In this document: piece by piece, positions 1 through 64,000 of the stretch
Numbering within the stretch: position 1 is the stretch's first letter
Layout of the letters: each line of letters opens with the position of its first letter
From: an uncultured Granulosicoccus sp.
GTDB taxonomy: Bacteria > Pseudomonadota > Gammaproteobacteria > Granulosicoccales > Granulosicoccaceae
DNA: 64,000 nucleotides
Assembly (NCBI GenBank): GCA_937924505.1
Contig: CALDSR010000045.1
Span: 1-64,000, forward strand
Reading direction: 5' to 3'
Notes under the pieces: model-generated
The model's database searches: none
What the model saw: the letters and a program-made list of their open reading frames with translations, nothing else
Told to the model about the DNA's origin: nothing
Program-made: the position numbers and the translations under genes

Positions 1-1020
1 CAAGCTGCTGGCACAGATTTGCGCGATGCGCGTTTGCAGCAATTCGATTTCGGTCTGGTGCGCCAGAAGCTTCTCTACATAGGGCTTTTTGGACTTGGTG
101 ACAGACGCAAACCACTCTGGATCGGTTTCATGACCCGGGAATGACTTGATGAACTCGCCGCGTGGCATGCGGCAAGTCTTGACGCAGAGATCACGAATCT
201 GACGCTCGAGTGAACGGATGCGTTCAACCTGTCCACGCAGACCTTGCACCAGAGTGGCAACGAATACCGGCGCATATTTGAATTCGAGGAAGATCGCTGA
301 GACCTTCTCCATTTCAGCCTTGCCTTTTGCATCCTGTACACCGTCTGCCGCATCGATGGCTTTGAGTGCCTTTGCATACTGCTTTTGCAAAGCAAGAATA
401 CGGCGCGCCATTTCTTCCATGTCAGGGCCGGTGTCAACGGGATCATCATCATCATCGTCTGAAGGCGGCTTGGCGACATTGATCTCGTCGGTCTTTTCCT
501 TGAAGTTGACGATGATGTCAGTGAAGCGCATCTGCTCATCGACGAACATCTGGTAGCGCTCGAGGAGGACGTTGATTGTCTCTGGGTACGTGCCGAGAGC
601 CGCGAGTACCTGCCGCAAGCCATCCTCGATACGCTTGGCGATTTCGATTTCGCCTTCGCGGGTCAGCAGTTCGACTGTTCCCATCTCACGCATGTACATG
701 CGTACCGGATCTGTGGTGCGACCAAATTCGCCATCGACGGTGGCCAGTACCGCGGCGGCCTCATCGGCGGCATCGTCATCTGTGGTCGACGTGTTGTCGT
801 TGATGCTGAGCGTGTCAGCTTCAGGCGCAACTTCACCAACGGTGATGCCCATGTCGGCAATCATCGCGATGATCTCTTCCACTTGCTCGGGATCTACGAT
901 ACCCTCGGGAAGGTGGTCATTGACCTCGGCGTATGTCAGGAACCCTTGTTCCTTGCCCTTGGCAATCAGCTCTTTGAGGCTGGACTGCTGTTTCTGGTCC
1001 ATTGCAATACGAGCGCTCAT
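1..1020 (-). CDS. rpoD: RNA polymerase sigma factor RpoD (sigma-70), N-terminal part, runs off the window
   Basis: Primary sigma factor that directs RNA polymerase to housekeeping promoters. The first 340 codons are present and the reading frame stays open to base 1, so regions 2-4 lie outside. The N-terminus matches region 1.1 (LTYAEVNDHLPE near residues 29-40), followed by an acidic linker, region 1.2 (DPVRMYMREMG then LLTREGEIEIAKRIEDG) and the start of the non-conserved region with an Asp-rich stretch. The ATG at 1018-1020 has AGAGGT just upstream; a second in-frame ATG six codons later (MDQKQQSS) aligns with the E. coli start and is the alternative. It is divergent from tkt with a 377-base gap. 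Confidence 0.96.
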   Translation of the reverse strand, partial: MSARIAMDQKQQSSLKELIAKGKEQGFLTYAEVNDHLPEGIVDPEQVEEIIAMIADMGITVGEVAPEADTLSINDNTSTTDDDAADEAAAVLATVDGEFGRTTDPVRMYMREMGTVELLTREGEIEIAKRIEDGLRQVLAALGTYPETINVLLERYQMFVDEQMRFTDIIVNFKEKTDEINVAKPPSDDDDDDPVDTGPDMEEMARRILALQKQYAKALKAIDAADGVQDAKGKAEMEKVSAIFLEFKYAPVFVATLVQGLRGQVERIRSLERQIRDLCVKTCRMPRGEFIKSFPGHETDPEWFASVTKSKKPYVEKLLAHQTEIELLQTRIAQICASSL

Positions 1021-1397
1021 ACTACCTCTGCGGTCAGGTGAACCCCCTATTATACTAGGCGGGTGGGTTTAGTGTGAGAAATCACCGCGCAAGGCATTAA
1101 AATCGCCTTTAAAGCGTCAATTTGCCACCATGTTCGTGCTTTTTTGGCTTTTACCAGCTTGTTTGGCCACCAGATTCAAGCCAAAATCTTCATCGCTTGC
1201 CGAAATTTTGGTTTCTGACCGCAAAAACGCTGTCAGGTTTCCTTTGCCGAGAATATAGGGGTAGTGGAAAAAAGGCGCATTTTCAGTTGACTCCATAAGA
1301 TGACCAAGTGTTGTTCGGCGCTTCGGCAACATAAGCCCATAGCGCCTCGCTTATACTGGTCGGTTCTATCCCTTTAATTGTTCTTGGAGTTTTGAGC
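1021..1397. other. Divergent intergenic region rpoD / tkt
   Basis: This 377-base stretch separates the divergent rpoD and tkt genes. It holds the rpoD -10 candidate (1049-1054, reverse) and a TATACT at 1352-1357 (forward) that could be the tkt -10, about 40 bases before the tkt ATG, without a clear -35. Short open frames here have no start signal or recognisable product. No RNA gene or strong terminator is seen. Confidence 0.5.
1049..1054 (-). promoter_or_regulatory. Candidate -10 box of rpoD
   Basis: Read on the reverse strand this is a perfect TATAAT, about 28 bases upstream of the rpoD ATG. No convincing -35 hexamer is seen 16-18 bases further upstream, so this is a motif-level call only. 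Confidence 0.35.
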
Positions 1398-3401
1398 ATG
1401 GCCGATCGTCGTGAGCTGGCAAATGCTGTCCGTGCGCTGAGTATGGATGCAGTGCAACAGGCCAATTCGGGTCACCCTGGTGCGCCGATGGGTATGGCTG
1501 ATATCGCGGAGGTATTGTGGAATGACTTCCTCAGTCACAACCCGGCGAATCCGAACTGGAGCAATCGCGACCGTTTTGTATTGTCGAATGGACATGCTTC
1601 CATGTTGCTGTACTCATTGTTGCATTTGTCTGGCTATGCCTTGCCGATCGATGAGATAAAAAACTTCCGTCAGCTGCACAGCAAGACACCTGGGCATCCC
1701 GAATTTGGCTACGCACCGGGTGTCGAGACCACCACCGGGCCGCTCGGACAAGGCATTGCCAATGCGGTTGGCATGGCGATCGCCGAGAAGACGCTGGCAG
1801 CGCAGTTCAATCGCGAGGGCCACACTATTGTCGATCACAACACCTGGGTATTTCTGGGCGATGGCTGCTTGATGGAAGGCATCTCGCATGAAGCCTGTTC
1901 CCTGGCTGGCACGCTCGGTCTGGGCAAGTTGATCGCTATTTACGATGATAACGGCATCTCGATTGATGGCGAGGTCGAAGGCTGGTTCACCGACGACACG
2001 CCAGCCCGTTTTCGTGCGTATGGCTGGGATGTGATTGAAGCGGTTGATGGGCACGATGGCGAAGCCATCAAAGCGGCCATCACGGCGGCAAAACAGGAAA
2101 CCGGCAAACCGACCCTGATCTGTGCGCGAACCACCATCGGCTTTGGTTCGCCGAACAAAGGTGGCAAGGAATCCAGTCATGGCGCACCATTAGGCGACGA
2201 TGAAATCGTGTTGGCGAAGCAGCAGCTTGGCTGGCAGTACGCAGCGTTTGAAATTCCGAACGAAATCTATGCCGGGTGGAATGCGGGCGATGCCGGTGAA
2301 AAGCGTGAAGCGAGCTGGCAGACGAATTTCGCTAAGTACCGTGCGGCACATGCAGAACTCGCGGCCGAATTTGAACGTCGCATGAACGGTGAATTGCCAG
2401 CTAATTGGCAGACACATGCCAATGCGTTTATCAAGTCGGTCAATGACAAGGCCGAGACGATAGCATCGCGCAAGGCCTCACAAAATACCTTGAACGGGTT
2501 TGGGCCCTTACTGCCGGAATTCTTGGGCGGTTCTGCCGATCTTGCTGGTTCGAACTTGACGATCTGGTCCGGGTCGAAAGTCATTCACGATGAACCGGAT
2601 GGCAATTACATCAATTATGGTGTGCGTGAATTTGGCATGTCGGCGATCACTAACGGGATCTGCCTGCACGGTGGCTTCAGACCGTATTCTGCGACTTTTC
2701 TGATGTTCTCCGAGTACAGCCGTAATGCCTTGCGCATGAGCGCCCTGATGAAACTGCCAAATATCAATGTGTTCACTCACGATTCTGTTGGCCTCGGCGA
2801 AGATGGTCCGACGCATCAGCCTGTCGAGCAAACAGCCAGCTTGCGGTTGATGCCGCGTATGTCGGTATGGCGCCCATGTGATGCAGTGGAATCAGCGGTT
2901 GCGTGGAAATGTGCGATTGAAAAACGTGATGGCCCTTCAAGTCTGATCTTCAGCCGACAAGGCTTGCCACATGTGCCGCGTAGCGATGAACAAATCGCCG
3001 CTATTGAACGGGGAGGTTACATCGTGCAGGAACCAGCGGGTAACGTTGATGCGATTGTGATTGCAACCGGTTCGGAAGTATCGTTGGCACTGGATGCGGC
3101 CAAACAATTGGAAGCACAAGGCAAGGGCGTGCGTGTTGTGTCCATGCCTTGTACCGATTACTTCGATGCGCAGGATGAGGCGTATCGCGAATCGGTATTA
3201 CCGCGCTCGATCACTGCGCGTGTCGCGGTGGAAGCAGGCATGCCGGATTTATGGCGTAAATATGTCGGTCTGGTGGGCGATGTTCTCGGAATCGATACTT
3301 TTGGTGAATCTGGTCCAGCCAAAGATGTGTTTGCGCATTTTGGTATCAGTTCTGACAATCTGGCAAGCAAAATCAATGACGTGATTTCACGCACAACGTG
3401 A
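1398..3401 (+). CDS. tkt: Transketolase
   Basis: Thiamine-diphosphate enzyme of the pentose phosphate pathway that moves two-carbon ketol units between sugar phosphates. The 667-residue length is typical. Visible signatures are [12 protein letters not shown] near the N-terminus, the ThDP-binding segment starting GDGCLMEG at about residue 154, the middle pyrimidine-binding part ([18 protein letters not shown]) and a C-terminal transketolase domain. ATG 1398 is chosen over the upstream in-frame TTG (1392) because GGAG at 1386-1389 lies 8 bases before it. It heads a run of carbon-metabolism genes (gap, pgk, fbaB) in the same direction, 62 bases before gap. Confidence 0.97.
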
Positions 3402-3463
3402 CGTCTTGCGTTATCTTGGTCGGCTTGAATTCAAAAAATCAATAATGTAACAGGAGTGGTGGA

Positions 3464-4465
3464 ATGGCTGTAAAAGTTGGGATTAATGGTTACGGACGTA
3501 TCGGACGCAACATTCTGCGAGCCATTCACGAGCTGGATCGCACCAGTGAATTCGACGTGGTTGCTATCAACGATCTTGGCGATCCGGAAACCAACGCACA
3601 CCTGACTCAGTACGACACTGCTCACGGCAAGTTCAATGGCACGGTAACCGTTGATGGTGATTACCTGAACGTAAACGGTGATCGATTGAAAGTTTTGGCA
3701 GAACGTGACCCGTCCAAGCTACCGTGGGGCGAGCTAGGTGTTGATGTCGTTCTCGAATGCACCGGACTCTTTCGTACGCGCGAAGCTGCTGCCCAGCACA
3801 TCGCCGGTGGTGCGAAGAAAGTCATCATCTCAGCGCCTGCAAAAGGTGACGTTGATGCGACGATTGTGTATGGCGTCAATGAAGGTGTACTGAAAAGCTC
3901 CGACCAGATCATCTCCAATGCATCGTGCACCACGAATTGTCTAGCACCGTTGGCGAAGGCACTGAATGATGCAGTCGGTATTGAACACGGCCTGATGACC
4001 ACGATACATGCTTACACAAATGGCCAACGTTTGACTGACGCCTATCATTCGGACATTCGTCGCGCGCGATCCGCAACCATGTCAATGATCCCGACAACTA
4101 CCGGCGCGGCTGTTGCTGTTGGCTTGGTATTGCCTGAACTCAACGGCAGACTTGATGGCTTTGCAATGCGTGTCCCGACCATCAATGTATCGATTGTCGA
4201 TCTCGCGTTTACCGCCAGCCGCGATACCTCGGTTGAACAGATCAATAGCGCAATGCAAAAAGCGGCTGATGGCAAGATCTTCGCCTACAACGACAAGCCC
4301 CTTGTATCGATCGACTTCAATCACACGTCAACTTCATCAAACTTCGATGCCGAGATGACCCGTGTCATGAATGGTCGTTTGGTCAAGGTGTGCTCTTGGT
4401 ATGACAATGAGTGGGGTTTCTCCTGTCGCATGCTCGATACCACGCTTGCCGCAATGAAGGCTTGA
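3464..4465 (+). CDS. gap: Type I glyceraldehyde-3-phosphate dehydrogenase
   Basis: Glycolytic enzyme that converts glyceraldehyde-3-phosphate, NAD+ and phosphate to 1,3-bisphosphoglycerate. The Rossmann motif GYGRIGRN is at the N-terminus, and the catalytic motif ASCTTNC places the nucleophilic Cys at residue 155. The HAYT and PTTTGAA segments are typical of GAPDH rather than of erythrose-4-phosphate dehydrogenase (Epd), although the gene sits where Epd lies in E. coli, upstream of pgk and an aldolase. AGGAG seven bases before the ATG fixes the start. It is followed after 3 bases by pgk, so the two are probably co-transcribed. Confidence 0.96.
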
Positions 4466-4468
4466 TAC

Positions 4469-5641
4469 ATGAAGTTACTGACCGAGCTGCCGTTGTCGGG
4501 CCAGCGTTTGCTGATCAGACAGGATCTGAACGTGCCACTGTCCGGTGGCGCGATCACATCCGACAAACGTATACGCGCCTCGATTCCGACCCTGCAGTAC
4601 GCCCTTGCAGCGGGTGCGCGTGTCATGGTCATGTCGCATCTTGGTCGGCCGGTTGAAGGTGAACCTGATGAAGCTTCTTCCTTGCAGCCTGTCGCGACAC
4701 GTTTGTCTGAATTGCTCGATCAGCCTGTTCGCTTGATCACAAATTATCTAACTGAAGTCCCTGAGGTTGCCGAAGGCGAACTCGTTCTGCTCGAAAACGT
4801 GCGCTTCAACAAGGGTGAGAAAAACGATGACGCGGCGCTCAGTGGCCAGTATGCCGCGCTCTGTGATATCTATGCCATGGATGCTTTTGGGACGGCTCAT
4901 CGTGCACAAGCATCGACGCACGGCGTCGCGCAACAAGCACCGGTTGCCTGTGCAGGTCCCTTGCTCGCCAAAGAGCTGGACGCGTTAAGCCTGGCGCTCG
5001 AGAAGCCTGCGCGTCCGCTGATTGCGATCGTTGGTGGATCGAAAGTATCAACCAAGCTGACCGTGCTGGAAAGCCTTGCCGACAAGGTCGATCAACTGAT
5101 CGTCGGTGGTGGTATCGCGAACACCTTTATTGCGGCTGCCGGGCATGCTGTCGGCAAGTCACTGTTTGAAAAAGATCTTCTTGCCGACGCGGCTGCCTTG
5201 ATGAGAAAGGCTCAAGCCCGCGGTGCGGCAATTCCGGTACCCATCGACGTGGTTTGCGCGACTGAATTCAGTGCTGATAGCGACGCGGTTGTGCGAAAAG
5301 TGTCAGAGGTTCAGGCCGATGAAATGATTCTCGATATCGGTCCGGAGACCGCAGCACAGTATGCAGAGCTGTTGAAAGGGGGCGGTACGATCGTCTGGAA
5401 TGGTCCGGTCGGCGTTTTCGAATTTGACGCTTTCGGTCATGGCACGGAAGCGCTGTCCAAGGCCGTTGCGGAGTCCAGTGCTTTCTCGATTGCCGGTGGT
5501 GGAGACACGCTGGCGGCGGTTGACAAATACGGTATCGAATCCCGGGTCTCCTATATATCTACCGGAGGCGGTGCCTTCCTTGAGTTTCTTGAAGGAAAAA
5601 CCTTGCCCGCCGTCACCGTATTGTCGAGTCGCAGCGCCTAG
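4469..5641 (+). CDS. pgk: Phosphoglycerate kinase
   Basis: Transfers phosphate from 1,3-bisphosphoglycerate to ADP in the cytoplasm. The 390-residue length is normal. Family signatures are [11 protein letters not shown] near the N-terminus, [32 protein letters not shown], and the C-terminal nucleotide-binding part with NGPVGVFE and a GGGDT segment. The start is 3 bases after the gap stop; a weak AAGG in the end of gap is the only ribosome-binding candidate, which suggests translational coupling. Confidence 0.97.
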
Positions 5642-5744
5642 CGTAGGCGGAGGTAAGTATTGAGCCGTTTTCTTGGTATGTCATGGCGCTAATGGCGTGA
5701 ATCTTGCCGCACGTCCTGGATACGTATTTTAAGGAATATACCCA

Positions 5745-6794
5745 ATGACTGACATCGTTTCATTACTTGGCGACGACGCTGAATACCTGCTCGATCATAC
5801 GTGTAAGGGACTGCCCAAGGAGATGGTGCAACTTCCAGGGCCGGACTACGTGGATCGCGTCATCGGCGTCAGTGATCGTGGGCCAGGTACCATGCGTGCG
5901 ATGCAGCAGATCTTCGACGCTGGCCGTCTTGGCGGTACGGGTTTTATGTCGATGCTGCCTGTGGATCAAGGCATAGAACATTCAGCCGGGGCTTCTTTCG
6001 CGCCGAACCCGATCTACTTTGATCCGGCCAATATCGTAGAACTGGCTATCGAGGGCGGTTGTAATTGCGTTGCGTCAACACTTGGTGTGCTCGGCTCGGT
6101 TTCTCGTCGTTACGCGCATCGCATCCCCTTTATGGTCAAACTCAATCACAACGAGACCTTGACCTTGCCAGCGATGTACGAGCAGACCTTGTTCGCACAG
6201 GTAGAACAATGCTTTGATCTGGGTGCCTTGGCGGTTGGCGCGACTATCTATTTTGGATCGCCTGATTCACGTCGCCAGATACAGGAAATTTCCGAGGCGT
6301 TTCATCGTGCGCATGAACTGGGTATGGTCACGGTACTGTGGGCCTATTTACGTAATGGGGAATTCAAAAAGGACGGCACTGACTACCACGTATCAGCCGA
6401 TTTGACGGGGCAGGCCAACCACATTGCCAGCACAATTCAGGCAGACATCGTCAAACAAAAGCAGGCTGAAACCAATGGCGGCTATAACGCGATTGGCTTT
6501 GGCAACACACATCCCAAGGTTTACTCGGAACTCACGACCGATCACCCAGTAGACCTGGTGCGTTATCAGGTGGCGAACTGCTATATGGGACGTGCCGGTT
6601 TGATCAACTCTGGTGGTGGTTCTGGTGACAACGATTTACAGCAAGCGGTCCGAACAGCGGTCATTAACAAACGCGCTGGTGGTATGGGTCTTATTTCTGG
6701 GCGTAAGGCGTTTCAAAAAGACATGAAAGAAGGTGTTGCTTTACTTAACGCGATTCAGGATGCTTACCTTGATGATCGCGTCACGATCGCCTAG
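5745..6794 (+). CDS. fbaB: Class I fructose-bisphosphate aldolase (FbaB type)
   Basis: Schiff-base aldolase that cleaves or forms fructose-1,6-bisphosphate. At 349 residues it is nearly the length of E. coli FbaB and resembles it throughout, for example [41 protein letters not shown] and [13 protein letters not shown]. It therefore belongs to the DhnA/FbaB family rather than to the zinc-dependent class II enzyme often found after pgk. AAGGA lies 9 bases before the ATG. A 103-base gap after pgk leaves room for its own promoter. It converges with the DUF4105 gene. Confidence 0.95.
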
Positions 6795-6819
6795 CTTTAG
6801 TCGCGATTAAAGACCCGAG

Positions 6820-8724
6820 TTAAAAGTAAAAACGGTAGGCGATATCGACCGTTGTCGTATCATCGCTGTCGACGTTTTCGTAGGCAGCGGTCACCCTTAG
6901 TGCGTGATTGGTACTCAGATTGAAATTGCTGATAGCGCTGACGCCAAAACGTGCAGAGCTTGATTCGATGGAATCGACCGATGCGGCGAACTGGTGTGTG
7001 CCCCATGGTTGGTACCACAGTAAACCGGCATTCGCATGAATATTGAAAAACGTCCGTGTGCTACCGGTCAGCACATTGACTGATGGGCCGGCGAGCGCGA
7101 ACGCAATCGTATTCTTTGCAATCGGGAGTGATTTTCCCACCGAACCTTGCAGACGTCCACCAAGGCGGTTGTCGCCGATCAAGGTATCCCGCGCGAGGCC
7201 GACTTTCAGGGTCCAGGAAAGGCTGTTGAATTCTCGAGGCCGGTCGCTGATCGATTGCAGTTGCACCAGCTCGAAGCCCTGTACTTGAGTGTCACTATTT
7301 TCATCCCGACGCACGGTCAATTCAGCCAAAGAGATGCCCGCACCACGCAGGTAACCGTCCTGCCGATCGAGAAGATCATGATAGCTGGCGCGAAAAGACA
7401 GATCGGTGTAGTTGAGACCGTCGCGTCGCCCAAAACCTAAGCTGAACAACCTTGTATCGTGTGCACTTTCAGGTGTCGGCGGTGTGGGTGGTATCGGTTT
7501 GTTGAAATCTTCTATCTGGCTGATGTGTTTGAGCAACGCAAGTCGGCGTTTGGCGATCTCGGGAGTTCTTACGGTTTTGCGCGAACGATAGGTTAAAAGA
7601 TCATTGGCTGCGGTGATGATTTTCGCCTGATCCTCCGCGGCAATACTGGAAAAATCGGCGTCGCTCGCCCGCGCTGGATTGTCTTCGATGATTGATACCC
7701 AGCGTCTTAGCTTGTTCGGCACATGGTTAATGGTTGTGTGTAATTGGGTGCCGAGAGAAGGACGATAGTTTGTCGTTGCGACGATGTCGGAATTGACCAC
7801 GGCCTTGACCGTGTCCGCGGGTATGGCGGTCAACGGAAATTGTTCGGTCAGCGATAATGATGGTCGCGCCCATTCAATCAGTTCCAGCAGGCGAAATGAG
7901 CAGTTCTGGCGAAAGAAGTAGTAGTCAAAATTGATATCACTGAGTTCCCAGGCATGCATGACCAATCGTTCGACTTCCCTGGGTGTCAGGTCTAGTTGAT
8001 ATTCCCAGATGTCGCGGTTTTCTATCGCGCCATATTCCTGCAGTTTCTGAAAGTAGGGCACTGAATTGAACTTGCCGGCATAAGCACCCGCGATGCCCTT
8101 GAAGGCGTAGCCTGCGGTAAATGAATCATCCTGACCGACATCTGCGGCAAAATTAAGTGACCAGGACAACCAGTCGGAGTTACTGTCAATATTTTCCGGG
8201 TCGATCCTGAGCAAGGTGTGCCCGAACATCGATGAAGGGCTATTCAGAAAGGACGCCGGGAAAACAAGTGTGATGGTATGCGGATTTACTCGCTCTATCC
8301 AATCGTGGAACTCAGTGCAATGAGCGGGTACAGCGGCGGCTGCCAGGTCGAGCTTTTCGCGTAACCAGACTGAGCGCGCAACAAATCGGCAATGTGCAGA
8401 GAGTGTTTCGGCGTTTTCACTCGGCACAGGCTGTTTCGACAACAGTTGCTCGATGCTGGCCAGTAGCTCGGCTTCCGGATTGGTCTTGCCGCTGCTGGCG
8501 AGGAAAAAGCGCTCATCATCAACATGGCTTTCTATCGACGTCCTGGAACGCCAGGAAGGGTAGTAATGAACCAGACGCCGCCATTCAATTGAGTCTGCCA
8601 ACTTCAGCTGTCGAGCCCGATCCTGTAATTCGCCGACTGAAGATTTTCCGGTCTCGACAGATTGAGAGGCGGTAGCGAACAGGGCACCGCCGATCAGGCA
8701 GGCGATGCGAAAGATTGATTTCAT
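6820..8724 (-). CDS. DUF4105 (Lnb N-terminal-like) periplasmic/outer-membrane protein
   Basis: Predicted exported protein of 634 residues. A longer open frame exists upstream, but ATG 8724 gives a good signal peptide (MKSIFRIACLIGG, then ALFATAS) and is preferred. The middle has the DUF4105 core (FPASFLNSPSSMFGHTLLRI, then NFAADVGQDDSF, and YYFFRQNCSFRLLELIEW with a Cys that may be functional). The last 200 residues alternate polar and hydrophobic residues and end in YRFYF, as in an outer-membrane beta-barrel. The role is unknown; the family contains the N-terminal domain of lacto-N-biosidase-like proteins. The downstream partner by orientation is the DUF3015 gene, which starts upstream and ends 99 bases before this start. 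Confidence 0.8.
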   Translation of the reverse strand: MKSIFRIACLIGGALFATASQSVETGKSSVGELQDRARQLKLADSIEWRRLVHYYPSWRSRTSIESHVDDERFFLASSGKTNPEAELLASIEQLLSKQPVPSENAETLSAHCRFVARSVWLREKLDLAAAAVPAHCTEFHDWIERVNPHTITLVFPASFLNSPSSMFGHTLLRIDPENIDSNSDWLSWSLNFAADVGQDDSFTAGYAFKGIAGAYAGKFNSVPYFQKLQEYGAIENRDIWEYQLDLTPREVERLVMHAWELSDINFDYYFFRQNCSFRLLELIEWARPSLSLTEQFPLTAIPADTVKAVVNSDIVATTNYRPSLGTQLHTTINHVPNKLRRWVSIIEDNPARASDADFSSIAAEDQAKIITAANDLLTYRSRKTVRTPEIAKRRLALLKHISQIEDFNKPIPPTPPTPESAHDTRLFSLGFGRRDGLNYTDLSFRASYHDLLDRQDGYLRGAGISLAELTVRRDENSDTQVQGFELVQLQSISDRPREFNSLSWTLKVGLARDTLIGDNRLGGRLQGSVGKSLPIAKNTIAFALAGPSVNVLTGSTRTFFNIHANAGLLWYQPWGTHQFAASVDSIESSSARFGVSAISNFNLSTNHALRVTAAYENVDSDDTTTVDIAYRFYF

Positions 8725-8823
8725 TTTCAAGGTGTGACAGTAACGAAAAACTGGCCGCTGGCAGGGACTCGCCGCCGATGTCGACGACGAGTTCCGGTTT
8801 TCAGTAAATCGTGTCAATCAGGT

Positions 8824-9306
8824 TCAACCGATGTACCGATTGAGTACTTCGTCTTCTGACATCAAGGCTACCATCGAATCCAGTACTTCCTGGCTAGTCA
8901 CTTCGGTGCTTGGGAATAACAGGGCAAAGTTCTCATGCATGAGTTGGTCGAAGTGTTGTCGATCCTGTTGCTCAACACCCATCATGACCGCAACGGCGTT
9001 TAGTGCTTCGCCCTCACCTTGGGCAACATCGGTTGAATATTCATCGAGAATGTCATCAAACCATACCAGTGCATCACCACCGTAAGTGAGCTCACCATCG
9101 GTGCTGCAACCGTTGGTGCCGAAGGTCATGCCGAAAGTGGCATTGCCCGACGTACCGTTGGTAATGGTTGCAACAAGATGTGGACCGAGTCCGCTTTGAC
9201 CCTCAAGCAACAGATTACCCCAACCGCAGTTCGGGCCGCCTGGAGCAACAGCAAGTGCTGTAGTCGAGGAACCAAGGAGGACAGTGCATAGTAATAATTT
9301 CTTCAT
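8824..9306 (-). CDS. DUF3015 family exported protein
   Basis: A 160-residue exported protein with signal peptide MKKLLLCTVLLGSSTTALA. After the signal come CGWGNLLLEGQSG and the segment ATITNGTSGNATFGMTFGTN, the hallmark of DUF3015. AAGGAA about 7 bases before the ATG supports the start. Function is not known. It lies just upstream of the DUF4105 gene on the same strand and the two are probably expressed together, which suggests a joint envelope role. Confidence 0.85.
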   Translation of the reverse strand: MKKLLLCTVLLGSSTTALAVAPGGPNCGWGNLLLEGQSGLGPHLVATITNGTSGNATFGMTFGTNGCSTDGELTYGGDALVWFDDILDEYSTDVAQGEGEALNAVAVMMGVEQQDRQHFDQLMHENFALLFPSTEVTSQEVLDSMVALMSEDEVLNRYIG

Positions 9307-9462
9307 AGGCCGTTCCTTCGTTTATTGATTGAAAACTGACGTATGGGCAACTAAGCGGTTAACTGACGAAGCGTTAAGACGCTGCCCGACAGTAGTGTAT
9401 ATGCTAGACCCGATTACGTTTGATCAAATCAAGCGAAGGCTGCTATGGGTGACAGAATACTG

Positions 9463-10386
9463 TCAACTTCGCACGGATTCAGTATTACTTTTGGTCAAGC
9501 GCTCCAATGCTTCCCGGTAGCGTGACAGCGTACCGTTGATGACATCTTCGGGCACGTTTGGTCCTGGTGCCTGCTTGTTCCAGGGGAGCGTCTCCAGCCA
9601 GTCGCGTACATATTGCTTGTCGTAGCTCGCCGGACTGCTGCCCGGTTCCCAGGTAGCCGCTTCCCAGAAGCGAGAGGAGTCCGGGGTCAGAATCTCATCC
9701 ATCAGAATAAGGTTGCCGTTTGCGTCGGTACCAAATTCGAATTTTGTATCGGCGATGATAATGCCTCGTTTTTGTGCATAGCTTGCGGCATCCTTGTAGA
9801 GCGCAATGCTGATGCGGCGTATGTCGTCAGCGAGTTGTTTACCAACAGTCGCTTCCATTTCGTCAAAACTGATATTTTCATCATGATCACCAACAGCCGC
9901 TTTGGTGGCCGGTGTGAAGATCACCTCTGGGAGTTGGTCGGCCTGCGAGAGGCCGGCGGGCAAGCTGATGCCACAGATTTGGCCGGTCTGTTGATAATCG
10001 TTCCAGCCTGAGCCGATCAGATAGCCGCGCACGACCGCTTCGACCGGTAAGGCATCCAGACGCTTGACGATCATGCAGCGTCCTTCGGCTTGAGCTCGTT
10101 CGGCGGGATCAGGTAGCACCGATGCCAGCGGCAGATTAACCAGATGGTTTGCGACCAATGCACGGGTGCGATTGAACCAGAAAAGTGCCAGTTCGGTCAG
10201 CAACTTGCCCTTGCCCGGAATCACGTTTGGCAGGATGACATCGAAAGCCGAGACGCGATCGGTGGCGATTATCAGGAAATGGTGATCGTCTATGGCATAG
10301 ATATCACGCACCTTGCCACGATAATGCAGGGGCAGGGAGCTGATTGATGTGGTGTGTAAACCGGTGTTGTTCTGGGTATCTGTCAT
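9463..10386 (-). CDS. purC: Phosphoribosylaminoimidazole-succinocarboxamide synthase (SAICAR synthetase)
   Basis: Joins aspartate to CAIR with ATP in de novo purine synthesis. The 307-residue protein shows YRGKVRDIYAID, the ATDRVSAFDVIL motif, VEAVVRGYLIGSGW, and IIADTKFEFG followed by LMDEILTPDSSR. The length is closer to the longer yeast-like PurC than to the 237-residue E. coli form. The open frame continues upstream, but ATG 10386 matches the family start and has TGGAG three bases before it. It is divergent from purE with only 51 bases between them, so the three purine genes share one control region. Confidence 0.95.
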   Translation of the reverse strand: MTDTQNNTGLHTTSISSLPLHYRGKVRDIYAIDDHHFLIIATDRVSAFDVILPNVIPGKGKLLTELALFWFNRTRALVANHLVNLPLASVLPDPAERAQAEGRCMIVKRLDALPVEAVVRGYLIGSGWNDYQQTGQICGISLPAGLSQADQLPEVIFTPATKAAVGDHDENISFDEMEATVGKQLADDIRRISIALYKDAASYAQKRGIIIADTKFEFGTDANGNLILMDEILTPDSSRFWEAATWEPGSSPASYDKQYVRDWLETLPWNKQAPGPNVPEDVINGTLSRYREALERLTKSNTESVRS

Positions 10387-10437
10387 GTGCTCCAGTATAC
10401 TCGTCGCCTTGAATGAAAAGCTCGGGATTCTCAACAG

Positions 10438-10935
10438 ATGGCTGACGCGCAAGTAGGCGTTGTAATGGGTAGTAACAGCGATTGGCAAGTCATGCAGCAT
10501 GCGGTCGAAGTGCTGGAACACTTGGGCATTGCGCATGAAAAGCAGGTGCTTTCCGCGCATCGTATGCCCGATGACATGTTCCGCTATGCCGAAGTGGCAG
10601 AATCGCGAGGATTGACCAGCATCATCGCGGGCGCAGGTGGGGCTGCACATCTACCCGGGATGCTCGCAGCCAAGACCCCCGTACCTGTGCTCGGAGTGCC
10701 GATACCGACGCGATATTTAAACGGTCAGGATTCGCTTTATTCGATATTGCAGATGCCCAAAGGCTTTCCTGTGGCAACATTTGCGATTGGTGAGCCGGGT
10801 GCGGCCAACGCCGCGCTGTTTGCAGCGGCCATGCTTGCGCCACACGACAGCACGATTGCCAAAAATCTCGCTGAATACCGGCAGGCTCAGCGGATGAAAG
10901 CATCCGCCATGCAGTTGCCACCAATACAGGGGTAA
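10438..10935 (+). CDS. purE: 5-(carboxyamino)imidazole ribonucleotide mutase
   Basis: Class I PurE, which converts N5-CAIR to CAIR in purine synthesis. The 165-residue protein has GVVMGSNSDW at the N-terminus, the SAHRMPD motif with the catalytic His, and IAGAGGAAHLPG. The presence of purK 8 bases downstream fits a class I mutase. No strong ribosome-binding site is seen before the ATG. Confidence 0.96.
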   Translation: MADAQVGVVMGSNSDWQVMQHAVEVLEHLGIAHEKQVLSAHRMPDDMFRYAEVAESRGLTSIIAGAGGAAHLPGMLAAKTPVPVLGVPIPTRYLNGQDSLYSILQMPKGFPVATFAIGEPGAANAALFAAAMLAPHDSTIAKNLAEYRQAQRMKASAMQLPPIQG

Positions 10936-10943
10936 GACTCGAG

Positions 10944-12095
10944 ATGGCTGCAAGCAAACAAGCCCTTTTTCCGGGCGCTACGGTCGGTGTCGTCGGTGGC
11001 GGGCAGCTCGGTCGATACTTTGTCCTCGAAGCCCGCCGACTTGGCTATCACACCTGGGTGCTCGACCCCGACGCACAGGCGCCGGCCATGCAAATCGCAG
11101 AACATGTAGAAGTCGCCGCGTTTGATGATATGGAAGCGCTTGAACGTATGGCCAAGGCCTGCGATGCGGTGACCATCGAGTTTGAAAACGTACCGGCAGC
11201 GAGTCTGGATCTGTTGGCGGGTTTGACGCGTGTAGCGCCGTCCGGCGACTCGGTACATATCGCCCAGGATAGAGTCCGTGAGAAAGAAACAGCGCGAGCG
11301 GCTGGTCTTCAACCGGTGCCTTTTGCCGTGATCAACTCGGTCGATGATCTGGAGTCGGCAGTTGCATCTATTGAATTGCCAGCCATTCTTAAAACTACGC
11401 AATTGGGTTATGACGGTAAGGGTCAGGTGGTGTGCTCTTCGGCCGAGGAGGTCAAGGCCGCGTTTGACAGTGTCGGCCAGGTGTCGTGTGTGCTGGAACA
11501 AAGGATTGCCTTGCAGTCTGAAATATCGGTGGTTCTGGCGCGCGGGTTTGATGGCGTGACGCGATGTTTTCCGGTCGCTGAGAATGTGCATGTCAATGGA
11601 ATTCTGCACACGTCACAAGTGCCATCGACTTGTAGTGCCGAGTTGCAAGCGAAGGCGCAATCGTTAGCGATTCAACTTGGCGACCATATTGATTATCACG
11701 GTGTACTGGCTGTTGAGTTCTTTGTTGATCAGCAGAACCAGTTGTTGTTCAACGAGATGGCACCCAGGCCGCATAATAGCGGTCACTACACGTTGGATGC
11801 TTCGCCAACATCGCAGTTCGAGCAGCAATTGCGGGTGTTGTGCGCGTTGCCACTTGGCGATACTGTGACGTTGAAGGCAGTCGTCATGCTTAACCTCCTT
11901 GGTGACAGTTGGACGGCGGGGGAGCCAAATTGGCAGCCACTGATGGCGTCATCAATGGCAAAGCTTCATTTGTATGGCAAGTCAACCGCGCGTCCCGGAC
12001 GAAAAATGGGCCACGTCAATTGTCTGGCTGATACACCTGACACTGCCATGAAGTCAGCGCTCGCTGTTGCTAAAACCCTTGTTTCCAAAGGTTAA
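10944..12095 (+). CDS. purK: 5-(carboxyamino)imidazole ribonucleotide synthase
   Basis: ATP-grasp enzyme that makes N5-CAIR from AIR, bicarbonate and ATP, feeding PurE. The 383-residue protein opens with VGVVGGGQLGRYF; the central ATP-grasp part has ILKTTQLGYDGKGQ, and the metal-binding segment FNEMAPRPHNSGHYT is intact. It begins 8 bases after purE and is the last gene of the pair; a 165-base gap separates it from the capsule island. Confidence 0.96.
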   Translation: MAASKQALFPGATVGVVGGGQLGRYFVLEARRLGYHTWVLDPDAQAPAMQIAEHVEVAAFDDMEALERMAKACDAVTIEFENVPAASLDLLAGLTRVAPSGDSVHIAQDRVREKETARAAGLQPVPFAVINSVDDLESAVASIELPAILKTTQLGYDGKGQVVCSSAEEVKAAFDSVGQVSCVLEQRIALQSEISVVLARGFDGVTRCFPVAENVHVNGILHTSQVPSTCSAELQAKAQSLAIQLGDHIDYHGVLAVEFFVDQQNQLLFNEMAPRPHNSGHYTLDASPTSQFEQQLRVLCALPLGDTVTLKAVVMLNLLGDSWTAGEPNWQPLMASSMAKLHLYGKSTARPGRKMGHVNCLADTPDTAMKSALAVAKTLVSKG

Positions 12096-12260
12096 ACGCT
12101 TTTTCGCTGCCCGCGGGGGAATGTGTTTGTTTTTTCGGCACCAGCGCCAGAAAGTCAGCGACACCGACAATTAATTGCGGTACGGATAAAGCGACCGGTA
12201 TGTGGTACAGAAATCGCTTTCACAGGCCAATAAATCAAAATCATTGGACCTGCAACATCC

Positions 12261-13262
12261 ATGAGTCTCGCCCAGCGTAGTACAGATACACGTGGCAACT
12301 CTGCCAGCTTCATCCCGACAGCGGTGGAATCGCTCACGATGCAAAGCAATGCGCTTGCTTCGATTGCGAACCATCTGGATGCCGAATTCGATGACGCGGT
12401 CAAGCTTATCCTCGGGTGTAAAGGACGCGTAATTATTTCCGGTATGGGTAAATCGGGGATTGTTGGCAAGAAGATCGCCGCGACCTTTGCGTCTACGGGT
12501 ACACCCAGCTTTTATGTGCATCCGGGTGAAGCTATACATGGTGATCTCGGCATGATCACATCCGATGATTTGATCGTTTTGATTTCATTCAGCGGTGAAA
12601 CCGAAGAAATCATGAAGCTTATGCCTTCCTTGAAATACTTTGGCAATCGTATCATCGGTATTGTTGGTCAAGCCGATACGACCCTTGGTAAAGAGGCCGA
12701 TGTTACCTTGCGGGTCGATATAGAACGTGAGGTCTGTCCGAACAATCTCGCACCAACCACATCAGCACTTGCGATCATGGCATTAGGTGATGCGATGGCC
12801 GTCTGCCTGATCAAGGCACGTGATTTCAAGCCGGCAGATTTTGCCCAGTTTCATCCAGGTGGCATGCTTGGAAGACGATTGCTGTCGCGTGTCGGCGATG
12901 TGATGATCACTGAAAACCTGCCGGTTATCGGCCCGGAAGAGAGTGTGCGCGAAGCGATCTTCTGCATGACCTCAGGACGCCTTGGTTTGGCCATTATTGT
13001 TGAGGATGAACGTCTTCTTGGCATACTGACCGATGGCGATTTACGTCGAGCCCTGATCATGGATCCAACCATGATGGACAAGCGGGTCCGCGATTTCATG
13101 ACGCCTGTACCGGTGACAATTTCGGCCAATGCGATGGTCTCGGATGCCGAAGTCCTGATGCGCAAATACAAGATTCGCGCGCTGATCGTGACCGATGGTC
13201 GCGCCAGCGAGGGCGATCGGGTCTGCGGTCTGCTTGAGATATTCGCGGATAACAAGCCGTAA
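12261..13262 (+). CDS. kpsF: D-arabinose-5-phosphate isomerase, KpsF/KdsD type
   Basis: Interconverts ribulose-5-phosphate and arabinose-5-phosphate, the first step toward Kdo. The 333-residue protein has an N-terminal SIS domain (VIISGMGKSGIVGKKIA, then STGTPSFYVHPGEA and LISFSGETEE) and two C-terminal CBS domains (GLAIIVEDERLLGILTDGDLR in the first). The FHPGG segment between them is typical. No clear ribosome-binding site precedes ATG 12261; an ATG at 12339 would shorten it by 26 residues. As the first gene of a capsule island that also contains kpsC and kpsS, it is better called a capsule-dedicated KpsF than the housekeeping KdsD, but sequence alone does not separate the two. Confidence 0.9.
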   Translation: MSLAQRSTDTRGNSASFIPTAVESLTMQSNALASIANHLDAEFDDAVKLILGCKGRVIISGMGKSGIVGKKIAATFASTGTPSFYVHPGEAIHGDLGMITSDDLIVLISFSGETEEIMKLMPSLKYFGNRIIGIVGQADTTLGKEADVTLRVDIEREVCPNNLAPTTSALAIMALGDAMAVCLIKARDFKPADFAQFHPGGMLGRRLLSRVGDVMITENLPVIGPEESVREAIFCMTSGRLGLAIIVEDERLLGILTDGDLRRALIMDPTMMDKRVRDFMTPVPVTISANAMVSDAEVLMRKYKIRALIVTDGRASEGDRVCGLLEIFADNKP

Positions 13263-13318
13263 AGCGGCACTCAAACGCAAAGTGTGCGGTATTGCACAAT
13301 AATTGCATCCAGACAATC

Positions 13319-13921
13319 ATGATTATCGATATGCACCCACGGCTTCTGACCGCGGCTTTATGCCTGCTACTCGGTGGTTGCGCGTCACTTGAGCCGACGC
13401 GTGGCCTTGATGAGCCTGTCACTCCCACTGTCGCAAACACACTCGGCGAGTCTGCTGAAGGTCGCGTTGTGGCTGTCGATAGCAATGAATTTGGTATAGA
13501 TGGCGTGTCCACCGGGGCTCACTATACGGCGGCGAGTGGTAAAACCTGCAAGCGTCTTTTTAATGCTGCCGATCAGCAATTGCCACGGGTCGTTTGCCAA
13601 TCGGCAAACGGCGAATGGTATTTGCAGCGATCGCTGGCGCTTGCGGAATCGACGGCTCAAGCAACGGCTGTAGTCAGCGCGCAGCCTGTCACCATTGTTA
13701 GTGACAGTGAGTCGAATGACAAAGTCAGTGAGGATGGTCGTGATCTTGTCGAACGACAGTTGCAATCGGATGAAACACTTTGGTCCTTTGCGCAACGCTT
13801 GACCGGTAATGGCCTCAACTGGCATCAGATAGCCGATGCCAACGGTATTGATGACGCACGGCAGCTTGATGCCAATACGACCTTGCTGCTACCGGCTGGT
13901 TTGCTCAAGGCAGGGCAGTGA
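13319..13921 (+). CDS. Lipoprotein with C-terminal LysM-like domain in the capsule operon
   Basis: Predicted lipoprotein of about 200 residues. The hydrophobic stretch LLTAALCLLLGGC ends in a lipobox with lipidated Cys21 (Cys17 if translation starts at the ATG at 13331). The middle has a small Cys-containing segment (YTAASGKTCKRLF then RVVCQSANGEWYL), and residues of about 150-195 resemble a degenerate LysM (ETLWSFAQRLTGNGLNWHQ, then IADANGI and LLLPAGL). LysM domains often bind peptidoglycan or chitin-like glycans. It lies between kpsF and kpsT, 41 bases before the latter. No known kps gene has this form; it may anchor the export machine to the wall. Role unknown. Confidence 0.75.
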   Translation: MIIDMHPRLLTAALCLLLGGCASLEPTRGLDEPVTPTVANTLGESAEGRVVAVDSNEFGIDGVSTGAHYTAASGKTCKRLFNAADQQLPRVVCQSANGEWYLQRSLALAESTAQATAVVSAQPVTIVSDSESNDKVSEDGRDLVERQLQSDETLWSFAQRLTGNGLNWHQIADANGIDDARQLDANTTLLLPAGLLKAGQ

Positions 13922-13961
13922 TGTCCATTATATTTATCCCAGCTAATGCGAGCGCTGCATC

Positions 13962-14624
13962 GTGGTTCGCCTGAACAATGTCACTAAACGCTATCGCACG
14001 AAGGCGGGTGTCAAAGTAGTTCTTGACAATGTGTCGGTCACGTTTCCGCAAGGGCGTAGTGTCGGTATTCTCGGTCTTAACGGGGCAGGTAAATCTACCT
14101 TGATTCGTATCATCGGTGATGCAGAGCCTCATGACACAGGTTCCGTTGAACGCGTCGGTAACATCTCCTGGCCGCTTGGTTATGCCGGTGGTTTCCAGAG
14201 CAATCTGACCGCGCGGGAAAATGCCCGTTTTGTCGCACGAATCTATGGTGAAAACCCTGAATATATCGAGCAATTTACAGAGGAATTTTCGGAACTCGAA
14301 GAATACTTTGATGTTCCTTTGCGCAACTATTCCGCCGGTATGCGTGGTCGATTCGCGTTTTCAGTCAGTCTTGCCTGTAATTTCGATTGCTACCTGGTGG
14401 ATGAGGCTCTGGAGACCGGGGACGTGCGCTACAAGGAGAAATTTCGCCGTGCTTTTGAAGAGCGTCGCGCTACGGCCTCGGTAATTCTGGTCTCGCATAA
14501 TGAGCAAACGATACGTCGCAACTGCGATATGGCCGCCATCCTGCATGAAGGTTCGCTCGAGATGTATGACCAGCTGAAGGATGCTCTTGAGCATTATCAA
14601 TTTCTGCAAACCCGCGCGGCCTGA
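13962..14624 (+). CDS. kpsT: Capsule ABC exporter ATP-binding protein, KpsT/CtrD/BexA type
   Basis: ATPase subunit of an ABC transporter that moves lipid-linked capsular polysaccharide across the inner membrane. The 220-residue protein has Walker A GLNGAGKS (residues 38-45), the ISWPLGYAGGFQSNLTARE segment typical of KpsT, the signature YSAGM, Walker B ending in YLVDE, and the switch His in ILVSHNEQ. It starts with GTG at 13962. Its expected permease partner (KpsM) is neither upstream nor downstream. It is followed after 2 bases by the KpsE-like gene. Confidence 0.92.
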   Translation: MVRLNNVTKRYRTKAGVKVVLDNVSVTFPQGRSVGILGLNGAGKSTLIRIIGDAEPHDTGSVERVGNISWPLGYAGGFQSNLTARENARFVARIYGENPEYIEQFTEEFSELEEYFDVPLRNYSAGMRGRFAFSVSLACNFDCYLVDEALETGDVRYKEKFRRAFEERRATASVILVSHNEQTIRRNCDMAAILHEGSLEMYDQLKDALEHYQFLQTRAA

Positions 14625-14626
14625 TC

Positions 14627-15718
14627 ATGAATGCCATTCTCAAAAGCTTTTTGATTGTTTGTGGGACACCCACGCTGGTAGCTGCGATCTACTATGGCCT
14701 GTTCGCGTCCGACGTCTATGTGTCCGAATCACGCTTTGCCATTCGTTCATCGGGATCCGGAGCCAGTGTGACCGGTCTGGCAGCCATTCTCTCCTCGCCG
14801 ATTGTGTCATCAGGTAGTCAGGACTCGTTGGTTGTGACTGACTACGTCAAGTCACAGGATATGTTGAGCAAGGTGCAGAACGAGCTTGATATTCGTAATC
14901 ATTATTCAGACAAGAATAATGATTTGCTCTCACGTCTTGAAAAAGAAGCAACCAATGAGGAGCTACTTGATTACTTTGACCGGCGTGTCGAACTTATTCG
15001 TGACTCAAGCAGTGATGTCATAACCTTGAAAGTTCGTGCTTACAGTCCGGAATTTGCCCAGTCATTGGCGAAGGTGATTATCGAACAAAGTGAAGATCTC
15101 GTTAATCGCATGTCCACTCGCATGGAACAGGATGCCTTGTCGGTTGCCCGTGGTGAAGTGGAACGTCTCGCTGACAAGCTCAAGCATGCGAGTGATCAGT
15201 TGATGGTATTTCGCAATGAGAATCAGTCGCTGAATCCGGCTGCAGAATCTTCGACGATGGTTGAGCTTATTGCGAATATTGAAGGACAACTACTTGAGAC
15301 ACGGACTGAACTTTCAGAAAAATTGGCTTTCATGCGTGAGGGTTCATCCGAGATAGTCAGTCTGCGCAATCGCATCAAGGTCTTGAGTCGACAACTGGAT
15401 CTCGAGAAGGGACGGATATCTGGCAAGTCCGGAGGCACCGTACTTAGTGGTCTTATCGATTCTTATCAACCGCTGGTACTGGATCAGGAAATTGCTCAGC
15501 AGCAATATACCTCGGCGTTGACGTCTATGGAGTTGGCGCGACTTGAAGCACAACGCAAGAAGCAGTATTTAGTGCCTTTCATCTTGCCAAACCTACCGGA
15601 TGAGCCGATTGAACCGCACCGTTTCATGTCGGTGGTGACAGTCTTTATAGGTGCGTTGATCATTTTTTTGATCGGTGGTCTTTTCTGGTCGGCCTTACGT
15701 GACCACATGCGTTCCTGA
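14627..15718 (+). CDS. kpsE: Capsule export inner-membrane polysaccharide co-polymerase, KpsE/CtrB/BexC type
   Basis: Inner-membrane protein that links the ABC exporter to the outer-membrane channel. The 363-residue protein has a transmembrane helix near residues 6-26, a long periplasmic part with predicted coiled coil (many heptads between about 165 and 270), and a second helix near 336-356 preceded by the Pro-rich PNLPDEPIEPHR, the family hallmark. Only two bases separate it from kpsT, and its stop overlaps the start region of the next gene. Confidence 0.88.
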   Translation: MNAILKSFLIVCGTPTLVAAIYYGLFASDVYVSESRFAIRSSGSGASVTGLAAILSSPIVSSGSQDSLVVTDYVKSQDMLSKVQNELDIRNHYSDKNNDLLSRLEKEATNEELLDYFDRRVELIRDSSSDVITLKVRAYSPEFAQSLAKVIIEQSEDLVNRMSTRMEQDALSVARGEVERLADKLKHASDQLMVFRNENQSLNPAAESSTMVELIANIEGQLLETRTELSEKLAFMREGSSEIVSLRNRIKVLSRQLDLEKGRISGKSGGTVLSGLIDSYQPLVLDQEIAQQQYTSALTSMELARLEAQRKKQYLVPFILPNLPDEPIEPHRFMSVVTVFIGALIIFLIGGLFWSALRDHMRS

Positions 15719-15732
15719 TGAGGAATGAGATT

Positions 15733-17406
15733 ATGAATTTAGATTGCATTATTTTTGTCATGAAAAAGAGCTTGCTGGCGATAGCTGCCATTGTTCTCTT
15801 TACGGTGACAGCACAGGCGCAGTCCATTGGTGGTTCTGGTGTCGGCACAAATGTGACCGAAGTTGAAGCCGCGGCGCTGCTGCAGGAAAACAATTCTTCT
15901 ACGCGACCGTCGCCAACCGCGGCCATTGCACCCTTTGGTGCGAGCCTCTTTCAAGGCGGATTCAGCAACGATAGTGAAGACGGTATCAACCCGACCTATA
16001 TCATCAAGCCGGGTGATTCGATCAGTGTGCGTATTTGGGGTGCGACGCAGTTCAATGATCGATTGGTTGTCGATCCACAGGGTAATATCTTTATACCGAT
16101 GGTTGGCCCCATTGCGGTGGCCGGTACACCGAATGCGCAGTTGAACGATACGGTATCAGCAGCGGTCGGTCGTGTTTTTACTGACAATGTCCGTGTTTAC
16201 ACCAGCCTTGATGGCACTCAGCCTGTCGCGGTGTTTGTCACGGGCTTTGTACCGAACCCCGGACGATTCGCTGGTATTCCGTCAAATTCCGCCATGTACT
16301 ACATTGATCGCGCTGGTGGCATCGATGCCGAGCGTGGCAGTTATCGCAACATTGAGATCAAGCGACGTGGTGATGTGGTCGCGAATCTAGACCTGTACGA
16401 TTTTCTTATCACCGGTAATTTGCCTATCGTGCAATTTGAAGATGGAGACACGATCGTTGTTGGCGCGCGAGGGAAGGTGATAACCGCGACCGGTGATATT
16501 GCAAACAGTGCGGCATTCGAATTTTCCACGGACATTATCAATGGCCAGGAACTGCTTGATCTCGCCTTTCTTGACGTTGACGTTAACTATGCGGGAGTGT
16601 CTGGATTTCGGAATCGTCTGCCGTTTTCAAAATACATCACGGTCGATGAATTTCGTGCGATGAGGCTCGATAGTGGTGACACGGTCAACTTCCAGGCAGA
16701 TCAACACGACAATGTCATTGTCGTTGACGTCGAAGGGCCGCATATGGGTCCCTCTCGTTACTCGGTACCCAAGGGGACTCGACTTAACGAATTGCTCGAC
16801 TATATCGAGATTGATAAGGGTTCGGCCAATATTGGTGCTATCTCTTTAAAACGAAAGGCCATTGCCACGCGTCAAAAAGAAGCACTTGACGAAAGTCTGC
16901 GCCGACTTGAAACCGCCTATTTGACCGCCGCCTCGCAAACTGATGCTGAATCTGCTATTCGCGCCCAGGAAGCGGAACTGATAGGCCGGTTTGTCCAGCG
17001 TGCTCGTGACATATCACCCAGCGGTCGCCTGGTTGTCGCCAGTGCAGGTGGAATAGCCAATGTTGCCTTGCAGCAGGGCGATACCATTTCCATCCCACCG
17101 GTCAGCGACTCGATATTGCTAGGTGGCGAAGTGCTGGTGTCACAAGCCATGTTGTTTGTCGAAGGTAAGCGCGCGATGGATTATATCGAAAGCTCTGGCG
17201 GGTTTACCCCGCAAGCACTGACCGATCGCATCATCCTCTTGCATGCCAATGGTGAAGTGTCCAGTGCCAAGAATCCGATTGTCAATCGAGGTGATGAAAT
17301 CATTGTCTTGCCAATGGTACCCGTCAAAAACTTGCAGATTGCGGCAACCATTGTTGATATCGTCTACAAAGTTGCGATAGCCGCATCGGTAGCATTGAGC
17401 CTGTAA
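15733..17406 (+). CDS. kpsD: Outer-membrane polysaccharide export protein, KpsD type with SLBB domains
   Basis: Periplasmic/outer-membrane component of capsule export. At 557 residues it is nearly the length of E. coli KpsD. A signal peptide (MKKSLLAIAAIVLFTVTAQA) is followed by a Poly_export domain (YIIKPGDSISVRIWGATQF, then VDPQGNIFIPMVGPI) and at least two SLBB-like segments (VTGFVPNPGRF and the later EGPHMGPSRYSVP). The C-terminus ends in a hydrophobic helix. The ATG at 15733 has AGGA 8 bases upstream and is chosen; the ATG at 15718 overlaps the previous stop region, and the one at 15760 gives the bare signal peptide. Confidence 0.88.
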   Translation: MNLDCIIFVMKKSLLAIAAIVLFTVTAQAQSIGGSGVGTNVTEVEAAALLQENNSSTRPSPTAAIAPFGASLFQGGFSNDSEDGINPTYIIKPGDSISVRIWGATQFNDRLVVDPQGNIFIPMVGPIAVAGTPNAQLNDTVSAAVGRVFTDNVRVYTSLDGTQPVAVFVTGFVPNPGRFAGIPSNSAMYYIDRAGGIDAERGSYRNIEIKRRGDVVANLDLYDFLITGNLPIVQFEDGDTIVVGARGKVITATGDIANSAAFEFSTDIINGQELLDLAFLDVDVNYAGVSGFRNRLPFSKYITVDEFRAMRLDSGDTVNFQADQHDNVIVVDVEGPHMGPSRYSVPKGTRLNELLDYIEIDKGSANIGAISLKRKAIATRQKEALDESLRRLETAYLTAASQTDAESAIRAQEAELIGRFVQRARDISPSGRLVVASAGGIANVALQQGDTISIPPVSDSILLGGEVLVSQAMLFVEGKRAMDYIESSGGFTPQALTDRIILLHANGEVSSAKNPIVNRGDEIIVLPMVPVKNLQIAATIVDIVYKVAIAASVALSL

Positions 17407-17410
17407 TTCC

Positions 17411-18127
17411 ATGGCACGCCCGGCGCTCATCAACCCTGATAACCCTGACGTTGAGGCGGATACCAACGTCAGCTTAAGCGTGGTTGACAAAAAAGGCCCA
17501 CAAGACGAACACGACGAACGAGACAAGGAACAAGCGGAACACGAAAATCTTGTCCAGCGCAGTATTCGTGAGATCACCTCTTTGCAGCGCGAGATGCACG
17601 ATTTGTCAGAGAATCTGGTGGCGCTTGGTGCGCCGTTCCAGACCGTCAATGTGTTGGTGGAAATGGGCTTCAATAACAAGGTATCTGAACAAAAGGCATT
17701 GCTGGATACTCTATTCGTGGACGCGGATGGTGGTAACGGGGTTGCGCTTGCTGACCGTGACAAGTTTTGTTTTCTGCTCAAGCAACTTGTTGACTTTGAG
17801 CGTGACATGGCCAATCTTCGCCGCACAGCTCGCGAGCAGGGACTGAAACTTCCGGTCCTGAATGCACTGACGCACATGATTCGGCGCAATCCCGGCGATG
17901 GTGGCAAGGCGGAGATCAATGCTTTTTTGGGTTATGCATTGGCCTATGGGGTTGAGCTCGACGGCGTGGCTTCCGTTCTAGAGCATGTTGAGCAGCAGCC
18001 ACAATCAGTATTGCCACAGATCGATCGCTCAAACTTCGAGTCCGCCCCCAATGATCGCAAGGCGCTGATCCGGGATCTGTTGCTGGGAGCCTCTCTGACC
18101 GTAATCCTGCTTTGGCTGGTGCTCTGA
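17411..18127 (+). CDS. Unknown tail-anchored protein at the end of the export operon
   Basis: I do not recognise this 238-residue protein. The N-terminal 50 residues are highly charged (KKGPQDEHDERDKEQAEHE), followed by a mainly helical, possibly coiled-coil middle part and a single hydrophobic segment at the extreme C-terminus (LLLGASLTVILLWLVL), as in a tail-anchored inner-membrane protein with most of its mass in the cytoplasm. It begins 4 bases after the kpsD-like stop and is therefore probably co-translated with the export genes. It is far too small and has too few membrane helices to be the missing KpsM permease. A regulatory or scaffolding role at the exporter is a guess. Confidence 0.75.
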   Translation: MARPALINPDNPDVEADTNVSLSVVDKKGPQDEHDERDKEQAEHENLVQRSIREITSLQREMHDLSENLVALGAPFQTVNVLVEMGFNNKVSEQKALLDTLFVDADGGNGVALADRDKFCFLLKQLVDFERDMANLRRTAREQGLKLPVLNALTHMIRRNPGDGGKAEINAFLGYALAYGVELDGVASVLEHVEQQPQSVLPQIDRSNFESAPNDRKALIRDLLLGASLTVILLWLVL

Positions 18128-18272
18128 TACGGATTTTGGGCAGGATTGACAGATCCGACCTGATCGCAGGATCTTTCGGCGTGAATATTGCGAAACAGTC
18201 CTTTAAAAATCAGCCTCTCCGTTGTATTGGACGGCTTTGAGCGACCTGAAAACAATCATATAGAGGTGAGGT

Positions 18273-19130
18273 GTGGAGCGATTGATCCCAGTCATGGTTC
18301 GAACCTTCGGGCGTACTGGTTCGACTCTTTTGATGCAGATTCTAGGTTCTCATCAGAACGTGTGTTTCGAACGAAGGTACCCTTTCGAAACTCGCTATCT
18401 CACTTACGTCTACAACATGTCTCGCTTGCTGACCTTGAAGGGGAAGGCCGACGAGCCGTGGGATAACGATGTGTTGTTCCGCGGCGAGCAACGTATGATG
18501 GGTTGTCTTCCATACGGTGATTTGAAATCACTTGATCGCAATCGTTTGTCGAAACGCGCCTTGATGTCGTTGTGGGAGACCTTCTCTGCCGAGATGAGAG
18601 AGTCTGCCGGAATAGGTAGTGGCGAGAAAGCGTTTTACGCTGAAAAGGTGCCGCCTTATGTGGCAGAAACTGTTAACGACACGATGCCAGCCAAAAATAT
18701 CTTCCTGCTACGTGATCCACGTGATGAAATGGTATCGATCAAGAGCTTTAATCACAAGCGAGGTTACAAGTCCTTTGGTTGGCTCGAAACCGATACAGAT
18801 GTCAGCTATGCACAGAGGATATGTCGTAATCGACAGAATTTCATGCAATTTATGCTCGATTTCAAAACCGACAACCGACGACTGTTCGTGCGTTATGAAG
18901 ACCTGATCAGAAATGGCGATGAAGAGGTTGGGCGTATTTCCGAGTGGCTGGGCTTGCCTTTGTCTCTAAAGAAAATCGAGAAGGAAAAAAAGATTCGTGA
19001 AGTCCACATGACGAGCAGAGATCCGTCTGCGTCGGTTGAACGTTGGCGGCATGAGCTTAGCGATGAAGTGCTGGATATCTTCAAGAACAACCTGGGAAAT
19101 GAACTTACCGGGTTGGGTTACGCTGTCTGA
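18273..19130 (+). CDS. PAPS-dependent sulfotransferase
   Basis: Predicted cytoplasmic sulfotransferase that moves a sulfate from PAPS to an acceptor, here probably a sugar of the capsule. The N-terminal TFGRTGSTLLMQIL is the 5'-phosphosulfate-binding loop, and FLLRDPRDEMVSIKSF is the 3'-phosphate-binding segment with its Arg and Ser. The length, 285 residues, is usual for the family. Start is GTG 18273 with AGAGGT a few bases upstream. It follows a 145-base gap after the export operon and precedes a GT2 gene by 2 bases, so it probably heads a second transcription unit. Confidence 0.88.
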   Translation: MERLIPVMVRTFGRTGSTLLMQILGSHQNVCFERRYPFETRYLTYVYNMSRLLTLKGKADEPWDNDVLFRGEQRMMGCLPYGDLKSLDRNRLSKRALMSLWETFSAEMRESAGIGSGEKAFYAEKVPPYVAETVNDTMPAKNIFLLRDPRDEMVSIKSFNHKRGYKSFGWLETDTDVSYAQRICRNRQNFMQFMLDFKTDNRRLFVRYEDLIRNGDEEVGRISEWLGLPLSLKKIEKEKKIREVHMTSRDPSASVERWRHELSDEVLDIFKNNLGNELTGLGYAV

Positions 19131-19132
19131 GC

Positions 19133-20572
19133 ATGAAAAAGTTACGGAAAAAAATATTTCAGTATGCCAAACGGCACATCAGTGAGTCGCGTGTTAGAGC
19201 CATGGCTCTGAAGATCAAAAAACTGTGCTACCAAGCGAAGCCGCGCCCCACCATCACCATTGTTCAAGTGATCATCCTGGATGACAACAGTCTATACCTG
19301 CAAGGAGAGATTGTTGATCTTCGTCATCTGATTCAATCGATCGAACTGGTCTTTGCTGGTGGTAATAGCCTACGCATTGACGAGTCAATCCGATATCTTC
19401 GTGATGAATCAACGCCGCATCGTCGCTTATTGGTACAGCTTGGTCTGTCATCCAGTTTTGTAGCTCGCATCAAACTTGATGATGTGGTGGCTAGCGCGAA
19501 TGAAGCGACCAGCCTGCGATTTACATTAAAAAGAGGTGGTACTCAATCGATCTCTCTGAAATTGGATACAGCTTCCGATGCGCCGTTGGAACACGTCAAG
19601 CGTGTCCTTGCGACGGTGCCAGGGAATTCGCCAGAGAAGCGAAATCTCTTTGACAAGATTTACGGTCCTGTCTTGCAACAGATTTGGGCGACCCGAGGTA
19701 TGCAACGTCCGGGGGTTGAAGACCTGCGGTTTAACGATGAATTGGCGTCTGCAATGCCTGTTGTGACATTGGTCATACCGATCTACGGGCGGTACGATTT
19801 TATCGAACACCAGCTTAGTGTTTTCGTTAATGACGACACCATGAAAAGGCATGAAATTCTCTACGTTATCGATGACCCTCGCATCATCAATGAAATAAAA
19901 AGTAGTTGTGAGGCTCTTTCGCGAATATATCCAATCGCTTTTAGAGTGTTGTGTCTAGAGCGCAACATGGGGTACGCCGGTGCCAACAACGTCGGTGTTG
20001 AGTATGCGAAAGGACGTTCAATCTTATTGATGAATTCTGACGTTATGCCATCCGAAAATGGGTGGCTGGACAAGATGCTTGATACGGTCGGTGATTCTCT
20101 GGACACGAGCATTACCGGTGCACGACTTGTCTATGAAGATCGCACCGTGCAACACGATGGAATGTGTTTCTATGCGTCTCCATTTGTCAATAATCTCTGG
20201 ACCAATATTCATCCGGGCAAAGGTCTGCCGTTGGATCTGTTCGATGATGAGGACCCTTTGGTGTCGCGGGAAGCGGTCACAGGTGCGTGTCTTTTGATCA
20301 CGCGAGAGAATTATCTCGGTGCGGGGGGCTTCAATGAAAATTACATACTTGGTGATTACGAAGACTCTGATCTGTGTATGCGTGGCCGACAGCTCGGTCT
20401 CGAAATTCAGCTGGCCAGCCGCATTGTCCTGTTTCATCTCGAGCGTCAATCGCAGTCGCTGATGACTGCAGATCGCTGGAAAGAAGAGCTGACCTATTTC
20501 AACTGTTGGCAGCATTTTCATACCTGGAATGAAGATATCCAGGACATGAAGAGAACCGGTACAGATGGCTGA
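19133..20572 (+). CDS. Family 2 glycosyltransferase with N-terminal extension
   Basis: Predicted GT-A fold transferase of 479 residues. The first 200 residues have basic and then beta-rich character and match nothing I recognise. The catalytic part begins near residue 210 with VVTLVIPIYGRYDFIEHQL, continues with RNMGYAGANNVGVEYAKG and the metal-binding LLMNSDVMP (in place of DxD), and ends with GDYEDSDLCMRGRQLGLEI and a following HLE motif. It lies between the sulfotransferase (2 bases) and a GT4 gene, whose start overlaps its end by 8 bases. Donor and acceptor are unknown. Confidence 0.85.
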   Translation: MKKLRKKIFQYAKRHISESRVRAMALKIKKLCYQAKPRPTITIVQVIILDDNSLYLQGEIVDLRHLIQSIELVFAGGNSLRIDESIRYLRDESTPHRRLLVQLGLSSSFVARIKLDDVVASANEATSLRFTLKRGGTQSISLKLDTASDAPLEHVKRVLATVPGNSPEKRNLFDKIYGPVLQQIWATRGMQRPGVEDLRFNDELASAMPVVTLVIPIYGRYDFIEHQLSVFVNDDTMKRHEILYVIDDPRIINEIKSSCEALSRIYPIAFRVLCLERNMGYAGANNVGVEYAKGRSILLMNSDVMPSENGWLDKMLDTVGDSLDTSITGARLVYEDRTVQHDGMCFYASPFVNNLWTNIHPGKGLPLDLFDDEDPLVSREAVTGACLLITRENYLGAGGFNENYILGDYEDSDLCMRGRQLGLEIQLASRIVLFHLERQSQSLMTADRWKEELTYFNCWQHFHTWNEDIQDMKRTGTDG

Positions 20573-21878
20573 TAAAACCAAAATATTGATGGTCTCGCAC
20601 GGTCATCCAGATCATTCTGTGGGTGGTGGCGAGATCGCCGCATACAATCTGCACAATGCTTTAAATATCAGGGATGGTTTTGAGTCCGTATTCTTTGCCC
20701 GGCACGGTAAACCGGAACTTATCCATGGTGGCACTCCCTTTGCCGGAACAGGTCGGCCGGGTGAAGTGCTGTTCTACGCAACGATGCCTGACTGGTTTCG
20801 ATTCTCGCAACCGGACAAGGCGGCGGTGTGGCGCGACTTTCGCGAGATGCTACGGGTTCACCGGCCGGATATTGTACATTTTCATCACTATTTTCAGCTT
20901 GGGTTGGAGCTCTTTCGTGAAGTCAGGAATTTCGACCCCACTATCAAGATCGTTTTGACCTTGCACGAATACATGGCCATCTGTAATAACGAAGGCCAGA
21001 TGATCAAACCGGATACAGGTGCTTTATGCTATGAATCATCGCCATCCGAATGTGCCCGTTGTTTCAAGAAACGGAATCCTCAGGATTTCTTTTTGCGAGA
21101 GCAATTCATCAAGTCGCACTTTGAAGTGGTTGATCAATTCATCGCGCCAAGCGAATTTTTGAAACAACGTTATGTTCAATGGGGAATTGCCGCAAGTCGC
21201 ATCAAAGTAGTTGAGAATCTGTTACCGGGTTCGGACGAATCCCGAGATCGCCCTCCGGCGATGACTGACAAGGTGCGCCTGGCGTACTTTGGTCAGATCA
21301 ATCGTTTCAAAGGGCTGGATCTTTTGATCAAAGCGATGCTTCAGTTGCCTCCAGAGGTTCAAAGAAGGGTTCAACTTGATATCAATGGCTCAGGGCTTGA
21401 GCATCAGACTACCAATTTCCAGAAAATTGTGAATAGCGGCTTGAAACAACTCGGTGATTCGGCACGTTTGCGTGGGCGGTATACGCCACGTGAATTAGGT
21501 CGATTACTGGCCGGGACTGACTGGATGATCGTACCATCACAGTGGTGGGAGAATTCCCCCGTCGTCATCATGGAGGCAAAACGTCATGGTGTGCCCGTCA
21601 TTTGTAGTGATATCGGTGGCATGGCTGAAAAGGTAGAGCATGGTCGAACCGGTCGTCATTTTCTCGCATGTCGTGAAAATGCGTTAGCCGACGCCATTAC
21701 CTGGGCGGTGGATAACAGGGATCAGCAACCTGATTATGCCAAGGCTATTGCAGCTGACTTTCCTGGTGATGCACCACTTGATGCGCATATTAATCTGTAT
21801 GAATCTTTGCAATCTGTTGTCGCTACGAGTTCCGCAATGTCAAACGACAAGGTAGAACCCTTGCGCGTAGCCTCTTGA
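20565..21878 (+). CDS. Family 4 glycosyltransferase
   Basis: GT-B fold retaining glycosyltransferase of 437 residues. The N-terminal domain has MVSHGHPDHSVGGGE (a glycine-rich acceptor loop), VLTLHEYMAIC and a small Cys pair segment (YESSPSECARCFKK). The C-terminal donor domain carries LAYFGQINRFKGLDLLIKA and the EX7E-type motif VVIMEAKRHGVPVICSDIGG. The start overlaps the end of the GT2 gene by 8 bases, pointing to translational coupling. It is one of the enzymes likely to build the capsule repeat unit; sugar specificity cannot be read. Confidence 0.88.
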   Translation: MADKTKILMVSHGHPDHSVGGGEIAAYNLHNALNIRDGFESVFFARHGKPELIHGGTPFAGTGRPGEVLFYATMPDWFRFSQPDKAAVWRDFREMLRVHRPDIVHFHHYFQLGLELFREVRNFDPTIKIVLTLHEYMAICNNEGQMIKPDTGALCYESSPSECARCFKKRNPQDFFLREQFIKSHFEVVDQFIAPSEFLKQRYVQWGIAASRIKVVENLLPGSDESRDRPPAMTDKVRLAYFGQINRFKGLDLLIKAMLQLPPEVQRRVQLDINGSGLEHQTTNFQKIVNSGLKQLGDSARLRGRYTPRELGRLLAGTDWMIVPSQWWENSPVVIMEAKRHGVPVICSDIGGMAEKVEHGRTGRHFLACRENALADAITWAVDNRDQQPDYAKAIAADFPGDAPLDAHINLYESLQSVVATSSAMSNDKVEPLRVAS

Positions 21879-21891
21879 TCGGACATGTGAC

Positions 21892-22860
21892 GTGATTGCC
21901 TATCACATACTTTGCCATGACAACTTCGCTCAGGTAGCCCGTCTGATCGAAGCCTTGTACAGTCCGGACGATGTTTTTCTCATAGATATCGATAACGGAA
22001 AGCATACGGATACCAAAGCGATAGACAGATTCGTATCCGAGCTGTCGCGAAAGCAGAATGTCCATATTGTTCGCGATGCCAATATCGGTTGGGGGGCAGG
22101 TGGCACCTTGCGAAAAACCATCAAGGGCGCTTTCCGGCTGTTACGTTTAGATGAAAAGTGGCAATACTATATTGTTTTGAGTGGGCAGGATTTGCCACTG
22201 AAAAGTAACGCAACGATAAAAGCTGAATTGGCGCCAGGTGCGGCGCGAGAGACAAACTATTTGCGCTACGGCGCCACAGAGGTTCTCGATCCGAATGACA
22301 TCCCCTTGATCAGCAAAAGCAAACGTATTGCGCTTTGGGGTGATCGAGGACATACCAAGGTTTATGCAAAGCCGGGTGCGATCAATCCACAAATCAATCA
22401 TGGTGCGCGATGGCTGGTGGATGTCACGGAAGTCGGTGAACAAGGTGAGGTGTACATTGGCTGTTGTGACGAACTGCTGCTCGAGAGACGTCGCACCTTC
22501 TTCGAACGGTATCCTTTCTTCGAAGGACCAAACTGGTTCAATTTGCATCGCTCGTTGCTCGAATTCATGATAGATGATCCTTTTACTTATGAACTCTACG
22601 ATGTACTGCGCAGCACCTTTATTCCCGATGAAAGCTTTTTCCAGACCTACATCATGAACACACGGTTCCGCGATACGGTCAACTGGAATTATGGCCGGCT
22701 CATTTTGCGCCCCGGACCAAAACCCCGGGTCAAGGTGTTTACGGAAGAGGATTGGCCGGAAATCAGCGAATGTGCCGAGTTGTTCGGAAGAAAATTTGAT
22801 ACCCGCCAGTCGCCGGCGATTGTCGATCAGGTGCTTGAACATATTCGAGCCGCAGCGTAA
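21892..22860 (+). CDS. GT14-like glycosyltransferase (core-2 / xylosyltransferase family), copy 1
   Basis: Predicted glycosyltransferase of 322 residues related to the family of animal core-2/I-branching GlcNAc transferases and protein xylosyltransferases. It opens with IAYHILCHDNFAQVARLI, then VFLIDID, has NIGWGAGGTLRKTIKGAF, the characteristic YYIVLSGQDLPLKS, and EGPNWFNLHRSLLEFM with the late FIPDESFFQT. Start is GTG 21892, 13 bases after the GT4 stop. A close paralogue lies at 37734-38681. A UDP-xylose synthase gene follows 332 bases later, so UDP-xylose is an attractive donor, which is inference. Confidence 0.82.
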   Translation: MIAYHILCHDNFAQVARLIEALYSPDDVFLIDIDNGKHTDTKAIDRFVSELSRKQNVHIVRDANIGWGAGGTLRKTIKGAFRLLRLDEKWQYYIVLSGQDLPLKSNATIKAELAPGAARETNYLRYGATEVLDPNDIPLISKSKRIALWGDRGHTKVYAKPGAINPQINHGARWLVDVTEVGEQGEVYIGCCDELLLERRRTFFERYPFFEGPNWFNLHRSLLEFMIDDPFTYELYDVLRSTFIPDESFFQTYIMNTRFRDTVNWNYGRLILRPGPKPRVKVFTEEDWPEISECAELFGRKFDTRQSPAIVDQVLEHIRAAA

Positions 22861-23192
22861 AGCGTTCCCTGAGGGGCTTTATGCCATAAATATTGACAAT
22901 TGCGATGTGGATATGACCGTGCTTCTCGGTACGGACTGAGGCAAACTGTCACCTGCGGCCATGTGCAGACCATGTGCAGACCGTAAACAGACGAATTAAG
23001 CGGCCAAGAATGCGCTTTTACCGCACGCTCGGCTCGCATCCGGCAAATCCGCAAGACATCTTTGCTGGCTGGCGCGTAAATTGCGTCTGGTATGTGTAAT
23101 TCTGGGGTCTATTATCAGTGTTTTCTGGCATGGATTCCTGCGGTCGGCCAAACCGCTTATTTCCCTTCTGGTTATAGGATAAAACACGACAA
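22861..23192. other. Intergenic region before the UDP-xylose synthase gene
   Basis: A 332-base gap without a convincing gene. It contains a perfect 11-base tandem duplication (22959-22980) and an AT-rich stretch near 23173-23184 that might include a -10 element of the next gene. No terminator hairpin or RNA gene is recognised. Confidence 0.4.
22959..22980. repeat. 11-bp tandem duplication
   Basis: The unit CCATGTGCAGA occurs twice head to tail, and a third, diverged copy (CCGTAAACAGA) follows directly. It is in non-coding DNA upstream of the UDP-xylose synthase gene. Confidence 0.6.
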
Positions 23193-24200
23193 ATGAATGA
23201 CATAGCTTCATCAATGGGTATCAGAAAACGCGTTCTGGTCACAGGAGGAGCCGGTTTTCTAGGCTCGCATCTGTGTGAGCGACTTCTGAATGAGGGGAAT
23301 GAAGTCATCTGCATGGATAACTACTTCACCGGTTCGAAACAGAACATACAACACTTGATGGACAACACATCCTTCGAGCTGATGCGTCACGATGTGACAT
23401 TTCCGGTTTATCTGGAAATTGACGAAATCTACAATCTTGCCTGCCCGGCGTCGCCGATTCATTATCAACACGACCCGGTTCAGACGACCAAGACCAGTGT
23501 GCACGGTGCGATAAACATGCTTGGACTGGCCAAGCGAACCGGAGCCAAGATTTTTCAGGCGTCGACCAGCGAAGTATACGGCGACCCAAAAGTGCATCCG
23601 CAGCACGAGAGCTACTGGGGTCATGTTAACCCGATTGGTTTTCGCTCTTGCTACGACGAAGGCAAACGCTGTGCGGAGACACTGTTCTTCGACTACCGCC
23701 GTCAGCACGATCTTCGTATCAAGGTTGGTCGTATTTTCAATACGTACGGCCCTCGCATGCATCCTAATGATGGGCGTGTTGTATCCAACTTCATTGTTCA
23801 AGCACTGACCGGTCAACCGATAACCATTTACGGTGAAGGCGATCAGACGCGATCGTTCTGCTACTGCCTTGATCTTATCGAAGCCTTTGTACGGTTGATG
23901 AACACCGATGATTCTTTCACGGGTCCTGTCAACATTGGCAACCCGAGTGAATTCACAATCAAGCAATTGGCCGAGAAGGTTATTGAAATGACCAACTCCT
24001 CGTCAGAGCTGGTATACAAAGAGCTGCCAAGTGATGATCCGACACAACGTCGTCCGGATATCACACTTGCCAAGGAAACGATGGGTTGGGAGCCGAAGGT
24101 CGCTCTGGATGAAGGACTCAAGAAAACAATCGAATATTTTGACGGCCTGCTGTCAGATGAATCGGCAACCGTCAGCCAGATGGCTGTTCGCGCTTCTTGA
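23193..24200 (+). CDS. uxs: UDP-glucuronate decarboxylase (UDP-xylose synthase)
   Basis: Short-chain dehydrogenase that converts UDP-glucuronic acid to UDP-xylose. The 335-residue protein has the NAD motif [33 protein letters not shown], the STSEVYGDP segment and the UXS-specific RSCYDEGKR in which Tyr and Lys are catalytic. [20 protein letters not shown] is also typical of UXS. Upstream is a GT14-like gene, downstream rmlA (29 bases). No UDP-glucose dehydrogenase to supply UDP-glucuronate is in this window. Confidence 0.93.
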
Positions 24201-24229
24201 AAGCTTAATCCTACACTGGCAACACGTAC

Positions 24230-25129
24230 GTGAAAGGTATCATTCTCGCAGGTGGATCGGGTACGCGACTGCACCCGATCACCCAAGTCGTATCAAAGCA
24301 GCTGCTGCCGGTATATGACAAGCCAATGGTGTATTACCCATTGACGACGTTGATGCTTGCGGGAATTCGCGACATACTGCTTATCTCGACACCGCGTGAT
24401 GTTCCGTTGTTCGAACAATTACTCGGCGATGGTAGCCAATGGGGTATCAACCTCAGCTACACGGTCCAACCATCTCCCGATGGGCTTGCTCAGTCGTTTC
24501 TGCTTGGCGAGGATTTCATCGCAGATGACAATGTGGCCTTGATTCTGGGTGACAATATTTTTTACGGTCATGATCTGGCCGGTCTTCTGGGTAATGCCTC
24601 ACGCCAAGAGAGTGGGGCAACTGTTTTCGCTTATCGCGTTAGTGATCCCGAACGCTATGGTGTTGTCAGCTTCGATGAATATGGACATGCCCTGGATATC
24701 GAAGAGAAGCCAGTAAAGCCTGCATCGAATTATGCGGTAACCGGTCTGTATTTTTATGACAATGATGTTGTATCGATTGCCAAGGACATCAAGCCATCAG
24801 CGCGTGGTGAACTGGAGATTACCGATGTCAACAAGCACTATCTCGAACGTAATCGCTTGATGGTCGAAACCATGAGTCGCGGATTTGCGTGGCTGGACAC
24901 GGGAACAGGCGACTCATTGCTTGAAGCTGGGCAATTTGTCGAAACACTGGAACGCAGGCAGGGGCTCAAAATCGCCTGTCCTGAGGAAGTATCCTGGCGT
25001 GAAGGGTGGATCAGTGATGATCAATTGCTGTCGTTGAGTGAACCTTTGTCCAAGAATGCCTATGGGCAATATCTGAAATCTTTGGTTCACGACCAATGTG
25101 GGCGAAGGACGCTGCGCCTCGCCAGTTAG
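24230..25129 (+). CDS. rmlA: Glucose-1-phosphate thymidylyltransferase
   Basis: First enzyme of dTDP-L-rhamnose synthesis: glucose-1-phosphate plus dTTP gives dTDP-glucose. The 299-residue protein has the nucleotidyltransferase signature [40 protein letters not shown] and the [15 protein letters not shown] motif. Start is GTG 24230. The other three pathway genes (rmlC, rmlD, rmlB) lie together at 59.8-62.3 kb, so the pathway is split. The stop codon overlaps that of the convergent GT29-like gene by 4 bases. Confidence 0.94.
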
Positions 25130-26205
25130 CTCCACCTTCGGTACAACATAGCCTCTCGAGACCAATTATGGCGATCAGATCGCGCTGCATCATCGCGATA
25201 GTGATTTGCGGTTTTATCTTTTGATGTTCCGTCCGCTGTGTTGAGTTCTTCCAGGCGGCTGAAGCCATAGGTTGTCATCGCATTTGCACCCACACCAGCC
25301 TGACGCAAGGCATCAATCATCAACAAGCCTGCACTGGGTGGAGCGGATAACTCCTTGACCAGAAAATGCCATCGGTGCAGATCAAATGTGGCTATATGGG
25401 TGACCGCTTGCATGGCGACTTGTGTCCAATAGCGTGAAGCCCGTGTCCAGGGATCTGGCCCAGTAACCGCGCATTGGTTTGCCGCGACGCGGACGGTATC
25501 GAAATTCAAGCCGGGGGACACAACCCACAGGGCTGTCTTGCTGCCGATGTCTGGGTCGCCTTCTGGGTCGACTTCTGGGCCGACTTCTGGGTCGATGTCA
25601 CCAGTAAGCTCGGCGAGTACGCCGGTATTGTTGAATCGAATGACTATATCGTGGGCATCGATGTCGGCGCCTGCGGCTTTACTTTCGAGTGAGGGCCCAT
25701 TGCCGACGAGGGCCACTCGTTTTGCCGAATCTTGTATTCCGAGTTCTTCCAGGAGCTCCCCGATAGTGACACATCGGACCAGTAGTCCACGCGCCTGGCC
25801 TGCGTACTTGAATAGCTTTCGATTCAGTAGTGGGTGGTGATGCTGATTGAGATAATCCAGAACGCGTGGGAATTTTGTTAGTGCTCGGCGCTGGCGGAAG
25901 CCTAGATTGGTACCGACATACTGCTCAAGACGTGCTTGCAGTCGATCAGTTCGATTCGCGGCGATATCAAAGGAGCACAAGCGAAAGAACAGTGGCCAAC
26001 TTGTCAATCGACGATCCTTGATCAGATCGTCGACTTGTTCTATGCGTGATTCGTCGACACCCTCGATACAGTGACTTGCGTCCAGAGCCAGTTTCAGATT
26101 GGCGGCACTTGGCTGCTGCTCGGCTATCGACCATAGTTGCGCGCAAAGCGAATCATGCCAATCGCCATTACGAAACGCGGCCTTGAGTATCGGGTTCACG
26201 CTCAT
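25126..26205 (-). CDS. GT29 (sialyltransferase)-like glycosyltransferase
   Basis: A 359-residue protein whose second half shows the sialylmotifs of family GT29, best known from animals. Motif [17 protein letters not shown], then [14 protein letters not shown] (residues 164-196), resuming with DIGSKTALW (219-227). Motif [13 protein letters not shown] to TTYGFS (289-316). Motif III is HY at 335-336, and a His/Glu pair follows (H346, E351). A run of four-residue repeats (204-219) splits motif L and is encoded by 12-bp tandem repeats. The N-terminal 150 residues are unassigned. Its ATG overlaps the stop of the upstream gene by 4 bases. Donor could be a CMP-sugar (sialic acid or Kdo); this is inference. 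Confidence 0.75.
25546..25593. repeat. 12-bp in-frame tandem repeat inside the GT29-like gene
   Basis: Four consecutive 12-base units of the type GACTTCTGGGTC, differing at a few positions, encode the residues [12 protein letters not shown] and DPDI on the reverse strand. The array keeps frame, and it sits between the two halves of sialylmotif L, where a loop would be expected. Confidence 0.85.
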
Positions 26206-27404
26206 GACGATGAGCGTTTGTTTTTGAACGGGCGCAGTAAGGGGGACTGACTGTCGTTGACAAAGCGGCCAGGGGATTCACGAAATTTATTGAACTTGCG
26301 CTGCCCCTGATCTAGCGAACGGCCTAAGCGAGTGACCAGCTCTGCTCGTCGATCGGCATCAATGCCTGGAGTGAGAATGGTGCTGAATGTTCGGGTTTGA
26401 TGGGCGTTGTAAGGTCTGAGATTATTCGATGCGTCGTCAGATTCATTCGCCGTCAACCACTGTTGTAAAACATAGTGCAACTCGCTGTGGTACCTGATGC
26501 GTGTCTGGCCATGTAGTGGGGCGTTTGCAAACTGTATATCTGCCAGGGACCGCAATAGTTTTCCCGTTGCATCGTTTCTATCTGTTGCCTCCTTTCTCTG
26601 CGTTGCATCGTTCCGCCATGCAATACACGGTACGCCTGCAAGTAATGCGTCAGCGCTGAGTGCGTCGCTTGCCTGTAGTGCAAGGGTTGTGTTACCAAGC
26701 AAGGCGTGATAGTCGGAGAGTCGATCAATCAGAATTGTGTGTGCATGCCATCTGCCAGTGAGGTTTATCGCGGCGCATGCCTGTTTGGCTGCAGCGGAAT
26801 GTTCTGTATCAAGATATGTCAATATTATCTGACTATTTCCCCGATTCAATGGGGGGTTGCTACCACCTTTCATTGAGTCCAGCGTGGTCAGAATTGCCGC
26901 GATGTCTTTCTCATCCGGAGGGCTGTTCAGTTGTACATTGATTCGATGTGTTGCGCGATAAAGATCGTCGGGCCAGCTTGCCGGTAATGGATTGAATCGC
27001 GAATGAAACAGTGCAACAGGCTCGATCTCGCTGTCGCGATCCTCGCTTTCAGGGTTGTCAATGTCATCCAGACGGGGGTTGACGCCTTGTACGCCCACCG
27101 AAATTTCAGACTGTGAGTGAGGGTGAACCGGATACAGCACCAGATCCGACGGCGCTTTGTCTGCTTTGTCTACTGTGTCGACTCGCCTGCGAATCGTCAG
27201 CGCATTTGGCAAAGACTCCGGCCCAAATACATCTGGATTAAATAGATGCTCGATTTCTATCAACTCGGCATTGTGCCGTCCAACCGTCTGTAGTAACGCG
27301 CGCACAGAGGCTTCGAGCTCGTTCAGCTGATCAGGTAACCTCTGTGTGATCGCGTGACTCACGTGCTTGTCACGCTGCGCTGGCATAGCTCTGCCAGAAT
27401 TCAT
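26202..27404 (-). CDS. Unknown protein of the capsule island (possible GT-B-like fold)
   Basis: I do not recognise this 400-residue protein with certainty. ATG 27404 has GGAG five bases upstream and is preferred; the open frame continues to 27467. Near the N-terminus is a short coiled-coil-like part (LNELEASVRALLQTVGRHN), then VLYPVHPHSQSEISVGVQG, LFHSRFNPLPASWPDDLYR and, in the second half, LALQASDALSADALLAGVPCIAW. The last recalls the donor-side (S/E)-A-L-x-x-G-V-P segment of GT-B glycosyltransferases and Kps-type proteins. It overlaps the upstream GT4-like gene by 35 bases and the GT29-like gene by 4, so the three reverse genes form one coupled operon. A six-residue repeat (RNDATQ, RKEATD, RNDATG) is present. 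Confidence 0.65.
   Translation of the reverse strand: MNSGRAMPAQRDKHVSHAITQRLPDQLNELEASVRALLQTVGRHNAELIEIEHLFNPDVFGPESLPNALTIRRRVDTVDKADKAPSDLVLYPVHPHSQSEISVGVQGVNPRLDDIDNPESEDRDSEIEPVALFHSRFNPLPASWPDDLYRATHRINVQLNSPPDEKDIAAILTTLDSMKGGSNPPLNRGNSQIILTYLDTEHSAAAKQACAAINLTGRWHAHTILIDRLSDYHALLGNTTLALQASDALSADALLAGVPCIAWRNDATQRKEATDRNDATGKLLRSLADIQFANAPLHGQTRIRYHSELHYVLQQWLTANESDDASNNLRPYNAHQTRTFSTILTPGIDADRRAELVTRLGRSLDQGQRKFNKFRESPGRFVNDSQSPLLRPFKNKRSSS
26566..26619. repeat. 18-bp in-frame tandem repeat
   Basis: Three 18-base units beginning GTTGCATCG or GTTGCCTCC follow one another and encode a six-residue repeat on the reverse strand, in the unknown protein next to the repeat-bearing GT29-like gene. 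Confidence 0.65.
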
Positions 27405-28437
27405 TGCTGCTCCACTCATCGGCCAAGGTTCGAGTATAGGCCAGCGCCGTACAGTGCTCGAGTGCATAGTTGCGCAGTGACTTCAGATGATGTTCAGCAT
27501 AATCGTCAGCTGAAACGGTGTGAAGATCAGCAAGCCAGCTTTGCGCATTATCGGGTTTGAACAAGCCATCGATATCGTGTAAGTCGATATCGCTGTTAGG
27601 TGAACAGATTGCGGGAACCCCGAGGGCTGCCGATTCGATGAACTTGATATGCGACTTGGCTTGATTGAATCGGTTGTCTGTTAATGGTGCCAGCGTTGCC
27701 CGTTTACCGGCAATGACTGATGGAAGGTTGAAATAGTCTATCCATGTGGATGACTGCAATTGCCTGGCAGGCAAGGATTCCGCTCCGTCGAGCTTGCCGA
27801 CAATATGCAGTTTCGCGTCAACACGTTGAGCAAGAAAAGTGGCCAGCACAGATTTGATGGATCTGAAGTCTGCATCGTGACTTCGTGTACCAGGAAGGTA
27901 AGCCAGTTCGATAGAGGCCTTGGTTTCAGATTGCTGACAGTGCGCGTGTTGTAACCAGAATTCGGACAATCCGTTTCGCAGCAGCAGGGTGTGTTTGTTC
28001 GGAAAAGCGCTCGCTGCGTGATTGACGATAGCTGGAGTTGATGCAGTGATGTGTGAAAACCCCCGCAGTGCGTTTGCGTGGTTGGCAAATTGGGCGGCGA
28101 CTTGTTTTGTTCGAGCAAAGCCATTGATGACCCGTGGGGATTCCGCAGCCAGATCGGGATCGAAAATAAGATCATCAAAGTCTGCTACCAGCTTCACGTC
28201 ATGTCGCAGGCACCTGCTGACCAGTCGGTGTAGCTTGCGATTTGATACGGGACGAAGGCAACTGACGATGTCATAGCGTGCGACGATGTCAATATCCAGA
28301 GCGGCAAGTGTCGTGACATCTGCGCGGAACCCATGAGTGCGCAGAGCTTCCGCCATATTGAAACAACGATAGCGCGTCGAGCCATCACCATAGGGCAGAG
28401 CATCGAGCCGACCACCAGTTACGAACAGGATGTTCAT
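27370..28437 (-). CDS. Glycosyltransferase, GT4-like (GT-B fold)
   Basis: Predicted glycosyltransferase of 355 residues. ATG 28437 (MNILFVTGGRL) has AAAGGT upstream and is preferred over the longer frame to 28455. The N-terminus has DALPYGDGSTRYRCFNMAE, a short glycine-containing acceptor loop, and later VADFDDLIFDP, as in GT4-like proteins of surface-glycan clusters. The C-terminal domain has SHIKFIESAALGVPAICSP, the equivalent of the EX7E region. It is the first gene of a three-gene reverse operon and is divergent from kpsC, with about 66 bases between it and the first possible start on the other strand. Confidence 0.78.
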   Translation of the reverse strand: MNILFVTGGRLDALPYGDGSTRYRCFNMAEALRTHGFRADVTTLAALDIDIVARYDIVSCLRPVSNRKLHRLVSRCLRHDVKLVADFDDLIFDPDLAAESPRVINGFARTKQVAAQFANHANALRGFSHITASTPAIVNHAASAFPNKHTLLLRNGLSEFWLQHAHCQQSETKASIELAYLPGTRSHDADFRSIKSVLATFLAQRVDAKLHIVGKLDGAESLPARQLQSSTWIDYFNLPSVIAGKRATLAPLTDNRFNQAKSHIKFIESAALGVPAICSPNSDIDLHDIDGLFKPDNAQSWLADLHTVSADDYAEHHLKSLRNYALEHCTALAYTRTLADEWSSNEFWQSYASAA

Positions 28438-28519
28438 GAGACGACCTTTACGCACTGCTGAGCAATCGGCGGTGGGTTATTCTGCATACCTGAAAAATGC
28501 AATTTGGAGGCCACCAACA

Positions 28520-28642
28520 ATGCCTGTCAGGCGGATCAGCATGCGGTTTTCAGAACTTTTCGATGGGTTTCTCGATATCGGCACAATGGCGTGGTTTCTG
28601 CTACGTCCGGGTATCAGGATCGACACAAGAAATCGCACTTGA
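28520..28642 (+). CDS. Possible 40-residue leader ORF overlapping the kpsC start
   Basis: ATG 28520 is preceded at 9 bases by a perfect GGAGG (28506-28510), the best ribosome-binding site in this stretch. It opens a 40-codon frame (starting MPVRRISMRF, with the hydrophobic MAWFLL) that ends in TGA at 28640-28642. This stop overlaps a TTG codon (28639) in the kpsC frame as TTGA, the layout of stop-start coupling. No homology is recognised; the frame may be accidental. Confidence 0.3.
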   Translation: MPVRRISMRFSELFDGFLDIGTMAWFLLRPGIRIDTRNRT

Positions 28643-30723
28643 AATCCAGTACAGCGCCACACAGCGAAGCAGGCACTCATGCGATCGCCACATCGTCCGG
28701 TATTCGGGCTATTGTGCATCTGCCGAGCTTTCTCGGTGTCGATTCGGTTGTCTCACCTGCAGCTGCGGACGCACGAAATCTTGCGATTTCGATGGTTGTC
28801 GTGTGGGGACGAAAAGAGAGCGCCGAACCGGCTCTCGCTTTGGCGTCTGAACGAGACTTGCCAGTCGTCTACATCGAGGATGGTTGGGTACGTACCGCAT
28901 CTGCCAATGCGCACTCACGGCGCGTTTATTCATTATTGATCGACCACGAAGGCGTGTATTACGACAGCACCGTACCCTCTGAACTTGAAAGTCTGTTGAA
29001 TCTGCCTGATGCGCAATTTGCCACCCATTGTGGCGCTGAGGAACTCAAGGAAGCACGTGATTGCCGAGCACTCCTGGTCAACAACAGTATTACCAAATAT
29101 AATTTTTGCCAACGTGCCGCCGATAACGATGTAAAACGGGATGCACGGGACTTGGTCCTTGTCATCGATCAAACTCTCGATGATGCATCACTTGCCTATG
29201 GCGATATGTCTGCGCCCGGGTTCGAAAAAATGCTCGATACCGCTATTGCGGAGAATCCACATTCGCGCATTGTCGTTCGCACGCATCCAGATGTCGTGTC
29301 AGGTCGCCGAGCGGGTTACCTCGGCAGCCTTGCCAGTGAACGCGGACTTGAGATCAGCGCGAAAGGTGATAATCCGATTGATTGGTTGAAGCACGCGACG
29401 AAAGTGTACGCCGGAACTTCGCAGATCGGCTATGAAGCGCTGCTCTGCGGTGCCGAAGTTCATGTGTTTGGAAAACCGTTCTATGCGGGTTGGGGCCTGA
29501 CGCATGATCGCCGGGAGATTCCGCGTCGCGTGCAAAAGCGCAGTATTGATGAACTTTTTTTCGCAGCCCACATGGCTATTGCGCACTATTGTCATCCAGT
29601 GACTGGTGATCACTGGACACTACGTGAGTGTCTTGCCCATGTTTGTCTGCAGCAACATGAGTTTGCACGAAATGCACAGGCTTTTGTCGGTGATGGCATT
29701 ACGCTGTGGAAGCGTCGTTACTTGCGTCAGTATCTGCGATCGCCTGCCGGGAGTTTGCGTTTCGCGAGTGGCGGTACACGATCCCCAGAGGAAACTGCGT
29801 TGACTTGGAGTTTTCGAGATCAGTCGGAAGGGTGTGAGCCTTTGAGTGGGAACGTATGTCGCATTGAGGATGGTTTCCTGCGTTCACGCGGACTGGGATC
29901 GGATTTCGTCGCGCCGGCATCGATCGTAGTCGATGGCAGCGGCTTGTATTTTGATCCATCAAATGCAAGTGATCTCGAAATCCTGCTACAGGAGCACGAC
30001 TGCACACCTGAAGAAATTTCCCGTGCAGCCCGCTTGCGTCGACAGATCCTGGCAGCGGGTGTCAGTAAATACAATGTGGGCCGAGATACCCGAAAACTCG
30101 AAGCCCCTGTCGAGAAGCCATTGTTGTTGGTGGTGGGGCAGGTCGCTGATGATGAATCCATACAGCGTGGTTCCCTGGATGTTGGCGGTAATCTCGCCTT
30201 GTGCGAAGCTGTGCGAAAAGATAACCCACATGCCCATATTGTATTCAAGCCGCATCCGGATGTTGTCAGTGGCAATCGAGTGGGTGCGATACCGGAAGAT
30301 GTCTTGTTCAGTGTTGTCGATGACATGGTTGTGGATATCAATATCATCGATTGCATCGAGCAATGTGATGAAGTCCATACGATTACATCCTTGTCCGGAT
30401 TCGAGGCATTGCTGCGCAACAAGACGGTCGTGACCTATGGTCTGCCTTTTTATGCCGGTTGGGGTTTGACTCGTGATCGACATGATCTGGCCCGCAGGAC
30501 GCGAGCAAGAACATTGGATGAGCTGATCTACCTCAGCCTGATTGCCTATCCCAAATATCTGGATATCGAAAGCGGTGAGTTCATAAGGCCGGAAGACTTG
30601 GTCAGCATGATGGCTCGCGAGACTCGCGTATCGGCCGGCAATGGTGCGACCGCCAGTCGTGCACCCCGTCTTTGGCGCAAGGCGCGAAATATCGTCAAGG
30701 CAATGCGTTACTCAGCCGCGTAA
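28639..30723 (+). CDS. kpsC: Capsule poly-Kdo linker transferase KpsC
   Basis: Builds the poly-Kdo linker on the lipid acceptor of group 2 capsules; KpsC proteins have two retaining beta-Kdo transferase modules. Both are visible: module 1 has VVYIEDGWVRT, VLVIDQTLDD, THPDVVSGRRAGYL and SQIGYEALLCG; module 2 has CRIEDGFLRSRGLGSDF, VVGQVADDESI, FKPHPDVVSGNRVG and TSLSGFEALL with FYAGWGL in each. From TTG 28639 the length is 694 residues, close to E. coli KpsC (675), and the homology begins a few residues after it (SSGIRAIVHLPSFL). Upstream in-frame starts (GTG 28591, TTG 28504) lack ribosome-binding sites; the true start is uncertain. The end overlaps the convergent GT2 gene by 16 bases. Confidence 0.92.
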   Translation: MKSSTAPHSEAGTHAIATSSGIRAIVHLPSFLGVDSVVSPAAADARNLAISMVVVWGRKESAEPALALASERDLPVVYIEDGWVRTASANAHSRRVYSLLIDHEGVYYDSTVPSELESLLNLPDAQFATHCGAEELKEARDCRALLVNNSITKYNFCQRAADNDVKRDARDLVLVIDQTLDDASLAYGDMSAPGFEKMLDTAIAENPHSRIVVRTHPDVVSGRRAGYLGSLASERGLEISAKGDNPIDWLKHATKVYAGTSQIGYEALLCGAEVHVFGKPFYAGWGLTHDRREIPRRVQKRSIDELFFAAHMAIAHYCHPVTGDHWTLRECLAHVCLQQHEFARNAQAFVGDGITLWKRRYLRQYLRSPAGSLRFASGGTRSPEETALTWSFRDQSEGCEPLSGNVCRIEDGFLRSRGLGSDFVAPASIVVDGSGLYFDPSNASDLEILLQEHDCTPEEISRAARLRRQILAAGVSKYNVGRDTRKLEAPVEKPLLLVVGQVADDESIQRGSLDVGGNLALCEAVRKDNPHAHIVFKPHPDVVSGNRVGAIPEDVLFSVVDDMVVDINIIDCIEQCDEVHTITSLSGFEALLRNKTVVTYGLPFYAGWGLTRDRHDLARRTRARTLDELIYLSLIAYPKYLDIESGEFIRPEDLVSMMARETRVSAGNGATASRAPRLWRKARNIVKAMRYSAA

Positions 30724-32603
30724 GCTGGCTTTTCGCTGTCCAACGACAAATTGGGATTCCAGTAAGGATCATTATTGATCACTGTTAACCAGCGTTGTCG
30801 CAGGGTTTCGCACTCGCGCTTGAAGCGTGCCGCCTTTGCCGGGGAGTCATCGGCCCCGCGAGAGACAGATTCGTGATGCAGTAAGGTCACAAACGGCAAA
30901 AGGATATTGTCATATCCATGACTTGCCACTCTAAGGCAGAGATCCACATCGTTGAACGCCACTTGCAAGGCTTCTTCATCAAGCCCTCCACTGTTGATAA
31001 ACACGTCTCGACGAATCGCAAGACAGGCGGCGGTCACAGCACTTGTCTGGTGAGCAAGGCGGAGCTTGTGCAGATACCCGCTATCGCGGTCTGATGCAAA
31101 TCGATTCACATGTCCAGCAAGCCCTTTCATACCCATGACGATACCCGCATGTTGCACACGGGAATTGGCGTACAAGAGTCTTGCACCGACGCATCCACTG
31201 CTAGCTTGATTGGCCTGGCAAACCAATTCCTCAAGCCAGCGACCGTCTATCACCTCCGTGTCATTATTCAATAGAACGACGATATCCGCTGTTGATGTTT
31301 GCACGGCAGCATTGTTAATTGCCGAATAGTTGAAGTCGCCTGGAAAGGCTGTAAAGGACACGCGAGGTTCATTTTTCAGCGTCTGCTGAAAAGAAAAGAA
31401 CGCGGGCTCGGTGCTATCGTTATCCATCACCCGAATGTGGTAGTTCGGGTAATCGGTAAGGCTGAGGATCGACTCTACACAGGCACGCAATATCGGTTCT
31501 CGGTCGCGTGTGGGGATAATGATATCAACGCCAGGTGCTGGATCAGGTAGTGGCCAATGGGTACGAAACAAACTCGGAACCGGCGCAGCAATGACTCGCG
31601 GGCGTAGCCTGTCATCCGCAATTCTGGCCTGCCAGTACTGCTCAACTACCCGCCTGTCATTTTCACCGATCGAAAACCAGCGATCGCTCATTTTCGTTTC
31701 GGGAACCGAATACAAAACTGCTGGTACCCTGAGCACTTCGTCTTTGGTGAGATCGTGACTCGCACGCATCAGAAAGTCATATTCTTTCGAGTTGCCCAGT
31801 GAATCGTCAAGTCCGCCGAGCTTGTCGAACAATTCTCGGCTACATGAGAAAACCCGCCCGACATAGTTTCCTGATTGCAGCAACGTCATATCCCAGGAGG
31901 GTTTCATGACGCCATGCAGTGCTTGCCCGTTAGCATTGATAAGCTGATGATCGCCGTAGCACAATTGAACCCTTGGATTCATATGGAGCTGCGTGAGTAA
32001 AGTTGTCGCGGCATCTTCGTGCAAAATGACCTCTTCAGAGGTAATCAGCAAAGCGTCATTGTCAGATTTCTTTTCCTGTTTTTGGAGTGAGCTCAAACCG
32101 CCATCAGGGTGTTGCAACAACCATTCGTTGTAGTCCGGTTCCTGCCGAAATGAGCGCATGAATTTGTCATAGATTTCATAGCTTACTGATCGTTGACATT
32201 TCCTTTTCATACGACCCATTGCAAAACGGCGACTCAGGCGGGACAGGCTGACGTGAAAATCTGAGCGCTTTGGGGTCGTTCGAGAACCGATCTCACGATC
32301 AACCGAGATACCCAGCTCCGCCAACCGTGAACGGATATATATGACCCGACGACTTGAACCGGTGACGCCGAGTTGCAGGGACGCTGTATGGTCCTCGAGG
32401 TGCAGATCGAGGCCGGCCCCCATGGATTCGCTGCCCGAAGATACCGTGATCATGTACCACCCGGCGGCCAGATTGCAGCGGCTGCGATAGGCTGATTTAT
32501 TGTCTGCCGAATCCCCCACGCTAGTTGTTGGAATGAGATCCAGTTCAACTATGAGACCGAGGTGCTTGCGTAGACGGGTGTTGAGACTTTGGCGGCTTGT
32601 CAT
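30708..32603 (-). CDS. Large family 2 glycosyltransferase, probably two-domain
   Basis: A 631-residue protein. The C-terminal part, from about residue 365, is a GT2 domain: VDIIIPTRDREPILRACVES, then FNYSAINNAAVQ, the VLLNNDTEV metal-site motif, and a late AFNDVDLCLRVASHGYDN with HHESVSRG. The preceding 220 residues look like a second, degenerate GT-A domain (ITSEEVILHEDAATTLL, then KEYDFLMRASHDLT). The first 140 residues are unassigned. Such proteins are common in polymer loci with repeating sugars. ATG 32603 is used; a GTG lies three codons upstream. Confidence 0.83.
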   Translation of the reverse strand: MTSRQSLNTRLRKHLGLIVELDLIPTTSVGDSADNKSAYRSRCNLAAGWYMITVSSGSESMGAGLDLHLEDHTASLQLGVTGSSRRVIYIRSRLAELGISVDREIGSRTTPKRSDFHVSLSRLSRRFAMGRMKRKCQRSVSYEIYDKFMRSFRQEPDYNEWLLQHPDGGLSSLQKQEKKSDNDALLITSEEVILHEDAATTLLTQLHMNPRVQLCYGDHQLINANGQALHGVMKPSWDMTLLQSGNYVGRVFSCSRELFDKLGGLDDSLGNSKEYDFLMRASHDLTKDEVLRVPAVLYSVPETKMSDRWFSIGENDRRVVEQYWQARIADDRLRPRVIAAPVPSLFRTHWPLPDPAPGVDIIIPTRDREPILRACVESILSLTDYPNYHIRVMDNDSTEPAFFSFQQTLKNEPRVSFTAFPGDFNYSAINNAAVQTSTADIVVLLNNDTEVIDGRWLEELVCQANQASSGCVGARLLYANSRVQHAGIVMGMKGLAGHVNRFASDRDSGYLHKLRLAHQTSAVTAACLAIRRDVFINSGGLDEEALQVAFNDVDLCLRVASHGYDNILLPFVTLLHHESVSRGADDSPAKAARFKRECETLRQRWLTVINNDPYWNPNLSLDSEKPAYAAE

Positions 32604-32829
32604 GTGATGCACTGCGACATTTTAATAGTATAGCGTGAAGCTCCTCACACGGACTGGCAATCGGTGAGGTTCAACGTCATTTTTCCGTTGTTTCGGCCGG
32701 TTCACTGATTGATCGAAAAATCAGAATGAAACGCTATACCGTCAACAAATTGGTTTTATAGCGGTGGCGTCGCGAAATATGTCAGGGCATCATTGGCAGC
32801 ATAATAAAAACTATAAATCAGGCCCCCGG
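32604..32829. promoter_or_regulatory. Divergent control region with paired CGCTATAC boxes
   Basis: On the reverse strand TATACT (32626-32631) and on the forward strand TATACC (32734-32739) each follow CGC, giving an inverted pair of CGCTATAC boxes facing the GT2 gene and the G8-domain gene. They could be the two -10 elements of divergent promoters. No good -35 hexamers are seen, so the call rests on the symmetry. Confidence 0.3.
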
Positions 32830-35259
32830 ATGTTTAGTTACCTTTCCCGAATAGTCTTCATTCTTTCATTTGTCTCTGTGCTGTCAGCCTGTGGTGGTGG
32901 CGGTGCGAACAATTTGGTCGGGACATCCGATATCCCCCTCAATGATGCGCCGGACACCAGTATGGCTAACGCTGATACTCGCGCAGCCACTCTCTGGTCC
33001 GATCCAGCGACCTGGGGTGGTGCTGTTCCGCAGGACAACACCGATATTCTGATACCTCGCGGCCAGACCATTATCCTTGACCGTGATGTGTCAGCTGCAA
33101 CCTTGACTATCAATGGCGCTCTCGTCTGTGACAATCGGGATCTGGCGTTGAGTGCTCGTTGGATCATGGTGCACGGCAATCTTGAATGTGGCACTGCTGA
33201 AAAACCTTTTATGAATCATCTTGACATCACCTTGACCGGTAATGACAAGAACGAGTCTGTTATGGGCATGGGGACCAAGACTATCGCTGCCATGGGTGGT
33301 GGCGTTATCTCGCTGCATGGACAGCCGCGTACCAGCTGGCTGATGCTCGACGGCACTGTCAATCCCGGTGCTCGAGAGATCCGCACCGAATACGCGACCA
33401 ACTGGCGCGCCGGAGACACCATTGTCGTGACGTCGACAGCTGACTCGATGCATGAGGCCGAAACACACATTATTCAGAGTATCGACGGTGATTTGATCCG
33501 GCTCAACCGGGCGCTGGAGCATCGCCACTTTGGTGAGATGCAGTCGTTCTCGAATGGACAACGCGACTGGGATGTCGATACACGGGCGGAAGTCGCATTG
33601 TTGTCTCGAAACATCAGAATTCAAGGCGATGAAGCATCTGAAGCTAATCGTTTTGGCGCGCACATGATGATCATGGAAGGTTCCATAGGCTTGATTTCCG
33701 GTGTTGAATTTCGTCGTGTGGGCCAAGAGGGTATTCTGGGTCGTTATCCATTTCACTGGCATATTGCCAATAATGTTCAGGGTCAGTACATTCGCAATTC
33801 GTCGATCGTCAGAAGCTACAACCGTTGCATAACGGTCCATGCTTCACATAATGCACTGGTTGAAGATAACGTCTGCATGGATCACGTCGGTCACGGTTTC
33901 TTTCTCGAAGACGGCGGTGAGACCGGTAATGTGTTCAATCGCAATCTTGGATTGCTTACGCGTCGACCGAGAGATCAAGTCGCCTTGATTCCCAGCGATA
34001 TTCAGGACGGTGAAGCAGCCCGAGGCCCTTCAACGTTCTGGATCTCTAACGGAGACAATACCTTTATCGGTAATGCTGCCGCGGGTTCTGATGGTCTTGG
34101 ATTCTGGTACGACACGGATGAAACGGTTTCCGGTTCTTCCGCGGGTCTTTTGCGTTATCGCAATGTGTCGCCGATGTTTTCAAAGTTCGGCGAATTTCGT
34201 GATAACCGAGTCCACTCATCCGATATGGCTTTCAGTACCTGCACGCTTGACAGCGGACCGGCCGGTTATTTGCCACCGGAACGCGCTCAGTTTCACAACC
34301 TGACGGTTTTTACCGGTGGTGATGGCGCTGTTTGGCCGTGCGAAGGTAAACAGATTTTTACCGAGCTCAAAGTCACTGATACGGGTCACGCTCACCATGC
34401 GGGATTTGTGGCGCCGCGACCGGTCACGGTCAGAGATTCTTTGTTCGTGGCCAATAGCAAGCTTTCAGAGGGCGGACGGGGCCGTCAACGTAGTGCAATA
34501 GGAATCTATGACTTTGGAGTTGACCTGCGCAATGTGCACTTTGCAAACTTCAATAACGAGTACGGCGGCAATTTCATGTTTGGCGCGCGGGATGCCGATG
34601 TTCGTATTACCAGTAATCCAATCTCAGGAGTAACTCTGGCGGATTCCTATCTCTACTATGATCGGCGCAATCAGGCAGAAGACATGCGTCCTTCTGCCTG
34701 GGGTGCAGTGATTCATGATGAAGATGGTAGTTTGGGCTTGGGTGCCGGGACCGCATTGGTGGCTGATCATCCTTTGATGACCGATTCAACCTGTACTGAT
34801 GTGTTTTCGACAGGGCGTTTGTGCGGCAACCGCTATGCACGGGTCAAGATGAATTTTGACGGACGTAGAAATTTGCCGCCCGTTAGACATTTGAGAAGTG
34901 ATGGGCGTGAGGCTATTGGTCGACCGTTGGCAGAACGAGCACACTATCAAAGTGTTGTTTCAGTCAATCACAATCGTTACCACTATGCCTATGAGTTTGA
35001 TGCTGGTGTTCTCAACACCGGATCAATGGACGCCAGCATCGAGTTTGCGCATGATAACGATACTGCGGTTCTTGAATTTCGCAACATGCCGCCAAATGTG
35101 ACAGTCAGAACGGTTGGTTTCAGCGATGCCGTTAGTATCAATGCACTCAAGCAAGGAGCAGGTCGCCAGTATGTACACGACGGTCAGTCCCTGTTTGTCA
35201 AGCTCAAGGCGTCTGGGGAGACCTGGGGTGCGAAAGACAAGGTTTCGTTGTCTTGGTAG
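32830..35259 (+). CDS. G8-domain beta-helix lipoprotein (CEMIP/TMEM2-like)
   Basis: Predicted lipoprotein of 809 residues. ATG 32830 gives a textbook signal (MFSYLSRIVFILSFVSVLSA) with lipidated Cys21 followed by a Gly run; in-frame starts at 32764 and 32779 would only lengthen the N-terminus. A G8 domain covers about residues 55-135 (LWSDPATWGGAVPQ, then ILIPRGQTIILDRDVS, LTINGALVCDN, WIMVHGNLECG). The rest has right-handed beta-helix character with segments such as YPFHWHIANNVQG, NRCITVHASHNALVEDNVC and GHGFFLEDGGETGNVFNRN, which match the part of CEMIP/TMEM2 and fibrocystin-like proteins behind the G8 domain. Animal relatives act on hyaluronan. Its 3' end overlaps the convergent sulfatase gene by 76 bases. 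Activity is inferred only. Confidence 0.82.
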   Translation: MFSYLSRIVFILSFVSVLSACGGGGANNLVGTSDIPLNDAPDTSMANADTRAATLWSDPATWGGAVPQDNTDILIPRGQTIILDRDVSAATLTINGALVCDNRDLALSARWIMVHGNLECGTAEKPFMNHLDITLTGNDKNESVMGMGTKTIAAMGGGVISLHGQPRTSWLMLDGTVNPGAREIRTEYATNWRAGDTIVVTSTADSMHEAETHIIQSIDGDLIRLNRALEHRHFGEMQSFSNGQRDWDVDTRAEVALLSRNIRIQGDEASEANRFGAHMMIMEGSIGLISGVEFRRVGQEGILGRYPFHWHIANNVQGQYIRNSSIVRSYNRCITVHASHNALVEDNVCMDHVGHGFFLEDGGETGNVFNRNLGLLTRRPRDQVALIPSDIQDGEAARGPSTFWISNGDNTFIGNAAAGSDGLGFWYDTDETVSGSSAGLLRYRNVSPMFSKFGEFRDNRVHSSDMAFSTCTLDSGPAGYLPPERAQFHNLTVFTGGDGAVWPCEGKQIFTELKVTDTGHAHHAGFVAPRPVTVRDSLFVANSKLSEGGRGRQRSAIGIYDFGVDLRNVHFANFNNEYGGNFMFGARDADVRITSNPISGVTLADSYLYYDRRNQAEDMRPSAWGAVIHDEDGSLGLGAGTALVADHPLMTDSTCTDVFSTGRLCGNRYARVKMNFDGRRNLPPVRHLRSDGREAIGRPLAERAHYQSVVSVNHNRYHYAYEFDAGVLNTGSMDASIEFAHDNDTAVLEFRNMPPNVTVRTVGFSDAVSINALKQGAGRQYVHDGQSLFVKLKASGETWGAKDKVSLSW

Positions 35260-37583
35260 GACCATTCATGGACAACATCTCCTGACAGTGTAGTCAATGA
35301 GATGTTTTCGATAACGAGACCCGAAGCTTCTGCTGGCACCACGAGGCGGAGGCTATCAATGTCATCAGCACTGTCGAGTAACATTTCCAGCGTATGAGAC
35401 TGACTATCTCCAAGCAGTGAATCTGATACAAGGTTAGTGTCCGAAAAACTTTCGTATTCTGAACGCCAGCGCGCCTCAAGCGTTGTATTTGTCGGGGCTC
35501 GATACTGTACGTGTAGCGTAGCGGGCTCGTTTAAATAGATATTGTCGGTCGTCAATACCATATCGGTGTTATCGTCAGCAGAACTGATATTGAGTTCGCC
35601 AGCGCCTTTTGTCATGATCGTTGAAGCATTTCCGTGCCAGCTGTCGATTTGTGAAAACCTTTGCGGTGCAGCACCAAGCAAACGATTTTCGAGTGGTAGG
35701 TAAATCGTATCTTCAGGCGCTTCCAGGCTAAGTGACAGGGCAAGCTCTCCCGTGTCGTCGAATTGCAGAATCACAAGCGTGTCGCTATTCAGCAACGGTG
35801 GATTTGGCGCGTTGAGTGGCAGCACGGTTCGATTACTCCAGACCTCCTGACCATTAACGTACATGGTGGAAGAAAAGAAATTGTTTCGACTCAGTATCTT
35901 GTTTGCGGTGAAATCTATAAAAGGGTCCCAGCCGCTCATACGTGACACCGGTATTGCAACGAGTACCGATTCGCCTTGTTCTGTCGTTGGATCATCCCGC
36001 AATGTGAACAGGTTGTCTTCACTGTCAGGATCACGGATTTCGTTGCGCCAGCCGAGCGCGGGATTGGGTGCCTGGAGCAAAAATTCATCAACTGTAAAGC
36101 TGGAGTAATAGCTACCCAAGGCCGCGGCGTCCTCGGTCGCGATCGGGTCCGACACCTGGATTGAACTGATCGGATAAGATTTCCTGGGTGTCCATCCATT
36201 TTCAGTGGTAATCGCCTTAAGACGCCGATGCATGTCGACGCGAACTTGCTCATAGCTTGGGTCCGCATAGACAGTGCGAGTTTCTTTCGGATCGTTGACC
36301 AGATCATATAGTTCGTAATGACCTTCAACTTCGAGCGATTTGATCAACTTGTACTCGTCGGTGCGTACGGCTGCCTGGGCTTTTTCGTACATTAGAAAAA
36401 GTTCCTGCCTCCATTGATTGTCAGTGGTATTTTCATTGAGTTTCCGCAAGCTCGAACCAGCCATGAACGAGGGTATCTCCGCATCGGCGAAATCGAGGAT
36501 GGTCGGAGCAATATCCAGCGTACTGACCAGCTCAGAAAAACGTTTTCCAGTGTCTTCGCTGCCAGGAAAATCGATAAGCATAGGGACTCGAATCGGTTCT
36601 TCATAAACAAAATGCTTTTCGGTCAATCCATGATCACCCAGGCTGTAACCATTGTCACTTGTGTAAATGAACAAGGTGTTGTTTTGCTTGGCGCGAAGAC
36701 TTGTGGCGTCGCGGATAGTTCCAATCGAATCATCAAGCCCGAGTATCGCTCGATAGTGGAATTTTATGTACTGACTCCAACTATTGTTAAAGCAGTTGAG
36801 GCCACAATGAAAATTATCCATTCCCAACCAATCCTTGATTGATTGCAGCTTGCCGCTGACAGAGAAGTCTTCGTTATAGGTATCGGGCTGAGGAATATCA
36901 ACTTCATCAAAGCTGTTTTTGTATCGCTCTGGATGTTCGAACTGCAGGTGTGGAGCTTTGAGACCGACCATCAAGAACAATGGTTTATCCGAACCGCGAT
37001 TTTCTGCGATAAATTTGCCTGCACGTTCAGCCAAAATGTCATCGACATAGCCAAAATGTTGTGTAGCTACGCCATTGACGTGTATCTGTGGATTGAAAAA
37101 ATTACCTAACCAGTCAAAGCTCTCCCAATGATCGAACCCTTTTTTAGGCTTTGATCCGTCGCCTAAGTGCCATTTGCCGATATAACCGGTTTTGTAACCG
37201 GCTTCTTGTAGAAATTCAGCAAACGTTTTTTGAGTTTCAAGAAAGGAATTGTTGCGCCAGGCGATTCTCGGTGCACTGGATTGATGGACATCTCGTCCAG
37301 TCAGTATCACACCGCGTGACGGAGAGCAAAGTGCCATTGGTACAAAGGCATTCTCCATCATGCTGCCTTCGGTCGCCAAAGCATCCATGGCGGGTGTGTT
37401 GAGAAATTCGTGTCCGCGTGCACTCTGCAGATCCCAGCGCATGTCATCTGCTACAACCAGAACGATGTCAGGCCGAGGATCCGGGTTAGCGGCAAGCGGT
37501 GGAAGGGTTTGTTGATCAGAACAGGCGCAGAGTAGAGCAAGACAACCGATCAGAAGTCCTGTCTTTCCTGGAAATGTTGCCAT
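35184..37583 (-). CDS. Sulfatase lipoprotein with long C-terminal extension
   Basis: Formylglycine-type sulfatase of 799 residues. The signal peptide ends in a lipobox with lipidated Cys21 (LALLCAC), so it is probably anchored in the outer membrane. The metal site VLVVADDMRWD lies near residue 42, the catalytic motif CSPSR at Cys86 with GVILTGRD after it, then GYIGKWHLGDG and IYTSDNGYSLGDHG. After about residue 480 come roughly 320 residues unlike the catalytic domain, with beta-rich character (YVNGQEVWSNRTV; LHVQYRAPTNTTLEARW), perhaps substrate-binding modules. Cys86 needs a formylglycine-generating enzyme, which is not in this window. Substrate unknown; it is in the same locus as a sulfotransferase. 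Confidence 0.9.
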   Translation of the reverse strand: MATFPGKTGLLIGCLALLCACSDQQTLPPLAANPDPRPDIVLVVADDMRWDLQSARGHEFLNTPAMDALATEGSMMENAFVPMALCSPSRGVILTGRDVHQSSAPRIAWRNNSFLETQKTFAEFLQEAGYKTGYIGKWHLGDGSKPKKGFDHWESFDWLGNFFNPQIHVNGVATQHFGYVDDILAERAGKFIAENRGSDKPLFLMVGLKAPHLQFEHPERYKNSFDEVDIPQPDTYNEDFSVSGKLQSIKDWLGMDNFHCGLNCFNNSWSQYIKFHYRAILGLDDSIGTIRDATSLRAKQNNTLFIYTSDNGYSLGDHGLTEKHFVYEEPIRVPMLIDFPGSEDTGKRFSELVSTLDIAPTILDFADAEIPSFMAGSSLRKLNENTTDNQWRQELFLMYEKAQAAVRTDEYKLIKSLEVEGHYELYDLVNDPKETRTVYADPSYEQVRVDMHRRLKAITTENGWTPRKSYPISSIQVSDPIATEDAAALGSYYSSFTVDEFLLQAPNPALGWRNEIRDPDSEDNLFTLRDDPTTEQGESVLVAIPVSRMSGWDPFIDFTANKILSRNNFFSSTMYVNGQEVWSNRTVLPLNAPNPPLLNSDTLVILQFDDTGELALSLSLEAPEDTIYLPLENRLLGAAPQRFSQIDSWHGNASTIMTKGAGELNISSADDNTDMVLTTDNIYLNEPATLHVQYRAPTNTTLEARWRSEYESFSDTNLVSDSLLGDSQSHTLEMLLDSADDIDSLRLVVPAEASGLVIENISLTTLSGDVVHEWSYQDNETLSFAPQVSPDALSLTNRD

Positions 37584-37733
37584 CACGATTTTTAGATCAA
37601 TAATGTATTTTCACAGACTGCGCAACTTGTATGCCATCAGTCGATGAAAATCCTTTTTTTTCCTGAGTCGTGTGGCGTTTTGGTGGCACGCTTTCTGTAT
37701 TTCCATGCATGGAAAAGTCAATGGACCCAACGC

Positions 37734-38681
37734 GTGATTGCCTATCACATTCTCTGCCACGACAACTTTCCCCAAGTGGCAAAACTGATTGATGCGCTTT
37801 ACAGCGCGGAAGATGTATTCCTGATCGATATCGATGATGGGGGCGCACCGAATACAACGGCCATTGAACGTTTTGTATCACGCGAAAATGTGCACATTTT
37901 GCGCGACAAGAATATCGGCTGGGGTGGTGCGGGTACTTTGCGCAAGACTATCAGAGGCGCTTTTTTCCTGCTTGATGCGGATAGGCGCTGGGATTATTAC
38001 GTCACCTTGAGCGGGCAGGATTTACCTTTGCAGTCGCCAGATGCCATCAAATCCACCCTCAGCGAAGGGTTGCGCGACAATATCAGTTATATCCGAGCTG
38101 TCGAACATAAGCCTGAACGACTCGAAGATCATAAAGTCTTCAATACCACTGAGAAGGTTCGTCAATGGGATGATCGGGGACACACAAAAATTTTTGGCAA
38201 ACCGGGCACTATTCATCCGAGAGACATGACCGCTGTCAGATGGTTGGTTGATGTCACCGAAGTCGGGGAAAAAGGAGAGGTTTATGTCGGAAGCTGCGAT
38301 CCCTTGTTACTGCGTCGTAGGCAGGATTTCTTTTCACGCCATGCGTTTCACCTTGGGGCCAACTGGTTCAATCTGAACCGTTCGATGCTGGAATACATGC
38401 GCGATGATCCATTTGCGTACGAGCTTTTTGATGTGGTCCGAACAACCTTCATCCCGGATGAATGCTACTTCCAGACCTATATTAAAAACTCACCCTTTCG
38501 CGACAAGACCAGCAAAGCTTATGGTCGACTGATTCTGCGTCCGGGGCCAATCCCGCGAGTGAAGGTTTTTGACATGGGAGACTGGCCAAAGATCGAGTCA
38601 TCGTCTGAGCTGTTCGGTCGAAAATTTGACGTCAATCACGACTCTGAAGTCGTTGAAGCAGTTTTGGCACGGGCCGCCTGA
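37734..38681 (+). CDS. GT14-like glycosyltransferase, copy 2
   Basis: Paralogue of the gene at 21892-22860, about 315 residues. Matching segments include IAYHILCHDNFPQVAKLI, NIGWGGAGTLRKTIRGAF, YYVTLSGQDLPLQS, WLVDVTEVGEKGEVY and LRPGPIPRVKVFD. GTG 37734 aligns exactly with the GTG start of copy 1 and is chosen; the frame also extends back to ATG 37644, which would add 30 residues. It is divergent from the sulfatase gene and lies 104 bases before kpsS. The two copies probably add similar sugars in different linkages. Confidence 0.8.
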   Translation: MIAYHILCHDNFPQVAKLIDALYSAEDVFLIDIDDGGAPNTTAIERFVSRENVHILRDKNIGWGGAGTLRKTIRGAFFLLDADRRWDYYVTLSGQDLPLQSPDAIKSTLSEGLRDNISYIRAVEHKPERLEDHKVFNTTEKVRQWDDRGHTKIFGKPGTIHPRDMTAVRWLVDVTEVGEKGEVYVGSCDPLLLRRRQDFFSRHAFHLGANWFNLNRSMLEYMRDDPFAYELFDVVRTTFIPDECYFQTYIKNSPFRDKTSKAYGRLILRPGPIPRVKVFDMGDWPKIESSSELFGRKFDVNHDSEVVEAVLARAA

Positions 38682-38785
38682 TCCAGGATGGTGATGTGGA
38701 AACACTTTCTCCAGAAATGTGGGCGGCTGCCGATATCAGAGCAGTACACGGGGTTGCAATACCCGATCTGCAAGAGCACTAACCC

Positions 38786-40180
38786 ATGCAGCCAGATAGT
38801 GATTTCTCGCACGAAAGCGCGGAACCATCGATGAAATGTAAAGAAAAAATGGATTCTCCGGTTCCAGCGCCAAACCGACGTTCGGTCCTGTTGTTGCAGG
38901 GTCCGGTCGGGCCATTCTTTAGCCGCTTTGGCGATGATCTCGAATCCCGTGGGTTTGACGTTTACAAAGTAAATTTCAATGGTGGCGACAAATTTTTTTA
39001 CAAACGTCCGCAAGCGATCGATTTCTCTGGTGAACTCGGTGAATGGGAAGCGTACCTGGAAAGATTGGTCATCAATAAAGAGATTGGCCGTTTTTATTTG
39101 TTTGGCGACTGCCGTGCCTATCACCGGGTAGCTAAACGTGTTGCGGCTCGGCATGACGTACGTGTATTTGTGTTTGAAGAAGGATACATAAGACCCAATT
39201 ACATTACCCTTGAAGAGGGTGGTGTTAATGGCAATTCTCGTATGCTCGAAGGTGTGGCACCTTTTAGCGCTGAAGCACATACGCTGCCCGATGAAACTGC
39301 TTCGCCGAAGCGAGTGTTCATGATCACGGCCATTTTTTCGATGATCTACTACTGGGCCAGTGCTTACTACCGATCGAACTTTGAGCATTATCAGCATCAT
39401 CGTCCTTTCGAATGGTTTTCAGAAGGCTCCATTTGGATTCGGTCAGGTTTACGCAAATGGCGCTACGCTCGCCGTGAACGAGGAATGGTCAAAGACATCG
39501 TCTCGCAATTCGACAAAAACTATTTCTTGTGTCCGCTACAAGTGCATTGCGATATGCAGGTAATGGTTCACTCGGACTACAATTCGATAGAACACTTTAT
39601 CGGGGATGTGCTTGCTTCTTTCGCTGAACATGCGCCCAAAAACAAGGCTATCGTGTTCAAACACCATCCTTTGGACCGTGGTTACACAGACTATACGGTA
39701 CTGATTGCCAATCTGGTTGGCGAATTAAGTTTGCAGGGACGCGTATTCTATGTTCATGACATCTGTTTGCCAACGCTCCTGAAGCATGCAGAAGGCTCAA
39801 TTCTGATCAATAGCACTGTTGGCATGTCATCGCTATTTCACGGCACACCGGTCAAGACATTGGGTAAAGCGGTGTACGACCTTCCAGGATTGACATCGCA
39901 ATTATCACTCGACTCATTCTGGTCCAGTCCTGGTAAAGTCGATGAGTCCTTATATCAGAACTACCGTAAATTCCTGATTATGCGTAATCAGCTTAACGGC
40001 AATCTTTATCGCTCCATCAGTGATAAAAGTGCAACTGGGATCGTTTGGTCAGAGCAAATTTCGGCTCAGCATCAATACAAAGAGTATGATGAAGAAGTTC
40101 GCCAGCCAAGGTTACGCGTGGTCGACGCAAGTAATGTTAAAACGATATCTTCAAGTAGTGGTGATGCAGAAGCTGCGTAG
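38786..40180 (+). CDS. kpsS: Capsule linker Kdo transferase KpsS
   Basis: Adds the first Kdo to the phosphatidylglycerol acceptor at the base of group 2 capsules, before KpsC extends the linker. The 464-residue protein has LLLQGPVGPFFSRFGDDL, VYKVNFNGGDKFFY, VFVFEEGYIRPNYITLE, FKHHPLDRGY and SILINSTVGMSSLFHGTPV, all typical of KpsS. No clear ribosome-binding site precedes ATG 38786; ATG 38831 is an alternative. It closes the capsule island and converges with the GspE-like gene, 12 bases away. Confidence 0.92.
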   Translation: MQPDSDFSHESAEPSMKCKEKMDSPVPAPNRRSVLLLQGPVGPFFSRFGDDLESRGFDVYKVNFNGGDKFFYKRPQAIDFSGELGEWEAYLERLVINKEIGRFYLFGDCRAYHRVAKRVAARHDVRVFVFEEGYIRPNYITLEEGGVNGNSRMLEGVAPFSAEAHTLPDETASPKRVFMITAIFSMIYYWASAYYRSNFEHYQHHRPFEWFSEGSIWIRSGLRKWRYARRERGMVKDIVSQFDKNYFLCPLQVHCDMQVMVHSDYNSIEHFIGDVLASFAEHAPKNKAIVFKHHPLDRGYTDYTVLIANLVGELSLQGRVFYVHDICLPTLLKHAEGSILINSTVGMSSLFHGTPVKTLGKAVYDLPGLTSQLSLDSFWSSPGKVDESLYQNYRKFLIMRNQLNGNLYRSISDKSATGIVWSEQISAQHQYKEYDEEVRQPRLRVVDASNVKTISSSSGDAEAA

Positions 40181-40192
40181 CTGATTTATTGA

Positions 40193-41500
40193 TTAGTAAA
40201 TTCGGCGTGTACGCGTCGTTACTCGTATAGCTTCGCTGATACTGACTTTACCTTCACCCGCGAGAGTCAACAAACGCCGTTCCAGATTCAGTTGACCTTC
40301 GAGCGATGTCAAAGCCTCGCTAATGTTTCCGACCAACAAGTTCTCACGCACTGTCGGTGAAAGATCAACAACTTCAAACAAGTTTTCAATGCCGTCGGTT
40401 CCGGTCTGATGACACTCGCGACATCCTGGTGAGTCCGGGTAAGAGCGATCCATATTGACAGTCAACCAAGCCGCGAAATTTTCACTCATACGAGGCTGAA
40501 TTGCGCCGATCCAGGCTTTTTCTTCATCACTCAAGGTGTGCGATTGAAAACAGTGTTTACACAAGGTCTTGACCCGATGCTGGATGATCATGGCTTGAAC
40601 GGTTGTGGCAATCCATTGGGGTGTTGCACCATCAGCCAGGATTTGCAGTAATGCAGTCCGGGGGCCCTCTGCGGCCATACTGCTCACGACATAGTGATTC
40701 TCTTGTGCCAACTGACGCAAATGGTCACGATCATCGTCTGGCAAGATACTGGTCGCGAATATCGCATCGGCATCCATGCCTGCCGCACGCCGCCAGTGCG
40801 CACGTGCCAGCTCTTTGTTCTGGTCGAGCCCCGGATACACGACCTGATTTATTCGCGGCAGCAACGGATGAATTAATGACTCCGCCGCAATTATCTTTCG
40901 ATCCGGTGAATTGAGCTCTTGTGCAAGGGCGCGCACGACGGTTGCTCGAGCAGCTGAATCGCTACCGATTATCAGCAAGTTCCCGTGTGCGGCTGTGAGC
41001 CAGTCTCGAACACGTAACAGATCCTTGCCAGAAAAGCCGAGTTCATCAAGTGTGGGGCGACGCTCGGGTTTTCCGATCAGCGAAAATTGAAAACTGCTGC
41101 CACGAGTCGTCTCTATGCAGTCAACACGGATATACAGCAAGGACTGTTGCCAGCTAAGTTGCAGATGTCGTTGTTGACGGGCTTGCTTGGTTTGCTGCTT
41201 GTCCCAACATTGTTCAATCAGCGCAGTAATCGCCGATTCCAGCGGTTCAGACGTTTGCAGTAGTTCTTCTTCGAACGCCGAAGCACTGCGACTTCGCAGG
41301 CGATAGTGATCATGCTCTGGTTCGAGATGCAGTGAGTGTACAAAGGTGTTGGCAGCTGTCGTGAACAAGGTTTGCCACCACTGCCAAGCAGTGCTCAGTT
41401 CGGCCGATTCTGTGCGCGCCAGCACATCTATATCGGCCACAATGGGTGGCAGATGAATCGGACTGGGGTTGGTCGAACCGGGGGCTGGTGCCATGAACAT
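40193..41500 (-). CDS. GspE/PilB-family protein with lost ATPase motifs (pseudo-ATPase)
   Basis: A 435-residue relative of the type II secretion / type IV pilus assembly ATPases. The C-terminal half aligns along its length, but the key sites are gone: the Walker A segment is GSDSAARAT (179-187) instead of GPTGSGKTT, the Asp box is MDADAIFATSILPD without the Glu, and the His box is SSMAAEG without His. The four Cys of the zinc site are kept (314, 317, 360, 363). It therefore seems unable to hydrolyse ATP while keeping the fold. The N-terminal 110 residues are unassigned. No pilus or secretion genes are nearby. Upstream is a Cys-rich lipoprotein gene (92 bases). Confidence 0.78.
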   Translation of the reverse strand: MFMAPAPGSTNPSPIHLPPIVADIDVLARTESAELSTAWQWWQTLFTTAANTFVHSLHLEPEHDHYRLRSRSASAFEEELLQTSEPLESAITALIEQCWDKQQTKQARQQRHLQLSWQQSLLYIRVDCIETTRGSSFQFSLIGKPERRPTLDELGFSGKDLLRVRDWLTAAHGNLLIIGSDSAARATVVRALAQELNSPDRKIIAAESLIHPLLPRINQVVYPGLDQNKELARAHWRRAAGMDADAIFATSILPDDDRDHLRQLAQENHYVVSSMAAEGPRTALLQILADGATPQWIATTVQAMIIQHRVKTLCKHCFQSHTLSDEEKAWIGAIQPRMSENFAAWLTVNMDRSYPDSPGCRECHQTGTDGIENLFEVVDLSPTVRENLLVGNISEALTSLEGQLNLERRLLTLAGEGKVSISEAIRVTTRTRRIY

Positions 41501-41592
41501 GAATCAACACAATGGTTATCCAGTTCTTATCGGCGAGAATCCCGACAGTCTGATAGAACGTGCGTCGAGCCGGTCTCAGGTAACGCAAAAAT

Positions 41593-41928
41593 CTATCCGC
41601 CGATATAGCAGCTAAGCGATTCAGCGAGAGCGAAACATCGAGCGCCAGCCGGGCAAGCGCTGCCAGCGGGTAAGGGTTTGGATCCGCTCGGGCAGGAATT
41701 TCCCCGTTCACCGGTACACCAGCTGCCATTATTCAATTGATAACAGGCTGCATCGTCGATCAGGCACTGCGAGCGTGAGGCGATCTGCGTATCGCCGCTC
41801 TTGCACGCCGTTATACGGCTAGCCCCGTCATTGGGGGAAGGGATGCCACCCACGCTACTGGCGCAAGCGGAAACCATGGTGGTCAACAGAACGACGTAAA
41901 GGCGCGAATACATATGCTTGCGGATCAT
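41593..41928 (-). CDS. Small Cys-rich lipoprotein
   Basis: A 111-residue predicted lipoprotein: MIRKHMYSRLYVVLLTTMVS is followed by a lipobox with Cys22. The mature part holds seven further Cys (near 42, 55, 62, 71, 79, 91, 97 and 107; one may be miscounted) and many Gly/Ser, suggesting disulfide bonds in the periplasm. The ATG overlaps the fumarase stop as ATGA, which argues for translational coupling and for this start over the ATG at 41913. No family is recognised. Confidence 0.65.
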   Translation of the reverse strand: MIRKHMYSRLYVVLLTTMVSACASSVGGIPSPNDGASRITACKSGDTQIASRSQCLIDDAACYQLNNGSWCTGERGNSCPSGSKPLPAGSACPAGARCFALAESLSCYIGG

Positions 41929-43460
41929 GATTTGAAATAGATAGGTTGCACAGCGCCACTGGCAATTTTGTCACGCCATTCCGCGGGTCCGGTCCGATGT
42001 ACCGCCTCGCCTTGGCTATCAACAGCGACAGTTACCGGCATATCTTCAACCACGAATTCGTGTATCGCTTCCATACCGAGTTCTTCAAATGCGACAATTC
42101 GGGATTGCTTGATCGCTTTTGAAACGAGATAGGCGGCGCCACCGACTGCCATCAAATAAACCGCGCCATGCTTTTTGATTGCATCGACACCGGCGTTGCC
42201 ACGTTCCGCCTTGCCGATCATGCCGAGCAAGCCGAATTCACTCAGCATCATTTCAGTGAATTTGTCCATGCGTGTTGCTGTCGTTGGGCCCGCTGGGCCG
42301 ACCACCTCATCACGAACTGCGTCGACCGGGCCCACGTAGTAAATGAATTTGCCATTGAAGTCGATCCCGTCCGGCAGACCTTCGCCGGATTCAAGCAGGG
42401 TTTGAATGCGCTTGTGTGCGGCATCGCGCCCGGTCAGCATGGTGCCAGACAACAATAAAGTCTCACCTGGCTTCCAGGTTCTTACATCTTCTGGTGTCAC
42501 AGTGTCCAGATTCACACGGCGTGAACTATCGCCCGCATCCCAAGTGATTTCCGGCCAGTCATTTATTGAGGGCGGTGTCTGGAATTGTGGCCCACTGCCG
42601 TCAAGTGTGAAGTGCGCATGACGTGTTGCGGCGCAATTCGGAATCATTGCAACCGGCAATGAAGCAGCGTGGGTTGGATAGTCAAGAATTTTTACGTCAA
42701 CGACGGTTGTCAGGCCTCCGAGTCCTTGTGCACCGATACCCAAGGCGTTGACAGCCTCAAATATTTCCAGTCGCAACTCTTCGGCACGATTGGCTGGTCC
42801 CCGATCTTTCAGCTCCTGAATATTGACCGGCTCCATCAGCGATTCCTTAGCCAACACCGCGGCTTTCTCTGATGTTCCGCCAATCCCGATGCCAAGCATG
42901 CCGGGCGGACACCAGCCGGCACCCATCGTGGGAACTGTCTTGACGACCCAGTCAACGATGCTGTCGCTCGGATTAAGCATCGCGAGCTTTGACTTGTTTT
43001 CCGAACCGCCACCCTTGGCCGCGATTTCAAACGTCACCTTGTCGCCCTTGACGATTTCGGTGTGGATGACTGCCGGGGTATTGTCGCCGGTATTTTTGCG
43101 CTTGCCCGCGGGGTCCGCGAGTATCGAGGCGCGGAGTGTGTTGTCCGGGTCTGTATAGGCGCGTCGTACGCCTTCATTGATCATGTCGGCGAGGCTCAAA
43201 TCTGCCTCCCACTGAACGTCCATGCCAACCTTGACGAACACGGTGACGATGCCGGTGTCCTGACAGATGGGGCGTTTGCCCATTGCACACATGCGTGAAT
43301 TCACCAGAATCTGGGCCATCGCGTCGCGGGCAGCCGTCGATTCCTCGCGTTCCCAGGCCGCGTAGACTGCGTCTATATAATCCTTGGGGTGATAGCAGGA
43401 CATGAACTGCAAGGCATCAGTGACACTGTCGATCAGATCGTTTTGTTTGATGATGCTCAT
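41925..43460 (-). CDS. fumA: Class I fumarate hydratase (Fe-S)
   Basis: Oxygen-sensitive iron-sulfur fumarase that interconverts fumarate and malate in the TCA cycle. The 511-residue protein keeps the three cluster Cys in RPICQDTG, GWCPPGM and NCAATRH, and the C-terminal domain has VVGPAGPTTATRMDKF and VYLMAVGGAAYLVSKAI. The length is close to the 548 residues of E. coli FumA/B. A small lipoprotein gene is coupled to its 3' end. It is divergent from the trp operon. Confidence 0.95.
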   Translation of the reverse strand: MSIIKQNDLIDSVTDALQFMSCYHPKDYIDAVYAAWEREESTAARDAMAQILVNSRMCAMGKRPICQDTGIVTVFVKVGMDVQWEADLSLADMINEGVRRAYTDPDNTLRASILADPAGKRKNTGDNTPAVIHTEIVKGDKVTFEIAAKGGGSENKSKLAMLNPSDSIVDWVVKTVPTMGAGWCPPGMLGIGIGGTSEKAAVLAKESLMEPVNIQELKDRGPANRAEELRLEIFEAVNALGIGAQGLGGLTTVVDVKILDYPTHAASLPVAMIPNCAATRHAHFTLDGSGPQFQTPPSINDWPEITWDAGDSSRRVNLDTVTPEDVRTWKPGETLLLSGTMLTGRDAAHKRIQTLLESGEGLPDGIDFNGKFIYYVGPVDAVRDEVVGPAGPTTATRMDKFTEMMLSEFGLLGMIGKAERGNAGVDAIKKHGAVYLMAVGGAAYLVSKAIKQSRIVAFEELGMEAIHEFVVEDMPVTVAVDSQGEAVHRTGPAEWRDKIASGAVQPIYFKS

Positions 43461-43512
43461 ATAATATCTATCCGTATTGTGCTGGTTAGTTCAAGCACCT
43501 ATAGGATAACCC

Positions 43513-43541
43513 TTGACGAGCCACGTGCAAGTTGGCAATAT
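43513..43541 (+). promoter_or_regulatory. Candidate promoter of the trp operon
   Basis: TTGACG (43513-43518) and CAATAT (43536-43541) are separated by 17 bases. Transcription would begin close to 43548, which coincides with the ATG of the leader peptide; a weaker upstream pair (TTGTGC, TATAGG) would give the leader a normal 5' end. Confidence 0.4.
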
Positions 43542-43547
43542 CTTCAC

Positions 43548-43592
43548 ATGTGTAATCTATTCTCAAGGCAAGACTGGCGCTGGCGAAGCTGA
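43548..43592 (+). CDS. trpL: Putative trp leader peptide
   Basis: A 14-residue frame (MCNLFSRQDWRWRS) ends 74 bases before the trpE ATG and contains two nearly adjacent Trp codons just before the stop, as in the E. coli leader (which ends WWRTS). Its position, length and Trp placement fit transcription attenuation. No clear ribosome-binding site is visible. Confidence 0.55.
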   Translation: MCNLFSRQDWRWRS

Positions 43593-43651
43593 ACGACCGC
43601 ATCGTCTGGCCGTGCGAACCCATCGGCCTCACAACACGCCTACCGTTTTTT
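43593..43651 (+). promoter_or_regulatory. Putative trp attenuator region
   Basis: After the leader stop come overlapping, mutually exclusive inverted repeats: CGCA/TGCG (about 43598-43615) and GGCCG/CGGCC (43608-43612 with 43624-43628), then six T (43646-43651). A strong stem directly before the T run is not obvious (GGC/GCC only), so the terminator half is weakly supported. Confidence 0.35.
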
Positions 43652-43665
43652 GAGAATTGCCTGAT

Positions 43666-45174
43666 ATGAATGCACATGACTTCGAGCGCTATAGCGCCGA
43701 GGGTTACACCCGAATTCCACTTTCCGTCGAGTTGATTGCCGATCTCGACAATCCTTTGTCCTGCTTTCTGAAATGCGCGGATAAACCGTTTTCCTTTCTG
43801 TTCGAGTCCGTGCAGGGTGGTGAGAAATGGGGCCGTTATTCGATCATTGGTCTGCCGAGCCGAACGGTCATTCGTGTTCGTGCCCACGATATCACCATCG
43901 AACACGATGCCGTGGAGATCGAGTCCCTGACCGTCGATGAGCCGCTGGAATGGATTGCCAACTACCAGTCACAATTCCGTGTACCCAATATCGCGGGTTT
44001 ACCCAGAATAACCGGCGGTCTGGTTGGCTACTTCGGATACGACACGGTGCGCTATATCGAACCCAGGCTGGGCGCCAACAAGCATCCCGATCCGTTAGAC
44101 AATCCTGACATACTGTTAATGGTCACCAATGAGCTTGTCGTTTTCGACAATTTGAGTGGCAAGCTGACCGTTATCGTGTTGGCCGCGGCAGGAAGTGATG
44201 AATTGCGTGTTGACGGGCTGAAAAGACTCAGCCAGCTGCATGATCAAATACGCGCACCCATGCCACCGCGCAAAGCAAGCAGCAGCCCGACAAAAGTGAC
44301 CGAGAAGGATTTTGTCAGTGGCTTTACGAAAGAAGGGTACAAATCCGCAGTCTCGCAAATACGTGAGTACATTGCGGCCGGCGAGTGCATGCAAGTGGTA
44401 CTCAGTCAACGTCAGTCGATTCCATTTGAAGCGCCACCACTTGATTTGTATCGTGCCTTACGCACGCTTAACCCGTCGCCCTATATGTTCTACTTGAACC
44501 TGGGTGATCATCATGTTGTTGGTGCCTCACCAGAAATTCTCGTGCGTCTCGAAGATGGCGAAGTCACTGTTCGACCACTGGCAGGTACCCGCCCACGCGG
44601 TGCTACCGAAGAAGCAGACAAGGCCCATGAGGAAGAACTGCTGAAAGACCCTAAAGAGCTTGCAGAACATTTGATGCTTATTGACCTCGGACGCAACGAT
44701 ATCGGGCGTATAGCTGAAACGGGTACCGTTGATGTCACTGACAAATTCAGTGTCGAACGTTATTCTCATGTCATGCATATCGTCTCTAATGTTGTCGGTA
44801 AGCTCAAAGCGGATATGCAACCACTGGATGTCCTGAGGGCCACATTTCCGGCCGGCACCGTGTCGGGCGCGCCGAAAGTGCGTGCCATGGAGATAATCCA
44901 GGAACTTGAACCGGTCAAAAGGGGCGTCTATTCCGGTGCCGTGGGTTATCTGTCCTGGAATGGCAACATGGATACCGCTATCGCCATCCGAACGGCTGTT
45001 ATCAAAGACGGTGTACTCAATGTGCAAGCCGGCGCCGGTATCGTGTACGACTCGGATCCTGAAAGCGAATGGTTGGAAACGCAAGCCAAGGCACGTGCGA
45101 TTTTTCGCGCGGTGGCCATGGCCACAACGGGTATCGAAAAACGCCCCGCGTTGCTTGATGGAGAAGCGCCGTGA
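43666..45174 (+). CDS. trpE: Anthranilate synthase component I
   Basis: Makes anthranilate from chorismate, with ammonia from TrpG; first step of tryptophan synthesis. The 502-residue protein has the N-terminal [20 protein letters not shown], in which the feedback-site (LLES-type) Ser is kept, and the chorismate-binding domain with [33 protein letters not shown] and [20 protein letters not shown] 43666 is chosen over TTG 43657. The GTG of trpG overlaps its stop (GTGA), giving tight coupling of the two subunits. The Trp-rich leader upstream suggests attenuation. Confidence 0.96.
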
Positions 45175-45764
45175 TCGCCGTCATCGACAACTACGATTCG
45201 TTTACATATAACATCGTGCAGTATCTTGGTGAGCTTGGCGCCGAGGTTCAAGTATTTCGAAATGACGCGATCAGTGTGGACGAAGTTCAGGCCTTGAACG
45301 CCGAAGCGCTGTTGCTGTCGCCAGGTCCCAGTGTTCCCGATAATGCTGGAATCACGCTTGAGGTATTGAGAAAACTTGATTCGCGACAAGCTGTTCTTGG
45401 TGTTTGTCTGGGTCACCAAAGTATCGCTCAACACTATGGTGGTCGCATCATTCGTGCAGAAGAAATCATGCACGGTAAATTGTCCGAAGTTCATCATAAT
45501 GGTACTGGTGTGTTCGCCGGGCTGCCCAGCCCCTTTACCGTGACTCGCTATCATTCGTTGGTTGTCGACAAGTCCAGTATTCCGGACACGCTCGAGATCA
45601 CCGCATGGACAACGACATCCTCGGGTGATATCGAAGAGATCATGGGTATACGGCACAACACGCTTGATGTCGAAGGCGTTCAGTTTCATCCCGAATCAAT
45701 CAGCAGTGAACATGGCCATGCGCTGCTGCAAAATTTTCTGAACCGATTGAGGTCCACAACATGA
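45171..45764 (+). CDS. trpG: Anthranilate synthase component II (glutamine amidotransferase)
   Basis: Class I glutamine amidotransferase that supplies ammonia to TrpE. The 197-residue protein has [15 protein letters not shown], the SPGPSVP oxyanion segment, the nucleophile in GVCLGHQS (Cys79), and the His-Glu pair in [11 protein letters not shown] 45171 overlaps the trpE stop by 4 bases and its own stop overlaps the trpD ATG. It could also serve aminodeoxychorismate synthase as PabA. Confidence 0.94.
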
Positions 45765-46783
45765 ATATTCAGGAAGCGCTTCACCAGTTGCTCGATGGCA
45801 AGGACCTTAGTGGTGATGACATGGTCGTAGTCATGGAGCAGATCATGACGGGCGCCGTCTCGAACTCAATGATTGTCGGTTTCCTCGTCGCGCTACGTAT
45901 GAAGGGAGAAACAGTCGATGAGGTGGCTGCGGCTGCAACGGTGATGCGTAACCTTGCCGAAAAAGTCGTACTGTCCAACGATTCCGCCATTGACATTGTA
46001 GGTACCGGTGGAGACACGAATTACACCTTTAATATTTCCACCTGCAGTGCCATTGTGGCGGCCTCGGCAGGTGCCACAGTGGCTAAACACGGGGCTCGTT
46101 CGGTATCCAGTAAATCCGGTGCGGCAGATTTACTCGAAGCGGCCGGTGTCAATATCGGTTTGAACGCTGAGCAGGTCAACGCGTGTATTCAGGAGTTGAA
46201 CCTGGGTTTCATGTTTGCACCACAACACCACAGCGCGATGAAACATGCGATTGGCCCACGTCGAGAACTTGGTGTGCGGACTATCTTCAATTTATTGGGG
46301 CCTTTGACCAACCCTGCTGGGGTAAAGCGTCAACTATTAGGTGTCTTTGCCAAACCCTGGGTTCGTCCCATTGCTGATGTGCTTCAACAGCTGGGCAGTG
46401 AACATGTCCTCGTGGTACATGGTAACCACGGCATGGACGAGATCAGTATCAGTAGTCCCACCAGTGTTGCTGAATTGAAAAACGGGGTTGTTACAGAATA
46501 CGAAATTAGCCCACGAGATTTTGATATGCCAGAGTCGCCGTTAAGTGAAATACAGGTCGGTGGTGCCGAGGAAAGTTTGGCGATGGTCAATGCGGTTCTC
46601 GATAATACGCCTGGAGCGGCTCGCGATATCGTTGCGCTGAACAGTGGTGCGGCCATTTGTGTGTCAGGCCTTGCCGATGACATTGCTGGCGGTGTTGAAC
46701 AAGCGCTAGCGGCCATTGCTGATGGTCGCGCGCGGAAGAAACTTGATGCCTTGGCACGCTATAGCAGCAGTTTCACATCATGA
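45761..46783 (+). CDS. trpD: Anthranilate phosphoribosyltransferase
   Basis: Transfers phosphoribose from PRPP to anthranilate. The 340-residue protein has the PRPP-binding [14 protein letters not shown], then [32 protein letters not shown] and [18 protein letters not shown] overlaps at both ends couple it to trpG and trpC. Confidence 0.96.
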
Positions 46784-47595
46784 GTTCGGGAGTCAAACAG
46801 GATGTCCCGGATATCCTGAAAAATATTCTGGCGCGCAAGCTTGAAGAGATTGCCGAACGCTCGGCAACGACGAGTATCGATATGCTCAAAGAACAGATTA
46901 TCGATGCAGATGCCCCGCGCGGGTTTGTCTCCGCCATGAATGAGCGTCTTGCTGCTGGTCAGTCTGCGGTCATCGCTGAAATCAAGAAAGCTTCTCCCAG
47001 TAAAGGTGTTATCCGCAAAGATTTTGACCCTGCCGCGATTGCCAGCGCCTATGCGAAAGGCGGTGCTGCCTGCCTGTCGGTTTTGACGGACAAGGATTAC
47101 TTTCAAGGAAGTGAGGCAGCTTTGCAAAGTGCTCGTGCCGTATGCGCTTTGCCGGTTATACGTAAAGATTTCCTTATCGATACCTATCAAGTGCATGAGG
47201 CAAGAGCGATTGGGGCTGATTGCATTCTGTTGATTGCCTCGGCCTTAAGCGATACACAGCTCGAAATACTCTACAACGATGCTGTTGAGCTGGGCATGGA
47301 CGTATTGGTAGAGATTCATGATCGCGAAGAATTGACGCGTGTGCTGCCACTGCAACCGATGTTGCTTGGCATCAACAATCGCAATTTGAGAACTTTCGAT
47401 GTAAACCTGGATACGACTATAGATCTATTGCCAGATATCCCGGATGGTACTGTCACGGTCACCGAGAGTGGAATCGTGTCTATCGATGATGTGCAATTGA
47501 TGCGAGATCATGGCGTGAATGCCTTTCTGGTTGGTGAGACATTCATGCGAGCCAATGACCCTGGTGCGGAACTTAACAAGCTTTTCGCGGTCTGA
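46780..47595 (+). CDS. trpC: Indole-3-glycerol-phosphate synthase
   Basis: Closes the indole ring of tryptophan precursors. The 271-residue monofunctional protein has [20 protein letters not shown] with the catalytic Lys, [38 protein letters not shown] and TESGI. No phosphoribosylanthranilate isomerase domain is fused; trpF, trpB and trpA are not in the window. It ends the operon, and a hairpin follows. Confidence 0.96.
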
Positions 47596-47615
47596 CACCT
47601 TGTAATAGATACGAA

Positions 47616-47664
47616 AAAGGGCTGGAATTCATGCGAGTTCCAACCCTTGATTTACTTTCTTTTT
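47616..47664. terminator. Probable bidirectional terminator between trpC and crp
   Basis: An interrupted stem, AAGGG and TGGAA (47616-47627) pairing with TTCCA and CCCTT (47638-47648), is followed by a T-rich stretch on the forward strand and, read in reverse, by TTTTT. It lies between the convergent trpC and crp genes. Confidence 0.65.
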
Positions 47665-47712
47665 AGCTATATCGCCATCTTCCTGACAGCTATGCATTTA
47701 CGACAATGGTTG

Positions 47713-48351
47713 TTAGCGAGTGCCGTAGATGACCATGGTCTTGCCGCGAGCATGTATCAGTCCGCGATCTTCCAGTTCTTTCAGAACGCGCCCAACCATT
47801 TCACGTGAACACCCAACGATACGGGCTATTTCCTGACGAGTGATGCGAATCTGCATTCCGTCGGGGTGTGTAATGGCATCCGGCATCTTGGCCAGGTCGA
47901 GTAGTGTGGAAGCCACTCTGCCTGTGACATCAAGGAAGGCAAGATCTCGCACCTTGATGCTGGTTTTTCGAAGGCGGTTTGCCATCTGTGTTGTCAGTGC
48001 ATACAGAAGCTCAGGTTGATCAGCTGAAAGTCTGCGGAACTGGTCATAGTTCATTTCGGCAAGCTCGCATTTTACGCGGGCTACGACCCATGCACTACGT
48101 TGTGATTCTTCATCGAACAGGCCCATCTCGCCGAAGAAGTCACCCGCGCTTAAATAAGCGAGGACGATTTCACGGCCGTCGTCATCTTCGATGACAACGC
48201 TGACAGAACCATCGACAATGTAATACAAAGTCTCGGGTACGTCACCGTGATGGATGATTGTAGTTTTGGCCGGGTATTGACGGCGGTGACTGCTTCTAAG
48301 AAACAGATCCAGCCATTCAACAGGCGGCGGTGCAATTCGTGGCGCCAGCAT
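47713..48351 (-). CDS. crp: cAMP receptor protein (Crp/Vfr)
   Basis: Global transcription regulator. The 212-residue protein has the cyclic-nucleotide domain with [28 protein letters not shown] and the cAMP-phosphate site QRSAWV (Arg, Ser kept); KTSIKV keeps the Thr-Ser pair that contacts adenine. The C-terminal helix-turn-helix [21 protein letters not shown] is nearly that of E. coli Crp, with RE kept for TGTGA-type sites. It is divergent from the OsmC-like gene, as crp and yhfA are neighbours in E. coli, and convergent with trpC. Confidence 0.95.
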
Positions 48352-48530
48352 TCTAATCTCTCTCCGTACTCAAAGTTTGCGCAAGAACGAGGGTTAACCA
48401 TTGCCTCGTAATCAGGCGATTTCCCAAGCTGTTTTGTCTAACGTCAAACATTGATCGGCTGTCTTTTTGAATTCTTCAGTGAAATCGGTACCATTTCAGC
48501 CCTATCTGACTCAAACAAGGCAAAAGTAAC

Positions 48531-48965
48531 GTGCAAGCACGTATCAAATGGCTCGATCACATGAGCTTTGTTGGCGAATCTGGCAGTGGTCACTCTATAG
48601 TCCTCGATGGGTCTCCGGAGCACGGAGGCCGTAATCTGGGTGTCCGCCCCATGGAAATGCTATTGATTGGCATGGGAGGGTGTACCGCATTCGATGTTGT
48701 ATTGATGTTGCAAAAGTCTCGCCAGAATGTGAAAGACCTCGAAGTCTCATTAAATGCGGAGCGACAAGAGGATATTCCGCAGGTCTTCACGAAAATTGAG
48801 GCTCACTTCAAGGTTTATGGGGTTGACCTGAATCCAAAGCATGTCGAACGAGCAGTAAATCTTTCTGCGGAAAAATATTGCTCCGCTAGCCGGATGCTGG
48901 AAAAGACCGCCGACATTACTTATACCTGGGAAATTGTTGAATCCGACAATAATTCGTCAGCATAG
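48531..48965 (+). CDS. OsmC family protein, YhfA-like
   Basis: Small redox protein of 144 residues. The two Cys expected for peroxidatic OsmC proteins are present in [10 protein letters not shown] and [10 protein letters not shown]. The short N-terminal sheet ([20 protein letters not shown]) and the crp neighbourhood point to the YhfA subgroup, whose substrate is not settled. Start is GTG 48531. About 180 bases separate it from the divergent crp. Confidence 0.88.
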
Positions 48966-49094
48966 GCACCCTGGACTATCCAAATGTGTCGGAAGTGTGA
49001 AAAATGTTCCAGCCGCGAAAAGCTGGCCTGCTGATTGCAATATCTCTATCTGCGTAAGTAACGTTTTCTCCTCCATCATCCCTGGATGGTTTAC

Positions 49095-49126
49095 AGCGCG
49101 GCCCACGGGCCGCGCTGAATTTTTTC
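49095..49126 (+). terminator. Strong GC-rich hairpin followed by T run
   Basis: A perfect 10-base inverted repeat AGCGCGGCCC / GGGCCGCGCT (49095-49104 and 49107-49116) is followed by GAA and six T. It fits a Rho-independent terminator for the OsmC-like transcript, 130 bases after its stop and upstream of the rplM promoter. Confidence 0.75.
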
Positions 49127-49165
49127 CCTCGTGTCCTCCGACTGTCTTTTTTCGTCTCCCCGAGC

Positions 49166-49194
49166 TTGAGTCTCTGGAAAATAGCCTCTACAAT
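49166..49194 (+). promoter_or_regulatory. Promoter of rplM-rpsI
   Basis: TTGAGT (49166-49171) and TACAAT (49189-49194) are spaced by exactly 17 bases. The predicted transcript starts near 49201, about 33 bases before the rplM GTG. Confidence 0.65.
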
Positions 49195-49233
49195 GGCGGG
49201 CTACTTAACTTACCGCCATGCCGAGATTCTCCC

Positions 49234-49668
49234 GTGAATAACACTACCGTCAGCGCCAAACCTGCTGAGGTCAAGCGCGAATGGTTCGTCATTGATGCCG
49301 AAGGCAAGACCCTTGGCAACGTGGCCACCGAATGCGCCCGCCGATTGCGTGGCAAGCACAAGCCCATCTATACACCGCACGTCGATACGGGTGACTACAT
49401 CGTGGTTATCAATGCGGCCAAGGTGGTCGTCACGGGTAACAAGGCCAAGAACAAGCTGTATCGCCACCATACCGGCTACATTGGAAACCTGAAGACTGTC
49501 AGCTTCGAGAAGCTGCAGCAGACTCACCCCGAGCGCATCATTGAGCTTGCGGTGAAAGGCATGTTGCCTAAAAACCCGCTCGGTCGCGCCATGTATGGAA
49601 AGCTTCGTGTATTCGCCGATGCCAACCACACGCACGCCGCTCAGCAACCAAAAGCACTGGAGATCTGA
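49234..49668 (+). CDS. rplM: 50S ribosomal protein L13
   Basis: Early-assembly protein of the large ribosomal subunit. Of a longer open frame, only the part from GTG 49234 belongs to L13: 144 residues, with [20 protein letters not shown] at the start, then [34 protein letters not shown] and [11 protein letters not shown]. The family length (142) supports this start, and a GAGA lies about 8 bases upstream. Four bases after its stop comes rpsI. Confidence 0.95.
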
Positions 49669-49672
49669 TTCG

Positions 49673-50065
49673 ATGGCAGCGCAACATTACTATGGAACCG
49701 GTCGCCGAAAATCTTCGACAGCTCGAGTATTCATGCAGAACGGCTCTGGCCAGATTATGGTCAACAACAAGCCGCTCGACGAGTATTTCGGCCGAAAAAC
49801 GGCACACATGATCGTCCGCCAGCCGCTTGAGCGTACTGAAACGCTGGCAAACTTCGATTTCAAGATTACCGTCAAAGGCGGTGGTGGCAGTGGTCAGGCG
49901 GGTGCCATTCGTCTGGGAATTTCACGCGCACTGCTTGCCTATGACGAGTCGCTGCGTCCATCACTGCGCGGTGCAGGCTTCCTGACGCGAGATGCGCGTG
50001 AAGTTGAAAGAAAGAAAGTTGGCTTGCGCAAAGCGCGTAAGGCTACGCAGTACTCCAAGCGATAA
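49673..50065 (+). CDS. rpsI: 30S ribosomal protein S9
   Basis: Small-subunit protein of 130 residues whose C-terminal tail reaches the P-site t[37 protein letters not shown] and the terminal RKATQYSKR are diagnostic. ATG 49673 matches the family start, with GGAG in the end of rplM. A strong terminator follows. Confidence 0.97.
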
Positions 50066-50090
50066 GAACACACGCTGTTCGCCTGACACA

Positions 50091-50119
50091 AAAAGCCGCG
50101 ATGATCGCGGCTTTTTTTT
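50091..50119 (+). terminator. Rho-independent terminator of rplM-rpsI
   Basis: AAGCCGCG pairs with CGCGGCTT around a five-base loop, followed by eight T, 26 bases after the rpsI stop. An upstream run of A would let it work in both directions. Confidence 0.9.
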
Positions 50120-50250
50120 GACCTGGTATTTGACCTGCGTCATTACTGTGCGCCGACGCCGACAAGACCCAGCTGTCATGCCAGTTCGTACAAGACGATT
50201 TGCCCTCAGAGTCTTTATACTGCCAAGTCGGCTGATGAAAATCCACGGAC

Positions 50251-53200
50251 ATGACATCGCTTGATCCAGGGCCAGTAACGCTCCCCACCGGGGCGAAGCG
50301 GGAAATACCCTACAACTACACTTCATTTACCGATCCCGATATCGTCAGGCGTTATTTGGGCGAGGCGGGGTGGGAGCTGATTGAAGGGCTGCGCCATCAA
50401 CGGCGCACCGGCCAGTCTGCTCGCATGCTGTTTGAAGTGCTTGGCGACATGTGGGTTATCGACCGAAACCCTTTTATTCAAGAAGACCTCGTTGCCAACC
50501 CGAAACGCCGCAAGGCGCTGGTGGGTGCTCTGCATCATCGTGTTGCGCAGATTTCACAGCGTGCTGATGATTCCCGACAAGTCGCTGCGCTTATCTCGCT
50601 CGCCAACGATGCGGTTGTTGCCTTTGAGCGGGGTCTTGCCGAACTCAAACGTCAACAAAAGGCGATCAAGCAGGCTCTGTCCGGCATGACACATGCGGAC
50701 AATATTCGCTTTGATGGACTTTCACGTGTCTCGCATGTCACTGATGCAACCGACTGGCGCGTCGAGCTCCCGCTGCTTGTACTGACACCGGATTCCGAAT
50801 CGGAACTTCCGGCGTTGATCAAAGCCTGCATTGACCTCGGCCTGACCATCATTGCGCGTGGCGGCGGCACGGGTTATACCGGCGGCGCCATCCCACTTGA
50901 TCGACAGAGCGCCGTCATCAACCTTGAAAAACTCGACAAACTGGAGCCGGTAAGCCTCCAGCGATTGCCTGTCAGCGACGAACCTGCTGCAGCGCCGGCA
51001 ATCATCGAGGCGCAAACGATAAGAGTCGGTGCCGGTGTGGTGACCAAGCGTGTCGCTGAGGCCGCCGAGCGGCTTGGCCTCGCATTCGCTGTTGATCCGA
51101 CGTCGCAGGATGCGTCGACCATCGGTGGCAACATTGCGATGAATGCCGGTGGCAAGAAGGCGGTGTTGTGGGGTACAACGCTCGACAATCTCGTCTCCTG
51201 GCGAATGGTTGATGCGCAGGGTGACTGGCTGGATATCGAACGTCTTGACCACAATCTTGGCAAGATTCATTTGCAAGAGCGAGTTCGATTCCGGGTCAGT
51301 CGGACTGATCCGATCAGTGGCAAGTTAAAAGGCGAACCCGCTATCGTCGAAGCGCCGGGTGCATCCTTACGTCTGCAAGGACTCGGCAAGGATGTAACCG
51401 ACAAATTTCTAGGTGGCCTGCCGGGCGCGCAAAAAGAAGGCTGTGATGGGCTTATTACGTCAGCGGTCTTTGTGTTGCATCGTATGCCACCAGCCATTCG
51501 AACGGTGTGCATGGAATTTTATGGCAAGGATTTACGCGATGCGGTTCTCGCCATTACCGACGTCAAAGACGCTATAGACGCCAATAAAGATATTCAGCTT
51601 GCCGGTCTTGAACACCTCGATGATCGGTATATCAAGGCCGTCAGCTATAGCGCCAAAGCGGCCCGGGGCGAACTACCGAAAATGCTTCTGCTTGCCGATA
51701 TCGTCGGCGAAGATGACAAGGCTGTGGCCAGTGCCGCTTCAGTGGTCGTCCAGACCGTAAACGCGCGTGGCGCTGAAGGCTTTATTGCCGTCAGTGCCGA
51801 GGCTCGTCAACAATTCTGGGCAGCTCGATCACGTACCGCCGCCATTGCCGCACACACGAACGCGTTCAAGATCAACGAAGATGTGGTCATTCCTCTGGAT
51901 CGCCTGGCGGACTACAGCGAGGGTATCGAGCGCATCAATATCGAGCATTCATTGTCCAACAAGTTGATGATGCTTGATGGCGTACGACAGCTGTTGGGAA
52001 GCAGTGAAGCCTTACGACTGATCGGTGCCGGCAGATCCAGTGACGAGGAAACAATGGCACTCGCCGATGCCAGTCTTAAAGCGGCACTTGAACAACTCAA
52101 CGCGTTACGGTCTGAGTGGCTTGATTTGCTGGAACGGGTGCAGCGCGCGGACAAGCGTTTCCTTGCTGTGGTAGAAAAAAGTGGCAATAGCGATCCTTTT
52201 ACCGAAGAGGACGAATGCGTGCAGGCTTTGTTGCGTCGTGACAAGCGTATTTCTTATCGACAATCAGTTGAGCAGGCCCTGAAGGAACGCTTCTCCGGCA
52301 AGCGTTTTGAAAAACTGCGTAGTCGTCTTGACGATATACACGGTGAGTGTCGGCCCAAGCGTTTGTTTGCCGCGTTGCATATGCATGCTGGCGACGGCAA
52401 TATACACACGAATATTCCGGTCAATTCCAATGATTCGGTGATGATGCACCAGGCTGAAGCGATTGTTGATCGAGTCATGCATTTAGCCCGCTCACTAAAT
52501 GGTGTTATCTCAGGTGAGCATGGAATAGGGCTGACCAAGATGCAGTACATGGACGAAGATACCGTCAGTGCATTCGCTGATTACAAAAACCAGGTTGATC
52601 CTGATGGTCATTTCAATCGTGGTAAGTTGATGCCTGGCTCGGGCCTTCACAACGCTTACACACCGTCGCTGCGCCTCATACAGCAAGAAGCCTTGATTCT
52701 CGAGCAAAGCGAACTTGGTGCGCTGAACGACAGCATCAAGGACTGCTTGCGTTGCGGGAAATGCAAGCCGGTCTGCGCAACACATGATCCCGGTGCCAAT
52801 CTTTTGTATTCGCCGCGCAACAAGGTGCTGGGCACCGGTCTGATTATTGAAGCCTTTTTGTATGAAGAGCAAACTCGACGTGGCATTTCCATTCGCCACT
52901 TCGATGAAATGAATGACATTGCTGACCACTGTACGGTTTGCCACAAGTGTCTGGCACCATGTCCTGTGGATATCGACTTTGGCGAAGTGTCCATCAATAT
53001 GCGCAAAGTGCTGAAAGACCGTGGACAACGACGTCGAAGTCTTGGAACGACTGCATCCATGGCATTTCTTAATGCCAAGGATCCGACCACCATCAAGTTC
53101 ATGCGAAAAGGGATGGTCGATTTTGGCTTCAAGGCGCAACGGACTGCGACCGACATCGTCAAGCGTTTACCAGGTGTTGCCAAAGCCCGGGAACTTCCGC

Positions 53201-54162
53201 CGAACACGACCGGCAAGGTACAAGTTGTTGAGCAGGTCGTCCACTTCGTGAACCGTAAATTACCCGGCAAGGAACTCCTGCCAGCCAAGACGACTCGTGC
53301 CTTGCTCGGCATAGAGAATCGCGAGTATGTACCGATTATCCGTGATCCTGAAAAAACCGACGAGAACAGTGAAGCGGTGTTCTACTTCCCGGGTTGTGGA
53401 TCGGAACGACTGTTCAGTCAAGTGGGGCTGGCAACCCTTGCCATGCTTTACGATGCGGGCAGTAAGACGGTGATGCCACCGGGCTATCTATGCTGCGGTT
53501 ACCCACAAACATCCACCGGTGATGTCGACAAGGGCAAACAGATAACCACGGAAAACCGGGTCCTGTTCCATCGCGTGGCCAACACGCTGAACTATCTTGA
53601 TATCAAAACCGTTGTTGTCTCATGCGGCACCTGCATGGACCAACTCTTGAAGTACGAATTTGAACAGATTTTCCCAGGCTGTCGTTTACTGGACATCCAT
53701 GAGTATCTGATGGAGAAAAAATACTCTCTTGATGGTGTCGAGGGGGTCAAGTATGTCTACCACGACCCTTGTCACAGTCCGATGAAGACCTATCAACCGT
53801 TGAAGGTGACAGAATCCCTTGTTGGCAAGGATGTCACTCTGTCAGATCGTTGTTGCGGAGAAGCCGGCACCTTTGCAGTTGCAAGACCGGATATCGCGAC
53901 GCAAGTACGCGCGCGAAAAGCCAGGGAATTAAAAGCCAATCTCGCCGCCAATGAGGTGCAGAAGAACGATAAAAACCACGATGTGCGTATGCTGACATCA
54001 TGCCCCGCCTGTGTGCAGGGTTTAAGTCGCTATAAAGATGAAACCGGGATTGATACCGACTATATCGTTGTGGAGCTGGCTAAAGGTCTCTTTGGCGAGA
54101 GCTGGCACAAGGATTTTGTGGAAAGGGTCAACAAGGGTGGTGTAGAGCAGGTTTTGTTGTAG
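50251..54162 (+). CDS. Giant FAD-linked, Fe-S oxidoreductase (DUF3683 / D-lactate dehydrogenase-like)
   Basis: Single-chain oxidoreductase of 1303 residues. An N-terminal DUF3683-type region (PYNYTSFTDPDIVRRYLG) precedes an FAD_binding_4 domain (IARGGGTGYTGGAIPL and AVDPTSQDASTIGGNIAMNAGG), an FAD-oxidase C-terminal domain with MHAGDGNIHTNIPV and GEHGIGLTK, two ferredoxin-type clusters (CLRCGKCKPVC; CTVCHKCLAPCPVD) and CCG domains (FPGCGSERLF, YLCCGYP, SCGTCMDQ, DPCHSP, CCGEAGTF). This fuses a GlcD/Dld-like dehydrogenase and a GlcF-like subunit. The substrate is probably a 2-hydroxy acid; which one cannot be told. It stands alone after the rpsI terminator. Confidence 0.9.
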   Translation: MTSLDPGPVTLPTGAKREIPYNYTSFTDPDIVRRYLGEAGWELIEGLRHQRRTGQSARMLFEVLGDMWVIDRNPFIQEDLVANPKRRKALVGALHHRVAQISQRADDSRQVAALISLANDAVVAFERGLAELKRQQKAIKQALSGMTHADNIRFDGLSRVSHVTDATDWRVELPLLVLTPDSESELPALIKACIDLGLTIIARGGGTGYTGGAIPLDRQSAVINLEKLDKLEPVSLQRLPVSDEPAAAPAIIEAQTIRVGAGVVTKRVAEAAERLGLAFAVDPTSQDASTIGGNIAMNAGGKKAVLWGTTLDNLVSWRMVDAQGDWLDIERLDHNLGKIHLQERVRFRVSRTDPISGKLKGEPAIVEAPGASLRLQGLGKDVTDKFLGGLPGAQKEGCDGLITSAVFVLHRMPPAIRTVCMEFYGKDLRDAVLAITDVKDAIDANKDIQLAGLEHLDDRYIKAVSYSAKAARGELPKMLLLADIVGEDDKAVASAASVVVQTVNARGAEGFIAVSAEARQQFWAARSRTAAIAAHTNAFKINEDVVIPLDRLADYSEGIERINIEHSLSNKLMMLDGVRQLLGSSEALRLIGAGRSSDEETMALADASLKAALEQLNALRSEWLDLLERVQRADKRFLAVVEKSGNSDPFTEEDECVQALLRRDKRISYRQSVEQALKERFSGKRFEKLRSRLDDIHGECRPKRLFAALHMHAGDGNIHTNIPVNSNDSVMMHQAEAIVDRVMHLARSLNGVISGEHGIGLTKMQYMDEDTVSAFADYKNQVDPDGHFNRGKLMPGSGLHNAYTPSLRLIQQEALILEQSELGALNDSIKDCLRCGKCKPVCATHDPGANLLYSPRNKVLGTGLIIEAFLYEEQTRRGISIRHFDEMNDIADHCTVCHKCLAPCPVDIDFGEVSINMRKVLKDRGQRRRSLGTTASMAFLNAKDPTTIKFMRKGMVDFGFKAQRTATDIVKRLPGVAKARELPPNTTGKVQVVEQVVHFVNRKLPGKELLPAKTTRALLGIENREYVPIIRDPEKTDENSEAVFYFPGCGSERLFSQVGLATLAMLYDAGSKTVMPPGYLCCGYPQTSTGDVDKGKQITTENRVLFHRVANTLNYLDIKTVVVSCGTCMDQLLKYEFEQIFPGCRLLDIHEYLMEKKYSLDGVEGVKYVYHDPCHSPMKTYQPLKVTESLVGKDVTLSDRCCGEAGTFAVARPDIATQVRARKARELKANLAANEVQKNDKNHDVRMLTSCPACVQGLSRYKDETGIDTDYIVVELAKGLFGESWHKDFVERVNKGGVEQVLL

Positions 54163-54228
54163 CAATACTTTTTTGCTTGATAAATATGACCTCGGCCTGT
54201 CGGTCGGGACGATATTGGTTTTAATCCT

Positions 54229-54326
54229 GGTTCGCAGAGTCGCTACGTAGAGTGAGTGTGAACCAGTTAGCGGAGTCGCTACGTAGAGTAAGTGTGAACC
54301 AGTTCGCGGAGTCGCTACGTAGAGTG
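54229..54326. repeat. 36-bp direct repeat, about 2.7 copies
   Basis: Units at 54229-54264 and 54265-54300 and a partial third from 54301 follow directly on each other with few differences; each has the core GAGTCGCTACGTAGAG with the palindrome CTACGTAG. There are no spacers. It lies between convergent genes. Reading it in reverse gives a 12-residue repeat (LYVATP...), but that frame lacks any sign of a gene. Confidence 0.85.
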
Positions 54327-54364
54327 TATATACCTGAGTGAAAGGGACAATGTTCCCCGCTCGA

Positions 54365-55681
54365 TCAAGCTCGATCAAATATCGACCCGGAAGTCGGGCT
54401 CAACAGCTTGTGGTAAAGCTTCCCGGCGGACACATCCGTCATATTGGCAAGGTAGTCGGCAATGGCTCGCAAGCCAATTTCCTGATAGTTCGCATAAACC
54501 TCATGGGGTAACAGGCGCTTCGGATTGGCGGCGAATATTTCAAACAGCCGAACAATGACACGCTGCCCCTTGTACTGCAGCATTTGCAGTTCCGGACGCA
54601 AGATCACATGTTGCATGACAAAATCCTTGATCAGCAACAGTATTTTGTATGCCAGAGGCTCCATGGTCGCTTGTAAACGCAGCAAGGGGTCAGTAAACCC
54701 ATCGTCTTCGCGTAGGGAAATGCTTCGAATCAGATAACCCACCAGGCGACTGATGGCGTGCTTGCGATCTTTTGATGATCCGCTGAACAGATCCTTGTTG
54801 AATGTATCCAGCTTGTCGCTAACGGGGTTTGAGCACAGTGAGGCGAGCACGTCAGAGACGTCGGAATCCCAGGCAGTGCGCTCAACGAGACCCAGGGCCA
54901 GAGCATCCTCAAGATCATGAATGCCATAGGCGATATCATCGGCCAGCTCCATGATGCTGGTATCAAAAGGCTTGAAATGCGCCTTCAAATGCCCTTTTCC
55001 CTTATCTCTGGTGCTGCGAAACCGTTTTTTGTCCGAATCGGAAAACGGCTCCAACATCCAGTCAAGTACATCGCTCTCCTGATCATAGAGACACTTGGGA
55101 GGTGACCAGTGATCGATATTCAGTGGCGTTGTCGTCTCCTCCGGCGTCTGCGGATAGCGTACGACTTCGGAATACAGAACCGGATATTTGATCGTGCCGA
55201 GCATCGTGCGACGCGTCAGATCGAGACCGCAATTCGGTGAATATTCGCCTAGCCTTGCCAGGATCCGCAAGGTTTGACCATTGGCCTCGAAGCCACCTTC
55301 GTCGCGCATCATGGCGTTCATCGCAACCTCGCCACCATGGCCAAAGGGTGAATGCCCGATGTCATGGGCGAGGCAGATAGCTTCTATAAGGCTGAAAGAA
55401 GGAATTAGCGAGGCATATTCTGCATTGGCGCTTTGATCACGCAACCACTCGCAGATTCCCGAGCCGACTTGCGCCACTTCCAGTGAATGGGTCAGACGGG
55501 TGCGGTAAAAGTCACTTTCCCCCAGACCGAGTACCTGGGTCTTTGACTGCAGGCTGCGAAACGAGGCACTGTGAATGATGCGCGCGCGATCGCGCTGATA
55601 TTGGCTATCGTCTCGGGTACTGTTGAACCCGCGGTCCTGCTCATCGGTCCGATCCGAACGGCGTTCCAACCAGACACTCAA
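54365..55681 (-). CDS. dgt: Deoxyguanosinetriphosphate triphosphohydrolase-like HD protein
   Basis: HD-domain dNTP triphosphohydrolase of 438 residues. Metal ligands are visible in RLTHSLEVA (His65), CLAHDIGHSPFGHGGE (His106, Asp107) and ELADDIAYGIHDLED. The N-terminal RARIIHSASFRSLQSKTQVL is typical of the family. It begins with TTG 55681, supported by AAGGAG six bases upstream. Substrate range within the family varies, so dGTP specificity is not certain. Confidence 0.9.
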   Translation of the reverse strand: MSVWLERRSDRTDEQDRGFNSTRDDSQYQRDRARIIHSASFRSLQSKTQVLGLGESDFYRTRLTHSLEVAQVGSGICEWLRDQSANAEYASLIPSFSLIEAICLAHDIGHSPFGHGGEVAMNAMMRDEGGFEANGQTLRILARLGEYSPNCGLDLTRRTMLGTIKYPVLYSEVVRYPQTPEETTTPLNIDHWSPPKCLYDQESDVLDWMLEPFSDSDKKRFRSTRDKGKGHLKAHFKPFDTSIMELADDIAYGIHDLEDALALGLVERTAWDSDVSDVLASLCSNPVSDKLDTFNKDLFSGSSKDRKHAISRLVGYLIRSISLREDDGFTDPLLRLQATMEPLAYKILLLIKDFVMQHVILRPELQMLQYKGQRVIVRLFEIFAANPKRLLPHEVYANYQEIGLRAIADYLANMTDVSAGKLYHKLLSPTSGSIFDRA

Positions 55682-55765
55682 ATGTAGCTCCTTGGCCAGG
55701 GCAATAAAGACAGGGGAGAGTTTATCAGCTCGCTTGACCTAAAATGAGTCTATGAGCGAGACAAC

Positions 55766-56317
55766 ATGACTACCACCAGCAAATCCTCACCAACCGAATG
55801 GCTGGATATCGTCGATCGTGACGATCGAATCATTGGCGCAGCACCACGAGGCATCGTGCATGGAAAAGCCTATATGCACCGCGCCGTGCATATCATGCTG
55901 TCCAATTCTGCCGGGGAGGTATTTCTGCAGCAACGCAGTCATGGCAAGGATACGAATCCGGGGCTGTGGGACACAAGCTGTGCAGGCCATATCGACAGTG
56001 GTGAATCGGTCGCTGTCGCGGCGGTACGCGAACTGGAAGAAGAGCTCGGTATCAGGCTCTCAACGGATGCCTTGATTGAGCGAAGTCGTCTCCCACCGAG
56101 TGACGAAAACGGCTTCGAGCACGTTACTCTTTATACCGCCGTATCAGATGAGTCCTTGACCCTTTGTCCTGCTGAGATTATCGATGGGCAATGGTTAAGT
56201 CCTGCCGCACTTGATGTGCTGTTGGAAGCAGATCCTCAGCGTTTCACCACGACATTCCAGCTTATATGGCACTCCATTCGTCACTACTTTCGAGAAGGTA
56301 CTCGTGATAGCAACTGA
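55766..56317 (+). CDS. Nudix hydrolase (YfcD/Idi-like)
   Basis: A 183-residue Nudix protein. The Nudix box is complete: GHIDSGES to VRELEEELGI, about residues 71-93. Upstream are EWLDIVDRDDRIIGAAPR and FLQQRSHGKDTNPGLWDTSCA, as in YfcD and isopentenyl-diphosphate isomerase-related proteins. The substrate is unknown. Its last 14 bases overlap the next gene. Confidence 0.88.
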   Translation: MTTTSKSSPTEWLDIVDRDDRIIGAAPRGIVHGKAYMHRAVHIMLSNSAGEVFLQQRSHGKDTNPGLWDTSCAGHIDSGESVAVAAVRELEEELGIRLSTDALIERSRLPPSDENGFEHVTLYTAVSDESLTLCPAEIIDGQWLSPAALDVLLEADPQRFTTTFQLIWHSIRHYFREGTRDSN

Positions 56318-57239
56318 ACAACTCAAACTTCCGCTGATCGCGGCCCCCATGTTTCTTGTTTCCGGGCCGGAGATCGTAACAGCCTGTTGCAAGGCAGGAA
56401 TAATCGGCAGCTTCCCGGCACTCAATCAGCGTACGGCCGAAGGGTTTGACGAATGGCTGAGCCTCATCGAAAACGAATTAAACGGTATCCCCACCCCGGG
56501 CTTTGGCGTCAACCTGATTGTGCACAAGACCAATCCACGCCTGCAAGAGGATCTCGAAACCTGCATCAAGCACAAGGTGCCCTTGATCATTACCTCACTC
56601 GGTGCTGTGCCCGAAATTGTTGATGCCGTGCATGCCTACGGTGGTCTGGTTTATCACGATGTCATCAATCTCCGACACGCGAACAAAGCGGCAGAAGCAG
56701 GCGTTGATGGTCTGATTGCGGTCAGCGCGGGTGCAGGTGGACATGCCGGTTTGCTGAGTCCGTTTGCGCTGATCAGTGAGATCAGAAAGTTCTTCGACAA
56801 GACGATCATCCTGTCTGGTGCCTTGAGCACGGGACGTGATATTGCTGCCGCGCAAGCGGCCGGTGCCGATTACGCCTACATGGGCACCCGCTTCATCAAC
56901 ACAAAAGAAAGTCGTGCCATCGACGATTACAAAAACATGATTATCGACGCGGCTGCTGCCGACATTGTTTACACCGACAAGGTCTCTGGCGTGAATGCCA
57001 ATTTTCTCGGTCCGAGCATTGCGGCTGCTGGTGGTAACAACGAATCTCATGCTGGCATGGAGGTCGATTTTGGCAAGGAGCTTCTGGCCGACGAGGCCAA
57101 GGCCTGGAAGGACGTCTGGTCGGCAGGTCATGGCGTGGGCGGAATCGACGATATTCCGAACGTGAGCGACCTTGTGAGTCGTCTGCACGCCGAATACACA
57201 GCGGCGATTGATATTCTTGCCAAAAGCCCGTATCGCTAG
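56304..57239 (+). CDS. Nitronate monooxygenase family flavoprotein, copy 1
   Basis: FMN-binding TIM-barrel protein of 311 residues related to nitronate monooxygenase. It starts LPLIAAPMFLVSGPEIV and has TSLGAVPEIV, YHDVINLRHANKAAEAGVDG, SAGAGGHAGLLS and AGADYAYMGTRFINT. GTG 56304 has AAGG five bases upstream; the longer frame would run into the Nudix gene. It precedes a DAO/GcvT oxidoreductase by 20 bases. Whether the substrate is a nitronate is not known. Confidence 0.85.
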   Translation: MIATEQLKLPLIAAPMFLVSGPEIVTACCKAGIIGSFPALNQRTAEGFDEWLSLIENELNGIPTPGFGVNLIVHKTNPRLQEDLETCIKHKVPLIITSLGAVPEIVDAVHAYGGLVYHDVINLRHANKAAEAGVDGLIAVSAGAGGHAGLLSPFALISEIRKFFDKTIILSGALSTGRDIAAAQAAGADYAYMGTRFINTKESRAIDDYKNMIIDAAAADIVYTDKVSGVNANFLGPSIAAAGGNNESHAGMEVDFGKELLADEAKAWKDVWSAGHGVGGIDDIPNVSDLVSRLHAEYTAAIDILAKSPYR

Positions 57240-57259
57240 CTTTAGCCGAGACTGTCGTC

Positions 57260-59719
57260 ATGTCAGAACCAATACCAAACAAGGCCAGCGCGGTCATCAT
57301 CGGTGGTGGAGTGACCGGCGCCAGTGTTGCTTATCACTTGGCGAAACTTGGCTGGCAAGATGTTGTTTTGCTTGAGCGTAAACAATTTTCCTGCGGAACC
57401 ACCTGGCATGCAGCAGGCTTGATTGGCACCATGCGGGCCAATGAAAGTCATGCTCGTCTGGCGGAATACTCGATGCGTCTCTTGGGCGAACTGGAAGAAG
57501 AAACGGGACAATCAACCGGCTTTCGTCAGGTGGGTAGCCTGAGCATCGCGCACAGTGAAGATCGCTGGGAAGAATTACGTCGCGTCGCGTCCATGAACAA
57601 TGCCTTCGGCGTTACCCGCGTTGATCAGATCACGCCCGAAGAGATCGGCAATCTGTTTCCATTGATTGATACCAACGGTCTGATCGGCGGTACCTTTGTC
57701 GAACACGACGGTAAAGGAAATCCGATAGAAATCACGACCGCTTTCATCAAGGGTGCGAGACTGTATGGCGCCAAATGCATTGAAGGGGTAAAGGTCATTG
57801 ATGTCGATATCCAAAATCGCAAAGTCAAAGGCGTCATAACAGATCTAGGCCGTATCGATACAGACTATGTTGTCAATTGTGGAGGTATGTGGGCGCGAGA
57901 GCTTGGCAAGATGAGTGGTGTCAACATTCCGCTTCATGCTTGCGAGCACTATTATGCCGTCACCGAAAAACATGACTTGGTGACAAGCGACTTGCCTGTT
58001 TTGCGTGACCATGACAAGTGCATTTATATTAAAGAGGATGCGGGCGGCCTGCTTGTCGGCGCGTTTGAGAAGAAAGCCCGTGCCTGGGGTCAGCAAGGTA
58101 TCCCCGAAGACTTCAGCTTCGACGAGCTACCGGGCCATGTAGAGGAGCAACTCATGCCGGTACTCGAGGATGCCATGATCCGTGTACCGATGCTACAGGA
58201 CGTTGGCTGGCGCAGCTTTTTCTGCGGCCCTGAGTCATTCACGCCTGATGATCAATTTCATGTCGGTTTGTCACCAGAGGTGCAAGGCTACTTCGTCGCT
58301 GCGGGACTCAATTCTGTGGGGATCCAGAGTTCAGGTGGTCTCGGTAAAGTGTGTGCTGAATGGATGCACAATGGGTTTTGTCCACTGGATCTGTGGGGGA
58401 ACGATATTCGGCGTATGTACCCGTTCATGGGCACCCGCGCGTTTGCCGCCGACCGTGCAGAAGAATCATTGGGTTTGTTGTACGACAATCACTTTCCATT
58501 CCGTCAATTTGAAACCGGTCGCAACATCCGCTTGTCGCCGGTACATCAGCGTCTGGTTGAAAACCGCGCTTGCTTCGGGCAAGTCGCTGGTTGGGAACGT
58601 CCCAACTGGTTTGCGCCCGAAGGTGTCAAACCCGAATACCAATACAGTTTCGGCCGTCAGAACTGGTTTGAATATTCAGCTGCTGAACACAAGTCGGCGC
58701 GCGAGTCACTGGCGTTGTTCGACCAATCCAGTTTCTCCAAATATCTCGTGCAAGGTCGCGATGCCGTCAACTGCTTGCAGCGCATTTGCAGTGCTAACGT
58801 TGACGTACAGCCAAACAGGATCGTTTATACGCATTGGCTTAATGATCGTGGTGGGATAGAGGCAGATCTGACCGTGACCCGTCTCGATGAACGACGTTTT
58901 ATGGTCATCAGCGCTGCGGCCACGACGCATAAGGACCTTGACTGGCTCGCCAGACATATCGATGACGAAAGCCATTGCACCGTCACGGATATCACATCGC
59001 AATTTGCGATCTTCGGCATCATGGGCCCGAACAGCCGGGCCATGCTTGAGCCGTTGTTGGGTATCGATCTGTCCAACGATGAGTTCCCGTTCGGTCGCAG
59101 TATCGAAGCCGAGCTCGGCTATGTGCCGATTCGGATTACCAGGGTTTCCTTTGTCGGCGAACTCGGTTGGGAAATTTCTCTGCCAGCCGAGATGGCCATT
59201 GCAGGCTTTGACAAACTACTCGAGGCCGGGCAGTCACATGGGCTGACACTCGCGGGTCTGCATGCCCTGGATAGCTGTCGAATCGAAAAGAAGTTCCTGC
59301 ACTTCGGTCATGATGTTGCCGATGAGGACACACCGCTGGAAGCCGGTGTGGGCTTTGTCTGTGCCATGGATAAATCCATCCCGTTTATTGGCTATGATGC
59401 GATTGCCAGACAGAAGGACAGTGGTTCGCATTTCAACAAGCGTCTCGTGCAGTTTGTTCTCGACGATGGCCAGCCATTGCTATATCACCACGAACCGATC
59501 ATGCAAGGTGAGCATTGCGTGGGATATCTGACCTCAGGTAACTACGGGCACACCCTCGGGGCCTCCGTCGGCCTGGGCTACGTCAAGAGTCAGGACAAGA
59601 TTACCGCCGATTGGCTTGCTGAACAGCGCTGGTCGATTGACGTCGGTGGCGAGCTGTTCACTGCCAGAGCCGGTCTCAGAGCCGCCTATGATCCGGCTGG
59701 CGATCGAATGCGTGACTGA
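57260..59719 (+). CDS. DAO-GcvT fusion oxidoreductase (dimethylglycine/sarcosine dehydrogenase family)
   Basis: An 819-residue protein. The N-terminal FAD domain has VIIGGGVTGASVAYHLAKLG and CGTTWHAAGLIG, whose His50 is the usual site of covalent FAD in this family. The C-terminal third is a GcvT/aminomethyltransferase-like domain that would bind tetrahydrofolate (FDQSSFSKYLVQG, IFGIMGPNSRAML, GELGWEISLP and ALDSCRIEKKFLHFGHD). Such enzymes demethylate N-methylated amines or glycine derivatives. The exact substrate is not clear. It lies in a short operon behind the Nudix and NMO-like genes. Confidence 0.9.
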   Translation: MSEPIPNKASAVIIGGGVTGASVAYHLAKLGWQDVVLLERKQFSCGTTWHAAGLIGTMRANESHARLAEYSMRLLGELEEETGQSTGFRQVGSLSIAHSEDRWEELRRVASMNNAFGVTRVDQITPEEIGNLFPLIDTNGLIGGTFVEHDGKGNPIEITTAFIKGARLYGAKCIEGVKVIDVDIQNRKVKGVITDLGRIDTDYVVNCGGMWARELGKMSGVNIPLHACEHYYAVTEKHDLVTSDLPVLRDHDKCIYIKEDAGGLLVGAFEKKARAWGQQGIPEDFSFDELPGHVEEQLMPVLEDAMIRVPMLQDVGWRSFFCGPESFTPDDQFHVGLSPEVQGYFVAAGLNSVGIQSSGGLGKVCAEWMHNGFCPLDLWGNDIRRMYPFMGTRAFAADRAEESLGLLYDNHFPFRQFETGRNIRLSPVHQRLVENRACFGQVAGWERPNWFAPEGVKPEYQYSFGRQNWFEYSAAEHKSARESLALFDQSSFSKYLVQGRDAVNCLQRICSANVDVQPNRIVYTHWLNDRGGIEADLTVTRLDERRFMVISAAATTHKDLDWLARHIDDESHCTVTDITSQFAIFGIMGPNSRAMLEPLLGIDLSNDEFPFGRSIEAELGYVPIRITRVSFVGELGWEISLPAEMAIAGFDKLLEAGQSHGLTLAGLHALDSCRIEKKFLHFGHDVADEDTPLEAGVGFVCAMDKSIPFIGYDAIARQKDSGSHFNKRLVQFVLDDGQPLLYHHEPIMQGEHCVGYLTSGNYGHTLGASVGLGYVKSQDKITADWLAEQRWSIDVGGELFTARAGLRAAYDPAGDRMRD

Positions 59720-59792
59720 ATGCTGTTTGCTTAGCGCGCTCTGGAACAGACCGTGCTTGCCGGTAGTGGATTCCTGAGCTATTCACTGTGTG

Positions 59793-60338
59793 ATGCGCAT
59801 CCTTGAAACATCCCTGAGCGACGTCAAGATCATCGAGCCTGCCGTATTTGGGGACGATCGCGGATTCTTCATGGAAACGTGGAGCCGGCGTGACTTCGCC
59901 GAACACGGGATCGAACAGATTTTTGTGCAGGACAATCACAGCCGTTCGGAACGTGGCGTGCTGCGCGGCATGCATTATCAGATCAAACATCCTCAAGGCA
60001 AACTGGTCCGCGTCTCGCAAGGCGAAGTCTTTGACGTGGCTGTCGACATGCGAAAGTCATCACCTCAGTTCGGCCAATGGGCAGGTGTTGAACTTAGCGA
60101 CACGAACAAGCGACAACTCTGGATACCGCCGGGTTTTGCTCATGGCTTTCTCGTTCTGTCAGAGACAGCCGATTTCCAATACAAATGCACCGATATCTAC
60201 GCACCTGAACACGAGTGCAGCCTTATCTGGAACGATCCTGACGTCGGGATTGAATGGCCGTTGAATGAAATGGAACCGCGATTGGCGGCAAAGGACAAGG
60301 CGGGGCTCTTTTTTAACGATTGCGATACCTATTCATGA
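59793..60338 (+). CDS. rmlC: dTDP-4-dehydrorhamnose 3,5-epimerase
   Basis: Third step of dTDP-L-rhamnose synthesis. The 181-residue protein has EPAVFGDDRGFFMETW, FVQDNHSRSERGVLRGMHYQ with the catalytic His, VDMRKSSPQFGQW, WIPPGFAHGF and IWNDPDVGIEWP. ATG 59793 is one codon after a possible GTG. The stop overlaps the rmlD start (ATGATGA). Confidence 0.95.
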   Translation: MRILETSLSDVKIIEPAVFGDDRGFFMETWSRRDFAEHGIEQIFVQDNHSRSERGVLRGMHYQIKHPQGKLVRVSQGEVFDVAVDMRKSSPQFGQWAGVELSDTNKRQLWIPPGFAHGFLVLSETADFQYKCTDIYAPEHECSLIWNDPDVGIEWPLNEMEPRLAAKDKAGLFFNDCDTYS

Positions 60339-61195
60339 TGAAGGTCTTCATCACTGGCAGCCCGGTGGGTCAGTTACATTGGGAATTATTGCGTTGTTGC
60401 CCGGACGGCATCTCGATCTCATCTGACGAATCACTCGATATCACTGATGCTGGCGCTGTTAAAAATGCGATTGCGGAAGTAAAGCCGGACGTCATCATCA
60501 ATCCTGCCGCCTATACCGACGTTGACCAGGCAGAGGAAGATAGCGATCTAGCCCATGCAATAAATGCAAGTGGTGTTGTCAACCTGGTCGCGGCGGCGAG
60601 ACTCATTAATGCTCACATCGTTCACATCTCCACTGACTATGTCTTTGGAACCGGCGATGGCTCACCGTTCAAAGTCGATGCAGCGGTTGGTCCGATCAGT
60701 GTCTATGGTAAAACCAAACTCGAAGGCGAGCGAGTCTTGCTGTCCGCTATGCCGGACAGCAGCGTGATCGTCAGAACTGCGTGGGTCTATTCATCGAATG
60801 GCAACAACTTCGTCAAGACGATGCTCAAGCTGATGGCGGAGCGTGATGAGCTTGGGATCATCAGCGATCAGATCGGATCGCCGACCTGGGCGAGATCATT
60901 GGCAGGTGCTCTGTGGTCAGCGACGCTCAAGCGTACGACCGGGATCCTCCACTGGACTGGTGGGGGAGTTGCAAGCTGGTATGACTTTGCGGTTGCAATC
61001 TCGGAGGAAGCTGTCGCGCTGGGCTTACTCGACAAGACCATCCCGATCAAACCATTGCGAACTGATCAGTATCCGACAAACGCTGTGAGGCCTTACTACA
61101 GTGTTCTCGACATCAGCAGAACCAGCAAAGCGCTGGACTTGAATGTCACGCACTGGCGAAGCGACCTGCGCGCCATGCTCAAGGAACTTGAATAA
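60335..61195 (+). CDS. rmlD: dTDP-4-dehydrorhamnose reductase with altered glycine motif
   Basis: Last step of dTDP-L-rhamnose synthesis, NAD(P)H-dependent. The 286-residue protein keeps HISTDYVFGTGDGSPF, SVYGKTKLEGE (Tyr and Lys catalytic) and VRTAWVYS. Its N-terminal Rossmann loop reads TGSPVGQLHWELL, where GxxGQxG is expected: the last Gly is His and the first is shifted to Ser. Co-substrate binding may be affected. ATG 60335 overlaps the rmlC stop. Confidence 0.92.
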   Translation: MMKVFITGSPVGQLHWELLRCCPDGISISSDESLDITDAGAVKNAIAEVKPDVIINPAAYTDVDQAEEDSDLAHAINASGVVNLVAAARLINAHIVHISTDYVFGTGDGSPFKVDAAVGPISVYGKTKLEGERVLLSAMPDSSVIVRTAWVYSSNGNNFVKTMLKLMAERDELGIISDQIGSPTWARSLAGALWSATLKRTTGILHWTGGGVASWYDFAVAISEEAVALGLLDKTIPIKPLRTDQYPTNAVRPYYSVLDISRTSKALDLNVTHWRSDLRAMLKELE

Positions 61196-62298
61196 TGGCA
61201 AACAGTCGCTCGCCCAGGCGCATGCTCGTCACTGGCGCTGCCGGTTTCATTGGTGCCAACTTTGTTCGCTATTGGCGTAACGTGCATGCTGACGATACGA
61301 TCGTCATTATCGATGCACTGACCTATGCCGGCAATCGAGCGAATCTTCAAGGGATACTCGATGACAAGTGCCAGTTGGTCGTTGCCAACATTAATGACAC
61401 CGAACTCGTCAAGGCCTTGCTACGCGATCATCAGCTTGACACGATCGTACACTTTGCTGCGGAAAGCCATGTTGATCGATCGATCGAAGGCCCTGATGCG
61501 TTTATTGAAGCGAATGTCCTTGGAACACACTCACTGTTGAAAGCTGCGCGACAAGTCTGGCAAGTTGAAGCGCTGGTGCCAGACAGACATCGCTTTCATC
61601 ACGTATCCACCGATGAAGTCTACGGTAGTCTCGCTCCCACGGATCCGGCGTTTACAGAGTTAACGGCCTATGCGCCTAACTCACCGTATTCGGCAAGCAA
61701 GGCATCATCCGACTTTCTCGTTCGCGCCTATCATCACACCTATGGCATGAATGTGACCACCAGCAATTGCTCCAACACCTATGGCCCTTTTCATTTTCCG
61801 GAGAAATTGATCCCATTGGTGATCATCAATATCCTGCATGGAAAACCGTTGCCGATCTATGGGGATGGCAAGAACATTCGCGACTGGTTGTATGTAGAAG
61901 ACCACGCGCGGGGAATTGAGCGGGTACTCGATAATGGCAAGACGGGTGAGACCTACAATATTGGTGGGGTCAATGAATGGACCAACATTGATATCGTCAA
62001 TCTGGTTTGCGATTTGATCGACCAGCGCTTCGAGTCAAGTGAGCAATTGCGAAACGATTATCCCGACTGCCCGGCTACAAACAACAAGCAGAGTCACTCA
62101 TTGATCACGTACGTGACAGACCGTGCAGGCCATGACTTCCGCTATGCGATCGACACGACCCGCATCAAGAACGAACTGGGCTATGAGCCGTTGATCAGTT
62201 TCGAAGCAGGTATCGAGAACACCATAAACTGGTATCTGGCCAACCGCCCGTGGTGGCAAGCCGTACTCGATGGTAGCTATCTGGACGACCGAGCCTGA
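61195..62298 (+). CDS. rmlB: dTDP-glucose 4,6-dehydratase
   Basis: Second step of dTDP-L-rhamnose synthesis: NAD+-dependent dehydration of dTDP-glucose. The 367-residue protein shows LVTGAAGFIGANFVRYW, HFAAESHVDRSIEGP, the HVSTDEVYGSL segment, YSASKASSDFLVRAYHHTYG (Tyr, Lys catalytic) and NCSNTYGPFHFPEKLIPL. Its ATG shares an A with the rmlD stop (TAATG). rmlA is elsewhere, at 24.2 kb. Confidence 0.95.
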   Translation: MANSRSPRRMLVTGAAGFIGANFVRYWRNVHADDTIVIIDALTYAGNRANLQGILDDKCQLVVANINDTELVKALLRDHQLDTIVHFAAESHVDRSIEGPDAFIEANVLGTHSLLKAARQVWQVEALVPDRHRFHHVSTDEVYGSLAPTDPAFTELTAYAPNSPYSASKASSDFLVRAYHHTYGMNVTTSNCSNTYGPFHFPEKLIPLVIINILHGKPLPIYGDGKNIRDWLYVEDHARGIERVLDNGKTGETYNIGGVNEWTNIDIVNLVCDLIDQRFESSEQLRNDYPDCPATNNKQSHSLITYVTDRAGHDFRYAIDTTRIKNELGYEPLISFEAGIENTINWYLANRPWWQAVLDGSYLDDRA

Positions 62299-62306
62299 TA
62301 GCGACT

Positions 62307-63290
62307 TCAAAGCACTGCCCTGAATTCAGACACGATGTCGGCAACTGGCTTGACGTCGCGAACGCCGCCGGCACTTTTACCTGCCTGCCAGTAATCCTGG
62401 TAACCCGAACCTGCCTGATTAGCCTTTTTCAGTTTCCAGACCGACATAAGCGAATAGATGGTGCGCATCCAGTGACGTGTTTTGCGCCCTTTGAGCAGCA
62501 TGCGCGCAATGGGGCCTGCTCGGGTGCCGGTTTTTTGAATGGTTGGTGTGTTGATAATCGCAACGGGTACGCCGGTCAGGCGTTCTGTTAACACTATATC
62601 GTCCGCGCTTGCCGCGATAATCGCCTGTTTGTAGTCGGCATGCGCTGTACATTCTGTTGACGCAATAAACCGTGTGCCCAACTGCGCACCTGTGTAACCC
62701 ATGGTCAACGCGTTCCGAAAATCATCGGCTGTGCCTATCCCACCGGCGCAAATGACAGGTTTGCCAAACCCCTGCAATTCGTCAAGTAACTCTTTTGCCG
62801 CGATTTTTCCTGCATGCCCACCGGCGCGTTTGTTTACAGCAATAAAGCCATCTACTCCAGCGTCAAAGGCCTTCTGCGCAAAACGGGCATTGGTTACATC
62901 GTGAAAAATGACCGTGTCGCTGCCAGCAGCCATATCCACAATCCATTTCGGATCGCCGAGCGCGGTGACAAAACATTCAACACCTTCTTCAAGCGCAATT
63001 GTTGTCCATTCGCGGGTTCGTTTCAGATACGTCCTGGAGCTCGTTTCGATGATCAGATTCAAGCCGATAGGCTTGTCAGTCAGAGAACGAATTAGACGTA
63101 ACCCGTCTCGGAAGTCATGTCCATGGACATAAGACAATGACATTGGCTGGACGATCCCCATGCCGCCAGCTGCGGAGACAGCTGCGACCAATTCCGGATT
63201 GCTGCAGGGGTACATGGCACCGCAAAAGAGCGGGACTTCAATACCGAGCATTCTGCAAACAGGATTATCCGCTCGGTTTGTATCGGTCAT
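62307..63290 (-). CDS. Nitronate monooxygenase family flavoprotein, copy 2
   Basis: A 327-residue FMN-binding TIM-barrel protein: IEVPLFCGAMYPCSNPELVAAV then GGMGIVQPM, VIFHDVTNARFAQKAFDAGVDG, AVNKRAGGHAG and PVICAGGIGTADDF, MGYTGAQLGTRFIAS. ATG 63290 overlaps the stop of the upstream hotdog gene as ATGA and fixes the start; the open frame extends further upstream but into that gene. It is related to, but clearly different from, copy 1 at 56.3 kb. Confidence 0.85.
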   Translation of the reverse strand: MTDTNRADNPVCRMLGIEVPLFCGAMYPCSNPELVAAVSAAGGMGIVQPMSLSYVHGHDFRDGLRLIRSLTDKPIGLNLIIETSSRTYLKRTREWTTIALEEGVECFVTALGDPKWIVDMAAGSDTVIFHDVTNARFAQKAFDAGVDGFIAVNKRAGGHAGKIAAKELLDELQGFGKPVICAGGIGTADDFRNALTMGYTGAQLGTRFIASTECTAHADYKQAIIAASADDIVLTERLTGVPVAIINTPTIQKTGTRAGPIARMLLKGRKTRHWMRTIYSLMSVWKLKKANQAGSGYQDYWQAGKSAGGVRDVKPVADIVSEFRAVL

Positions 63291-63736
63291 GCTTGAGGCC
63301 CGATCAACCAGGTCGCTGTCGTCGTACACACAATATCGCCACTCGAATCGCGAATCTCTGAAACCACCGGCACCTCGGTTCGTTCCTTGAATTCGGGCAC
63401 CGTTGTCTTGCATTCGGCGAGCAGGTCGCCACGTGCTTTCTTGGTGTAGTCGACGTCAAGTTTTACCAGAATACCGTTGAACCCACCGGGCATACCCGAC
63501 AGCATGGCGAGACCAGTTGAAAATTCAGCCAGATTGGCCAAAGCTATCGCGTGTACCGATCGCAGGTGGTTACGTATCCGACGCCGGTCTTTCAACAAGA
63601 CTTGAGCGTGTCCGGGGACCAGAATCAAAACGCGTGATCGCATCGAGCCTGTGTACGGAATGATTATTCCCACCAACAGGCTGAACAGAAATTTACCTCC
63701 TGGAAGGGGAGACAAGCGTCCCCACCAGAGCAGCAT
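63287..63736 (-). CDS. DUF4442 hotdog-fold protein (thioesterase-like)
   Basis: About 149 residues with the DUF4442 signature NHLRSVHAIALANLAEFSTG and a C-terminal beta-rich half (LDVDYTKKARGDLLAECK, then VVSEIRDSSGDIV). Relatives are thought to act on acyl-CoA or acyl-ACP thioesters. ATG 63736 is chosen; a TTG at 63808 would overlap the ChrR-like gene by 35 bases. Coupled to the NMO-like gene downstream. Confidence 0.8.
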   Translation of the reverse strand: MLLWWGRLSPLPGGKFLFSLLVGIIIPYTGSMRSRVLILVPGHAQVLLKDRRRIRNHLRSVHAIALANLAEFSTGLAMLSGMPGGFNGILVKLDVDYTKKARGDLLAECKTTVPEFKERTEVPVVSEIRDSSGDIVCTTTATWLIGPQA

Positions 63737-63773
63737 CGTTTCGCCGATCGAGGCAGATTTGGGCGCGGTGGGT

Positions 63774-64000
63774 CTAGATTCCGACAAAGGGTTGGATGAT
63801 CTTGCCAAACATTCCCTGAAATCTTACAGGAGAATGGGTGGCGATCAAGGCAATACACGGTTCGGCAGTATCAACCACGGGCTGATGTAGGTCATGACCG
63901 TCAAGATCTGCGATATCGCCAGCCTTGAAACGTCCAATTTCATCCTGATAGGAACCCCGCACGACAAACGTCAACTCACGATCGTTATGCGAGTGTGTGC
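63774..64000 (-). CDS. ChrR-like cupin protein, C-terminal part, runs off the window
   Basis: The frame is open to the window edge and ends at 63774 with about 75 codons inside. The segment THSHNDRELTFVVRG, then SYQDEIGRFKAGDIADLDG and HQPVVDTAEPCIALIATHS, matches the C-terminal cupin of ChrR-type anti-sigma factors, with the metal-binding HxHxxxE and a later His. Whether the N-terminal anti-sigma domain is present cannot be seen. It is probably first in a reverse operon with the hotdog and NMO-like genes. Confidence 0.75.
   Translation of the reverse strand, partial: THSHNDRELTFVVRGSYQDEIGRFKAGDIADLDGHDLHQPVVDTAEPCIALIATHSPVRFQGMFGKIIQPFVGI

Follow-up and report, generated by a model that had tools for sequence, protein, structure and literature searches.

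The closest described systems are KpsCS/KpsMTED (group 2/3-type) capsules, with sulfated examples in Vibrio sp. KMM 8419 and Cobetia marina KMM 1449, both of which contain sulfated rhamnose according to the published descriptions, where kps export and Kdo-priming genes occur together with a sulfotransferase and rhamnose genes. PAPS genes within the cluster have been called a hallmark in print. For the glycosyltransferase family GT29, 23 bacterial sequences with the sialylmotifs L, S, III and VS, some of them marine, have been described and argued from sialylation (PMC5811610), and the kps locus of E. coli K6 encodes a GT29-GT107 protein, for which the authors inferred Kdo transfer (PMC13171606). 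As for the CEMIP/TMEM2 hyaluronidases, the activity of TMEM2 is disputed (PMC10206443 versus PMC10474455), and the crystal-structure paper could assign no active site.

The locus described here lies in a 64-kb stretch of DNA (the window) from a Granulosicoccus-like gammaproteobacterium, and is most likely an ABC-transporter (kps) capsule locus with a Kdo-anchored product containing sulfate, xylose and rhamnose. Compared with the two strains as published, the island adds a UDP-xylose synthase, GT14 and GT29 transferases, a G8 protein and a sulfatase, whereas no PAPS-synthesis gene was found among the 49 distinct window proteins scanned and no KpsM in the 64-kb window (tblastn with a relative's KpsM, E up to 1). 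Unlike the protein described for K6, the GT29 of the island stands alone as a protein of its own, encoded close to KpsC among a number of further glycosyltransferases, and its role is argued here from capsule-locus linkage rather than, as for the 23-sequence set, from sialylation.

Gene content of the locus

As shown in Table 1, KpsC, KpsS, KpsE, KpsD and a capsule ABC ATPase are all present, which corresponds to the ABC-transporter (group 2/3-type) kps class. The 49 distinct window proteins were compared with Pfam, and subsets of them with NCBIfam. The gene set given in a sequence-only reading of this DNA, namely a KpsFTEDCS island with a sulfotransferase, a UDP-xylose synthase, two GT14, a GT29, a G8 lipoprotein and a sulfatase lipoprotein, was confirmed by profile matches and motifs, where KpsT is assigned by position and the KpsE and KpsS matches lie below the NCBIfam cut-offs.

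Table 1. Genes of the capsule island and of the rhamnose pathway, numbered from the first nucleotide of the window.
Feature	Position	Strand	Basis or remark
kpsF/kdsD-type arabinose-5-phosphate isomerase (Kdo precursor)	12261..13262	+	TIGR00393 342.8 bits, above cut-off; SIS + CBS
17-kDa-antigen/LysM lipoprotein-like gene, adjoins kpsF	13292..13921	+	Pfam DUF5061 + LysM
kpsT-type capsule ABC transporter ATPase	13962..14624	+	ABC_tran; name from position
kpsE	14627..15718	+	TIGR01010 289 bits, below cut-off 437.5
kpsD, outer-membrane export	15718..17406	+	Poly_export 60.8 bits
Protein without Pfam match, C-terminal hydrophobic stretch	17411..18127	+	Homologues in relatives' capsule loci
PAPS-type sulfotransferase	18273..19130	+	Sulfotransfer_3 59.1 bits; also Sulfotransfer_1
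GT2 glycosyltransferase	19133..20572	+	Adjoins sulfotransferase in relatives
GT4-type glycosyltransferase	20565..21878	+	Pfam
GT14 (Branch) transferase a, predicted xylosyltransferase	21892..22860	+	Branch/GT14 75.2 bits; Trp/Glu conserved
UDP-xylose synthase (UXS) = UDP-glucuronate decarboxylase	23193..24200	+	Human UXS1 413.6 bits
rmlA, glucose-1-phosphate thymidylyltransferase	24230..25129	+	TIGR01207 501.6 bits, cut-off 360.65
GT29-fold transferase, N-terminal helical domain; predicted CMP-Kdo transferase	25126..26205	-	PF00777 34.8 bits, cut-off 23
Protein between GT29 and GT4	26202..27467	-	No Pfam; 7 non-self homologues; near-invariant C-terminal tail
GT4-like transferase	27370..28455	-	Near GT29/kpsC in relatives
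kpsC, dual Kdo transferase	28504..30723	+	Capsule_synth 273.5 bits
GT2 glycosyltransferase	30708..32612	-	Pfam
G8 + CEMIP beta-helix lipoprotein, TMEM2/CEMIP relative	32764..35259	+	G8 94.8 bits; CEMIP_beta-hel 230.3 bits; lipobox LSAC
Formylglycine-type sulfatase, candidate lipoprotein	35184..37586	-	Sulfatase 176 bits + SGSH_C; candidate lipobox LCAC
GT14 (Branch) transferase b, predicted xylosyltransferase	37644..38681	+	Branch/GT14 82.9 bits
kpsS, first Kdo transferase	38786..40180	+	Capsule_synth 276.9 bits; NF050054 379.9 bits, below cut-off 600
rmlC-rmlD-rmlB	59790..62298	+	TIGR01221, TIGR01214, TIGR01181, each above cut-off

The ATPase gene was called kpsT because it is placed beside kpsE and kpsD; its best NCBIfam rows are teichoic-acid, galactan and Vi exporters, all below cut-off, and kpsT-like genes 76-82% identical to it adjoin kpsE in four loci of relatives (L075-L077 and L079), all of which contain KpsM. 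For KpsC, no NCBIfam model matched at 1e-10. Homologues (29-37%) of the LysM lipoprotein-like gene adjoin kpsF in L075 and L076, and kpsM in L077.

The UXS protein is nearer to UDP-glucuronate decarboxylase than to other SDRs, with 413.6 bits against 146.2 bits for the next other PDB family. Together with rmlA of the island, the rmlC-rmlD-rmlB genes are predicted to complete the dTDP-L-rhamnose pathway.

Recurrence in relatives

The relatives are public genomes, which are possibly incomplete. Among them the set of sulfotransferase, UXS, rmlA, GT29, GT4, GT2, kpsC and kpsS recurs, where the order varies and some members are absent. The capsule sulfotransferase was found in 7 of 48 relatives, in one of which (G025) it lies 58 kb from kpsC, and the taxa bearing it do not form one clade in a 10-taxon fumA+trpE+trpG tree, with G004, G007 and G010 outside the tree. 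GT14 is located inside the island in four relatives and on other contigs in four (G002, G004, G006 and G010). G8 lies on another contig than kpsC, or more than 230 kb from it, in 7 of the 8 relatives with G8, so that the conserved co-location asked for in the sequence-only reading was found only in part. Co-occurrence of G8 with KpsC/S gave no signal (Fisher, one-sided p 0.25), this being one of ten Fisher tests uncorrected for phylogeny or test number.

The GT14 and GT29 transferases

The best PDB match of GT14 b is human XylT1 (E 3.6e-8), and both GT14 proteins keep the xylose-selecting Trp and the base Glu of that enzyme (equivalents of Trp392 and Glu529). Judged from these residues, both are predicted to be XylT-like enzymes using UDP-xylose. 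In the alignment with human xylosyltransferase 1, Asp494 of the latter is replaced by Asn, and the bacterial protein is too short for the Xylo_C domain; the acceptor is probably a glycan. The retained Trp and Glu and the recurrence of the gene set in relatives support the sulfated, xylose-containing ABC-transporter capsule that had been proposed.

For the GT29 protein, the best PDB match from sequence alone has an E value of only 0.073. The nearest solved folds to its model (pLDDT 80.1) are sialyltransferases, and stretches resembling the sialylmotifs L, S, III and VS, as named in PMC5811610, were assigned by eye; the PF00777 match, these stretches and the GT29-like fold agree with membership of CAZy GT29. 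Relatives of the protein at 74-77% were found, and in related genomes the gene is usually near KpsC. The PF00777 model, which is less sensitive than the A2 profile used for GT29 in relatives, matched 6 of 369 genomes of the class at E 1e-3, G001 included. Four of the other five were inspected: GT29 lies beside kpsC in one (G122, L088), it is the sole window-protein match on a 3.8-kb contig in G164, and the stretches inspected in G325 and G318 contain no window-protein match.

The G8 and sulfatase lipoproteins

The G8 protein has both a G8 domain and a CEMIP beta-helix, as the CEMIP/TMEM2 family does. It matches TMEM2 (8c6i) at E 8.8e-45, with a weak match (24.7 bits) to the N-terminal stretch of TMEM2, and the residues H331, H333, H359, H377, D383 and E386 (window numbering) are common to bacterial G8 proteins and TMEM2. 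In contrast to the CEMIP/TMEM2 hyaluronidases, it is a bacterial lipoprotein of about 800 residues, whose putative substrate may differ from hyaluronan. Because the lipobox Cys is at residue 43, the sequence suggests a true start downstream of the annotated one.

G8 relatives at 78-92% were found. Nine of twelve matches were kept (L001-L009); those in G006:C103, G021 and G038, with ORFs of 1783-2153 aa and low scores, were taken to be of another type and set aside. In the literature searched, no paper linked G8 with the capsule of a bacterium; the bacterial relatives offer a route to locating the active site in CEMIP/TMEM2 hyaluronidases.

Formylglycine (S1-type) sulfatases have the consensus C-x-P-x-R-x3-L-T-G. 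The corresponding motif CSPSRGVILTG was read by eye in the translation and, together with the domain match, agrees with this type; about 340 residues extend past the SGSH_C match. The sulfatase gene is convergent with the G8 gene, and their ORFs overlap by 76 bases at the 3' ends.

Proposed mechanism and alternatives

The explanation that we tentatively favour is a kps capsule with Kdo, xylose, rhamnose and sulfate, on which the G8 protein and the sulfatase most likely act. KpsS and KpsC would place the beta-Kdo linker on the lipid inside the cell, and GT29 would add further Kdo in the linker/transition region or in the repeat; this Kdo is expected to be alpha-linked, since enzymes of this family transfer with inversion and would draw on CMP-beta-Kdo. 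The GT4 and GT2 transferases and the two XylT-like GT14 would add xylose, rhamnose and other sugars, and the sulfotransferase would sulfate the chain before export. We infer that the two lipoproteins are exposed at the outer membrane, most likely working on the cell's own capsule, where G8 would serve as a beta-helix depolymerase or lyase and the sulfatase would take off sulfate.

The alternative in which GT29 decorates the capsule as a genuine sialyltransferase, or as a transferase for another nonulosonate, is improbable. It has in its favour the sialyltransferase folds nearest to the model and a NeuB-family synthase in 9 of 24 genomes with GT29, in which a nonulosonate donor is therefore possible, whereas the synthase is equally common without GT29 (8 of 24). 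In those nine genomes NeuB is on another contig or more than 3 Mb away, in the other 15, which may be incomplete, no NeuB match was found, and no NeuB-type gene occurs among the window proteins scanned. The literature contains Kdo precedents for the GT29 family. The sialoglycan role earlier suggested for this protein finds no backing in any GT29-NeuB association, and the gene neighbourhoods add evidence that bacterial GT29 belong to Kdo-linked capsules rather than sialylation. Less probable still is a true glycosaminoglycan mimic in which hexosamine and uronic acid alternate and whose synthesis and turnover are carried out by enzymes like those of animals. In animals, relatives of GT14, UXS, the sulfotransferase, the sulfatase and G8 do act on proteoglycans and hyaluronan, and an N-acetylglucosamine-6-sulfatase and a mucin-desulfating sulfatase are among the nearest sulfatases of solved structure, but common families do not mean a common product. 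Among the 49 window proteins, including the island ORFs, no hexosamine-supply or UDP-glucose-dehydrogenase gene was found and rhamnose genes are present instead, so that a capsule of the K4, K5 or hyaluronan type was rejected within the window, and with it the glycosaminoglycan-like framing of the sequence-only reading.

A serious possibility, which we nevertheless doubt, is that the G8 protein and the sulfatase serve scavenging or life in a particular niche by acting on sulfated polysaccharides of an algal host, and were placed in the island by an accident of insertion, with the capsule unchanged. The separation of G8 from kpsC in relatives fits this, as do three of the eight G8 genomes (G003, G005 and G007) without a capsule-type sulfotransferase and the spread of G8-CEMIP relatives over many unrelated bacteria (38 loci, 9 in Granulosicoccus-type records). 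Four of the eight (G003, G005, G007 and G008) have no sulfatase orthologue, where only part of the first-look candidates in G003, G011, G012 and G046 was scored. The habitat would also suit, since in one study no bacterial genome on bull kelp blades was more abundant than that of Granulosicoccus (PMC9238374). The locus represents a defined capsule system that recurs among relatives of this genus. Against scavenging, the 20 proteins inspected near G8 in L001-L004 and L006-L009 include no SusC/SusD or TonB receptor and no glycoside hydrolase; they cover part of the neighbours, two of them lie in the kps island of L001, and less than 2.2 kb was available upstream of G8 in L001 and L007. Moreover, the occurrence of the sulfatase tracks that of the capsule sulfotransferase (5 of 6), and the sulfatase is located in a kps island twice, in the window and in G046. 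The surface trimming and desulfation proposed earlier are thus favoured by both lipoboxes and by this tracking, and disfavoured by the position of G8 in relatives.

A more specific form of the favoured capsule reading, a self-edited sulfated Kdo/rhamnose/xylose capsule remodelled by an outer-membrane CEMIP-type depolymerase and the sulfatase, with the six common His and acidic residues of G8 as the CEMIP/TMEM2 active site, is rather unlikely as a whole. Such a polymer may possibly carry rhamnose on alpha-Kdo, as plant rhamnogalacturonan II is known to do.

The model of the protein encoded between GT29 and GT4 is poor (pLDDT 55.4, eight-row alignment), and its Foldseek rows, mostly GT-B-like enzymes at TM 0.2-0.3, were not relied on; the protein is possibly half of a GT-B domain.

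Capsule gene set and its recurrence in relatives

The set of enzymes that the sequence-only reading had noticed at the capsule locus was confirmed, and its members are listed in the table below together with the other features discussed. The relatives compared were 48 genomes, which constitute the family of genome G001. The flanks of the island, purK-kpsF and fumA-trpEGDC, are also common to Granulosicoccus and Granulosicoccaceae genomes. Together with the G8 identities given below, this makes the family Granulosicoccaceae the most probable origin of the window. The set that recurs in the relatives consists of kpsE-kpsD-17411 homologue (a relative of the window protein 17411), the PAPS-type sulfotransferase (SULT), GT2, GT4, the UDP-xylose synthase (UXS), rmlA, GT29, GT4, GT2, kpsC, kpsS and fumA-trp, where the gene order is variable and absences and broken contigs occur. 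For example, the 17411 homologue adjoins kpsC in G002, G004 and G006, 58 kb lie between SULT and kpsC in G025, and SULT is absent from G003 and G005 among the capsule sets compared.

Window features discussed in the text
Feature	Position (nt)	Strand
17411 protein	17411–18127	+
SULT	18273–19130	
GT14 a	21892–22860	
UXS	23193–24200	
GT29	25126–26205	−
Protein of no known family	26202–27467	−
G8 + CEMIP beta-helix lipoprotein	32764–35259	+
Sulfatase	35184–37586	−
GT14 b	37644–38681	
rmlC-D-B	59.8–62.3 kb	

KpsC/S were found in 41 of the 48 genomes, GT29 in 24, G8 in 10 (of the CEMIP type in 8 of those), GT14 in 8, a capsule-type sulfotransferase in 7 and a sulfatase orthologue in 6. GT14 lies inside the island in G001, G008, G025 and G046, and on other contigs in G002, G004, G006 and G010; it is present in all seven SULT genomes (Fisher p = 1e-7, uncorrected; 48 genomes). 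The window encodes KpsF, T, E and D, but a KpsM permease was not found anywhere in it (compare window 13262–13962). In stretches fetched from relatives, kpsM adjoins kpsT (L076, L077), lies past the sulfatase (L079) or is located about 6 kb off (L075).

Xylose, rhamnose and precursor supply

Trp and Glu are retained in both window GT14 proteins, and in a total of 11 distinct GT14 loci, at the positions that correspond to Trp392 and Glu529 of XylT1, the human GT14 xylosyltransferase; these positions were mapped by counting along the alignment. Trp392 of XylT1 likely bars larger sugars and Glu529 is its presumed base. The earlier proposal of a sulfated, xylose-containing capsule is well supported by the recurrent SULT/UXS set and the retained Trp and Glu of GT14.

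The likeness to glycosaminoglycan that had also been suggested found no support, because the Pfam scan revealed no hexosamine-supply or UDP-glucose-dehydrogenase gene among 49 distinct window proteins (50 queries with one protein entered twice, a subset of the window ORFs), and rhamnose genes are present. PAPS-synthesis genes were likewise not found among these 49 proteins. The dTDP-L-rhamnose pathway is complete, with rmlA in the island and rmlC-D-B farther along the window.

Beside the sulfotransferase of G025, GT14 is matched by four short tblastn pieces (L082:10830–11307), which suggests that this copy has decayed. The genome also retains a longer match to GT14 (L074:14672–15616).

Donor of GT29

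The distance between GT29 and kpsC is 0.3–6.0 kb in 21 of 24 genomes, and in the remaining 3 the two genes are on different contigs. By analogy, the likeliest donor of GT29 would be CMP-Kdo, because NeuB, the nonulosonate (sialic acid-type) synthase family, is not associated with GT29 (9/24 genomes with GT29 vs. 8/24 without it), cells bearing KpsC and KpsS make CMP-Kdo, and two precedents involve Kdo. The plant GT29 RCKT1 is reported to be necessary for rhamnogalacturonan II to carry Kdo (PMC11288761), and a GT29-GT107 protein of E. coli K6 is consistent with Kdo-homopolymer masses (PMC13171606). Capsule transition transferases have also been published, as has a TPR domain required by a capsule polymerase for linker elongation (PMC11666461). 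We conjecture that the window GT29 might act in such a linker or transition step of the capsule.

In the predicted model, residues 1–144 of the GT29 protein form a helical, weakly TPR-like domain ahead of the catalytic domain, which recalls TPR-bearing capsule polymerases.

The neighboring protein of no known family has a C-terminal tail, KFRESPxRFVNDSQSPLLRPFKNKR, that is nearly invariant in the 8 aligned sequences, and the identity outside this tail is 40–66%. The tail could be a docking tail.

G8 and the sulfatase

The relatives of the G8 protein reach an identity of up to 92%; the named ones, at 61–63%, are from Granulosicoccus, and matches at 71–75% occur in Granulosicoccus and Granulosicoccaceae genome records. 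A lipobox is present in 20 of the 21 aligned G8 proteins, and a candidate lipobox in the sulfatase of the window, the one sulfatase examined in this respect. The CEMIP beta-helix contains 48 residues that do not vary among the 21 bacterial proteins and are the same in TMEM2, an animal hyaluronidase-type protein, including H300, H331, H333, H359, H377, H484, E315, R354, D383 and E386. The spacings of 26 (H333-H359) and 24 (H359-D383) could be compatible with stacked beta-helix rungs, and, as judged from sequence conservation, these residues are a candidate active site. The TMEM2 structure paper does not assign an active site with confidence (PMC10206443).

In the window, G8 and the sulfatase are convergent neighbors, an arrangement shared by 3 of the 9 Granulosicoccus-type G8 loci (L002, L004, L006). 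In these three loci, the pairs lie on contigs other than that of kpsC, and the window capsule proteins have no match in the fetched stretches. In G001, G8 is within the island, adjoining GT14 b, without the sulfatase. In G046, a sulfatase orthologue with one in-frame TGA, perhaps a decaying copy, is within the island between kpsT and kpsM (L079:3386–5209). Other G8 copies are surrounded by seemingly unrelated genes.

Of the 7 genomes with SULT, 5 have the sulfatase, compared with 1 of the 41 without SULT (p = 7e-5, uncorrected). The sulfatase tracks SULT, whereas G8 is found also in 3 genomes without SULT. The distribution speaks for, but does not establish, desulfation of the cell's own capsule. 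G8 and the sulfatase may together edit the capsule at the surface, as read earlier from the sequence.

Three ORFs of 1783–2153 aa with weak G8 matches (G006:C103, G021:C59 and G038:C48) apparently represent a different type of G8 protein in the family.
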